Under the pieces are notes generated by a model. That model did no database searches, had not been told where the DNA came from, and saw only the letters and a list, made by a program, of their open reading frames with translations. A stretch of DNA of 37,535 nt, taken from contig NZ_MWPQ01000041.1 of assembly GCF_002028545.1 (NCBI RefSeq), positions 1 through 37,535 on the forward strand, in the 5' to 3' direction. The stretch is from Nitrobacter vulgaris. GTDB taxonomy: Bacteria; Pseudomonadota; Alphaproteobacteria; Rhizobiales; Xanthobacteraceae. Positions 1 through 37,535 of the stretch are shown one piece after another (positions within the stretch are counted from its first letter, which is position 1; each line of letters opens with the position of its first letter). The position numbers were made by a program, and so were the translations under genes.

Positions 1-127
1 TCCACGATCAGCATCCCCGACCACCTGCTTCATGACAAAGCAGGCAGCGCAACAGCCAACCTGTAGGGGGTCAATTTTGGACGCCGATCCCCCGGCTTAC
101 GGGGTCAATTTTGCATGCCGAATGACA
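1..127. mobile_element. Right end of an IS21-like insertion element (partial)
   Basis: Two direct copies of a 21-base motif beginning GGGGTCAATTTTG and ending GCCGA lie at 67-87 and 101-121 (19 of 21 bases identical), followed by a terminal TGACA ending near 127. Repeated subterminal motifs with a TG...CA tip are typical of IS21-family ends. A reading frame enters from the left edge and stops at 64-66, but it is too short to identify. The family is inferred from the end structure because no transposase gene lies in the window. The UvrA-like reading frame on the other strand begins directly at 128, which places the insertion boundary. Confidence 0.5.
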
Positions 128-497
128 CGTCGGTGAACAGAATCCAGTCCCTATCCTTCTTGGGAAGCTAACGCCAAGGTCGGTCCACGTCGTAACCCAA
201 AGTCACCAAGATGTCCCTGAGGTTCTGGCCTTGCCAGGCACCTGGCCAGGCCGAATCGCCCTCTCCCGGATGGTCAGCATATCGTCTGGCACCAGCGAAC
301 GCTCGTCGACCGCATGCACGCGTCCGATTCCATGGCAATTCGAACAGGCGCCCTTTGTTGACCCGCTTTCCCAAGAGGGAGACAATCTCCAAAGGCGCCT
401 GGGCGCAGGCCCTCTTTGCGAGGATTCTCCTGCAGCAATCGGTGCAAAGGTGGCAACTGTGTACGCCACGCGTGCAACACTGTGGTGCTACCGTCAT
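128..497 (-). pseudogene. UvrA-like excinuclease remnant interrupted by the IS21-like end
   Basis: The minus strand, read in three frames, gives a coherent UvrA internal segment. It has a zinc-knuckle-like GACSNCHGIGRVH with LVPDDMLTIRERAI (about 255-360), then after a frameshift QNLRDILVTLGYDVD (about 185-235), then after an in-frame TAG (167-169) LPKKDRDWILFTD, ending at about 128. UvrA is the ATPase that recognises lesions in nucleotide excision repair. The segment matches the linker around the first zinc module of UvrA-type proteins. Both ends are missing: one abuts the IS21-like end, the other fades out near 500. At least one frameshift, one nonsense codon and two truncations make it non-functional. 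The family call rests on motif memory. The subclass (housekeeping UvrA or a UvrA paralogue) cannot be decided. Confidence 0.6.
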
Positions 498-548
498 TTT
501 CCGGAGGGTCGAAAAACGTCTGATTAGCGGGACTTTCCGCTATTTATT

Positions 549-566
549 GTTAATTGAAGAATTAAC
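549..566. repeat. Perfect 7-bp inverted repeat
   Basis: GTTAATT and AATTAAC are separated by GAAG. The AT-rich hairpin lies next to the GC-rich hairpin that follows. It may be part of a compound terminator or an operator; nothing else in the sequence decides this. Confidence 0.4.
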
Positions 567-585
567 GGCCCGCCACCACGGGCCG
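566..585 (-). terminator. Hairpin downstream of the YflT-like gene
   Basis: CGGCCCG and CGGGCCG form a perfect 7-bp stem around CCACCA, ten bases beyond the stop of the 595-1215 gene. On the minus strand it is followed by TTAATTCTT, which is moderately T-rich. It is a plausible intrinsic terminator for the two-gene unit 1546-595. Confidence 0.55.
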
Positions 586-594
586 CTAAATTTT

Positions 595-1215
595 CTAGCG
601 CAAACCGCCACCGTAGAGCTGTCGTTCTTTGCGCACCTCTTCCGCTCCATAAGGCTGACTTGAAGGGTCGAACGATCTCCATCCCGTTTTTTGCCAGGCG
701 GCGCGGCGTTCCTGCAGGTTAACTGCAGAATCATTCAATGATGCTTCCAGGCGGGCGCGGTCCTCCTCGTCGACCCTGGCTGACACGAGCGTCCCGCCGC
801 GACGGACGCCTTCTGCGTACGAATGAGCGTCCACTTCGGACACGCCGGCTTCGGTAAGAGCGCCGACGATGCCGCCAGTCGTTGCCCCGGCCGCTGCGCC
901 GACGGCGGTCGACGCCAACCAGCCAGCCGCAACAACTGGTCCCAACCCTGGGATCGCAAGCAAGCCGAGGCCCGCCAAGAGTCCCGCGGCAGCACCAACG
1001 CCGGCACCAATGCCGGCACCGGTGCCTGCGCCTTCTGCGCGATCATCAACGCCATCGCGGTCCCGATCAACCTTCTTATCGGTGTTAAACCAGCTGTCCG
1101 AGTTATTCGCCACAAGGCTGATGTCCGATTGGGGTACCCCGGCGGTTTGAAGCCGTTGAACGGCCGCCTGCGCCTGCGTGTGTGTATCGTAAAGACGAGA
1201 AATCGTTACTGTCAT
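595..1215 (-). CDS. General stress protein 17M-like (YflT domain) glycine-zipper protein
   Basis: 206 residues. Residues 1-40 (TVTISRLYDTHTQAQAAV...) resemble the YflT / general stress protein 17M N-terminal domain, which begins with a beta strand and a helix. Residues 62-130 are a long Gly/Ala-rich stretch with repeated GxxxG spacing (GAGTGAGIGAGVGAAAG), a glycine zipper likely to insert into or associate with membrane. The C-terminal 50 residues are charged. Start chosen at ATG 1215, with AAGGAAAC eight bases upstream. It lies 13 bases behind the small secreted protein gene 1229-1546 and probably shares its EcfG-like promoter at 1578-1602. The stress role is inferred from the family and the promoter; the biochemical function is unknown. 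Confidence 0.8.
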   Translation of the reverse strand: MTVTISRLYDTHTQAQAAVQRLQTAGVPQSDISLVANNSDSWFNTDKKVDRDRDGVDDRAEGAGTGAGIGAGVGAAAGLLAGLGLLAIPGLGPVVAAGWLASTAVGAAAGATTGGIVGALTEAGVSEVDAHSYAEGVRRGGTLVSARVDEEDRARLEASLNDSAVNLQERRAAWQKTGWRSFDPSSQPYGAEEVRKERQLYGGGLR

Positions 1216-1228
1216 CTATAGTGTTTCC

Positions 1229-1546
1229 TTACTGCGCAGAATGGACGTTGCCCTGAAAATCAACGCTTACGGCAGTGGCGGTGCCGCCTTTGTTGGCCTT
1301 TCCACGCCAAACACCAGCGTTGTCCTTTTTCAAATCAGTGATGTTTGCGTAGCCGGCTTCCTGGAGTTTCGACTTAGCCTGTCCTTTCGTGAAACTATTG
1401 CGACCGGCCACCGGAGCATTCGCGTTGTTGTGGCCGGAACTGTTGATTGCGTTGTTGTTAGGTCCCGACTGCGCGGGCGGATTTTGCGCCGATGCAACGG
1501 TGATCGCCGACAGACTGAAGCAGGCGGCAAGGAGTAAGCGTCTCAT
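1229..1546 (-). CDS. Small secreted PepSY-like protein
   Basis: 105 residues. ATG at 1546 is preceded by GGAGG five bases upstream; the longer frame to 1729 has no ribosome site and crosses the promoter. Residues 1-21 (MRRLLLAACFSLSAITVASA) are a clear Sec signal peptide with an AxA-type cleavage site. A low-complexity Asn/Ala/Gly linker follows. Residues 52-105 (FTKGQAKSKLQEAGYANITDL, then VWRGKANKGG) have the alternating helix-strand pattern seen in PepSY-like periplasmic domains. It is the first gene of a likely two-gene stress unit with 595-1215. The exact role is unknown; export to the periplasm is well supported by the signal sequence. Confidence 0.75.
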   Translation of the reverse strand: MRRLLLAACFSLSAITVASAQNPPAQSGPNNNAINSSGHNNANAPVAGRNSFTKGQAKSKLQEAGYANITDLKKDNAGVWRGKANKGGTATAVSVDFQGNVHSAQ

Positions 1547-1577
1547 AATTCCTCCAGTGTTATATAGAGACGCTCCT

Positions 1578-1602
1578 AACCCCTCGCGTGAGCTCAAGTT
1601 CC
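1578..1602 (-). promoter_or_regulatory. EcfG-type promoter, GGAAC-N16-GGTT
   Basis: On the minus strand GGAAC (1602-1598) is followed after exactly 16 bases by GGTT (1581-1578), 31 bases before ATG 1546. The sigma-EcfG consensus in Rhizobiales is GGAAC-N16/17-CGTT, so one base of the -10 differs. Confidence 0.55.
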
Positions 1603-1670
1603 TATGCGATCCCAGAAAGCAAAAGCACACCGCGTCGCCGCTAAGAAGACGGTTTGTCTTGGGAGGAGAT

Positions 1671-1695
1671 GGAACTGGCACTGGAAATAAACGTT
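1671..1695 (+). promoter_or_regulatory. EcfG-type promoter, GGAAC-N16-CGTT (perfect)
   Basis: GGAAC (1671-1675), 16 bases, CGTT (1692-1695), 35 bases before the ATG of the YidB-like gene. It matches the sigma-EcfG consensus exactly and is divergent from the promoter at 1578-1602. Confidence 0.7.
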
Positions 1696-1730
1696 GCAGC
1701 GGGAGTTCTTGACACACGGGAGTCAACAAT

Positions 1731-2185
1731 ATGTCGCGCGGGATGCCATCGATGACAGCGTTGCTAGGCCTGCTCGCGTTGGCGGGCTACCAAAACAGGG
1801 ACAAGCTTGCGGAGCTGTTAAATGGCGCAGGCGGAAACAAAACTCAGCCTGAGGTCGGAAAACAACAGGATCAACCCCTCGGCAACCTGCTCGGTCACCT
1901 AAGCGGAGTGTTGGCTGGTGGCGGCGTGGGTAGTCTCCTTAGCGGGGGGCTCAGCGAATTGCTCGAGCGGTTTAAGGAGAATGGGCAGGGAGATGCTGCC
2001 AATTCCTGGGTGGGCAAAGGGAGGAGCTTCCCGCGCCGCGTCTGAAGCAGGCTATCGGTGCGGATATCTTGGCCGCATTGGAACAGCAAACAGGTCTATC
2101 GCAGGAAGAACTGTTAGCTAGACTTTCGCGAGAGCTTCCTTCTGCCGTTGATAAATACACGCCGGACGGGCGTATTCCGAACTAA
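1731..2185 (+). pseudogene. YidB-like (DUF937) protein gene with a 1-base deletion
   Basis: The first frame (1731 to about 2020) encodes MSRGMPSMTALLGLLALAGY, a Gly-rich LSGVLAGGGVGSLLSGGLSELLERF segment and SWVGKGRSF, then stops at 2045. From about 2022 the next frame continues the family pattern ([20 protein letters not shown], then [29 protein letters not shown]) to a TAA at 2183-2185. Restoring one base near 2020-2028 gives a 151-residue protein of normal YidB length. The truncated product would lose the C-terminal helical half. It is followed 32 bases later by the GlsB-like gene and preceded by a perfect EcfG-type promoter, so the pair is a stress operon whose first gene is broken unless the lesion is a sequence error. 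YidB function is not established; it recurs in stress regulons. Confidence 0.75.
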
Positions 2186-2217
2186 TCAAAATTGAAAGAA
2201 CAGAAGAGGGGTTCGAT

Positions 2218-2478
2218 ATGGGTATCATCTGGACGATTCTTATTGGGTTTGTAGCTGGGGTAATCGCGAAGTTCATCATGCCGGGCGACAATGAACCGGC
2301 CGGCTTCATCCTTACGGCCTTGCTCGGTATCGTTGGAGCGTTTGTGGCAACTTATCTCGGTCAAGGATTGGGTTGGTATCGACCTGGAGAGGGTGCAGGC
2401 TTGATCGGCGCGATCGTGGGCGCCGTTATCGTACTGTTCGTTTACAGCTTCCTGGCTGGCCGTCGCCGCTCGGTGTAG
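2218..2478 (+). CDS. GlsB/YeaQ/YmgE family stress-response membrane protein
   Basis: 86 residues, the usual family size. Three hydrophobic segments (about 2-18, 28-46 and 60-80) carry the family signatures: GVIAKFIMPGDNEPAGF at about 15-31, then LLGIVGAFVATYLGQ and GLIGAIVGAVIVLFVYSFL. ATG 2218 follows AAGAGGGG at good spacing. These are small transglycosylase-associated inner-membrane proteins of unknown mechanism that are induced in stress. It is probably co-transcribed with the YidB-like gene from the EcfG-type promoter at 1671; no separate promoter is visible. The call is secure; the function is not. Confidence 0.9.
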   Translation: MGIIWTILIGFVAGVIAKFIMPGDNEPAGFILTALLGIVGAFVATYLGQGLGWYRPGEGAGLIGAIVGAVIVLFVYSFLAGRRRSV

Positions 2479-2733
2479 AGGCGCAACGTTGTATGTCTGG
2501 CGTCTCCCTAGCCTTAGACCAGCCCCTCATTGCGGAGGCCGCGAGACTATCTCCCTGGAGACAGTTACAAATCCGATCGGCCCGGTTGGGCGCGCCCTGG
2601 ATGGCGGTCGCCGCGGATGAACTGCCCACCCCTGTTATGATCTCATATCGAGTTCGCCATCGTGTGCCTCGGGCGACTTGATCGGAACGCCGTTGCACCG
2701 GCGGGAGGGTAAAGGGTCACCGCTTGCGTCATT

Positions 2734-2758
2734 GGAACCCTTTACGCTCTCGCCGGTT
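2734..2758 (+). promoter_or_regulatory. EcfG-type promoter, GGAAC-N16-GGTT
   Basis: GGAAC (2734-2738), 16 bases, GGTT (2755-2758), ending 25 bases before ATG 2784 of the dehydrogenase. One base of the -10 differs from the CGTT consensus. Confidence 0.5.
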
Positions 2759-2783
2759 GGCGCGAGTATTTGGGAGGGAAATC

Positions 2784-3959
2784 ATGCGAGCACTGTGTTG
2801 GCACGGGAAGGGCGACGTCCGCGTCGACACTGTTCCAGATCCGAAAATTCAGCATCCGCGCGATGCGGTCATCAAGATTACGGCCTGCGCGATTTGCGGT
2901 TCTGATCTCCATCTCCTGGACGGTTACCAGCCCACGATGGAGAGTGGCGACATCCTCGGTCATGAGAACATGGGCGAGGTCATCGAGCTCGGCTCCGAAG
3001 TAACTAATCTCAAGATCGGTGACCGGATTGTGGTGCCTTTCACCATTAGCTGCGGTCAATGCTGGTTCTGCCAAAAGGGTCTATTTTCGTGCTGCGATCG
3101 AACGAACCCCAATGCGGAGATTGCGGCTAAGGCAATGGGACACTCGCCCGCAGGGCTGTTCGGATTTAGCCATATGCTAGGCGGCTATGCCGGTGGCCAG
3201 GCCGAGTATCTCCGCGTGCCGATGGCCGACGTTGGGCCGATTAAAATTCCCGACAACGTCAGTGACGAGCAAGCGTTGTTTCTTTCGGACATTTTTCCGA
3301 CCGGCTACATGGCCGCCGTCAACGCCCAGATCGAAACGGGAGACACCGTGGCGATCTGGGGCTGCGGACCCGTTGGTCAATTTGCCATCCGCTCGGCGCT
3401 CTTACTCGGCGCGGGCCGCGTAATCGCGATCGATGAGATACCTGAGCGGCTGGTGATGGCGGAAGCCGGCGGCGCCGAGACCATCGATTTTTCTAAGACT
3501 GACGTTTACGACGAATTGATGAAACGGACCGACAAACGTGGTCCGGATAGCTGCATTGACGCGGTCGGCTGCGAGGCATCCGGCCACGGGGCTGCCGACG
3601 CCGTCATGGACCGGGTGAAAGCCGCGGCGTTTCTGGCCACCGACCGGGTCCATGTGCTGCGCCAGGCCATCATGTGCTGCCGCAAGGGAGGCACGGTTTC
3701 GATACCCGGCGTCTATGTGGGCATGGGCGATAAGATCCCCATCGGCGCGGCAATGAACAAGAGCCTCACCATCAAGACCGGCCAGACCCATGTGCAGGCT
3801 TATACCCGATCCCTTCTTAAGATGATCGAAGAGAGCAAGATTGATCCGAGTTTCGTCGTCACGCATCCAGCTAGCCTTGAGGACGCGCCGGCGATGTATA
3901 GGAAATTTCGCGACAAGGAGGACGGCGTGATCAAGGTCGTGCTTCGGCCCGGGCGATGA
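2784..3959 (+). CDS. Zinc-dependent alcohol dehydrogenase, formaldehyde-dehydrogenase-like
   Basis: 391 residues of the MDR zinc alcohol dehydrogenase family. Catalytic zinc site: Cys38 in CAICGSDLH and GHE at 59-61. Structural zinc site: Cys90, Cys93, Cys96 and a Cys at 103/104 in [15 protein letters not shown]. The Rossmann motif GCGPVG is at 193-198, followed by a [15 protein letters not shown] dinucleotide region. The insert [20 protein letters not shown] and the long C-terminal part resemble glutathione-independent formaldehyde dehydrogenases and related enzymes that oxidise alcohols or aldehydes with NAD(P)+. ATG 2784 is chosen because GGGAGGG lies just upstream; the frame is open to 2724 without a comparable site. 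It has its own EcfG-like promoter, so a detoxification role in stress is inferred. The true substrate cannot be read from the sequence. Confidence 0.9.
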
Positions 3960-4380
3960 TGAGCACGCGCGCGACGGTGTCGGTCAGCCACGACTGAGTG
4001 CGAAGGTCCGAGTCGAAACTGCCGGGGCCGATACCGAAGAAACCAACAAGGATTGAAATCATTCAAGAGGCGACGAGCGCCTTTTAGTGAAGATGTATGC
4101 CGACGGCAGCCAGGAGCGAGTGGGCATCGTGAAGCTCCCAAGGAACCGCCACGCTTTCGATATCGTAAAGTGGCTTAGACAAGAGCATAAAAAAGATTTT
4201 TAATTTCACGTCAGCCAGCCAAATGTTCCGGGAGTCCGCGGGCGCTTCGCGCGGCCAAGCGCAATCACCGATACCCACGAAACATTGCACGATTTTGCTG
4301 AACAGCTTCAACGTCTATCGATGATGGTTCCGCTGGTTATCTTGAAGGAGCGCACGTCTTGACGCCTTGAACTGACAAGC
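3960..4380. other. Region with no assured gene
   Basis: About 420 bases follow the dehydrogenase. No terminator hairpin or recognised gene is seen. The only coding-like stretch is the small plus-strand frame 4093-4203, listed separately. The right part runs into a decayed antiporter gene, so some of this may be older debris of that gene. Confidence 0.4.
4093..4203 (+). CDS. Candidate 36-residue basic protein
   Basis: ATG 4093 to TAA 4203 encodes a protein-like sequence: MYADGSQERVGIVKLPRNRH, then an amphipathic AFDIVKWLRQEHKKDF tail. A GTG two codons upstream is an alternative start. No good ribosome site is present. It may equally be the C-terminus of a lost gene. Not recognised. Confidence 0.25.
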   Translation: MYADGSQERVGIVKLPRNRHAFDIVKWLRQEHKKDF

Positions 4381-4677
4381 GGTGCTATTTGCGATTCTAA
4401 TATTCTGTCGTTCGGCCGCTGTCAGCATGCTCAGCGTTGCGGCCACGCCACGTCGTTGGGCTAACAACTGGCAATTGGTTTTTTCGGTATCCGCGGAGTT
4501 GGTACTATCGATTATTTGGCGTATGCGCTCGGAAAATGCCGGTTCGAGCAGGCCGACCTGTTTTGGAGCACGAGTGCGCTCGTCATTCTAGTATCCATCA
4601 TTCTGCAGAGAATTATTGTGACGCCGGCGATAAGATTCATCGAACGCCGTCGCAGCGCAGACGAAAAGGCCACTTAA
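4381..4677 (+). pseudogene. C-terminal remnant of an NhaP-type Na+/H+ antiporter
   Basis: From 4477 the frame reads GFFGIRGVGTIDYLAYALGK, then FWSTSALVILVSIILQRIIVTPAIRFIERRR, ending at TAA 4675-4677. The (F/W)FGIRGxGxxxYLAYA pattern and the next membrane helix are characteristic of the last two transmembrane segments of CPA1 (NhaP-like) cation/proton antiporters. Just upstream, in another frame, a hydrophobic VLFAILIF stretch followed by PRRWA (4382-4460) looks like the preceding helix, so a frameshift falls near 4460-4475; a TAA at 4462-4464 blocks the downstream frame. The first 300 or so residues are absent. This is a dead gene, not a small protein. Confidence 0.65.
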
Positions 4678-5108
4678 GAGCGCATCCGGTGGGCACGGAT
4701 GAAAAATTGTTCCGCTTAGGACGAGGGGGGCGGGCTACCGCGGACGATGAATATATGCCACGCGTAATGCCACTTCCGCGTCAGCGTTCAGATCTTCGAG
4801 CGCAGCTTCAAAGCTGCGATTGCACTTTGAATGGCCGCGATTTGCGCCATCTACTGTCCCGCTATCGCGCCCTGCTGTCCCATCAGCGCGACAATCAAAT
4901 CGCAACGCAGCTCCTTAAGTTGAATAAGGGGCACTCCGTGATCTTTTAGCCAGGACGTAGCTAAAAAGCGCAGCGGCGAATCAGATTCACTCGTCTGATA
5001 ATTTCGTCAGGGATGGTGTGTGGATAAGAAAAGGTTCTGGGACCAAAAGGTTTACGAGCGAAACCATGTTGAATCTCACGCGTTGAGTGAAGGAACAGGG
5101 AGGTTGCG
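4678..5108. other. Region with no recognised gene
   Basis: A plus-strand frame stays open to about 4949 (tail MPRVMPLPRQRSDLRAQL and so on), but its composition is unremarkable and it has no start signal. No promoter of the EcfG type and no hairpin was found before the coiled-coil gene at 5109. Confidence 0.35.
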
Positions 5109-5663
5109 ATGGTTTCGGCACCAGGAATATTTTTTGCGGGGATCGGCACTGCGGCCCTGCTCATTGGAGCGGGATTTGGAGGCGGGGTGCTGCTGGGAAA
5201 GGCGGCTGTCAATGCTCGGCCAGCGCGAACTGCCGAAGCGCAAGGTAGCCTTCCTGCGGCTAGGGTGGTTCTACCTGCCATGGCGGATGTCACACCGTCC
5301 AGCGACAGGCCGGCTGAAAACATCGTTAAATCGCCGCCTCCGCTACAAGTGGAGTCTATACCCGCCGTTGCGCCCGTACAGGTAAATGATTTTCGCGAGC
5401 AGGACAGAGAAAGCGAAAAGCAGGCCGCGCGGAAGGCCGAAAAGGAGCAAAAGCAGGTTGCTAAGAAGGCTGCCGAACGCGAACGCCACAAGCGGTATGC
5501 AGCGCAGAAGGCCAGGCAGGAGGCCGCCCGCAGGCAGCAACAACAAGAGCAAGAATTGCGGCAACAGCAGCAAGAAGGGATGGGGCGCTCACAACCTTCA
5601 AGCTTAATGGCGTTTGACAGGACCCAAGGGCCGGCTGAGCAGATTAACTTCTTCGGGAGGTAA
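5109..5663 (+). CDS. Membrane-anchored coiled-coil protein of unknown function
   Basis: 184 residues. ATG 5109 follows AGGGAGG at six bases. Residues 5-32 are a Gly-rich hydrophobic anchor (IFFAGIGTAALLIGAG, then GGGVLLG). Residues 35-95 are a Pro/Ala-rich linker. Residues 97-160 are a highly charged helix rich in Glu, Lys, Arg and Gln with A-(A/E)-K and poly-Gln runs (RKAEKEQKQVAKKAAERERH, then RRQQQQEQELRQQQQ), almost certainly a coiled coil. The layout resembles TolA-like or FtsN-like tethered proteins but no domain is recognisable. An alternative frame on the other strand (4961-5707) is rejected because its Cys/Leu-rich content is the antisense of this helix. Its neighbours, both debris, give no functional clue. 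Confidence 0.65.
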   Translation: MVSAPGIFFAGIGTAALLIGAGFGGGVLLGKAAVNARPARTAEAQGSLPAARVVLPAMADVTPSSDRPAENIVKSPPPLQVESIPAVAPVQVNDFREQDRESEKQAARKAEKEQKQVAKKAAERERHKRYAAQKARQEAARRQQQQEQELRQQQQEGMGRSQPSSLMAFDRTQGPAEQINFFGR

Positions 5664-5962
5664 CCACGACTCATACCGAACTTAGGAAGCGGGGTGTCTG
5701 CGTCCAAAATCCTGCGGCGCCAATGTGACTCTTGAGCACTTCAAAAGCTTTAAAATGCCACTCTGCTTCCTGCTTAAGCCGTGACTGTATTCAGTCGAGC
5801 CAACCGGTCATGCTCCGGGTGGGTTAGTTTATATGAACCCCTCCAAGAGGTGGGACAGCACCGTTTCTTTAAACGAATGACGTTGTACTTGCCGTTCAAA
5901 AACCAATCGACTCGGTATTGATGATCGCAATTACAAAGGTGGGATTCCTCAAGCGCTTCACC
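5664..5962. other. Intergenic region between the coiled-coil gene and the IS3 remnant
   Basis: No gene recognised. A short perfect inverted repeat (GACTG TATT CAGTC) lies near 5782-5796. Nothing else is evident. Confidence 0.35.
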
Positions 5963-6066
5963 TCACCGCTTCAGCGCCGACTGAAGCTTGGCTGCTTCTT
6001 CGGCAAGTCCGGGCAACACCTCGACAAAATATATGCGGGATAGTCGGCCCACTCTGGGTAGCGTTC
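5963..6066 (-). pseudogene. C-terminal gene fragment cut by the IS3 boundary
   Basis: On the minus strand a coding-like tail reads GRLSRIYFVEVLPGLAEEAA, then KLQSALKR, and stops at 5963-5965. Read upstream, the frame continues straight into the left end of the IS3 remnant at about 6067, where its character changes. This suggests that a gene on this strand was truncated by the insertion. The protein is not recognised; the amphipathic helix at its end is all that can be described. Confidence 0.35.
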
Positions 6067-6490
6067 TGAACCGCCCCGGGTTTGCCGGAGGCTCCAACTC
6101 TTGAGAGGATGGAGCCACCATGAGTAAGACGACCAACAAGTTTCCGCCTGAGGTCCGCAACCGCGCTGTCCGACTGGTCCTTGATCACGAGCACGAGCAT
6201 CAGTCGCGATGGGCTGCAATTACCTCGGTTGCCGCGAAGATCGGCTGCACAGGCCAGACATTGAACGACTGGGTGAAGAAGTCGGAGGTCGACACCGGCA
6301 AGCGTCCTCGCGCATCGACGGACATGACCGCCAAGATGAAGTCTTTGGAGCGCGAGAACCGTGAACTCCGACAAGCCAATGAGATCCTGCGCAAGGCATC
6401 CGCGTATTTTGCCCAGGCGGAGCTCGACCGCCGGTCAAAGACATGATCGTGTTTATTGACGATCATCGCGAGGTCTATGGGGTTGAGCCG
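6067..6490 (+). mobile_element. IS3-family element, 5' part only
   Basis: A putative left end starts with TGAACCGCCCCGGG at 6067, followed by an untranslated leader, complete orfA (6120-6446) and the first 15 or so codons of orfB (6443 to about 6490). The element breaks off inside orfB, where ligase-coding sequence begins. No right inverted repeat is present. It is therefore a deletion remnant, unable to move by itself. Confidence 0.7.
6120..6446 (+). CDS. IS3-family transposase OrfA
   Basis: 108 residues. The N-terminal helix-turn-helix of the transposase_8 / OrfA type ([18 protein letters not shown], then [19 protein letters not shown]) is followed by a leucine-zipper coiled coil ([21 protein letters not shown], about 71-91), as in IS3-family OrfA proteins. 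It binds the element ends and is normally fused to OrfB by -1 frameshifting. Its stop overlaps the orfB ATG by four bases (ATGA at 6443-6446), the usual arrangement. The catalytic partner OrfB is almost entirely lost, so the protein can at most bind DNA. Start at ATG 6120, preceded by GATGGAGCC. Confidence 0.85.
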
Positions 6491-7291
6491 ATCTACAGCC
6501 GCAACGGCAAGAGCGTCAGCCATAGCTATATCGACGTCGCCAAAGCGCTGGAATGCGTGAAAGGCGACGCGGTCATCGACGGCGAGCTTGTGGCTCTCGA
6601 CGAACAAGGCGTCTCGCACTTTCAGCTGCTGCAAAACGCTCTGCGTCATCAGGCGAAGCTGCGTTATTGCGCATTCGATCTCATGTTTCAGGATGGGGAC
6701 GACCTGCGAAGATTGCCGCTTACGGAGAGAAAGAAGCGTCTCAAATCCATCCTGCCGAAAGACAAGCTGATCGCCTTCAGCCGCCACCGACTGACATTCG
6801 GCACGAAGTTCTTTGAAGAAGCCGAGCGCAAAGGCCTTGAAGGGATCATGGCGAAACGCGCCGACAGCACGTACCAGTCCGGCGCGCGCACGGACAATTG
6901 GCTGAAAATCAAGACCTCAAAGCGACAGGAGGTCGTCATCGTCGGCTTCACGGCTCCCAGAAGAACGCGGCCGTACTTCGGCGCGCTGACGCTCGCGCTG
7001 CGTGAAGGCAAGGAGTGGCATTACATTGGGCATGTCGGTACCGGGTTTAGCCACGAGACCCTCAAGGAAGTGCACGAGAAACTTATCAAGCTGAAAGCTG
7101 AAAAGTCGCCCTTCGCTAAAAAAGTAAAAGACGAATCCGTGACGACGTGGGTGAAGCCGCAGCTGGTGGCAGAGGTCAAGTTCACAGAATGGACTAGCTC
7201 CGGCGAGATGCGCCATCCCGTCTATCTCGGTCTGCGCGCCGATAAGCAGGCCACGGACGTTGAGCGCGAACGCGCGCGGCCACACGGCTGA
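6443..7291 (+). pseudogene. ligD: Chimeric frame: IS3 OrfB start fused to a beheaded LigD ligase domain
   Basis: The first 15 or so codons ([17 protein letters not shown]) are the N-terminus of IS3 OrfB. From about 6490 the frame continues, in phase, as an ATP-dependent DNA ligase domain of the LigD (non-homologous end joining) type: YSRNGKSVS, DGELVALDEQG (motif III), FDLMFQDGDDLRRL (IIIa), EGIMAKRADSTYQSG (motif IV), NWLKIK (motif V), and an OB-fold ending in GEMRHPVYLGLRADK. Motif I (KxDGxR), which carries the lysine that is adenylated, lies upstream of the junction in intact ligases and is absent. The nuclease and polymerase domains of full LigD are also absent. The 282-residue product could be made from the orfB start but should not ligate. 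It converges with the DUF421 gene, two bases away. Confidence 0.8.
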
Positions 7292-7293
7292 GC

Positions 7294-7785
7294 TCATTTT
7301 CGCTTCAGGACGCTGAGCCGCCCGTCGCCCTCAAGTGTCGCGAGCCTGACGTCAGCGTAATCTTCAACCTGATGTTCCCGAAGCTGCGCTTTAAGCTCAT
7401 CCTCCGTGATCATTTCCTTTCGTAAATTCTGCGAAATAAGGCGTCCGTCACGAACCAGAGTGAGGCTTGGGGGAGAAATGTATGGCCGCGTCCAGGGAAA
7501 GCGCCAGGATATCCAGTCCAGCAGATATTCCCAGGCTACAATCGTGAGAACCAGTGTGAGGCCTTCAGTGATGGAGCCATAATCTTTTCCGAGGCCGTTC
7601 TGCGCGGCATCGGCAATCAGGACGATGACTAGCAGGTCCGCGGGTCCAAAATGCCCTGCCTGACGCCGTGCCATGACGCGCAGGATGACAAACAGCCCAA
7701 GATACATGAGGCTGCCGCGCACAATAATTTCCGCAAGGCCTATCGCCGGTACGAAGACGGAATTCCAGTCGATCGACAAATGCAT
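7294..7785 (-). CDS. DUF421 / YetF-family membrane protein
   Basis: 163 residues. Three hydrophobic segments lie in the first 90 residues (about 10-38, 48-65 and 75-92), with GLAEIIVRGSLMYLGLFVIL and RRQAGHFGPADLLVIVLIAD typical of the YetF N-terminal part. They are followed by the soluble DUF421 domain: TLVRDGRLISQNLRKEMITE, DELKAQLREHQ, then DVRLATLEGDGRLSVLKRK. Length is normal for the short rhizobial members. The function is unknown; B. subtilis relatives occur in spore and stress contexts. Start at ATG 7785 with GGAGGGC upstream. An EcfG-type motif lies about 100 bases upstream (7884-7909). Confidence 0.85.
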   Translation of the reverse strand: MHLSIDWNSVFVPAIGLAEIIVRGSLMYLGLFVILRVMARRQAGHFGPADLLVIVLIADAAQNGLGKDYGSITEGLTLVLTIVAWEYLLDWISWRFPWTRPYISPPSLTLVRDGRLISQNLRKEMITEDELKAQLREHQVEDYADVRLATLEGDGRLSVLKRK

Positions 7786-7883
7786 AGAAAGCCCTCCGGG
7801 AATATCGTTAGCGGCTTGAACTCTTCGGGCGGCTAACTCAGTGCGGAAGTTTGGCCCGCTCGGTCAGAACTTCCAAAGGTCGC

Positions 7884-7909
7884 AACGCTCGCTCACATTT
7901 CAGAGTTCC
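7884..7909 (-). promoter_or_regulatory. EcfG-type promoter, GGAAC-N17-CGTT
   Basis: On the minus strand GGAAC (7909-7905), 17 bases, CGTT (7887-7884). It sits between the end of the Nudix gene and the DUF421 start, about 100 bases before ATG 7785. This is an exact consensus match with the longer allowed spacer. Confidence 0.5.
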
Positions 7910-7917
7910 CGCAGCCC

Positions 7918-8404
7918 TCATTCTCCGCAAGCATCCCGCAGGCGATCGAGGAAAACGGTCTGGCCCTTCAGGATACGCTCGCAAGCTTCGCTGAAACCGA
8001 ACCAGGCGGCGCGGTCAAGCTCGGGAAAGCTCTGAAGTTTCCCCGAACCCGACGGCCATTCCATTTCGAAAACATTTGCTTATGAGCGCATCGGGATTCC
8101 AGTCACCTTCGGCCGCCCAAACATGCACCGTTTTGCCACCCGGCTGTTTAGCGGCGCCAAGTGGAATGAACTCGCCGACCGGCCGGTAGCCAGTCTCCTC
8201 CTCGAATTCCCGCCGGGCGGCGGCTTGGAGATCTTCATTCAAATCGACCAGACCCTTTGGAACGGTCCAGGCGCCAAAATCTTTCTGCTTCCAAAACGGC
8301 CCGCCCGGGTGCCCGAGCAGCACTTGAATAGATCCGCGCTTCCGCCTGAAAAGAAGAATGCCGGCGCTAATCTTATTTGACGAGATTGTCCGCGCCGAAG
8401 TCAT
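7918..8404 (-). pseudogene. Nudix hydrolase gene with a 1-base insertion
   Basis: The frame from ATG 8404 encodes a Nudix domain with a complete Nudix box (GLVDLNEDLQAAARREFEEETG, pattern GX5EX7REUXEEXGU, about residues 51-73). After about residue 108 the reading shifts and it stops at 8015. In the +1 frame the family C-terminus follows intact: FEMEWPSGSGKLQSFPELDR, AAWFGFSEACERILKGQ, TVFLDRLRDACGE, stop at 7918. The shift falls in a run of four T on the coding strand near 8066-8071; with one T fewer the protein is 161 residues. Such proteins hydrolyse nucleoside diphosphate derivatives, some of them mutagenic oxidised nucleotides. The catalytic box is upstream of the lesion, but the last third of the fold would be replaced by 21 unrelated residues. 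Confidence 0.75.
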
Positions 8405-8452
8405 TGCCGTTCTTCCCCGCTAACCCCGCCCGTGCTTCTGCGCCCCGCAAAT

Positions 8453-9226
8453 TCACTTCAGTCTAATCCAGGCAGGGGCATGGTCGCTTGCACCTTCCTT
8501 GCCGCGCACCTTACGGTCAACGCCACCGTCGATGAGGCGTTTCTTGAGATCAAGGCTTAGCAGGAAGTGGTCGAGCCTCAGGCCTTTGTCATTCTCCCAG
8601 CGGTGCCGCATGTAGTCCCAGAACGTATACATCGGGTCATCGGGATGGAGATATCGCAATGCGTCCGTCCAGCCTTGCTTCAAGAGTCGCTGAAACGCAG
8701 CACGGCTTTCCGGCTGCAAAAGCGCATCGTCGTCCCATGATTTTGTTGGATAGATATCAAAGTCAGTGGGTACGACATTGTAGTCGCCGACGAGCGCGAC
8801 CAGCGCTCCCGACTTCTTCAGCGTCTTCGCATGGCGTATCAGCCTGTCGAACCATGCGAGTTTGTAATCAAACTTTGGGCCCGGTTGTGGATTGCCGTTA
8901 GGCAGGTAGATACAGGATACGATGATCCCTTTGACCGCGGCTTCCAGATAGCGGCTCTGATTGTCGGCGGGATCGCCTGGAAGACGCTCGCGCGTGACCT
9001 CGGGCGCGGAGCCTCGCGAAAGAATGGCGACGCCGTTCCAGGACTTCTGACCAATCCAGGCTGCACTGTACCCGGCCTCCTCAAGGGCGCCGGCTGGAAA
9101 AGCCGCTTGCTCGGCTTTCAATTCTTGAAGGCAAACAATGTCCGGTTTGGAGCTCTTCAGCCAGGCTATGAGATTCGGCAAACGCCGGTTGACATTGTTG
9201 ATGTTGAACGTCGCGATCTTCACCAT
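8453..9226 (-). CDS. xthA: Exodeoxyribonuclease III (AP endonuclease)
   Basis: 257 residues, normal for the family, with every hallmark of the exonuclease/endonuclease/phosphatase fold: N-terminal MVKIATFNINNVN (Asn10), QELK with metal ligand Glu35, YLPNG at 108-112, GDYN with Asp148 and Asn150, and the C-terminal SDHAP histidine (about 248-252). The enzyme cleaves DNA 5' of abasic sites and trims 3' ends in base excision repair. Start at ATG 9226, with GGAGGAATGGTG just upstream. A weak EcfG-like motif (GGAAC-N17-TGTT, 9267-9242) lies 15 bases before it. It is the only intact DNA repair gene seen in the first 20 kb, and its immediate downstream neighbour, the Nudix gene, is broken. Confidence 0.93.
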   Translation of the reverse strand: MVKIATFNINNVNRRLPNLIAWLKSSKPDIVCLQELKAEQAAFPAGALEEAGYSAAWIGQKSWNGVAILSRGSAPEVTRERLPGDPADNQSRYLEAAVKGIIVSCIYLPNGNPQPGPKFDYKLAWFDRLIRHAKTLKKSGALVALVGDYNVVPTDFDIYPTKSWDDDALLQPESRAAFQRLLKQGWTDALRYLHPDDPMYTFWDYMRHRWENDKGLRLDHFLLSLDLKKRLIDGGVDRKVRGKEGASDHAPAWIRLK

Positions 9227-9301
9227 TCCTCCACCGAAGCGAACACTTACGGAGGCCGCGCAGTTCCGCTGCTAGTGGGCAAGGTTAAAACCCGAGCGTC
9301 A

Positions 9302-9340
9302 TTATCCGATGCCGTGGCAGATCGGGCAATCGTCGCTCAT
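9302..9340 (-). pseudogene. Truncated copy of the Cys-rich mini-protein gene
   Basis: ATG 9340 opens a 12-codon frame, MSDDCPICHGIG, stopping at 9302-9304. The start region and the CPxC...GIG motif match the neighbouring 9564-9742 gene, and both are preceded by CAGAACG. The second Cys pair and everything after it is missing, so this looks like a decayed tandem copy. Confidence 0.4.
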
Positions 9341-9563
9341 CGTTCTGACGCATTTAGTGGCGCATCTGGCGCTTCCAATGACTTTAAGGGGTGCACGGTC
9401 CCGCGGGGGGCATTGGGGCAAAAGCTTGCGGGACCGTGCTGGGCCTCTTTGGGGGGAGAGGGCCCGTCGCGCCAATATGGGTTGCTGATCCGTCTTTGTA
9501 AGCTCCTCAACCGCGTCGATCTCTGAAACGTGATGCGGCGGCACTCGTCTGTGCTCTTCCGGT

Positions 9564-9742
9564 TCAATGCACAGGGTGTTCGCCGACGACGATGACCTGG
9601 CTCGTATCGGGCGGCGTGCTGTCGTTGCACCTGCACGGCATCCCTTCGCTGCACGCGCAACCGAAGTCATGGTCGAACGGCCTGTAGGGATGGCGCTCGC
9701 ATACCCAGCCGATGCCGCACAAACGGGGCAGTTGTCATTCAT
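9564..9742 (-). pseudogene. Cys-rich small protein (zinc-knuckle-like), 1-base deletion
   Basis: ATG 9742 starts MNDNCPVC. After a frame change at codon 9 the sequence reads GIGWVCERHPYRPFDHDFGC, then ACSEGMPCRCNDSTPPD, TSQVIVVGEHPVH, stopping at 9564-9566. One restored base gives a 59-residue protein with seven or eight cysteines in CPxC, GWVC and CxC...CxC arrangements, as expected for a zinc-binding mini-protein. Small proteins of this pattern are common in Bradyrhizobium-like genomes; their role is unknown. Without the missing base the frame loses all but the first Cys pair. A truncated paralogue lies at 9302-9340. Confidence 0.55.
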
Positions 9743-9888
9743 GGCGTACCTTTCGTTCTGCAAGGAGCCGTGTGCGCTTTCTTCGCCGAGCTAACTCTTC
9801 GCGATTCGGCGTCCTGCTATTTCGCAGGCGCACGGCGGCGCAGATGCGCCGATGTCTTGGTTTTCTCGTGGTGATTGTATGGGGATCG

Positions 9889-9909
9889 AAAAAATGCGCG
9901 GCCCCGCGC
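9889..9909 (-). terminator. Intrinsic terminator after the PRC-barrel gene
   Basis: On the minus strand GCGCG and CGCGC (9909-9896, loop GGGC) are followed by AT and six T. It lies about 73 bases beyond the stop of the PRC-barrel gene. Confidence 0.55.
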
Positions 9910-9981
9910 GATGGAAGAACGCAGGACCGCGCCAGCCGCGAGCCGCCTCGCCGTCCGGCTCGGGCTGATAGCCTCGCGTCG

Positions 9982-10359
9982 CTACCCGAGAGCGGAATGG
10001 GTGACGCGGGTGCCGTAATAGTCATCGACCGACTTGGACCGCGCGGGATCCGACCAATTCCAGCCGCTCTCGTCCGCGTACTTCGGCGCGCCGTTGAGCT
10101 GGTCCGCGGTGATGCCGATGCGGTATCCCTCGACGTTGGTGTCGTACTTCAGCGCATTCCACGAAACAGGATAGTGGTCGTTGCCGATGCCGAGAAATCC
10201 GCCGAAGCCGAGAACCGCGTACGACACGCGCCCGCTCGTCTTCTCGATCATCACGCGCTCGATCGTTCCGATGGCCTGATCGTCGGGGCCGTATACGGAA
10301 GTGCCCGCAACTTTGTCGCTTCCGATCAGCGTGCCGGTCTCTCTCTCTTCGGTAACCAT
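9982..10359 (-). CDS. PRC-barrel domain protein
   Basis: 125 residues. Residues 10-85 are a PRC-barrel: LIGSDKVAGTSVYGPDDQAI, GTIERVMIEKTSGRVSYAVL, GFGGFLGIGNDHYPVSWNAL, matching the beta-barrel found in photosynthetic reaction centre H subunits and RimM. Stand-alone rhizobial members are small soluble proteins, often stress-linked, with no defined biochemistry. The C-terminal WSDPARSKSVDDYYG segment is typical of this subfamily. Start at ATG 10359, with AGGGAGAA just upstream. It has its own hairpin terminator and a partial EcfG-like motif 29 bases upstream. Confidence 0.88.
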   Translation of the reverse strand: MVTEERETGTLIGSDKVAGTSVYGPDDQAIGTIERVMIEKTSGRVSYAVLGFGGFLGIGNDHYPVSWNALKYDTNVEGYRIGITADQLNGAPKYADESGWNWSDPARSKSVDDYYGTRVTHSALG

Positions 10360-10387
10360 GCGAATTCTCCCTGTTGGATCGTATGAG

Positions 10388-10412
10388 AATCGATTGTCGA
10401 GAAGATAGTTCC
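10388..10412 (-). promoter_or_regulatory. Weak EcfG-like promoter, GGAAC-N16-GATT
   Basis: On the minus strand GGAAC (10412-10408), 16 bases, GATT (10391-10388). The -35 is perfect; the -10 differs at two positions from CGTT. Its placement before the PRC-barrel gene is right for a promoter. Confidence 0.3.
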
Positions 10413-10465
10413 TAGCAGCGGCGTCGATAGCGTTGCGGGTGATCCCGCTGATTGCCCGACTCGAG

Positions 10466-10499
10466 AAAAAGCCCGCCGCGCAGGAGTGCGTCGGCGGGC
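10466..10499 (-). terminator. Strong intrinsic terminator of the small membrane protein pair
   Basis: On the minus strand GCCCGCCG (10499-10492) pairs with CGGCGGGC (10478-10471), and the stem is followed by TTTTT (10470-10466). It lies 25 bases after the stop at 10524. Confidence 0.8.
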
Positions 10500-10523
10500 A
10501 ATTTCCTTACTGTTGGTTCGAAG

Positions 10524-10604
10524 TCAGCGGCCGAAGAACAGCCAGAGGAGGAGGATCACGGGGATCGGCACGCCGACTAGCCAGAGCAGGAGTCCGCGTC
10601 CCAT
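10524..10604 (-). CDS. 26-residue membrane mini-protein
   Basis: ATG 10604 to TGA 10524 encodes MGRGLLLWLVGVPIPVILLL, then WLFFGR: one transmembrane helix with a basic residue at each end and a central PIP kink. The ATG shares its A with the TGA of the preceding gene (TGATG), so translation is very likely coupled. A strong terminator follows. Tiny proteins of this pattern recur beside stress genes in rhizobia, but no function is known to me. Too short for most gene finders; the coupling, composition and terminator are the support. Confidence 0.65.
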   Translation of the reverse strand: MGRGLLLWLVGVPIPVILLLWLFFGR

Positions 10605-10765
10605 CAGTGCGCGCCCCCGAAATACACGATGTAGACGACCACGAAGGCCGCGATCACCAGCGCCGTGCCCGCGACCACCATGTTGCGAACCGTGGGGCCG
10701 CGCTCTCCTTGGCGCGCTTCAGTCGCGGTCTCTACGATGCGTCCTTTTTCATCAATCTTTGCCAT
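10604..10765 (-). CDS. 53-residue single-pass membrane protein
   Basis: ATG 10765 follows AAGGAAAGC. The frame is open further upstream but has no start signal there. Residues 1-28 are soluble and charged (MAKIDEKGRIVETATEARQG, then ERGPTVRN); residues 29-50 (MVVAGTALVIAAFVVVYIVYF) are one transmembrane helix, followed by GGAH. It overlaps the 26-residue gene by one base, and both end at a shared terminator. The two could form a small membrane complex; that is inference from coupling. The EARQGERGPTVRN segment looks like a conserved cytoplasmic tag of rhizobial small stress proteins. Confidence 0.7.
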   Translation of the reverse strand: MAKIDEKGRIVETATEARQGERGPTVRNMVVAGTALVIAAFVVVYIVYFGGAH

Positions 10766-10806
10766 TGCTGCTTTCCTTTCAGGTCTTGTTTTCAGGCGAT
10801 GCCGCC

Positions 10807-10983
10807 TCAGCGCGCTCTCGGATGATTGCGCTCTAGGAAGGCCGCGAGCGGCGGGCTTTGTACCGGTTCTGACCGACACGAATGGGCCAGCAGGACTATC
10901 TGCGAGCCGTCGGGCCGCGTGATTACGATGCGCAGGTTTCCGCCGGCATCCTTTTCGATCGAGAACATCGGTTCTGTCTTCAT
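10807..10983 (-). CDS. Small hypothetical protein
   Basis: 58 residues from ATG 10983 (an in-frame ATG at 10968 is an alternative). It reads MKTEPMFSIEKDAGGNLRIV, then ITRPDGSQIVLLA, then a more polar tail (PPLAAFLERNHPRAR). The first 35 residues have clear alternating strand character and look coding. No ribosome site is convincing. It lies 41 bases before the coupled membrane pair and may share their transcript. Not recognised. Confidence 0.45.
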   Translation of the reverse strand: MKTEPMFSIEKDAGGNLRIVITRPDGSQIVLLAHSCRSEPVQSPPLAAFLERNHPRAR

Positions 10984-11065
10984 CAGGACCTGCAGCGCTC
11001 GTGAATGGTCGATAGCTGGCAACTCCGGGACCAGAGGCAAGGTTCCTGCGGTCTGCCGCGCCCGC

Positions 11066-11325
11066 TCACTTGAGCCGCCGCGGTCCGGGCAGGCTCGCCC
11101 ATCGGTCGATATTAGCGGCGGTCTCCGCTTTCCGGATCTTCTTAGCCAGATCGTACCGGTCCGCGCAGGCCGCCGCCGCGTCGGCCTTCGACGCTCGCCC
11201 GCGACGAACTCAGAGAGGCGGTCCTGGAACGATACCGTCTGCTTGGAACGCCACCGCCCCCGCTTGCGCGCAGGAAGCGTCTCTCCCTGGGAGGAAAGCG
11301 GGGGCGCATTTTGCGTTTTGGTCAT
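11066..11325 (-). pseudogene. Small basic protein gene with a 1-base deletion
   Basis: From ATG 11325 the frame reads MTKTQNAPPLSSQGETLPAR, KRGRWRSKQTVSFQDRLSEF, VAGE; then a one-base shift near 11195 leads into ASKADAAAACADRYDLAKKI, RKAETAANIDRWASLPGPRR, LK, stopping at 11066-11068. Total length is 86 codons if one base is restored. The helical C-terminal half and basic N-terminal half match a rhizobial small-protein pattern (FQDRL... then KKIRKAETA...). Function unknown. Unshifted, the frame would instead read an Arg-rich sequence into the next gene, which has the look of an out-of-phase translation. Confidence 0.5.
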
Positions 11326-11380
11326 TTGATAAAGGCCATAGCCGTTGGCGTATCCGAGCAAATACGGCGCTCACACCGGC

Positions 11381-11418
11381 GTTCCTAATCCCTGTAAACT
11401 TCTTCATGCGTTAGGAAC
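11381..11418. repeat. 8-bp inverted repeat
   Basis: GTTCCTAA (11381-11388) and TTAGGAAC (11411-11418) are exact inverse complements separated by 22 bases, in the gap upstream of the 11066-11325 gene. Both arms contain GGAAC/GTTCC, but no CGTT lies at promoter spacing. It could be an operator or the arms of a hairpin. Confidence 0.35.
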
Positions 11419-11573
11419 TTACGCGCTTTCAGCGCGAATCGCGTGATCGCAAAATAAGGACTCGCGTTCCGGCAGAAGGGCGCACGCCGCATCATCACCG
11501 CCCGGGCGCAGCTTTCATCGGTGATGAGAACGCCAGCGCGCGCTCCCGCCCTCCCCAAGCGGCGAGCGGTGTC

Positions 11574-11800
11574 ATGGCAGACCAGCAGCTCACGAAGGCT
11601 ATCCGCGACCTCCAGGACCATGTCCGCGAGGCAAAGCTTAACCTGGGCACATCCTGAATGGCAGCAGCGCGGACCTAGTGCACCAGTCGCGGCGGTTGAT
11701 CGAAGAGTCACTGGGCGTCATGGAAAAGGCTGAAAAGGTCTTGGCGCGCAAGGGGTACGAAGACTGCCCGGCGGCGCTGAAATTCTTCGGCTCAAATTGA
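11574..11800 (+). pseudogene. Small helical protein gene with a 1-base deletion
   Basis: ATG 11574 starts MADQQLTKAIRDLQDHVREA, KLNLGTS and stops. One base shifted, the same strand continues LNGSSADLVHQSRRLIEESL, GVMEKAEKVLARKGYEDCPA, ALKFFGSN, stopping at 11798-11800. One restored base near 11650 gives 75 residues, almost entirely amphipathic helix. Both halves look coding and fit together, so a recent frameshift is the simplest reading. Function unknown. It sits immediately before the truncated imuB but shows no relation to imuA. Confidence 0.45.
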
Positions 11801-11907
11801 GTGGTAGTCCCGTTAGTCGGGGTGGTGAAATCGCTCGACGAGGGCATTTGGAAGCCCAACGGTAAAGAAGACCTATCACCCAAACCGCACGAAAACCGTT
11901 TTGAATC

Positions 11908-13103
11908 ATGGCGCCCGATACAATATTCATTGATGTTGCCGGCTCCGCGCATCTTTTTAAAGGCGAAGCAGCGCTTTTGAAAGACCTCCATTCCCGGCTT
12001 GCCTCCGCGCAGCTTTCGGCGCGGGCAGCTATAGCGGATACACCCGGCGCGGCTTGGGCGATCTCGCATTACGCGGGAATTGATATAGTACCGCCCGGCC
12101 GAGCCGCCGATGTTCTCGGCAGCCTGCCGGTGGCGGCTCTGCGGCTTCCTCAGCAGGCATCAGCCTTCGCGAAGTCGGCGTCGAACGAATTGCGCAGCTC
12201 GCTTCTCTGCCGCGCGCTTCACTTCGCCAGCGTTTTTCGGGCGATGTCCTCCTTCGCCTCGATCAGGCACTGGGCGCGGCAGTCGAAGTGCTCGTTCCTC
12301 TGATACCGAAGGAAGTGCCGCGCATGACGCTGAAGTTTGCCGAGCCGATCAGCACTCCCGACGATCTGCAGCGAGTCATGGCGCTTTTATGCGAAAAGCT
12401 CATGATTGATCTTGGCGCGCGCGGCGTTGGCGCAAGGCGGCTCGACATGGTGTTTCAGCGGGTCGATAATATCTCGCAAGCGCTCCGAATCGGTACATCG
12501 AAGCCGAACCGCGATACGAAACATCTTACCAAGCTTCTTGCGGAACGGCTTGTGCTGATCGACCCGGGCTTCGGCATCGAGGAAGCGACTCTGACCGCCT
12601 CATGGGTCGAAGCATTGACGGAGCGGCAGACGGTTGGAGTCGCGGAGACGGGATCCGAAGTCGACGTCAGCCAGCTCGTCGACACGCTTCGCGTTAGGCT
12701 AGGCAACGAACGGGTTTTTAGGCTCACGCCGGTTGAAAGCGATATTCCGGAGCGTTCAATGCGGCGCGTCGCGCCGCTCTTCAGGACGGACGGCGCAACC
12801 TGGCCGAGCGATTTGCCCAGGCCAGCGCGGCTGCTGTCGCCTCCTGAGGAAGTGCATGCCGTCGCTGAAATTCCCGACAGCCCTCCGCGTTTCTTCGTCT
12901 GGCGCAAAATCCGCCACCGGATCGCACGGGCCGATGGCCCCGAGCGCATTCTTGGCGAGTGGTGGCTCTCCGATAAGGAGATAGGCCTCCAGCGCGACTA
13001 TTACCGCGTCGAGAACGAAACAGGCGAGCGCTTCTGGCTTTTTCGCGATGCGCCGGCTGAATCCGGCGGACGCTGGTGGCTTCACGGTCTGGGTGAAGCA
13101 TGA
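11908..13103 (+). pseudogene. imuB: ImuB, mutasome Y-family-like protein; truncated and frameshifted
   Basis: ImuB is the catalytically inactive Y-family polymerase-like hub that links DnaE2 to the beta clamp in damage-induced mutagenesis. The fragment begins inside the palm region (TIFIDVAGSAHLFKGEAAL, then ARAAIADTPGAAWA, PPGRAADVLGSLPVAALRLP). A one-base deletion near 12155 follows, then ISLREVGVERIAQLASLPRA, LRLDQALGAAVE, the little-finger-like region and the C-terminal GERFWLFRD...[12 protein letters not shown] to 13103. Restored, it is 398 residues against about 500 in intact ImuB. The missing N-terminal 80-100 residues are not found in any frame upstream, and a stop precedes the first ATG. 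Its last four bases overlap the dnaE2 start (ATGA), as in intact cassettes. imuA is absent. Confidence 0.8.
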
Positions 13104-16100
13104 GCTACGCAGAGCTTCAGGTCACAAGCCATTTTTCGTTTCTGCGCGGCGCGTCGAGCGCTGAAAAGCTATTCGCTACCGCGGCAGTGCTCGGCATCGA
13201 CGCTCTCGCAGTCGTCGACCGCAACTCGCTTGCAGGGATCGTACGGGCCTATGAAGCTTCGCGCGTTACCGGCGTGGGCCTCATTGTCGGCTGCCGACTC
13301 GATCTTGAGGATTTTACCTCTTTACTAGTCTACCCGACGGATCGCGCCGCATATGGACGGCTGTGCCGCCTGCTCACTGTCGGAAAAGCGCGAGCGGGCA
13401 AAGGCAAGTGCGCGCTCTTTATCAATGGCGTCGCGGAATGGAGCGAGGGGCTTATCGCCGTCCTTGTCACTGACAAGCCGCACAATGATCTACCAAGCCA
13501 TTTGCATCGAGTTAGATCAATTTTCGGAGACAGGGCATACTGGGCCTTGACGCGCCGCTTTCGCCCGGACGATGCGGGCTATCTCCACGATATAGCGACG
13601 ATGGCGTGGCAGGCGCGCGTCCCGACCGTCGCCACCGGCGACGTTCTGTATCACGTGCCCGCGATGCGCATGCTGCAGGACGTCGTCACCTGTATCCGGC
13701 TCAAGACGACGATAGACAAAGCGGGATTTCTTAAGGAAAAGCACACCGACAGGTTTTTGAAAGAGCCTGCCGAGATGGAGCGTCTATTCCGGCAGTATCC
13801 GGATGCCATCGCGCGAACATGTGAGATTGCGACACGCTGCAAATTTTCTCTGGAGGAGCTGACCTACAGTTATCCCACTGAAGTCTCAGAAGACGGTCTC
13901 TCCGCGCAAGACCGGCTTGAGAAACTGACCTGGGAGGGAGCCGCGCAGCGCTATCCCGAAGGCATTCCTGACAACGTGGCGATGCAGCTGAGGCATGAGC
14001 TCGGCCTCATCGAACGGCTGCAATATGCCCCCTACTTCCTGACCGTAGATTCCATCGTGCGCTTTGCGCGCTCGAAGGGCATTCTTTGTCAGGGCCGCGG
14101 CTCCGCCGCTAATTCCGCGGTGTGCTTTGTGCTGGGCGTCACTTCCATCGATCCGGTACGGCAAGGACTCCTTTTCGAGCGGTTCGTATCGGAAGAAAGG
14201 CGCGAGCCTCCCGATATCGACGTCGATTTCGAGCATGAGCGGCGTGAAGAAGTCATCCAGTAAATTTACGAAACCTACGGCAGGACACGATCTGCCCTGA
14301 CCTCGACCGTGACGCGCTACCGCGCCCGCGGCGCAATCCGTGAGGTCGGCAAGGCGCTCGGCATACCGGAAGACGTGACCGGGGCGCTCGCCCGCATCAC
14401 CTGGGGCTGGAGTGAGGAAGGGGTTTCGGAGACGGAGCTAAAGGAGCTCAATCTCAATCTTTCAGACCGGCGCCTGCGAATGACGATTGAACTCGCGCGC
14501 CAGCTCATGGGAACGCCGCGGCATCTTTCGCAGCATCCGGGAGGCTTTGTGCTGACGCTGGACCGCCTCGATGAGCTGGTGCCCATCGAACCGGCCGCGA
14601 TGGAGAAACGGCAGGTGATCGAGTGGGATAAAGACGATATCGAGGCGTTGAAGTTCATGAAAGTCGACGTCCTCGGCCTCGGCATGCTCGGCTGCATGCG
14701 CCGCGCCTTCGATCTTCTGCAATCGTCGAAGGACAGTAAGCTGGGTCTTGCAACGATCCCCGCGGAAGACCGGCGGACTTACGAGATGATCCAAAAGGCA
14801 GATACGCTCGGTGTCTTCCAGATCGAAAGCCGCGCGCAGATGTCAATGCTGCCGCGCATGCAGCCGACGCGCTTCTATGATCTCGTCATCCAGGTTGCCA
14901 TCGTGCGGCCCGGCCCCATCCAGGGCGATATGGTGCATCCCTATCTCCGCCGCAGGGAAGGTAAGGAGCCGGTCGCGTTTCCAAAGCCTGAACTGGAGAA
15001 GGTTCTCGGCAAGACGCTGGGCGTGCCGCTCTTTCAGGAGCAGGCGATGCAGGTCGCGATGGTGGCGGCCGGGTTCTCGGCGAATGAAGCCGACCAGCTG
15101 CGCCGCGCCATGGCGACATTCAAATTCACCGGCGGAGTCAACAAATTCAAGGATAAGCTCATCCAGGGCATGATCGATAATGGATACGATATCGAGTTTG
15201 CGAACCGCACCTTCCGCCAGCTTGAAGGTTTCGGTTCATACGGCTTTCCTGAAAGCCACGCCGCAAGCTTTGCGCTTATCGCCTACGCTTCCAGCTGGAT
15301 GAAATGCCATCATCCCGAGTGTTCTGCGCGGCGATCCTCAATGCGCAGCCGATGGGGTTTTATGAGCCCTCGCAGCTTGTACGCGATGCGATCAGCCACG
15401 GGGTCAATATCCGCCCTATTGATGTAAATAGCTCAGCCTGGGACTGCACGCTGGAGCCCGACGGGAAATACCACGCGGTCCGGCTCGGGCTTCGGATGAC
15501 GCGCGGCCTTTCTGAAAAAGATGGCAAGACCCTCGCCTCTGCTCGCGCAAACCGTCTTTACCAATCTATCCCTGAATGCGCGCGGCGCGCAGGCATCGGA
15601 CCCGGCGCCCTCGTGCGCCTTGCAAACGCCGACGCTTTTTCCTCGCTCGGCCTGTCACGCCGCAAGGCTTTGTGGGCAATCAAGGGCCTTCGCAATGACG
15701 CCCTTCCCCTCTTCGAGGCGGCGGGCCAATGCGCGAAGGAGCTCGTGCCCGAGCAGGTCGAGGAGGATGTTTCGCTTCCCGTTATGACCCGCGGCCGCGA
15801 GGTCGTCGAGGATTACAGATCACATGGCCTTTCCTTACGCCCGCATCCGCTGGCCTTCCTCCGCGCCAAACTGTCCTGCCAGGAGATCAGCCCCTGTGCC
15901 GCCTTGCGGACCGCTAAGAGTGGATCGCGCATCACCGTCTCCGGCCTCGTCATGGTGCGTCAGCGGCCTGGCTCTGCCAAGGGCGTAATGTTCATTACGC
16001 TTGAAGATGAGACCGATATTGCAAATCTTATCATCTGGCCTTCGCTTTTCGATAAACTGAGGCGCGTGATCCTGGGCGCTCAGATGCTTGCCTGCCGCGG

Positions 16101-16356
16101 CAGAGTGCAAGTGGCGAACGGCGTCATCCACCTCATTGCCGAGCATCTCGTCGATCAGTCATCATTGCTACGCAAGATTGGCGGAAGCGATGAGCCGTTC
16201 GTGGTCCCCGCAGGAAGAGGCGATGAAGCGATTCATGGCAGCGGTGGCGGGACTGATAGCCGTGAGACCAAGGCGTTTAATCATGCCGCCCGGGACATCT
16301 ACATCCCGGACCTTCACATTGATACCCCCAACGTAAAGGCGCGAAATTTTCGCTAG
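13100..16356 (+). pseudogene. dnaE2: DnaE2, error-prone DNA polymerase III alpha; nonsense codon plus frameshift
   Basis: Three consecutive pieces make one DnaE2 of 1,085 codons, the usual length. 13100-14263: PHP domain ([17 protein letters not shown]) and start of the palm with catalytic PDIDVDF. TAA at 14261-14263 replaces a probable Tyr (VIQ[18 protein letters not shown]), without frame change. 14264 to about 15322: palm and fingers ([51 protein letters not shown]). A one-base deletion at about 15322 ([20 protein letters not shown]) moves to the frame ending at 16356, with helix-hairpin-helix and an OB domain (ITVSGLVMVRQRPGSAKGVM). Intact DnaE2 is the SOS-induced translesion polymerase working with ImuA and ImuB. 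Two independent lesions plus a broken imuB make function very unlikely. A truncated product would end about 14 codons after the first two catalytic aspartates. Confidence 0.88.
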
Positions 16357-16416
16357 GCGAGCATCTTATCCGTGCAAATTCCGACGAAAATCAACGGCTT
16401 CGCCTAGTCCTTTTTT
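16353..16416 (+). terminator. Possible terminator after dnaE2
   Basis: CTAGGCGA (16353-16360) and TCGCCTAG (16400-16407) form an 8-bp inverted repeat ending in TCC and six T (16411-16416). The loop is long (39 bases), so it may act only with internal structure. The left arm overlaps the dnaE2 stop. Confidence 0.4.
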
Positions 16417-16593
16417 GGTTGCGGAGTACCAGGGCGAGGCCGAAGACGGTCCGGTGCGAATCTGAACATGAAAACGCGTTTAAAAATCCGCAGACGCAAG
16501 CAGATACGCTGGCGGCTGATCACTCTCGGCTTTCTGACCGCGCATACCGCCTACCAACCAGATTTTAACGGATGTCCTTCGCTCGCTTTGCCC

Positions 16594-16639
16594 AGACCGG
16601 ATTCGTTCTTGCGAACGAATGGGAGTGAAACCGAGAACT
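16594..16639. repeat. 46-bp interspersed repeat, copy 1
   Basis: It aligns without gaps to 34846-34891, 40 of 46 bases identical, starting AGACCGGATTCGTTCTTG. It contains the hairpin ATTCGTTC-TTGC-GAACGAAT. The surrounding gap (16417-16672) shows no convincing gene, only a weak frame from 16468. Confidence 0.6.
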
Positions 16640-16672
16640 CTCGGCACAACCAATTAACTTCCTGTTCGAGTC

Positions 16673-17201
16673 CTATGGAGGATAACCTATAAGCCCTCCT
16701 TGTCGTACCGCAGATGGCGTCATTTGAGCTTCAACGATTTTCCCGTGTCCTAGTATATGCCGAACCGAAATCTGCCGTGAAAGGAGGTAGTCCGCGATAA
16801 TTCGACGATGACATCGCCACCATACGGCTTCCGCACACATGATCGCGGTTAATTCGCGCTGACTCGTTTCAATGAGACCTTCAAGGGCGGCCAAGAAGTC
16901 GTCGCTCATCGCGTAATCTGCGTAGTTGTGAAAGCTCTGATTTTGCCAGGAAGCATTAAACTCCGCAGGGATTATTTTGCTTTTTCTTCGGTGCCCGCCC
17001 AGCGCGGCGCAATAGACATACCCGATCTGGAGGCTCTTAAGCGCATCTGAGAGATGTCCGCGGTTGAAATGCGGAAACCGACGCGACGTAGGCGAACTTC
17101 GGACATCGACCAAAGTGCGAATTTTTTGCAGCAATCAAGAGTTCGCCAAACTCGGCAATGGTTCGGGTTGAATGTCCAAGCGTGTAAACGGGCTTTGTCA
17201 C
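16673..17201 (-). pseudogene. DUF488 family protein, frame broken in an A6 run
   Basis: GTG 17201 opens VTKPVYTLGHSTRTIAEFGE, LLIAA, the DUF488 N-terminus (TLGHSxRxxxEFxxLL). In a run of six A on the coding strand (17126-17131) the frame is lost by one extra base. In the next frame follow KIRTLVDVRSSPTSRRFPHF, NRGHLSDALKSLQIGYVYCA, ALGGHRR and the hallmark CAEAVWWRCHRRIIADYLLS, to a stop at 16673-16675. With five A the protein is 175 residues, normal for the family. DUF488 proteins are small, widespread and of unresolved function. A one-base slip in a homopolymer could be a sequencing error, a reversible phase switch or decay. An EcfG-like promoter lies almost on top of the GTG. Confidence 0.75.
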
Positions 17202-17209
17202 TCTTTACG

Positions 17210-17235
17210 AACCCTGATCAGCTTAGGAAGGTTCC
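17210..17235 (-). promoter_or_regulatory. EcfG-type promoter, GGAAC-N17-GGTT
   Basis: On the minus strand GGAAC (17235-17231), 17 bases, GGTT (17213-17210). The GTG of the DUF488 gene is only eight bases beyond the -10, so transcription would begin at or very near the start codon. Confidence 0.45.
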
Positions 17236-17469
17236 CAAATGTGATCTGCGATTCGCGCATGAGCGCAGCACGGTGAGTACCAGAAAATTGGCGGTGCTTT
17301 GACGATGTCTTCAATGGCCACTTGGTTGAAATTGACCTTTTCGGAATCGGTGCTCGAAACAAGGCAACCAGACCTGTCATGAAGGTCAGCCGCCGGCCTA
17401 TAAATCTGCCGTTGGCGTCTGTCCCCGCAACAGGGGCCCACTTCAGCTGTCATTGTTTCTGCGATAAAT

Positions 17470-18171
17470 TTACGATCTGGCGCGCGCGTGACCAAAATAC
17501 ATTATGCTGTTGAACGGATGGGGTCCGAAACTAAAGTCGAGGTGCCGGTCGATACTGCGTGGGCCGAAACCACACACAGGTCCGACTTGAAAACCTGCCT
17601 GTAGCAAGACTTCACTCAGCTCGGTTGGCTTGATGAAGAGGTCGCTGTCGTGCGTGCCTCGCGGCAACAATCGAAGAACGCGCTCGCCCAGAGTGATGAT
17701 CACGAATTTGGCGAGCCAAGTGCGATTGATGGTATCGAATACGAACAGCGCCCCATGTCGCAGCACGCGCCGGACCTCGGCAATCACCCTGTGGAGATCC
17801 GCGACATGCTCCAGAACGTCCACACAGACGACCACGTCACAGGACGCATCGGGCAATGGAATACTCTCGCCGACGCCCACGACGTAGTCGATCTCGAGCC
17901 CGACCTGACGGGCATGGTCCACCCCAGCGGCAATCGCACCATGCGATGGGTCGACGCCGACAACTTTGGCGCCTCGACGAGACAATTCTTCCGCAAGGAA
18001 GCCGCCGCCACAGCCCAGATCCAACACACGTTTGTTGACCCAATCGCCGACCAGCGGGTCGATCATCATCATGCGCGCAGGCGCCATTTTGTGCAGCGTG
18101 CGCAGCCATCGCGTCTCACCGCTCCACCATGTCTCAGCGTACTTCTCGTAGATGGAGAGGTCGTTTTTCAT
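17470..18171 (-). CDS. Class I SAM-dependent methyltransferase, UbiG-like
   Basis: 233 residues from ATG 18171. Motif I VLDLGCGGGFLAEELSRRGA at about 49-68, the acidic end of strand 2 (VVGVDPS), motif II-like VVCVDVLEHV with post-motif HRVIAEVRRVLRHGALFVFD, and the UbiG-like segments WWSGETRWLRTLHKMAPARM and FIKPTELSEVLLQAGFQVGP. The pattern is closest to 3-demethylubiquinone O-methyltransferase UbiG. The start differs from core UbiG, and the gene is coupled to a membrane methyltransferase, so a ubiquinone role is not assured; a polyprenyl- or quinone-like substrate is possible. ATGA overlap with the upstream gene (18171-18168) fixes the start, although the frame is open further upstream. Confidence 0.8.
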   Translation of the reverse strand: MKNDLSIYEKYAETWWSGETRWLRTLHKMAPARMMMIDPLVGDWVNKRVLDLGCGGGFLAEELSRRGAKVVGVDPSHGAIAAGVDHARQVGLEIDYVVGVGESIPLPDASCDVVVCVDVLEHVADLHRVIAEVRRVLRHGALFVFDTINRTWLAKFVIITLGERVLRLLPRGTHDSDLFIKPTELSEVLLQAGFQVGPVCGFGPRSIDRHLDFSFGPHPFNSIMYFGHARARS

Positions 18172-18968
18172 ACGTCGTCGGGCTCGGCAGTCGGCATTCT
18201 CGTTCGGTACAAGGGAAGCCAATAGGGCACCCGCCTCTGATAGGCCCTAAACTGTTCGCCAAAGCGACGGGAGAAGCGCCGCTCCTTCAGGAGTGGCCCG
18301 GTCACGCAATAAAGTGTCAGGACGATCGCGACTTCAAGCTGGTCTGGGGTCCATGTTGGGACCGTCCAGAGTGTCATCGCAAAGGCGACGTAGATCGGTT
18401 GCCGGTAGAAGCGGAAAAGACCACGCTGGGGCATGGGCGCATAGCATGGTGGGACGTTCTGATAGACGGCCCACCAGCCCAGAAGTCCTATTTGCTGCGC
18501 GAAGCCCGCGTCACGAATTGCTTTGAGAAGCAGGAGCCAACTCACGAGATAAAGAGTGCAGAGAGTTGTCAATGCGAAGCCTTGGGCTTGCCACCAAATG
18601 ATCCCGCTCGGAGACCAGCCCAGAAAAAGCAAAGCTACCTGTATGGAGGCAATAATAGCGTAAGTTGTTGTTGCAAGGTCTTGGCCAATCCGCCTGGGTG
18701 CTGCGCGCGCCAGCAGCCTGGCGCCCCGTCGCCCCAGCAGAGCAGAATGCGCAAGTGGAAACTGAAGAAGCAGGGCAAGGTTTGCGGCGACACTCCATGG
18801 CGCGTCAAGACGGCCCAGAGATCGGCTCATGCCGAAGAACATCATCACGATCATAGCGCCGACCCCGACGATGAACGATGCATGGCATACGACGCCATAG
18901 GCTATTGCAACACGAAACCGGCGCCAGACCGGACTAGAGTCTGTCGCATCAGGACGGATCACTCGCAT
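18168..18968 (-). CDS. Membrane methyltransferase, NnrU/ICMT superfamily, possibly MddA-like
   Basis: 266 residues from ATG 18968; ATG 18977 and ATG 19052 are in-frame alternatives and none has a clear ribosome site. Five or six hydrophobic segments (about 15-45, 60-80, 95-115, 125-145, 185-215). The C-terminal FYRQPIYVAFAMTLWTVPTW, TPDQLEVAIVLTLYC and KERRFSRRFGEQFRAYQRRV are the SAM-binding helices of isoprenylcysteine carboxyl methyltransferase-like proteins. Methanethiol S-methyltransferase MddA belongs to this group and has a similar P-W-T...FG..Y..Y...VP ending. MddA makes dimethyl sulfide from methanethiol. The substrate cannot be fixed from the sequence. It overlaps the UbiG-like gene by four bases, implying coupled expression. 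Confidence 0.65.
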   Translation of the reverse strand: MRVIRPDATDSSPVWRRFRVAIAYGVVCHASFIVGVGAMIVMMFFGMSRSLGRLDAPWSVAANLALLLQFPLAHSALLGRRGARLLARAAPRRIGQDLATTTYAIIASIQVALLFLGWSPSGIIWWQAQGFALTTLCTLYLVSWLLLLKAIRDAGFAQQIGLLGWWAVYQNVPPCYAPMPQRGLFRFYRQPIYVAFAMTLWTVPTWTPDQLEVAIVLTLYCVTGPLLKERRFSRRFGEQFRAYQRRVPYWLPLYRTRMPTAEPDDV

Positions 18969-19301
18969 CTGCACCATCGACGTTTGAGAGAAACACAGCG
19001 GCAACTTTGCTCTAGGCTGGCACCCGAGTATGTTACTGCCGTGGATGCCCATCGGCCAAGGGACCGCTTATCCACGGCGCAAGTCGATAAGCAGCGCGTT
19101 GCAAGCAGGTCGCTGACAGCTTTTGGCCTGCGATAGTCTGGGGTGCCCCGCTGAGGCGGGGATGGGCGACAGCCTAAAGTTTCCCTAAGCAGCTCGTGCG
19201 GCCGAAGGAAGCGAAGGTAACCAGACTTGAAAAGCAGAGAGCCTGAGGCGGCTCGCTGGGCTCCGCTAATATGCGGCACCGTTTTCCTGCGAAACCCTAT
19301 A

Positions 19302-19326
19302 GGAACCAGCGTGGCGCCGGCACGTT
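19302..19326 (+). promoter_or_regulatory. EcfG-type promoter, GGAAC-N16-CGTT (perfect)
   Basis: GGAAC (19302-19306), 16 bases, CGTT (19323-19326). Only seven bases separate the -10 from ATG 19334, leaving no room for a ribosome site: a predicted leaderless transcript. Confidence 0.65.
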
Positions 19327-19333
19327 CACGGCT

Positions 19334-19675
19334 ATGGACACCGCCACACTCGTCGGCTTTTTCGCCGCCTTCTGCACCTCCGTCTCGTACGTTCCGCAGC
19401 TTAAGAAGTGCTGGGAGACCGGCAAGGCCGAAGACCTGTCGCTCATGATGTTCAGCGTGCTTGCGACCGGCGTTGCCGCGTGGATCGTCTACGGCATCTT
19501 CAAGCACGACATCGTCATCATCATTGCCAACGCGTTGAGCCTGTCCTGTCTCGCGGGCATACTGTGGTTCAAGCTCAGGGAAGATAGGCCTCGTCGCTCG
19601 AGCTCAAAACATCAGGGCGCAGAATTTCTCAAAGTTAAAACTGGCTCAACCAAGCCGCAAATTGCGCGAGAATAG
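19334..19675 (+). CDS. SemiSWEET sugar transporter
   Basis: 113 residues. Residues 1-84 hold the three-helix PQ-loop repeat: MDTATLVGFFAAFCTSVSYV then PQLKKCWETGKAEDLSLMMF, SVLATGVAAWIVYGIFKHDI, VIIIANALSLSCLAGILWFK. The PQ motif and the conserved W...G/N residues fit bacterial SemiSWEETs, which dimerise to form a facilitative sugar channel (Bradyrhizobium japonicum has a studied member). The C-terminal 28 residues (about 86-113) are a charged extension beyond the usual 85-95 residue length. ATG 19334 is chosen by homology to the family start; the frame is open upstream to 19271 but crosses a perfect EcfG promoter. The promoter position predicts leaderless translation and induction under general stress. 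Confidence 0.9.
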   Translation: MDTATLVGFFAAFCTSVSYVPQLKKCWETGKAEDLSLMMFSVLATGVAAWIVYGIFKHDIVIIIANALSLSCLAGILWFKLREDRPRRSSSKHQGAEFLKVKTGSTKPQIARE

Positions 19676-19913
19676 TCCTCATTCACGGCGGTTGGGGATA
19701 GCGTTGCTGGCGAATCCCAAGCCCTTCGGTATTGTAATTGAGTGTATGCAAAAGAAGCCGGAGGCACTGGCGGATTATCAGCGAGCGAGCAAGATGAGCA
19801 GTGGCTGGAAGGAAGGGGAAGAAAGGCAGGGCCCAAGAATTTAGGAGCGAAGACCAATTAACTATGAAGCTTGAAGTTAAGCACCTTTCCTCCCGGTCAG
19901 CGATGCAGCGCGT

Positions 19914-20093
19914 ATGGAAGTTAAAGCACAGGAGAGACCAAACACGGCGAGGTTGGGAGGTCGTTTGCGGATCCAAACCTTTCTCGTACCCTACGTCGCG
20001 GATGGGCGCATATCTGCATTCGCCGTAGTATTCGCTGACGGGGCCTTCGTCACGAACCGCAGCGGAGCAAACGTGAAGCGCATTGCCGCGTAG
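19914..20093 (+). CDS. Candidate 59-residue protein
   Basis: ATG 19914 to TAG 20093. After a basic start (MEVKAQERPNTARLGGRLRI) come two strand-like segments, QTFLVPYVADGRISAFAVVF and ADGAFVTNRSGANVKRIAA, which look coding. The stop lies in the loop of the hairpin at 20080-20106, which is shared with the convergent DUF2171 gene. No good ribosome site is seen. Not recognised. Confidence 0.4.
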   Translation: MEVKAQERPNTARLGGRLRIQTFLVPYVADGRISAFAVVFADGAFVTNRSGANVKRIAA

Positions 20094-20106
20094 AGCGCGG
20101 CAATGC
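20080..20106. terminator. Bidirectional hairpin between convergent small genes
   Basis: GCATTGCCGCG and CGCGGCAATGC form a perfect 11-bp stem with loop TAGAG. It contains the stop of the plus-strand frame and lies six bases past the stop of the minus-strand DUF2171 gene. No strong T tract is present on either side, so it may act as a transcript-stabilising or rho-assisted end. Confidence 0.55.
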
Positions 20107-20111
20107 GTAGC

Positions 20112-20315
20112 TCAGCGCCTCTTTACCTCTTTGGCTTGCACGGAGAGCCTCACGGTATTGCCTTCGACATCTGCGACCAGCTCCTTGTCGACGTAGTGAT
20201 GCTGGTTGTCAGAGCCCTTCTCCAGCTTGAGGCGGCTCACCTCGACCTCGTCGACGATGCCGACTTCCGCGCCGTCCTTGTCGACGACCTTCATGTGCTC
20301 TCTGATCTCGTGCAT
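20112..20315 (-). CDS. DUF2171-family small protein
   Basis: 67 residues from ATG 20315, preceded by AGAGGAGAACG; the longer frame to 20342 starts before the ribosome site. The sequence MHEIREHMKVVDKDGAEVGI, VDEVEVSRLKLEK, HHYVDKELVADVEGNTVRLS matches the compact PRC-like fold of DUF2171 (V.D.DG..VG.VD.V....I.L). These proteins occur with stress genes in Rhizobiales and Sphingomonads; function unknown. Normal length for the family. Single gene with a hairpin end; no EcfG motif is visible upstream. Confidence 0.8.
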   Translation of the reverse strand: MHEIREHMKVVDKDGAEVGIVDEVEVSRLKLEKGSDNQHHYVDKELVADVEGNTVRLSVQAKEVKRR

Positions 20316-21019
20316 TTGCGTCGTTCTCCTCTGGCTAAGCACAAACTCCCATGCCAGCTGAATGGTTGCACAGATCCGCGCTGCTGTCGCACCCCATGCT
20401 ATATAGAGCGCCGGAAAACTTTGGCGCGCGGCACGATCGGGCGTGGAAGTGTTCCATGTCCTACATCTTGCATGAGAAGGTTGAGGGCTTCGTCAGCGGC
20501 TTACTCGTCATTCAGCCGGCCTACAGCGAGAAGCAGTTCGAGGAGCTCATCAAGAACCGGCTCGCAGGAGGAAGTCCTCCCCTACACGAAGCTCTTGTCT
20601 GATGCGAAAGGTCGTCGCTGCGTCATCGCCATCGGCCGGGTCAAGCTGTGTTTCGACCACCAACGAGTGTTCTCTTCCCGGCCAATGCGCATGCTTGGAA
20701 CGTGGTATCGAGATGACGGTGCCCTATGTGGCTTGTATTGCGCATTCGTCGCGTACGATCGAATGGATAACTTCGCCTTGCCCGACCTCAGAACCTTACA
20801 GGCGACTGGCAGCAAAATATCGATTCCGTGCTTTTAGGTAACAGAACCATGAGCCGTCCGGCCATCATCGGAGCTGCTAATATCTCTTGATCAAAGGATC
20901 GGGAACGTGACGTCCGGAAGAGCATATTGTGCGAGTTCGGCAGAGGCATTCACACAAATGCAGAGCCGCTGTTCTTAACGCTCAAGTAAGTAAAACTTCT
21001 TTCGACTCCCAGGGGATGT
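20316..21019. other. 700-base region without an assured gene
   Basis: Plus-strand sequence 20456-20837 looks weakly coding in two successive frames: SYILHEKVEGFVSGLLVIQP, AYSEKQFEELIKNRLAGG, then one frame over VLPYTKLLSDAKGRRCVIAI, GRVKLCFD. It could be a frameshifted gene. I do not recognise it, and the third frame is also open, so the support is thin. The remainder, 20838-21019, holds only the approach to the promoter at 21020. Confidence 0.25.
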
Positions 21020-21044
21020 GGAACTTGCTGCTGGATAGTCCGTT
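21020..21044 (+). promoter_or_regulatory. EcfG-type promoter, GGAAC-N16-CGTT (perfect)
   Basis: GGAAC (21020-21024), 16 bases, CGTT (21041-21044), ending 35 bases before ATG 21080 of the secreted Tyr-rich protein. Confidence 0.7.
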
Positions 21045-21079
21045 GGAGTTGGTTATCCAAACAAAGGATGGAGATACTG

Positions 21080-21484
21080 ATGAGGTTAAAAAACGTACTT
21101 CCAATAGCAGCCGCTGCAGCAACGCTGGCGCTGTTTGTCATGCCGCATCAAACGCTTGCTCAAGGCGTTTTCAACGGTATGGAGCGCGGTGCCAACCAAG
21201 GTGCGTACGAGGGAAGTCGTGCTGCGGGACCGGTGGGCGGCATAGTTGGCGGTGCGGTCGGTGCCGGCGTGGGTGGTGCTGCGGGTGCAGTCGGTGGCTT
21301 GTTCGGCGCTCCAAATCAAGGGCAATATTATAATCAGGGACAATACTATCCCAACCAGGGACCATACTATGGTCAGGGACAATATTATCCAAATCAAGGA
21401 CGCTACTACGGACACCATCATGGCAATCGGTGCCACGGTTATTGGAAAAAAGGGAAGTACCACTGCTACCGTCACCGACATTGA
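21080..21484 (+). CDS. Secreted glycine-zipper protein with Tyr/Gln/Asn repeats
   Basis: 134 residues. ATG 21080 follows GGATGGAG; an in-frame ATG at 21068 is upstream of that site. Residues 1-28 (MRLKNVLPIAAAAATLALFV...TLAQG) are a signal peptide. Residues 48-80 are a glycine zipper (GPVGGIVGGAVGAGVGGAAG). Residues 81-112 carry four or five short repeats of the type (N/G)QGxYYxxQG, rich in Tyr, Gln, Asn, Pro. The end is His/Lys/Tyr-rich with two Cys (GNRCHGYWKKGKYHCYRHRH) that could form a disulfide or bind metal. Likely periplasmic or outer-surface. A perfect EcfG promoter precedes it, so it is probably made in stress. Function unknown. Confidence 0.8.
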   Translation: MRLKNVLPIAAAAATLALFVMPHQTLAQGVFNGMERGANQGAYEGSRAAGPVGGIVGGAVGAGVGGAAGAVGGLFGAPNQGQYYNQGQYYPNQGPYYGQGQYYPNQGRYYGHHHGNRCHGYWKKGKYHCYRHRH

Positions 21485-21700
21485 GGCATCCACTCCAGGC
21501 CACCCTTAGTTTTGCACGCATGGTCGCGATGGCGTGTTCAAGAATGGCTTTCCCCAACCACTGCGGTATTCAAATTGATAGGCCGCTGCGACTTTATCGG
21601 CGTATCGGCACCCATCTACCAAGTGGGTGCCGCCCGCGGCCAGTTTAACAAAAATGCGGGAGAAGAACGCTATCGCCGGTCGACTACCGGGCAATCAGTG

Positions 21701-22140
21701 CGGGTTTTCATTTTGGCAACTACGAGAACTGTGAGTCTCGCACAAGCGCCGAGCAACGCGGTTCCTGTCACTGCCAATAACTTCAATCGCGCCGGAACGG
21801 ACATGTACTTCGCATTCGACATCAAACAAGCCGGTGCCATCGTAAAGTCCACCATCACCGAGAGGCCATGCCGACCAACAATCAAACCGTTGTTCGCACC
21901 AACCGTGACACGCTTTATTCGACCGCCGTGTTCGATCTCGACGCCAGTCCGATCAGTTATCCTGCTCGGAAAAACGATTCATGTCGATGCTCGTGCTCGA
22001 CCAAGATCAATATGCCTGAGACGGTCTACGCGCCCGGGACGTTCACCTACACCAGGGACAAAGGCGGCGCTCGCTATGTGATGTTTCGAATATCGAACGT
22101 TCATGGATCCGAATGATTCCCGAAAAACACAGTCCCGCTC
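21701..22140 (+). pseudogene. DUF1254-domain protein remnant with several frameshifts
   Basis: Pieces in three frames fit the N-terminal DUF1254 pattern: SLAQAPSNAVPVTANNFNRA, GTDMYFAFDIKQAGA (21731-21840); MPTNNQTVVRTNRDTLYSTA, VFDLDASP (21868-21950); KRFMSMLVLDQDQYA in a second frame (about 21972-22016); PETVYAPGTFTYTRDKGGAR, YVMF back in the first (about 22014-22085); RTFMDPND in another (about 22095-22120). In intact proteins these segments are contiguous, and the DUF1214 domain follows; here it is absent. At least three indels plus truncation. Function of the family is unknown. The remnant ends just before the pgm start. Confidence 0.7.
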
Positions 22141-22242
22141 AGATTCCGCTTGCGGATGACCTGCATGGCACATCAAAGATCGCATTTCGCCTCTGCCTGA
22201 TGACGCAGATGCGGCGGGGCGTTGTATTTTAGTGGAGGCCAC

Positions 22243-23886
22243 ATGGCTGCGGAAGTAAGTCCACTCGCTGGCAAGACGGTTGAATCGGCGATGCTCGTCA
22301 TCGTGCCAAGGTTAGTGACGGCTTATTTCGCGAGCAAGCCAGATCCGGCAGTAGCGGCGCAGCGTGTTGCCTTCGGCACGTCCGGGCACCGCGGGTCGGC
22401 GTTCAACTGCGCTTTCAATGAACGGCACATTTTGGCGATCAGTCAGGCCATATGTGATTACCGGGCAAGCTCTGGGATCACGGGTCCGCTGTTCATTGGG
22501 ATCGATACCCACGCACTGGCCGAGCCTGCGTTAATCAGCGCGGTGGAAGTATTCGCGGCAAACGGCATCAACGTCATGGTCGATGAGCACGGCGGATATA
22601 CACCGACGCCAGTTATCTCCCATGCGATCCTCACCTATAATAAAGGCCGCGAGAACGGCTTAGCCGATGGGGTCGTAATTACGCCGTCACACAATCCGCC
22701 TGAGGACGGCGGCTTAAAATACAACCCACCTAATGGCGGGCCGGCCGATACCGCTATAACTACGGGAATCGAACGCGCTGCCAACGCGTATTTGGAAGGC
22801 GATCTCAGGGGCGTAAAGCGCATTTCTTATGAACGCACTCGCAATTCGCCGTTCATTCATCGCTACGATTTCATCGAACCTTATGTCGCTGACCTCGCAA
22901 GCGTCATTGACATGGAAGCGATCCGGTCCGCTGGCGTGAAGATCGGCATCGACCCGCTTGGCGGCGCGGCCGTGCATTATTGGCAGCCGATCATCGACCG
23001 TTACGGTATCGCGGCTAGCGTCGTTAATCACGAAATCGATCCGACATTTCGGTTTATGAGCGTTGACTGGGATGGAAGAATCCGGATGGATTGTTCATCG
23101 CCCTACGCAATGGTCCGGCTGATCGACATACGCGACCAATTCGATGTTGCATTCGCCACCGATACCGATGCGGACCGCCATGGCATCGTCACTCGTTCAA
23201 ATGGCCTGATGAATCCGAATCACTACCTTGCGTCCGCCATCGCATACTTGTTCGAGCACCGCCCAAATTGGGCCAAGAATAGCGCCGTGGGCAAGACCAT
23301 TGTCAGCAGCGCCATCCTTGATCGCGTCGCCAAGAAGCTTAGCCATGACGTGATGGAAACGCCGGTTGGGTTCAAATGGTTTGTTGACGGTCTCAACGGG
23401 GGGTCGTTCGGCTTCGCCGGTGAAGAAAGTGCCGGCGCCTCATTCTTGAGGCGCGATGGATCGGTTTGGACCACGGACAAGGATGGCTTGATCATGGGGC
23501 TGTTGGCCGCGGAGATCACCGCGAAAACAAAACGAGACCCCAGCCAGTTATTCGACCAACTCACCGCCGAATTGGGCATACCATTTTACGAGCGTATCGA
23601 CGCGCCCGCGACGCCGGAGCAAAAGAAAAGGCTGCTAACCCTCTCGCCCGCTGAACTCGCCCTCGATGAACTTGCTGGGGAAGCCGTTCGCACGACGCTG
23701 ACCACCGCACCCGGCAACGGCCAACCTTTCGGCGGAATCAAAGTCATCACGGAAAGCGGCTGGTTTGCTGCGCGGCCATCCGGGACTGAAGATGTCTACA
23801 AAATCTATGCGGAGAGCTTTTGCAGCCTCGCTCATCTGCGGCAGATTCAAAAGGAAGCTCAACTCGCCATTGCTCGAGCTCTTTGA
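22243..23886 (+). CDS. pgm: Phosphoglucomutase, alpha-D-glucose phosphate specific
   Basis: 547 residues, matching the E. coli Pgm type. ATG 22243 follows GTGGAGGCC; the TTG at 22222 is not needed. Domain order of the alpha-D-phosphohexomutase fold is complete: GTSGHRG near residue 45, active serine in ITPSHNPPEDGGLKYNPPNG (about 145-165), metal loop DTDADRHG (about 305-312), sugar-binding GEESAG (about 395-400), and phosphate-binding RPSGTEDVYKIY near the C-terminus (about 512-523). It interconverts glucose-1-phosphate and glucose-6-phosphate, feeding glycogen, and via UDP-glucose, polysaccharides such as the cyclic glucan made by the NdvB encoded 2.3 kb downstream. Single gene; it follows a decayed DUF1254 gene, which probably lent no promoter. 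Confidence 0.95.
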   Translation: MAAEVSPLAGKTVESAMLVIVPRLVTAYFASKPDPAVAAQRVAFGTSGHRGSAFNCAFNERHILAISQAICDYRASSGITGPLFIGIDTHALAEPALISAVEVFAANGINVMVDEHGGYTPTPVISHAILTYNKGRENGLADGVVITPSHNPPEDGGLKYNPPNGGPADTAITTGIERAANAYLEGDLRGVKRISYERTRNSPFIHRYDFIEPYVADLASVIDMEAIRSAGVKIGIDPLGGAAVHYWQPIIDRYGIAASVVNHEIDPTFRFMSVDWDGRIRMDCSSPYAMVRLIDIRDQFDVAFATDTDADRHGIVTRSNGLMNPNHYLASAIAYLFEHRPNWAKNSAVGKTIVSSAILDRVAKKLSHDVMETPVGFKWFVDGLNGGSFGFAGEESAGASFLRRDGSVWTTDKDGLIMGLLAAEITAKTKRDPSQLFDQLTAELGIPFYERIDAPATPEQKKRLLTLSPAELALDELAGEAVRTTLTTAPGNGQPFGGIKVITESGWFAARPSGTEDVYKIYAESFCSLAHLRQIQKEAQLAIARAL

Positions 23887-24754
23887 CCGGCTTAGAAGTT
23901 AGTCGACGGACTTCAGAACCAAGTGGCGAGCGTGAGTTGGCCGGCGTAAAAAGCGGTTATGTACATCTTGAAATAAGAAATTTTAGCCAAAACTTCGACG
24001 TTTTGACTAGCCTACCTGTACAGTAACGTCTTCCGATCAGCGTGTTCAATCCGGTATACGGTGGTCCACTTCCGCGAGTCAGCTCGTTGTTGCAAGCCAT
24101 CAACTTTGACAGCAAACTCAGTCGGGCTGGCATCTATTTTCGGGACCAAATTGAGCTCGACGGTTAGACGTTATCCTAACAACCGGCAGGCAAGCTGTGT
24201 GTTGAGTCGACCTCATGAGGGGACGCACAGGCCGTGACCTTTCACTGGTGTTTCGTCTGGCGTCGTCAACGGATTGTCTTTTGAATCGACAAAGAAGACG
24301 GCCAGCAAGCTGGCGCCTCCTCGTCGCTCGCTCCGACGTGGCTGCGGATGGCGCCAGGCATTAAGTAGGCATAGATAAATGCCGATGCTGCATGGCGGTG
24401 AGACGGTGATTTACCTCCCGGAGGATAACTCACCATCACAGCAACTATCCTCTTTTCCTACAACATTTGGCAGTGCGTGCTCGAAGACGACTTCCACTTG
24501 ATCCCGTGTTGCGGGATGGCGCACGAGGTTCCAAGAATGATCGACGCTGCTACCAGCGAGACGGGGGCCGCCCGCATTGCACCTGGCACTGCTGTTGCTG
24601 TCAGAGATGCCCACAGTGCACGGATCCGATGGGAAAATCCACTGATCAACATCATCGCACAATCCTGACGAACTCACCTTCCGTGCAACTTTGGTCTGAG
24701 CGTTATAGTTCCTTGCAGTAGAAAGCACGGACAACAGGCCAAATCGGAACTCGC
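23887..24754. other. Long region without a recognised gene
   Basis: Frames are short. A minus-strand tail around 24214-24310 (SLLAVFFVDSKDNPL, then TPDETPVKGHGLCVPS, stop near 24214) looks mildly coding but lacks an identifiable start. On the plus strand 24477-24668 is open (LEDDFHLIPCCGMAHEVPRM, then DAATSETGAAR), not recognised. A small inverted repeat GCCAG-CAAG-CTGGC lies at about 24301-24314. I see no EcfG motif. Given the remnant genes on both sides, this is probably degraded sequence. Confidence 0.35.
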
Positions 24755-25180
24755 TCAAGCGACGAGCACGATCTTTCCTTTCGGCTGAGGCCTTACGCGT
24801 TTTAAAATAAAATGACCCTCACGAGCACCTGAGAGTGTTAAGACATCCCCTACCGAACGAGCGGAGTTGTGTTTCACCGCCGATCAAATCAATCACGGCG
24901 TTCGCATCCCGTACTTCCTCCTCAAAGCGTGGGGCCGGCAATCGATCACAGTATCTGCGCCAAAGTTACGCGCGAAAGATATGTCGCTCGTCGACCCGAT
25001 TGCGATCGTTTGAAGGCCCGCGAGGTTCACGATGATCTGTGCGATGACCTCGCTTAGGGGAACGTTCGCAAGCTGCTCCGGCGCATGATGGTTGGTGAAG
25101 TGAACAAGGAAGGGCGCGGTAGCTATCGCGCCAGTGTCACGGCCTCCAAGCGTGCCATATGTCCGGGCACGCACCTTGTG
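24755..25180 (-). pseudogene. Zinc-type (MDR) quinone oxidoreductase remnant
   Basis: On the minus strand: DTGAIATAPFLVHF, then AGLQTIAIGSTSDISFARNF, GADTVIDCR (about 24940-25150), then in the next frame PRFEEEVRDANAVIDLIGGE, TQLRSFG (about 24845-24925), then after a gap DVLTLSGAREGHFILKRVRP, QPKGKIVLVA to a stop at 24755-24757. These are, in order, the nucleotide-binding core (A(T/I)GS...LGADxVID), the VIDLVGGET motif and the GKIVL C-terminus of MDR-family quinone oxidoreductases. Most of the N-terminal half, the glycine-rich loop and about 60 residues between the last two pieces are missing, with at least two frame changes. Non-functional. Confidence 0.65.
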
Positions 25181-25497
25181 ACAGAAGCGCAGGCCCTAGT
25201 CGCCCGGCGCCCTAGCATCGAGCACAACGAGGCTATCGATAGTCCGACCCGATGATTGCGGAGCAAATCGCCGGTAACGGGACTCTCTCCGCCTTCTGAA
25301 CCAAAGATTATCGAGCACGCGGCGGCATTCCAGCGCGCTCAGTCTGCAAGAGCAGACCGTTCTCGAATGTTGCGCCTCGACTAACCCTTCAAGAGGCCGC
25401 TAAGATTTGTCATTTTGAGGATGTTACACTCCAGTCACGGCAGTCTCGACTGGGAATAGGCAGCGACCGGAGAATGTTTCCATGCTACGGTGGGCCG
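25181..25497. other. Region without a recognised gene
   Basis: No frame longer than about 40 codons looks coding, and there is no hairpin or EcfG motif. It may include the diverged 5' part of the quinone oxidoreductase remnant. The promoter for 25498 is presumably at the right end. Confidence 0.3.
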
Positions 25498-25752
25498 ATG
25501 ACTACACCAAAAGAGTACGTTCAATCCTGGCTCGACGTTAGCGTTGACGTGGACGAGCAACAGGGCTCGCACAGCGATCACGCCGCCGTCCAGCGGTCGG
25601 CCTATAACCTCGTCAGCGCTGCACGCGAGCACGGCTTCTCGAAGGAACAGATCGAGGCTGAACTGGAAGGCGACGTCAAGACCTACATCCGCGCCAGCAT
25701 CGATCGTCAAAATGCTGCAGAGGACACTCGTCTCCGCGACGACCCTCAATAG
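25498..25752 (+). CDS. Small acidic hypothetical protein
   Basis: 84 residues from ATG 25498; the frame is open to 25474 but the extra residues (MFPCYGGP) look non-coding. The sequence MTTPKEYVQSWLDVSVDVDE, HAAVQRSAYNLVSAAREHGF, SKEQIEAELEGDVKTYIRAS, IDRQNAAED is largely helical and resembles small rhizobial proteins of the DUF768 type (WL...A..L...A...GI..E.I..E.......I...I), but the match is loose. Function unknown. The next gene begins eight bases downstream, so the two are probably one operon. Confidence 0.65.
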   Translation: MTTPKEYVQSWLDVSVDVDEQQGSHSDHAAVQRSAYNLVSAAREHGFSKEQIEAELEGDVKTYIRASIDRQNAAEDTRLRDDPQ

Positions 25753-25760
25753 CTCAGCGC

Positions 25761-26015
25761 ATGGGCCAAGCTTTCAAATCCGATGTTCAAATCGTTGAGG
25801 TCAGGACAGATGACTATGTGAGAGGCATCGCGCAACGAGAGTATTGGGCGGTCGCCGCTGCGCCCGAGCAAGCCGTGATGCTAGTGCTCGTCGCCGTGCC
25901 CGAGGGATGGGCATGTTCCTTATCGGAACTGCCGGTGGAGAAAATTGCGGGTAACCTCGTGCTGCAGCCCGGTGAGGCCCGCCTGATCCGCAGGGGATAT
26001 TTTCACCCGACCTGA
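25761..26015 (+). CDS. Small hypothetical protein
   Basis: 84 residues, ATG 25761, eight bases after the preceding stop. The sequence MGQAFKSDVQIVEVRTDDYV, RGIAQREYWAVAAAPEQAVM, LVLVAVPEGWACSLSELPVE, then LQPGEARLIRRGYF alternates strands and short helices, as in a compact soluble domain. No recognisable family. No strong ribosome site, which suggests translation coupled to 25498-25752. It ends 186 bases before the convergent ndvB stop. Confidence 0.5.
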   Translation: MGQAFKSDVQIVEVRTDDYVRGIAQREYWAVAAAPEQAVMLVLVAVPEGWACSLSELPVEKIAGNLVLQPGEARLIRRGYFHPT

Positions 26016-26200
26016 CGCCCAGCAGCGGGTCGCCAAACAGAGTGGGTTCGTGCCGCCCGGCGGCAATACTATGGTCTTCGGTCTTTTTTGCACGTCGGAC
26101 ATTTTTGCTTCGAACATTTCTCGCTTAGAAAAAGCTGGCCCGGGCGTTCTCATCACCGATAGTTAGAACACTCGTCGCGGTTCTCGTCGCGTTCAGCTCC

Positions 26201-29200
26201 CTACTTTAGATTCGACTGTACGCCCCCAAGATGGATCAAGAGGACATGTTTCCCTCCATCTAAGGGAACGCGAACAACCCCTTCAATGCGCCCAACAGGC
26301 GCGCCGTCAAGGACAGCTTCCACCACATTGCGGCCCGCGCCAGGCAGGTTCCGAACGTGGATATCATAGTACGTTGAGGCTATTGTTACCGCGACTTCGA
26401 AACCCGGCCAGGCGGAGGGAATACGCGGGTCAACGACGAGAAACGCACCCTCGCGGCGAATGCCAAGAATGCTCTCGACCCCTGCGCGGTACATCCACGC
26501 CGCTGAGCCCGTGTACCAGGTCCACCCCCCGCGCCCCGTATGAGGTGACACGGAGTAGACGTCGGCGGCAACCACATAAGGCTCGACCTTGTAGCGCTCG
26601 ACCTCTTCGAGGGTCCGGGCGTGATTTATCGGATTAACCAGCGAAAACAGATCGGCGGCACATGCGCCCTTCCCCAGCTTCGCGAACGCCATGATCGCCC
26701 ACATGGCAGCATGACTATACTGCCCGCCATTTTCCCGCAGCCCCGGCGGGTAGCCCTTGATGTAGCCCGGATCGCGCGACGTAATGTCGAAGGGCGGCGT
26801 GAATAGCAGGGCGAGGCCATCGTCACGGCGGATGAGATGCCGGTCGAGTGCCGCCATTGCCCCGGCGGCGCGCGCGGGATCGGCGGCTTCCGACAGCACC
26901 GCCCAGGACTGGGCGATGGAGTCGATCTGGCATTCCTCGCTATCCTTCGAGCCGAGCCACGTCCCGTCGTCGAACGTAGCCCGGCGATACCATTGGTCAT
27001 CCCATGCATCCCGCTCAATCATGGCTTGGACGGAGGCGGCATGCGTCCGCCAGCGGTGGGCGCGGTCCGGATCACGAATGTCAGCGAATGGAGCAAAGAG
27101 CGCCATGGTGCGCACCAGCAGCCAGCCGAGCCATACGCTCTCGCCCTTGCCGCCCTCACCGACCCGGTTCATGCCGTCGTTCCAATCGCCCGTACCGATG
27201 AGCGGCAGGCCGTGCTCGCCCGTAAGGTCGAGGCATTGGTCGAGACCGCGGGCGCAATGCTCGAACAGGGACGCCTGCTCGTCCGCTATCATCGGCTGGA
27301 AGAACGCATCGTGCTCTCCGGTGCCAAGGGTCGGTCCCTCCAGAAACGGCAAAACCTCGTCCAGAACGGCAGTGTCGCCGGACGCCTTGATATAGGTCGC
27401 GGCAGCGAAGGCGAGCCAGACCCGGTCGTCGGAAATGCGTGTGCGCACGCCCTGACCCGAATGCGGCAACCACCAATGCTGGACGTCGCCTTCGACAAAC
27501 TGTCGACCGGCCGCGCGCAGGAGATGGCGGCGCGTCTCGTCCGGCGCGGCAAAGGACAGTGCCATGGTATCCTGGAGCTGATCGCGGAAGCCGTAGGCGC
27601 CACTCGCCTGGTAGCTAGCCGAGCGTGCGAGCACGCGGCACGCAAGTGTCTGATAGAGCAACCAGCCGTTCAGCATGAGGTCCATCGTCCGGTCCGGGGT
27701 CTTTACCCTCACTGCGCCGAGCAGGTTATCCCAATGATCCGCCACCGATGCCAGCACGGTGTCGAGGTCGGTTTTGCGGGTTCGGGCGATCAGTTTGCGT
27801 GCGTCCTCGACCGAACCGCATTGTCCGAGGAGCCAAACGATCTCGGTCGTCTCACCTGCCCCGAGTTCGATGCTCGTTGCGAGCGCAGCGCAGGGGTCGA
27901 AGCCGGCACCAACCGCACCGGACAGCGTTCCGCCATGGACCAGCGCGGCCGGTGCTTCAAGTGCACCATTATGACCGACAAACTCGGCGCGGTCGGCCGT
28001 CCAGGCCGTCTGCCGCCCGCCAAGATCGGCGAAGGCGATCCGGCCGGGAAAGGCGGTGCTCCAGGGATTGCGGGCGAGAATGGCGCCGCTGGCCGCATCG
28101 ATCTCCGTTACGATGAACGGCGCGGAGGCACCGCGGGACGTGCCAAGCACCCACTCGGCATAAGCGGTGATCGACAGCCGCCGGGCGTGTCCTGAGCGGT
28201 TGCTAAGTGTCAGCCGGGAGATCTTGACCGGATCGGACAGCGGCACGAATTGCAGCAGCTCGAGCGCAATGCCGTTTGCCTCGTGCTCGAAGCGACTGTA
28301 GCCGAAGCCATGGCGGGCGACATAGAGCCCGCCATCTCGGATGGGTTGTGCCGTCGGGCTCCAAAGATCGCCCGTGACCTCATCGCGGACATACATCGCC
28401 TCGACGGGGGGGTCGCTCACCGGATCGTTCGACCATTGCGTCAACTGGTTTTCGCGGCTGTTCCCGGCCCAAGTATAGCCGGGTCCCTCCGTCGAGACCT
28501 GGAAGCCGAAGCAGGAATTGGCGATCACGTTGATCCAGGGGGCGGGCGGCAGGCGCTCACCGTCGAGGACGGTCACGTATTCTCGCCCGTCTTTGTCAAA
28601 GCCGCCTAGACCATTGAAGAATTCGAGACCGGCTGTCGCCACCGCCGCCGCCGACTGCTGGGCGGCGGGAATTGCCGCCCTCGGTTTTGGATGTTTGAGC
28701 GGCAAAGATCCGCCCGACGGCGGTCGTAGGCGGGCGAGCTGATCGGCGAGCGTACCGCGATATGCGTGCAGGACGACACGGGCGACCGCATGCAGCAGCG
28801 AGCGGGCCTCGACGTTCATGAGGTCGGCACGGAGCGTATAGACCGTGCCTTGCGAAGGGACGTCGCCAACGCGCGGTCGCGACTGGCTGCTGCGCACCGC
28901 GGTTTCGATCGCAATCTGCAGGTCCTGCAGATAGGAAGCGGCGTGCTCGTTAACGATGACAAGATCGACCGCGAGACGCTTCATGCGCCAGTACTCGTGC
29001 GCGCGGAGCAACTGGGCGACCTGAGCCATGTCCTCGATATCGTAAATTCGCAGCACGACGATCGGCAGGTCGCCGGAGATACCATAGGGCCACAGGCCAG
29101 ACTGGGCGCCCGCTCCGCGCAGGATCGCCTCCGAAGATGCCCGGAAGCGCAAGTCGGCGTAGAGGATGGGCGCCGCGAGGCGCTGGAAATCTGCCGCCTC

Positions 29201-32200
29201 TGTCGTGGCGATGCCGAGATGCCGAAGCTGGACCTGTCCCTGCGTCCACGCCAGGGTCTTCGCCCGGTCGAATGCGTTGCGGTCATGGTGCTTGTCGATG
29301 AGTCCCAAAAGTTCGTCTCGTGACGATGCGACAACGGTCCAGAAGGCGACCCGCGCAACCTTTCCGGCGGGAACCATCACTCGTTCCCTAAGCGAGAAGA
29401 TCGGATCGAGAACCGTCCCCACCGTTTTTGAAAGCGGCTGGCCGTCCAGGATAGCGGTGGCGTCGGCAACCGCGCGGCCGCGGCCAAGAAAACGAGCCCG
29501 ATCGGTCTCATATTGCGGATCGGCCGCGACCTCGCCTTCAACGACAGCGAAATGGGCAACCCAGAGCCGTGGCTCGTTGTTCGACCTCGGACGGCGAGTC
29601 GCGAGGAGCGCGTCGAATTCGGGAAGATGCTCGGTCTGCACGAACAGCTTGGAAAAAGCCGGATGGGCATTGTCAGCGGCCGGCGCCGCCAGCACCACCT
29701 CCGCGTAGGACGTGATCTCGATCTCGCGCGGCCGGCCTCCCTTGTTGGTCAAGCTGACGCGGCGGACCTCGCCATCGTCCTCGCTCAAAACCAGGATGTC
29801 CGTTGTCGTCGTTAGACTGCCATCGCGGTGGACGAACTGTGCATGGTCCTCGCCGAAAAAGACTTCGTCGTGATCGGCACCGCTGCCGTCGGACCGTGCG
29901 CCTACCGACCAAATTTTCCCACTTCGGCTGTCTTTGAGAAAAAGGAATGATCCCCAGTAGTCGCGAGTCGTGTCCTCCCGCCAGCGCGTCACCGCGATGT
30001 CTCGCCAGCGACTGTAGCCGCCTCCGGTCGCGGTCAGCATCACGGCGTAGCGTCCGTTCGAAAGCAGATGCGTGACCGGCGGGCCGCCCGTCGATGCCGA
30101 AAGGCGGCGTACAGTCACGGCCTCGGTGACCGTCCCCGGAGGGGCTGACTTCACCTCCTCAGCGCGGGGATGCACAATCGCAACCTCCGTTGGTATGCGC
30201 TCCTGCAACAGAAGCTCGCTGGCCTTTACCATAGGCTCGCGATGGAACCTGGCGCGCATACAGCCATCGTACAGGGTGTTGGCGATGGCGACGATGGTCA
30301 TGCCCTGGTGATGCGCCATAAAGGCGCGCACGATCACGACGTTCTCCCCCGCCGGCAGACGCGAGCGGGTGAAATCGAGAGATTCATAAAAGCCGTAGCG
30401 GCCCCGAGCGCCCATCGCCACAAGCCGGACGTAGTTCGCTTCCGCGCGCGCCGGATCGACCATGGCCGCCAGCGCCGTGGCGTAGGGCGCGATCACGGCG
30501 TTCGCCGAGAGCCCGCGCTTGAGGCCGAGGCCGGGCACGCCGAAGTTGGAATATTGATAGGTGAATTCGATGTCGCGAGCGTTGTAGGCCGATTCTGAAA
30601 CGCCCCAGGGAACCCCTAGGGATTGGCCATACGCCTGCTGACGTTTCACAACCAGATGGCCGGTCTGCCCGAGCAGACTGTCGTCGGGCGCGCGCATCAC
30701 CAGCGACGGCATCAGGTATTCGAACATTGACCCCGACCAGGAGACCAGCGCCGCGCCGCCACCAAGCGGCGTTACCGCCCGGCCGAGGCGGAACCAGTGC
30801 TTTGTCGGGACGTCGCCCTTGGCGATCGCAAACAGGCTCGCGAGCCGCGCTTCGGACGCGAGAAGGTCGTAGCAGCTCGGGTCAAGGCCATTGTCGGCAA
30901 GCGAATAGCCGATCGAAAGCAGCTTCCGATCGGGATCGAGGAGAAAAGCGAAATCCATTGCCAGCGCCATTTCGCGCGCTGTGTTGGCGAGCGCCTTCAA
31001 CCGCCCGTTCAGAGGGTGGGCGGGGTCGGCAAGTCCGGGACGATCGCGCAAAAATTCGAGCCCAATCCTCTTCAATGCCCCGATCCAGAACAGGAGATCC
31101 GGTGTGTCGCAGTCCTCAGAAATGGGCGTAACGCTGCGAGCGGCCGCGGCTGCCTTTTCGGTAAGCCGGTTCAAGGAGGCGGCTATCCGTTCGATTGCCT
31201 CAGCCCCATTCAACCGGGTCTCGATATCGTCAAGAGCGGCGAAGAGCGAGTGCCCCCTGCCCCCCGCGTTCGTCGGCAGAGCTTCCGCAGCCTCGCGCGC
31301 CAGTCGGAGGGCATCGTTCATCCCGACTCTCGTATCCGGCATGCACGTCGGATCCATCCATTCTTCGCAGGCATTGGCGAGCGCAATCAGATGGCCAGCG
31401 AGATTGCCACTGTCGACCGACGAGACATAAGCCGGGTCGAGCGGGCGCAGATCCCGCGTATCGTACCAGTTGAAGAAGTGCCCCTTGAACTGGGCGAGTT
31501 TCCGCATCGAGCCGAGCGTAGCCTCGAGGCGCTCAACGGTCTCGGTCGTTCCCGCCCAGCCGAAGTCGCGGGCGGCGACCGCGGACAGGAGATAAAGTCC
31601 GATGTTGGTGGGCGAGGTGCGGTGCGCGAGCGCGGGCTTCGGATCTTCCTGGAAGTTGTCGGGCGGCAGCATGTTGTCGTCCGGCGTCACGAAGGTCTCG
31701 AAATAGCGCCAGGTGCGGCGCGCGATGAGGCGCAAGTCGGTCGCATCTGCCGGCGAAATCGAAAGCCGCCGCGCGATCGGCGGCGCCCGGCTGATCCGGA
31801 AGGCGAGTGCCGGCGCACATGCCCACAGCAGTACGAAAGGCAGGACGAGCGGCCAGGATGCCGGAACAGCCGCGAGCGTGAGCGCCGCCAGGGCCAAGCC
31901 GAGCACCACGCCGCCTGCCATCCCGCGATAGAAGCCGCCCATGCCCAGCCGAGCCGCCGCCGTCGATTTCGCTGCCGTAGTCCATTCGAGGAGATGACGG
32001 CGAGTCACGAACAGTCGCAGCAGGGTTCTGGCGATGGCGTCTGCCGCCCGTTGCGCATGGTCGGGCAAAAAGGCGACCGTGAACGACGTCTGGGCGGCGG
32101 CGAGGCGGAGACCTCCGGCAAGCGCGCCGAGATGGTTGCGCACGCGAAGCCCGGCGCGACGTGGCAGGACCGAGAAGACGCTCGGGAGGAATGCCGGGAT

Positions 32201-34747
32201 GGCGACGGTGGCGAGGACGAGCAGGAGCCCGACGATGGCAGCCGGCATCGGCAGCAACCAGCAGAAGACGACCGCCATCAGCGTGGTCGGCGCAAGCAGC
32301 GAGCGCCTTAGATTGTCAAGCATCCTTAAGCGACCAAGGAGTGGCATCGTCCCGCCGCGACCAACGATCCAGGGCAAGAGCTGCCAGTCGCCACGCACCC
32401 AACGATGCTGGCGCTTGGCAGCAACGTTGTATCGATTCGGAAACTCCTCGACGACCTCGATGTCGGACGCGAGGCCCGCGCGAGCAAAAACACCCTCGAA
32501 GAGATCGTGGCTGAGGAGAGCATTGTCAGGCACGCGCCCGGCGAGCGCCGCCTCGAATGCATCGACGTCATAGATGCCCTTACCGGTGTAGGTACCCTCG
32601 CCAAATAGGTCCTGGTAGACGTCGGAGATCGCCGCCGCATACGGGTCTATACCTGCGGGTCCGGAAGACACTCTTTGATAGACAGACCCCTCACGGCCGA
32701 GCGGTAGCGCGGGTGTGACGCGGGGCTGGATGATCGCGTAGCCGCTAATGACCCTCCGCTCGCGCTCACTGAACTGCGGCCGGTTCACCGGGTGAGCCAT
32801 CTTACCGACCAGGCGGCGAGCGGCATCGCGCGGCAGTCTGGTGTCGGCATCGAGGGTGATGACGAAGCGGACATTGTCCGGAACACGAGGTGCCTTGCCC
32901 GCCACCGCCACGAAGGTTGTGTCGGGAGCCCCACGCAGAAGCCGGTTGAGTTCGTGCAGCTTGCCGCGCTTGCGCTCCCATCCCATCCACACGTTCTCGC
33001 GGGCGTTGAATACGCGGCGACGATGCAGAAGGAGGAAACGGTCGCCATCCGGTCCTGGGCCATAATGACGGTTTAGACGTGCGATAGCCTCGGCCGCGAC
33101 CCCGAGCGGATGTGCGTCGCCGGCGACGATCTCCCGGTCCGCATCGACGCCGTCCGAAAGAAGAGCGAAGGTCAGATCTCCGCCGGAGTCGGCGAGATAA
33201 TGGACTTCAAGCCGCTCGACCTGCTCCATGAGATCGACTTCATTCGTCAACAGCGTCGGAACGGCAATCAGCGTCCGAAACGATTTCGGGACACCCTCAG
33301 CGAGTTCTAGCCCAGGCAGGGTGGTCGCACCGAAGCTCCAGGTGATCGCACGGTTGACCAGTGCGGTTGCCACCCCGGTCGTCGGCAAAAATCCCGCCAC
33401 TGCAAACAAGACAACCCAGTTGGCGTCGAGGCCCGAAGCCGAAAGCGTCCATAAACCGAGGGCCAGCAGCGCCGCGGTGACCGACAGGATGACCCCAACG
33501 TAACCGATGACGCCAGGGCGCAGGCTAAGACGGCTGATCCGCAGTCGGGCACCCGGCCTGAAGCCGATCGTCCGTTCGAACGCACGGCGCCCCTCGGCGA
33601 TCAGATGATAGCCGGGCTCCCCAACTCTCTCGCGCTCCTTGGGATCATGTGCTTGCGCGGCCGCCCCGGAGGATACCAACAACACCTGCTCGGCAACCTC
33701 GATCTCGGACGATAGCGAGCCGCGGGCGAGTTCTTCGATCGCGCTTCTGTAAAGATTACGGGTTGGGAAATCCATCGCGGCAAACGAGCTTCCAACGCGA
33801 AGGTGCTTATCGACGAGACTGACGCTCTCGAACAGGTCCGCCCAGTCAATATCGGAGATCAGTCGCATGCTGGTGATAACGTTGCGGACGGAAACGTTGG
33901 ACGCGCCCAGCCTGTGCTGGGCATTCTGCACGACATCCTCGATCGAGGACTCCTGCAGACGGAGCCGCTCCGCGAGCAAGCCGAGCGCGGGAGTTGTTCT
34001 CGGATCCTGATCCCTCAGGCGCTTGGCGAGTTGCGCTGCGTACACCTCCGACAGGGGCGCACTCAAACGTGCGCCGATATCAGCGTCGAGCGCGGATTGC
34101 GCACCTCCTGATTCCAGAAGCCTGTCGGCGAGCCGATCTGCATCCGCGCGTTCTCCGCGTCCCGCGACGATCTGGTCTGCCAATCGTCGCAGGTTCTCGA
34201 TGAGGACGATGCGAAGGGTGATCGCAACGGCCCACAACTCGCCGATCGTAAGCGGCTGAACCTGCTGATAGGCTGCAATGAACCGGCGCAATATCTCTAG
34301 GTCGATGTGGCTGTCTGTGTGGGCGACAAAAGCCCAGGCCAAGCCGAATACGCGCGGATATCCAACAAACGGACCGTCAGCTAGTTTGGGCAGCTGCCGG
34401 TAATAGCCGGGTGGCAGATCAGCTCGGACTTCGCGGATCTGCTCTTGGACCAGGTGATAGTTGTCCAGCAGCCATTCCGCCGCGGGTACCACGCCTCGGC
34501 CGCTTTCGAGATCGGAAGCGCAGATGCGATAGGCTGCGAGCAAGGCAGCGGCATTTTCACTCAGCCGCGCCTGCAGAGATCTGACTGGCGGCGGTCGCGT
34601 CGTGACCTGCTGCGCTGCGGCCAAGCTTTCCGCATGCTGTTCGAGGCGTTCGACACCGAACAGTTCCTCGCGCACTGGAGAAGTGCCGTTCCACGGTGCT
34701 GATCGAGGGCGGGACCATAGCCCGCCGTGGAAGAAAGTCTGAAGCAT
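26201..34747 (-). CDS. ndvB: Cyclic beta-1,2-glucan synthase NdvB (GT84-GH94)
   Basis: 2,848 residues, uninterrupted, the normal size for this family. N-terminal region with PVREELFGVERLEQHAESLA (about 24-43). First membrane segments at about 410-470. The glycosyltransferase domain carries DADTRLPRD (about 640) and QHRWVRGDW (about 785). A second group of membrane helices spans about 815-985, followed by the glycoamylase-like linker. Two GH94-related beta-sandwich modules precede a C-terminal GH94 catalytic barrel with GTGDWNDGMNRVG (about 2520), the general acid Asp motif. The enzyme polymerises UDP-glucose on an attached chain, cyclises it, and controls ring size by phosphorolysis. The product goes to the periplasm and supports osmotic adaptation and host interaction. 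ATG 34747 fits the family start. Long antisense frames inside it are shadows. No EcfG motif was seen upstream. Confidence 0.96.
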   Translation of the reverse strand: MLQTFFHGGLWSRPRSAPWNGTSPVREELFGVERLEQHAESLAAAQQVTTRPPPVRSLQARLSENAAALLAAYRICASDLESGRGVVPAAEWLLDNYHLVQEQIREVRADLPPGYYRQLPKLADGPFVGYPRVFGLAWAFVAHTDSHIDLEILRRFIAAYQQVQPLTIGELWAVAITLRIVLIENLRRLADQIVAGRGERADADRLADRLLESGGAQSALDADIGARLSAPLSEVYAAQLAKRLRDQDPRTTPALGLLAERLRLQESSIEDVVQNAQHRLGASNVSVRNVITSMRLISDIDWADLFESVSLVDKHLRVGSSFAAMDFPTRNLYRSAIEELARGSLSSEIEVAEQVLLVSSGAAAQAHDPKERERVGEPGYHLIAEGRRAFERTIGFRPGARLRISRLSLRPGVIGYVGVILSVTAALLALGLWTLSASGLDANWVVLFAVAGFLPTTGVATALVNRAITWSFGATTLPGLELAEGVPKSFRTLIAVPTLLTNEVDLMEQVERLEVHYLADSGGDLTFALLSDGVDADREIVAGDAHPLGVAAEAIARLNRHYGPGPDGDRFLLLHRRRVFNARENVWMGWERKRGKLHELNRLLRGAPDTTFVAVAGKAPRVPDNVRFVITLDADTRLPRDAARRLVGKMAHPVNRPQFSERERRVISGYAIIQPRVTPALPLGREGSVYQRVSSGPAGIDPYAAAISDVYQDLFGEGTYTGKGIYDVDAFEAALAGRVPDNALLSHDLFEGVFARAGLASDIEVVEEFPNRYNVAAKRQHRWVRGDWQLLPWIVGRGGTMPLLGRLRMLDNLRRSLLAPTTLMAVVFCWLLPMPAAIVGLLLVLATVAIPAFLPSVFSVLPRRAGLRVRNHLGALAGGLRLAAAQTSFTVAFLPDHAQRAADAIARTLLRLFVTRRHLLEWTTAAKSTAAARLGMGGFYRGMAGGVVLGLALAALTLAAVPASWPLVLPFVLLWACAPALAFRISRAPPIARRLSISPADATDLRLIARRTWRYFETFVTPDDNMLPPDNFQEDPKPALAHRTSPTNIGLYLLSAVAARDFGWAGTTETVERLEATLGSMRKLAQFKGHFFNWYDTRDLRPLDPAYVSSVDSGNLAGHLIALANACEEWMDPTCMPDTRVGMNDALRLAREAAEALPTNAGGRGHSLFAALDDIETRLNGAEAIERIAASLNRLTEKAAAAARSVTPISEDCDTPDLLFWIGALKRIGLEFLRDRPGLADPAHPLNGRLKALANTAREMALAMDFAFLLDPDRKLLSIGYSLADNGLDPSCYDLLASEARLASLFAIAKGDVPTKHWFRLGRAVTPLGGGAALVSWSGSMFEYLMPSLVMRAPDDSLLGQTGHLVVKRQQAYGQSLGVPWGVSESAYNARDIEFTYQYSNFGVPGLGLKRGLSANAVIAPYATALAAMVDPARAEANYVRLVAMGARGRYGFYESLDFTRSRLPAGENVVIVRAFMAHHQGMTIVAIANTLYDGCMRARFHREPMVKASELLLQERIPTEVAIVHPRAEEVKSAPPGTVTEAVTVRRLSASTGGPPVTHLLSNGRYAVMLTATGGGYSRWRDIAVTRWREDTTRDYWGSFLFLKDSRSGKIWSVGARSDGSGADHDEVFFGEDHAQFVHRDGSLTTTTDILVLSEDDGEVRRVSLTNKGGRPREIEITSYAEVVLAAPAADNAHPAFSKLFVQTEHLPEFDALLATRRPRSNNEPRLWVAHFAVVEGEVAADPQYETDRARFLGRGRAVADATAILDGQPLSKTVGTVLDPIFSLRERVMVPAGKVARVAFWTVVASSRDELLGLIDKHHDRNAFDRAKTLAWTQGQVQLRHLGIATTEAADFQRLAAPILYADLRFRASSEAILRGAGAQSGLWPYGISGDLPIVVLRIYDIEDMAQVAQLLRAHEYWRMKRLAVDLVIVNEHAASYLQDLQIAIETAVRSSQSRPRVGDVPSQGTVYTLRADLMNVEARSLLHAVARVVLHAYRGTLADQLARLRPPSGGSLPLKHPKPRAAIPAAQQSAAAVATAGLEFFNGLGGFDKDGREYVTVLDGERLPPAPWINVIANSCFGFQVSTEGPGYTWAGNSRENQLTQWSNDPVSDPPVEAMYVRDEVTGDLWSPTAQPIRDGGLYVARHGFGYSRFEHEANGIALELLQFVPLSDPVKISRLTLSNRSGHARRLSITAYAEWVLGTSRGASAPFIVTEIDAASGAILARNPWSTAFPGRIAFADLGGRQTAWTADRAEFVGHNGALEAPAALVHGGTLSGAVGAGFDPCAALATSIELGAGETTEIVWLLGQCGSVEDARKLIARTRKTDLDTVLASVADHWDNLLGAVRVKTPDRTMDLMLNGWLLYQTLACRVLARSASYQASGAYGFRDQLQDTMALSFAAPDETRRHLLRAAGRQFVEGDVQHWWLPHSGQGVRTRISDDRVWLAFAAATYIKASGDTAVLDEVLPFLEGPTLGTGEHDAFFQPMIADEQASLFEHCARGLDQCLDLTGEHGLPLIGTGDWNDGMNRVGEGGKGESVWLGWLLVRTMALFAPFADIRDPDRAHRWRTHAASVQAMIERDAWDDQWYRRATFDDGTWLGSKDSEECQIDSIAQSWAVLSEAADPARAAGAMAALDRHLIRRDDGLALLFTPPFDITSRDPGYIKGYPPGLRENGGQYSHAAMWAIMAFAKLGKGACAADLFSLVNPINHARTLEEVERYKVEPYVVAADVYSVSPHTGRGGWTWYTGSAAWMYRAGVESILGIRREGAFLVVDPRIPSAWPGFEVAVTIASTYYDIHVRNLPGAGRNVVEAVLDGAPVGRIEGVVRVPLDGGKHVLLIHLGGVQSNLK

Positions 34748-35082
34748 TCGCGCCTTTCCGGCTGCACGGTCAGCGCCGTATGCGAGGGAGGACCGTCGCC
34801 CTTGCCAGAACGATTTATTAACAATGGCCGTCGCTGCTTTTCCGTAGACCGGATTCGTTCTTGAGAACGAAATAGAGTCAAACCCAGAACTTCACGAACG
34901 GGCTTTGCGCTTGCGGCGGGCGATGTGCGGTTTCTTCGGCGAGATTCAAAAACGGCTGATCAAAATCATTTCGCAAGGTCGAACAAGCAACGCCCAAGTC
35001 GGAGATGTGGCAGGCTTGAAGCCGGTCCTCTCTGCCCCAAAAGACCGATACGGCGAAGCGGGATGAAATTCAATGAGACCCA
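34748..35082. other. Upstream region of ndvB with repeat copy 2
   Basis: It holds the second copy of the 46-bp interspersed repeat (34846-34891) about 100 bases before the ndvB start. No gene is recognised. A minus-strand basic stretch (PKKPHIARRKRKARS, near 34900-34945) is preceded by a stop and is not supported. Confidence 0.4.
34846..34891. repeat. 46-bp interspersed repeat, copy 2
   Basis: 40 of 46 bases are identical, without gaps, to 16594-16639. The hairpin arms ATTCGTTC and GAACGAA are kept, although the loop base differs. Here it lies in the likely leader or promoter region of ndvB. Confidence 0.6.
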
Positions 35083-35337
35083 TTAACTTATGGCATCGAC
35101 CTTGGTGCGGACCTTCGTTTCCGCATTATACACTTCCACGCGGAGCATCGGAAATTTTTCTAGAAGTTCCTCACCGGCCGCTTTGGCGGCTTGCTCATCG
35201 GAAAAGTTACCCTTGAGCTTTCCGTCCACGACCATTGTAAAACCCTCAGTCGGGATAATGTCCGCGCGCTGAGCATTCCGAGGCCGAAGCTCCTCCAACA
35301 ACTGGGTTTCGTTCGGCTTATGCTTAAAGGTTTTCAT
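35083..35337 (-). CDS. Small hypothetical protein
   Basis: 84 residues from ATG 35337, with CAGGTAG upstream; the open frame extends to 35391 but lacks a ribosome site there. The sequence MKTFKHKPNETQLLEELRPR, ADIIPTEGFTMVVDGKLKGN, FSDEQAAKAAGEELLEKFPM, LRVEVYNAETKVRTKV has a strand-helix-strand pattern with a helix over about 42-58, a small alpha/beta domain. Not recognised as a named family. Single gene between ndvB and cspA on the same strand. Confidence 0.65.
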   Translation of the reverse strand: MKTFKHKPNETQLLEELRPRNAQRADIIPTEGFTMVVDGKLKGNFSDEQAAKAAGEELLEKFPMLRVEVYNAETKVRTKVDAIS

Positions 35338-35570
35338 GGCTACCTGATTTGTGGGGATCGCGTTTTGTGTACCGATTCGCGATTCCAGCATCGCGGCTCA
35401 TATTGCGGCAGCGAGATCCTATCGTCCGCATTCAATGGACGTGTCGCGACTGAGTTTTTACGTTTTTACAAGTCCAATTGCGGCGGAATTCCAAGCCAGC
35501 GCTGCCGTTGAACGTTTCGTGTTCAGCTCTTTCAATAGCTGCTGATCTAAGGTGCAAGCGCTGCACGAGC

Positions 35571-35599
35571 AAAACACCGCCGGCTTTGCGGCCGGCGGT
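35571..35599 (-). terminator. Intrinsic terminator downstream of cspA
   Basis: ACCGCCGGC and GCCGGCGGT (35576-35599, loop of six) form a perfect 9-bp stem. On the minus strand it is followed by GTTTT (35575-35571). It lies about 100 bases past the cspA stop. Confidence 0.65.
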
Positions 35600-35696
35600 C
35601 TTCATCGCGCTTCGATAACATGAGCACACCTCTGAACGAGGACACGCAACCGATCTAAAGGTCCCAGTACATCCGTGGGCACCCCAAATCGGCGAA

Positions 35697-35906
35697 TTAA
35701 TCGACGCGAAGGTTTTCAGCGCTGGTCTTGCCGCGCATGCTGTCGGTCTTAGCTTCGAACGAAACCTTCTGACCTTCGTCGAGGGAGCTCAAGCCAGCGC
35801 GTTCAACCGCGCTGATATGAACGAAGATATCCTGCCCGCCACCGTCAGGCTGAATGAAGCCGAAGCCCTTTGTCGCGTTGAACCACTTCACTGTTCCAGT
35901 TGCCAT
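35697..35906 (-). CDS. cspA: Cold-shock protein, CspA family
   Basis: 69 residues, the normal length. RNA-binding motifs RNP1 KGFGFI (14-19) and RNP2 DIFVHI (27-32) are intact, as are the aromatic residues of [10 protein letters not shown]. The C-terminal [20 protein letters not shown] is typical of the alphaproteobacterial CspA group. The protein is a five-stranded OB-fold RNA chaperone. ATG 35906 follows TTGGAGA. Its start lies inside an upstream small frame (35888-36049), which ends 19 bases into cspA; a long leader rather than an immediate promoter is therefore likely. A strong terminator is downstream. Confidence 0.95.
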
Positions 35907-36049
35907 TTGTAATCTCCAAGATACGCAAAAGCGCGTTCGCTCGCACGACCTCCGTGCAAGCTTGATCCGAGTTCAGCGATGTCTTGGGGAATGGAGCCGG
36001 TTTCGGCGCGGTCAACAAGCCAGAGCGACAGTTCGAACTTCACCCACAT
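35888..36049 (-). CDS. Candidate upstream small protein overlapping cspA
   Basis: ATG 36049 to stop 35888, 53 residues: [53 protein letters not shown]. The sequence looks coding (balanced, ordered) and the frame contains the cspA ribosome site before overlapping its start by 19 bases, which suggests coupled translation or a regulatory leader peptide. No strong ribosome site of its own. Not recognised. Confidence 0.4.
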
Positions 36050-36169
36050 ATGGTCACTTAGGGAAAATACAAGGGGCCGGTCCAATCCACATTTGGGCAC
36101 CCTGCGTTATGAGGAAAGACTCAGAACAAATGAATAGCTATTGGACCAGAAAGGGCGCACGCTCATGGA

Positions 36170-36421
36170 ATGTCGTTGCAAACGCAATTTCTCGTGCAGG
36201 CCTTTAATGCCGCAAAAGGCGATCAGTTGAAGCCAGACAGGCCGATTGTGTGTCAATCAGCTGAGGGCGCCCGTCGAACCGCGCAGAGGCTCGCACTGTC
36301 TAAGGCAGGCGTCGTTGCTTTCTCCATAACCTCTGATGATGAAACCGGCGACTATGACGAGAAGCCGGCGATCTTTTATCGGGAAGGACAGGTCCCCGAC
36401 GAATTTAGTGAGATGCCATGA
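36170..36421 (+). CDS. Small hypothetical protein, first of an overlapping pair
   Basis: 83 residues from ATG 36170. The sequence MSLQTQFLVQAFNAAKGDQL, CQSAEGARRTAQRLALSKAG, VVAFSITSDDETGDYDEKPA, IFYREGQVP has the pattern of small rhizobial proteins with an ARR.A.RLA...AGVVAFS core, a helix and two strands. Function unknown. Its TGA overlaps the ATG of the next gene (ATGATG at 36418-36423), so translation is coupled. No clear ribosome site and no EcfG motif. Confidence 0.6.
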   Translation: MSLQTQFLVQAFNAAKGDQLKPDRPIVCQSAEGARRTAQRLALSKAGVVAFSITSDDETGDYDEKPAIFYREGQVPDEFSEMP

Positions 36422-36669
36422 TGAGCGCGCTGTCGGTACTATTTTTTGAAAACGGATTACCAGATCTTCCGATAATCCTGATCGAGCCGCATCGAAATCA
36501 GGAAGGGCTTTGGCGCATCAAGTTCTGCTACGCCGACGATGAGCCGCTCTCCATGAGTTCGGCTCAAGCTTCGGCGCTGGCCGGCAACCTTCATCAATTG
36601 GGCGAGGCCCAGTTGGCCGACGAGATCAACGACGCAGTGCGAAGCGCGAAGCGCTACTGCTTGATGTGA
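36418..36669 (+). CDS. Small hypothetical protein, second of an overlapping pair
   Basis: 83 residues. ATG 36418 and ATG 36421 are alternative starts, both overlapping the previous stop. The sequence MMSALSVLFFENGLPDLPII, LIEPHRNQEGLWRIKFCYAD, DEPLSMSSAQASALAGNLHQ, LGEAQLADEINDAVRSAKRY shows two strands then two helices. The LSSxQAxxLAxxL...LxxxIxxAVxxAxxY pattern recurs in rhizobial small proteins. Partner of the preceding gene by overlap. Function unknown. Confidence 0.6.
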   Translation: MMSALSVLFFENGLPDLPIILIEPHRNQEGLWRIKFCYADDEPLSMSSAQASALAGNLHQLGEAQLADEINDAVRSAKRYCLM

Positions 36670-36989
36670 ATGTTCCTGTTCAACGAGGCGCGTTATCAAC
36701 GAGTGGAGAGAGGCAAAGGTGCGCTGGGCACAATGGAACAAAGGCTCACGGAGAGGTTAACGGAAAACCGCAACCGATCCCGCGTACAACCATATCTACC
36801 GGTAACGCTCGCGGCGTCGAGCATTCGTCTACCCGAAGTGCGACTCCCTTCCCGGCTCGATGACTCCCACGGAAGGCCAGAGCTGGATCGCCGGCAGCGA
36901 TTTGAAGCCACCGAAATAACCGGAACGGAGATGCTTCTGCGCATTGGTGCCGGCCTTCAGCGCAGCGCTTTTCGAAAACCGCCGCCAAT
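36670..36989. other. Region with an open frame but no assured gene
   Basis: A plus frame of 107 codons starts at 36670, immediately after the previous stop (MFLFNEARYQRVERGKGALG and so on). Its composition is ordinary for high-GC chance frames, and an antisense frame is equally long. Not called. Confidence 0.3.
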
Positions 36990-37029
36990 TTAAATCACGC
37001 TGTAAGGCCTTAAATCACGCTGTAAGGAA
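36990..37029. repeat. Tandem duplication of 20 bp
   Basis: TTAAATCACGCTGTAAGGCC at 36990-37009 is repeated at 37010-37029 with the last two bases changed to AA (18 of 20 identical). The changed end supplies most of the GGAAC of a possible promoter. Confidence 0.7.
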
Positions 37030-37050
37030 CCGGGCATAACGGCGATTGTT
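37026..37050 (+). promoter_or_regulatory. EcfG-like promoter, GGAAC-N16-TGTT
   Basis: GGAAC (37026-37030), 16 bases, TGTT (37047-37050), 77 bases before ATG 37128. One base of the -10 differs from CGTT. Confidence 0.35.
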
Positions 37051-37127
37051 AGCGTCATCATCGCCCGACCTTTGGCAGCATCGGTGACTGAGAGGAGCGT
37101 GCGCTCCCGCCTGAAGTGGAGCAAGCT

Positions 37128-37292
37128 ATGTGCAAGACATGCGAGGAGCTCCGTTGGCAGATTGCCGCCGTTCGCGCACTTTCAACGGGCCTGACGGACC
37201 CGTCCAGTATTGTCCTCAACAAGGCCGACATCAAAGCGCTCGAAGAAAACCTGACAAAAGCAATAGCAAACCACTATCCTGGCGCGAAGTAG
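37128..37292 (+). CDS. 54-residue hypothetical protein with CxxC
   Basis: ATG 37128, preceded by GTGGAGC, to TAG 37292: MCKTCEELRWQIAAVRALST, GLTDPSSIVLNKADIKALEE, NLTKAIANHYPGAK. A CxxC at residues 2-5 is followed by helices, with a central DPSS(I)xLxKADxxxLE segment. Small proteins starting MCxxC are common in Bradyrhizobium. The CxxC may bind zinc or be redox-active, but one pair alone does not decide this. Function unknown. Confidence 0.6.
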   Translation: MCKTCEELRWQIAAVRALSTGLTDPSSIVLNKADIKALEENLTKAIANHYPGAK

Positions 37293-37386
37293 GCCCGCGA
37301 CGAGCTCAGTATACTTGCGGATACTTGGAGCACCGCGACATCACTACAGAGGCCGCCGGGCTCAAGCTCGCCGCACGGGGAGTTTG

Positions 37387-37535
37387 CTACTTCTTGCGAG
37401 CCTTGGCAGCGTCGGACTGCATAAGCCCCTTTAAACTAGGGTCGGGACCCATAAAAGTGATTCCTTCGGCGCTGAGTTTGTGATTCACGGTCTCGGACAG
37501 GAGGCCTTTGATGAGTCGCGATTGCTTTTGGCTAA
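37387..37535 (-). CDS. C-terminal end of a gene running off the window
   Basis: Minus-strand frame open from the right edge to stop 37389-37387: SQKQSRLIKGLLSETVNHKL, SAEGITFMGPDPSLKGLMQS, DAAKARKK. It is coherent and Lys-rich at the end. The start and most of the gene lie outside the window, so the family cannot be named. Confidence 0.5.
   Translation of the reverse strand, partial: SQKQSRLIKGLLSETVNHKLSAEGITFMGPDPSLKGLMQSDAAKARKK

Follow-up and report, generated by a model that had tools for sequence, protein, structure and literature searches.

The motif described for EcfG1 of R. etli is GGAAC-N16-CGTT (PMC3892343), and that of S. melonis Fr1 is GGAAC-N17-20-GTT, with an enrichment in the 100 bp next to the coding start; the EcfG-dependent genes of the latter include those encoding a PRC-barrel protein, general stress protein 26 and a zinc alcohol dehydrogenase (PMC6599016; both papers as far as their excerpts go). 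The EcfG system itself is already well known, and the cluster described here is, judging from the sequence, a real cluster of EcfG targets. Very probably the window, i.e. the whole stretch of 37,535 nucleotides from Nitrobacter vulgaris that was analysed, contains some seven or eight promoters that would be read by this general-stress sigma factor. The motif had originally been predicted to be the sigma-EcfG consensus, and it indeed matches the motifs in the excerpts for R. etli and S. melonis. The regulator genes are present as well: PhyR (PF22029, PF22233, PF00072) and NepR (PF18557, E 2.1e-16) are encoded together with partners on contig C23, which also carries genes for an EcfG-like sigma factor (PF04542, PF08281) and an HWE kinase (PF07536). 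Allowing one mismatch, the only site on the nepR strand of the phyR-nepR interval is GGAAC-N16-AATT, and an AATT box is also found at the Ku gene in the S. melonis excerpt (PMC6599016).

Motif sites and their position relative to genes

The four exact matches to GGAAC-N16/17-CGTT that had been predicted in the window were all recovered on the expected strands (Table 1). Dinucleotide-shuffled versions of the window contain 0.59 on average, in agreement with the earlier estimate of about 0.6, and one of 100 shuffles reaches at least four; of 360 permuted exact motifs, nine (the real one among them) reach four. All four sites lie outside called genes, as had been claimed, but the one at 19302 falls inside a longer reading frame that starts at ATG 19271. 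The script that called the genes, a simple one based on codon usage, overlooks small ones, and some "intergenic" sites may therefore sit in uncalled reading frames. The region has a low coding density and is partly duplicated and partly decayed.

The four one-base variants listed in the original prediction are real, and three further GGAAC-N16/17-NGTT sites that it missed lie at 9242, 11021 and 24687. The looser motif GGAAC-N17/18-GTT (equal to GGAAC-N16/17-NGTT) has 11 sites in the window, four of them CGTT. This form was adopted after inspection of the dehydrogenase orthologues discussed below and before the published motif was met, so that it was in part a post hoc choice. Among 90 permuted looser motifs, the real one included, 11 is the top count (mean 2.5), and the spacing profile of GGAAC-Nx-GTT has six sites at N17 and five at N18, versus 0 to 3 at each other spacing from 8 to 29. 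A same-strand reading frame starts within 100 nt downstream of nine of the 11 sites, the exceptions being 11021 and 24687. There is no GGAAC-N16/17-NGTT anywhere inside the ndvB-like gene (26201-34747), and no upstream motif with at most one mismatch at the cold-shock, PGM, GlsB, 92-aa (25474) and 84-aa (35083) genes. The YflT and NUDIX genes have only weak, one-mismatch sites upstream; the DUF2171 gene is preceded by GCAAC-N17-AGTT in the window and in relative G002, and a Bradyrhizobium homologue by an exact site.

Genome-wide, the 84 exact sites comprise 61 intergenic, 19 genic and 4 partial ones with respect to script-called genes, and among the non-genic sites 12 lie 25-45 nt ahead of a same-strand start versus one on the divergent side. 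The distances to the start codon peak in this range, and many of the sites precede classic stress genes. A small control with the reversed motif (16 sites in the window and a genome sample) gave 13 genic, 1 partial and 2 intergenic sites. The raw counts show no excess (CGTT, 84 versus 97 reversed; NGTT, 203 versus 244 reversed); the excess over the control is in the position of the sites relative to genes. The 400-kb sample was picked after the hit list had been seen and holds none of the 84 exact sites, and its use is therefore limited to codon training, coding density and control motifs.

Table 1. Predicted promoters and associated genes in the window
Feature	Position	Strand	Remarks
YflT-domain stress protein	595-1215	-	PF11181, 26.5 bits, barely over the cut-off of 26.2
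Small secreted PepSY-like protein	1229-1546	-	ORF without Pfam match; "PepSY-like" is the label of the original prediction
Putative EcfG-type promoter GGAAC-N16-GGTT	1578-1602	-	31 nt ahead of ATG 1546; before PepSY-like and YflT genes
Putative EcfG promoter GGAAC-N16-CGTT	1671-1695	+	Exact; before yidB (1731) and glsB (2218)
YidB-like gene	1731-2045	+	PF20159; frame ends early relative to relatives
GlsB/transglycosylase-associated protein	2218-2478	+	PF04226
Putative EcfG promoter GGAAC-N16-GGTT	2734-2758	+	25 nt ahead of ATG 2784, dehydrogenase start
Zinc-dependent alcohol dehydrogenase	2784-3959	+	PF08240, PF00107
Exact motif, N17	7884-7909	-	About 98 nt ahead of DUF421 gene (7294-7785, -); uncertain promoter
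GGAAC-N17-TGTT	9242-9267	-	15 nt ahead of exonuclease III-type gene (8453-9226, -); uncertain
Variant GGAAC-N16-GATT	10388-10412	-	28 nt ahead of PRC-barrel gene (9982-10359, -)
GGAAC-N17-AGTT	11021-11046	-	No recognised gene start nearby; probably chance
Putative EcfG promoter GGAAC-N17-GGTT	17210-17235	-	Before DUF488 gene (listed ORF 16673-17134, -)
Putative EcfG promoter GGAAC-N16-CGTT	19302-19326	+	Exact; ends 7 nt ahead of SemiSWEET start
SemiSWEET/PQ-loop sugar transporter	19334-19675	+	PF04193, PF03083
Putative EcfG promoter GGAAC-N16-CGTT	21020-21044	+	Exact; before secreted Gly/Tyr-rich protein
Small secreted Gly/Tyr-rich protein	21080-21484	+	ORF without Pfam match
GGAAC-N17-AGTT	24687-24712	-	No recognised gene start nearby; probably chance
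Putative EcfG-type promoter GGAAC-N16-TGTT	37026-37050	+	Before 54-aa CxxC protein (37128-37291)

Conservation of the individual promoters

At seven of the 11 NGTT sites both boxes are conserved with at least some support, and two others that were compared (7884 and 9242) are not kept. Orthologues or paralogues give some support to the putative promoters of PepSY-like/YflT, YidB/GlsB, the dehydrogenase, DUF488, SemiSWEET, the secreted Gly/Tyr protein and the 54-aa CxxC protein. The support is strongest for the dehydrogenase, SemiSWEET and the secreted protein, whose prediction as EcfG targets finds good support in conserved promoters.

The best 80 of 569 confirmed dehydrogenase loci, grouped by record title, comprise 25 from Hyphomicrobiales (two of which, L137 and L139, represent one shared promoter sequence), 36 mainly from Sphingomonadales, 17 from outside Alphaproteobacteria and 2 others. 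Of the 25 Hyphomicrobiales orthologues, 17 have GGAAC-N16/17-NGTT no more than 120 nt upstream (shuffles: mean 0.05, largest 1), as do none of the 36 mainly Sphingomonadales loci, eight of which carry the one-base variant GGACC-N16/17-NGTT; the two ungrouped loci have no GGAAC-N16/17-NGTT. Homologues of the secreted protein occur in 20 of 41 genomes, the own one counted, and in all eight same-genus relatives the best homologue has GGAAC-N16-NGTT upstream; the own paralogue on contig C16 and the second-best homologues of the genus are without the motif (30 of 35 matches, those with loci, were scanned, with distances taken from the start of the match rather than the start codon). For SemiSWEET, both boxes are kept in the G002 orthologue and, with a different spacer, in the own paralogue on contig C66. 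Since a 97%-identical orthologue no longer has ATG 19271, the gene probably starts at 19334; with the motif ending 7 nt ahead of that start, the mRNA is predicted to be leaderless or nearly so. Among the best matches in open-licence papers for SemiSWEET together with EcfG or the general stress response, there was no SemiSWEET paper.

The putative promoters of PepSY-like/YflT and YidB/GlsB stand back to back within about 180 nt, and the claim that both pairs are targets is supported by one independent relative each, the site being absent in other relatives. The site at 1578 is retained in a duplicate on contig C56, which is a recent copy and not independent; where the two genes recur in relatives, a Bosea locus has an exact motif and a Sphingomonas locus has none. 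In the yidB orthologue of G002 (77% identical) the motif is retained although its spacer differs, and no site lies within 150 nt at the yidB loci of other relatives (28 loci scanned, measured from the match start). The stop-to-stop frame of yidB measures 110 aa, and those of relatives mostly 150-230 aa.

The C56 paralogue of the DUF488 gene has GGAAC-N16-GGTT, both boxes being kept with a spacer one base shorter; homology places the start at a GTG 8 nt past the box, and a short way beyond this GTG the reading frame is disrupted in the window. Of the CxxC protein's paralogues on contig C11, one has an exact GGAAC-N16-CGTT and the second no site within 200 nt. Relatives of the PRC-barrel gene, i.e. 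an 82%-identical paralogue on contig C88 and a 42%-identical homologue in G005, carry GGAAC-N16-GGTT; the G002 homologue has N18 and a second C88 paralogue no site. The DUF421 gene, also predicted as a target, finds no support in its only close orthologue (G005, 92% identical), where the segment is missing. The exonuclease III-type gene was rejected as a candidate: none of the other 28 homologous loci for which there is sequence upstream has the site at that position (30 loci scanned, out of a longer list of matches).

Clustering and alternative explanations

The density of exact sites had been taken to mark a stress-response island, and in this form the proposal fails: a 37.5-kb stretch with at least four such sites is expected in the genome (scan P 0.96). 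The looser motif does support it: of the genome's 203 sites, 11 fall in the window, the highest number for any stretch (expected 1.95, scan P 0.0045; in both scans the genome was taken as a single continuous sequence, and sites that overlap on the two strands were counted twice), with the caveat that the non-coding share is about twice that of the sample (43% versus 19.5%). Scaled for this share, 11 looser sites in one preset window have a P of 0.005 before correction for many windows.

That the promoters are real and yet constitute no functional island, EcfG targets merely gathering in a degenerate accessory region, is compatible with the preferred explanation, and we give it slightly less than an even chance. 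Positions 553-5811 are duplicated in contig C56 at 92-94%, neighbouring genes have decayed and presence in the genus is patchy, all of which favours it; weakly against it, and without matched controls, glsB lies near yidB in nine of 23 relatives' yidB loci, and homologues of YflT/PepSY-like, SemiSWEET or DUF2171 lie near the dehydrogenase in four of the best 80 of 569 loci (three genera). It is conceivable, if rather doubtful, that general-stress genes travel and duplicate together as small, promoter-carrying modules (dehydrogenase, YflT/PepSY-like, YidB/GlsB, SemiSWEET, DUF2171, PRC), which would let an accessory region plug into the host's EcfG network, with SemiSWEET as a sugar transporter that is switched by stress and translated from a leaderless mRNA.

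A short motif might match by chance in a contig that is long and codes for little, and the clustering would then be an artefact of how the window was picked. This reading would agree with the exact-motif scan, with raw counts in the genome that are no higher than for the reversed control and with the doubled non-coding share. It is nevertheless a very improbable explanation, given that both boxes are kept despite changed spacers at 1671, 17210 and 19302, that sites at 2734 and 21020 are conserved across orthologues and that the spacing peaks at 17/18; at the majority of the seven sites with support, conservation already tells against chance. An AAC-type -35 box is common to many ECF factors. 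Real promoters read by another such factor with a similar -35 box are still hardly to be expected, as exact sites elsewhere in the genome precede known general-stress families (two CsbD, a GT20 enzyme and a DUF883-like protein just below its Pfam cut-off), besides a heme oxygenase, DUF4142, a pyridoxamine-oxidase-like protein and CHRD, and as both boxes match the EcfG motifs in the published excerpts (PMC6599016, PMC3892343).

Proposed regulation and comparison with known systems

If the window is a cluster of EcfG-dependent promoters, stress would cause an HWE kinase to phosphorylate PhyR, which would remove NepR from EcfG, and RNA polymerase with EcfG would then begin transcription at GGAAC-N16/17-NGTT. 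The induced genes would resemble envelope and stress accessories (PepSY-like/YflT, YidB/GlsB, dehydrogenase, DUF488, SemiSWEET, the secreted Gly/Tyr protein and the CxxC mini-protein), with the PRC-barrel protein perhaps a further target. The known stress regulon would thereby be extended, promoter by promoter and on the basis of conservation, to genes of unknown use, namely SemiSWEET, DUF488, the Gly/Tyr secreted protein and PepSY-like/YflT, and the location suggests that EcfG targets cluster in a duplicating and decaying accessory region.

As far as the excerpts go, the likeness to the EcfG1 regulon of Rhizobium etli consists in the shared motif GGAAC-N16-CGTT (PMC3892343), and RpoE2 of Sinorhizobium meliloti is likewise a general-stress sigma factor, in a species where leaderless mRNAs are known (PMC3616915). 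In the S. melonis excerpt, dehydrogenase #2499 is a putative indirect target, whereas the dehydrogenase of the window, which may not be the same gene, has its own GGAAC motif (PMC6599016). Some motifs of S. melonis Fr1 lie 2-10 nt from the start, according to the same excerpt, and the SemiSWEET site of the window is alike in this respect.

Motif density in the window and in the genome

Most of the sites in the window very probably form a cluster of promoters that are read by the general-stress sigma factor EcfG. The four exact matches to GGAAC-N16/17-CGTT that the original prediction had claimed are present at the positions it gave (shuffle mean 0.59), as are its one-base variants, which all differ in the opening base of the -10 box, and three GGAAC-N16/17-NGTT sites that it had overlooked; the ndvB-like gene contains none. 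Four exact sites per 37.5 kb have a P of 0.009 if the window is preset. In the genome as a whole (95 contigs totalling 3.90 Mb; contig C22 is the window in full) the exact motif occurs 84 times and its reversed pattern 97 times, and a best 37.5-kb stretch with at least four sites is expected in a genome of such kind (P 0.96). The density of the exact motif, put forward earlier as the mark of a stress island, therefore loses its force, and this count alone is not beyond chance.

The looser motif, GGAAC-N17/18-GTT (i.e. the NGTT variant), was adopted after inspection of the dehydrogenase orthologues; the published motif GGAAC-N17-20-GTT of Sphingomonas melonis (PMC6599016) was found only later. 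Eleven of its 203 genomic sites (vs 244 for the reversed control) fall in the window, where 1.95 are expected, which makes the window the top 37.5-kb stretch of the genome (scan P 0.0045), followed by one on contig C66 with 10 sites. Within the window GGAAC-Nx-GTT is found six times at a spacing of 17, five times at 18 and zero to three times at every other spacing from 8 to 29, and the motif ranks first among its 90 permutations. The permuted motifs imply about 2.5 chance matches in the window, in agreement with the four unsupported sites. Because non-coding DNA makes up about twice as much of the window as of a 400-kb genome sample, and scaling for this yields a P of 0.005 for 11 sites in one preset window, the clustering is moderate, not strong. 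Other dense stretches are C66:19-43 kb, C88:115-136 kb and C12:76-94 kb (partly loci L284, L285 and L286; 10, 7 and 7 sites per 37.5 kb); C66 contains the SemiSWEET paralogue and C88 a PRC-barrel paralogue carrying the motif.

Looser-motif sites (lower coordinate) and other features of the window
Position	Feature	Observation
1-127	left contig end	reverse complement of C56 end
553-2062, 3771-5811	duplicated parts	92-94% identical to a single stretch near the end of C56
553-5811	duplicated region	C56 copy at L033 9041-12579
1578	PepSY-like/YflT site	
1671	yidB-glsB site	
2734	dehydrogenase site	
6120-7291	transposase-like ORF (by eye) and ATP-dependent DNA ligase ORF	the former immediately before the latter
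7884	DUF421 site	
9242	exonuclease III-type site	
11021	site	no recognised gene start close
11908-16356	ImuB-type and DnaE2-type (PHP, DNA pol III alpha) mutasome genes	divided among several ORFs; in-frame stop ending at 14263
17120-17235	DUF488 start	conserved start in different frame from remainder of gene
17210	DUF488 site	
19302	SemiSWEET site	
21020	secreted Gly/Tyr protein site	
24687	site	no recognised gene start close
26201-34747	cyclic-glucan-synthase-like protein	2848 aa; GH94, glycoamylase domains
37026	54-aa CxxC protein site	
37434-37535	right contig end (~100 bases)	ends of C48 and C34

Conservation of the individual sites

GGAAC-N16/17-NGTT is present at 17 of 25 Hyphomicrobiales orthologues of the dehydrogenase (shuffle mean 0.05), at none of 36 mainly Sphingomonadales loci, eight of which have the one-base variant GGACC-N16/17-NGTT, and at one of 17 loci outside the class. 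The window's dehydrogenase shares 92% identity with a protein from Bradyrhizobium and 82-86% with many from Sphingomonas, which suggests that the gene spread horizontally. For the secreted Gly/Tyr protein, GGAAC-N16-NGTT lies upstream of the best homologue in all eight same-genus relatives, and 16 of 29 other homologous loci scanned have GGAAC-N16/17-NGTT at most 400 nt from where the match begins; the motif was not found at its own C16 paralogue, and in this genus the second homologues lack it too, save the one in G002.

SemiSWEET, of which one of the eight same-genus relatives has a close orthologue, has both boxes preserved in the G002 orthologue (97% identical) and, despite a differing spacer, in its own C66 paralogue (75%). 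Since all three copies have the ATG 7-10 nt after the end of the -10 box, the mRNA is probably leaderless or almost so. Inspection by eye of distant homologues revealed, in L108 and L109, a GGAAC some 32-34 nt ahead of the start, the second box being GCTT or CATT, and nothing like the EcfG-type boxes upstream of L110 to L113.

The yidB-glsB site is preserved, with altered spacer, in the G002 orthologue (77% identical), the C56 copy being a recent duplicate and not independent evidence; the yidB loci of G018 and G028 (60-63% identical) lack a site over 400 nt, and that of G020 has one 174 nt away. The PepSY-like/YflT site is preserved in the recent C56 copy and exact at a locus of Bosea that has this gene pair as well; a Sphingomonas locus with the pair has none. 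As these two sites each have one independent relative in support, other relatives being without the site, our confidence in the EcfG explanation is set slightly lower.

The C56 paralogue of DUF488 retains both boxes (spacer 16 vs 17 in the window), and in both copies the box is followed after 7-8 nt by a GTG that fits the conserved start of the protein. The frame of the window's gene is broken shortly after this GTG; the paralogue likewise matches in two pieces. A CGTT box occurs at one C11 paralogue of the CxxC protein, support that is weaker because the flanking DNA shows good conservation too and another C11 paralogue lacks a site. Upstream of the PRC-barrel gene, GGAAC-N16-GATT stands at 28 nt, and two homologues have GGTT. 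Of eight same-genus relatives one, G005, has a close orthologue of DUF421 (92% identical, the sole one found), and the site is missing from it. The exonuclease III-type site was rejected as not conserved: among the 28 other homologous loci for which upstream sequence exists, only two have a site, one at 75 nt and one at 107 nt.

Duplication and gene decay

In the C56 copy the intervening part is deleted, including glsB and most of the dehydrogenase, which leaves a fusion ORF of 187 aa that runs from the start of yidB into the tail of the dehydrogenase. The end sequences of C22 are common to other contig ends, and the contig is therefore bounded by repeats; the left one resembles the end of an IS21-type element. 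ORFs and Pfam indicate broken or short genes, namely yidB, DUF488, a fragmented DnaE2-type polymerase, an ImuB-type gene in two frames and a start-less DNA ligase. The mutasome genes look like decay or mis-assembly. The ligase ORF is without the first ~43 positions of its Pfam domain, and G005 has a homologue in the same gene order with DUF421 and NUDIX.

Regulators and the putative regulon

The genes for NepR, PhyR, an EcfG-like sigma factor and an HWE kinase adjoin one another on C23. Genome-wide, 61 exact sites are intergenic, 19 genic and four partial; for the reversed motif (sample plus window) two of 16 are intergenic. Non-genic exact sites peak 25-45 nt upstream of a same-strand start (12, vs one on the divergent side). 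A Pfam search covering 19 of the proteins downstream of exact sites, regulators aside, gave a family match for 17, a DUF883-like one falling marginally below its cut-off. The families include CsbD (twice), GT20, heme oxygenase, DUF4142, pyridoxamine-oxidase-like, CHRD, MgtC and DUF899, with cytochrome c and Fur as less typical members, and the set looks like an ordinary EcfG regulon. A response-regulator gene (L066; Response_reg and Trans_reg_C), which we take to resemble ChvI, has an exact motif 123 nt upstream, a possible link of the stress regulon to an envelope two-component system.

By the pathway set out in published work (PMC6599016), stress would activate the HWE kinase, phosphorylated PhyR would bind NepR, and EcfG would thereby be freed for transcription from the window's sites. 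The regulator genes and the promoter-type sites are the parts observed in this genome, and from them we infer a stress response of the window's genes via EcfG. The EcfG system and its motif are already known; what is new are these particular targets and their clustering.

Follow-up and report, generated by a model that had tools for sequence, protein, structure and literature searches.

Two unrelated SAM-dependent methyltransferases, encoded by the overlapping genes A and B of the window (the whole 37,535-nucleotide stretch of Nitrobacter vulgaris DNA that was analysed), very probably operate as one functional unit, and their pairing is not accidental. The substrate of this unit is rather probably a phenolic or quinol lipid, and the pair itself may tentatively be described as a two-domain SAM-dependent methyltransferase for an amphipathic lipid of that kind. 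In the branch to which the window belongs, a type III polyketide is a plausible, though less secure, candidate for that lipid. An earlier note on this DNA had reported two unrelated methyltransferases sharing an ATGA sequence, and both open reading frames were recovered on the minus strand, with the stop codon of A overlapping the start codon of B (Table 1). Four-base gene overlaps are by themselves common in bacteria. Alternative starts for A are an ATG at 18977 and an ATG at 19052, the latter being the first in the ORF. A long plus-strand ORF, 18129-19136, is listed over both genes, and nothing was found that supports a gene there.

Table 1. Positions of genes A and B, their signature segments and their duplicated stretch in the window
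Feature	Position	Strand	Remarks
Gene A, membrane methyltransferase, MddA/ICMT-like, separate family	18168..18968	-	266 aa, P0001
Gene B, UbiG-type class I SAM methyltransferase	17470..18171	-	233 aa, P0002
ATGA stop/start overlap of A and B	18168..18171	-	L027 and L085 have an identical offset
RQPIY (A residues 189-193), belonging to the RxPxY signature common to MddA	18390..18404	-	alignment includes two MddA proteins
C-terminal signature of A, E-R-G-Y part (residues 229-243)	18240..18284	-	48-sequence alignment
B residues 51-58, DLGCGGGF, SAM-binding motif I	17998..18021	-	alignments to 4kdc and relatives
B residues 169-185, LPRGTHDSDLFIKPTEL, segment common to UbiG (4kdc)	17617..17667	-	alignments to 4kdc and relatives
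Stretch present in three genome copies, 90-92% DNA identity	17454..19067	-	C29 copy matches 17479-19067, C56 copy matches 17454-18899

A profile search of the genome_contigs collection with A revealed 339 relatives, 80 of which were analysed. Gene-neighbourhood conservation, proposed by the earlier note as a check, was observed, with B located immediately after A, in the same orientation, in 23 of these 80 loci, six of them as fusions. Separation of the genes in relatives, which that note took to speak against a pairing, is also encountered: the other 57 of the 80 loci, again out of the 339 relatives, lack an adjacent B, and in G025 A resides on contig C3 and B on contig C8. Junctions were compared in 24 loci with A and B, comprising those 23 and L027. 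In six of them (L034-L039) the two genes form a single fused ORF; the fusions come from Alphaproteobacteria and from contigs labelled Planctomycetota, and are partly redundant, L038 and L039 being identical in A and L035 and L036 being close relatives. The remaining 18 loci display a putative B start that overlaps the A stop, located 0 to 37 bases ahead of the final base of that stop. Pairwise distances of A and B are correlated (r 0.786 over 22 pairs), with none of 5000 permutations giving a value as high. Within a sample of 397 genomes of the order, A was identified in 8 (E<=1e-25), B in 4 (E<=1e-50) and both in 3, host included, where chance would yield approximately 0.1.

Window A groups with four alphaproteobacterial fusion proteins in two trees, with a support of 92/93, which is below the star level of the tool, in the first and 0.964 in the second (FastTree). 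When MddA is used as root, the 34-row side of the first tree does not form one clade and is thus termed here one side of an unrooted split. The predicted structure of the L037 fusion presents both domains confidently (mean pLDDT 89), although the pTM of only 0.62 makes the placement of the domains relative to each other unsure. Given the natural fusions and the co-divergence, the simplest reading is that both enzymes act on one metabolite. The original suggestion that the two enzymes methylate the same lipid or sulfur metabolite is therefore retained as regards joint action, while an MddA identity of A is not supported, for the reasons given below.

A looks like a working membrane methyltransferase. 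It contains four stretches over a simple hydrophobicity threshold and its predicted fold comprises long helices (mean pLDDT 90), which agrees with the membrane-integral partner originally proposed. Residues Arg-189, Pro-191, Ile-192 and Tyr-193, as well as Glu-229, Arg-231, Gly-237 and Tyr-243, are invariant in the 48 rows of alignment A4, from which L052, L059, L085 and L098 were excluded for a stop inside the matched range and further loci for size. It is the invariance of these R-x-P-x-Y and E..R..G..Y residues, and their alignment with MddA, that gives A the appearance of an active enzyme. All 48 members match the MddA model (NF045656), and the only other model match in A4 is a weak one to isoprenylcysteine methyltransferase in a single member. 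The proteins share the R-x-P-x-Y and E-R...G...Y...P signature, and the model aligns almost end to end with A (residues 20-252), but A reaches 84.1 bits against a cut-off of 270. In the FastTree tree that includes MddA rows a long branch separates A from MddA, and in G422 and G429 A coexists with an MddA that exceeds the cut-off. On the curated cut-off and this coexistence, an MddA identity for A was rejected. The Pfam DUF1295 match is below cut-off, and no match to Pfam ICMT (PF04140) was observed up to E=1. Foldseek revealed no PDB match at E<=0.001, and the top four entries, two steroid 5-alpha-reductases and two ICMT structures (7c83, 7bw1, 5v7p and 4a2n), all present E >0.001 and low TM-scores. 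A resembles ICMT as a putative membrane SAM methyltransferase but differs from it in the model matches.

B conforms to the UbiG-like partner described previously. It scores 160.5 bits against TIGR01983 (UbiG), exceeding the cut-off of 102.95, and the model is matched by all 27 members of alignment A3 at E<=1e-10; alignments A3 and A5 comprise 27 rows each, further loci having been excluded for size. The profile of B aligns to the UbiG structure 4kdc over positions 4-211. Both the SAM motif and the surroundings of LPxGTHD..FIxPxEL are conserved in 27 sequences, of which 26 are B-type proteins or copies and one is the other UbiG-like protein of the host. B therefore passes the UbiG cut-off and retains motif I and the LPxGTHD..FIxPxEL segment of UbiG, an enzyme with the solved structures 4kdc and 5dpm. 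Unlike UbiG, it has a membrane methyltransferase as its coupled or fused partner, also in contigs labelled Planctomycetota, and it displays only 36% identity to the product of the other UbiG-like gene in the host genome (G000:C56:54418-55017).

The host genome contains three copies of the gene pair, located on contigs C22 (the window), C29 and C56. A is broken in two of the three: in the C56 copy codon 118 is a TAG and the N-terminus is missing, and the C29 copy carries a one-base deletion near codon 210. B has no internal stop in any of the three. Comparison of the window with each other copy gave dN/dS values of 0.18 and 0.20 for B and of 0.18 and 0.17 for A. Of 8 other genomes of the window's genus that were compared, none contains DNA resembling the pair, A-B thus being present in 1 of 9, and it looks as if the host lineage acquired the pair and then duplicated it or gained it repeatedly. 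An enclosing transposon was considered for the three copies and rejected, since their similarity stops a short distance from the two genes and a recognised integrase accompanies only C56 of the two extra copies; there, the pair (L006 6711-9448) is directly beside a gene for a phage-type integrase. Neither L005 nor L006 revealed a tRNA. Carriage by plasmids was likewise discarded, as tblastn against plasmids returned one distant record for A and none for B at 1e-40, and carriage by viruses, as a scan of viral contigs with A revealed no relative.

The genes that surround A differ between the two sides of the split. Among the analysed 80 of 339 relatives, 21 loci are from Actinomycetota, and in 20 of these a COMT-type methyltransferase gene (representative PF01596) is divergent to A, the exception being L064, where no such gene is present in the flanks. 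Searches of the flanks with tblastn located type III polyketide synthase (PKS) in 16 of the 21 loci and ICMT in 16 of the 21, and gene calls placed MMPL in 12 and an FAD oxidoreductase in 13; each of these neighbour groups owes its Pfam name to one or two representatives. L105, labelled as a Bifidobacterium breve MAG, shows the PKS-type surroundings of the actinomycete loci and clusters with Mycobacterium in the tree, and its label or binning is possibly wrong. In L037 (Lichenifustis) genes for MFS, ICMT and type III PKS come after the A-B fusion, on the opposite strand, while in L038, a contig labelled Planctomycetota, the fusion is followed by an FAD oxidoreductase and a UbiE-type methyltransferase, with no type III PKS found in that genome. 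B of G025 precedes genes for a DUF4149-type protein and a FolB-like protein (below cut-off), with a type III PKS-ICMT pair 1.7 kb downstream of B; in G286, too, a DUF4149-type protein comes next after B. The other side of the split, represented by 50 analysed loci, mostly of Rhodobacteraceae, displays FAD_binding_7 (photolyase-like) genes in 18 and DUF4149 genes in 17 of the tblastn-searched flanks and type III PKS in none. Conversely, neither FAD_binding_7 nor DUF4149 was identified by tblastn in the flanks of the 21 Actinomycetota loci.

Several short proteins recur in these surroundings. A family of about 108-124 residues lies near A or A-B in 15 of 90 gene-called loci (L027 10167-10493, L046, L079 and others), and the two members scanned had no Pfam match. 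FolB-like short proteins are present near B or A-B at L115 5868-6209 (Pfam below cut-off) and, by eye, at L088 4673-5089. In the window, a small PQ-loop/MtN3 (SemiSWEET-like) protein is encoded upstream of the pair on the opposite strand (19271-19675).

Occurrence of type III PKS was compared in the genomes of 69 of the 88 A-bearing loci. The enzyme is present in 17/17 Actinomycetota and in 7/12 other genomes on the same side of the split, host included, against 3/40 A-bearing genomes elsewhere. Fisher's test of 7/12 against 3/40 gave p=5e-4, with related genomes treated as independent and L031 counted among the rest; the FastTree tree places L031 with rows of the 34-row side. Five of the 12 non-actinomycete genomes on the side of window A yielded no type III PKS, two of them with fusions (L034, L038). 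The host possesses a PKS-ICMT operon on contig C18 (L114 3625-4677 and 4674-5177), 63/61% identical to the pair of L037 and 57/57% identical to that of G025, and no PKS was recognised near the A-B pair in the part of the window ORFs that was scanned. Many genomes of the order, 121 of 397 (117 over the cut-off), contain a type III PKS, and its enrichment with A inside the order was not seen (3/8 A-bearing genomes versus 121/397). In the window's genus PKS is present in 7/9 genomes and A-B in 1/9, six congeners having PKS without A-B. This means that the PKS pathway needs no A-B and that co-occurrence here says little; with co-occurrence weak in both genus and order, the PKS link rests more on the neighbourhoods observed in relatives.

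UbiG and COMT enzymes are responsible for the O-methylation of catechols. The repeated partnership of a membrane methyltransferase with an enzyme of UbiG or COMT type fits a membrane-held phenolic or quinol lipid that is methylated at two positions. We infer the activity, substrate, order of steps and topology of A-B from the genes, overlap, fusions, co-divergence, families and neighbourhoods described above. A, within the membrane, would methylate one position of the lipid, and B, on the cytosolic face, would O-methylate a catechol or quinol hydroxyl in the fashion of UbiG. In the window's branch the lipid would most likely originate from a type III PKS, as an alkylresorcinol, alkylpyrone or polyketide quinone.

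Published descriptions provide a context for this proposal. COMT O-methylates catechols (PMC8730385), and operons that combine type III PKS, methyltransferase and oxidoreductase genes lead to O-methylated polyketide quinones (PMC9927152, PMC5916927). O-methylated alkyl quinones are alternate electron carriers in mycobacteria, the same being proposed in Streptomyces (PMC9927152, PMC5916927), with further context given in PMC8730385 and PMC10896814. Similar to these operons, namely srs of Streptomyces griseus, those for mycobacterial polyketide quinones and hidABC for hierridin, A or B is found near PKS and ICMT genes in several relatives. In contrast, neither an A-type protein nor a UbiG fusion is mentioned in the accessible parts of their descriptions, and the window pair is not beside the PKS of its genome. 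A more specific version, to which we give little credence, is that A-B supplies the methoxy groups of a type III polyketide quinone, giving a ubiquinone-like methoxylated quinone; a UbiG-type enzyme would have been recruited from ubiquinone synthesis, with the COMT-type enzyme taking this role in Actinomycetota. If true, ubiquinone tailoring would have a counterpart among polyketides, and the product might be an additional electron carrier of the membrane.

Other readings of the pair were weighed against a phenolic or quinol lipid. B could be a second UbiG that acts on ubiquinone precursors under special conditions, A being an accessory that holds it at the membrane or a modifier of the same quinone. 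The score of B over the UbiG equivalog cut-off and its alignment to a UbiG of known structure over positions 4-211 of the profile favour such a role, which we nevertheless consider unlikely. A distinct UbiG-like gene is present in the host, contigs labelled Planctomycetota contain fusions and A occurs alone in Mycobacterium, and a second UbiG explains neither A nor the fusion in the Planctomycetota-labelled contigs. Planctomycetota and Mycobacterium use menaquinone, and MAG contigs can be misbinned. The separate UbiG-like gene and the fusion in a menaquinone-using phylum, as labelled, make ubiquinone itself an improbable substrate, and the invariance of the signature residues of A in 48 sequences argues against A as a mere anchor. 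Methylation of hydrogen sulfide or methanethiol to dimethylsulfide for detoxification, with A acting like MddA and B like MddM1, is more doubtful still. It draws on the alignment of A with most of the MddA model and on MddM1, which the available part of its description presents as a cytosolic H2S/methanethiol S-methyltransferase of class I in the UbiG family (COG2227; PMC12904073); the UbiG-family label shared with MddM1 is what makes this chemistry conceivable for A-B. However, MddM1 as there described has 210 aa, and the same portion describes no membrane partner. Against a sulfur substrate are also the shortfall of A from the MddA cut-off and the genomes that carry both proteins, the retention in the B core of the segment shared with UbiG, and the recurring neighbour families, among which no sulfur gene was noticed.

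A comparably low probability is given to a function in light or photo-oxidative stress, mainly in Rhodobacteraceae, in which A-B would modify a membrane lipid or cofactor together with the FAD protein and the DUF4149, DUF2805 and amine-oxidase-like genes. The FAD_binding_7 and DUF4149 flanks of the other side of the split point in that direction, as do gene calls of amine-oxidase-like genes in 6 of 90 loci, of DUF2805 in 6 of 90 and of FAD_binding_7 genes near A in L029 and L032. Yet such genes were not recognised in L037 or, in the part of the ORFs scanned, near the window pair, and the Actinomycetota loci, without a FAD_binding_7 or DUF4149 match, have PKS instead. The available part of the CryB paper (PMC3320616) holds nothing useful on a photolyase-type neighbourhood. 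A light-related role is possible for the Rhodobacteraceae branch, with a phenolic or quinol lipid being the preferred substrate of the window pair.

If a phenolic or quinol lipid is indeed the substrate, the known repertoire for making phenolic and quinone lipids gains a two-domain membrane methyltransferase unit in A-B, whose natural fusions offer one polypeptide for the search for that substrate. No title or opening of an abstract that describes an A-B pair was present among the matches listed, the coverage of which is partial and therefore no proof of novelty. The pair also carries a warning for annotation, as B passes the UbiG model and A is nearest to MddA, and neither label probably names the real reaction; ubiquinone or DMS pathway predictions derived from such matches would, if the lipid reading is right, be wrong.

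Other features of the window lie outside the gene pair. In the region 12288-16356 an ORF with DUF6504 precedes a gene of the DNA polymerase III alpha type, which is seemingly split, as if frameshifted, into three ORFs (13100-14263, 14309-15427 and 15304-16356), the first of which contains the PHP and DNA_pol3_alpha matches. An imperfect direct repeat with 83% identity over 69 columns connects positions 16572-16639 and 34824-34891, and a minus-strand ORF of 2848 codons extends over 26201-34747.
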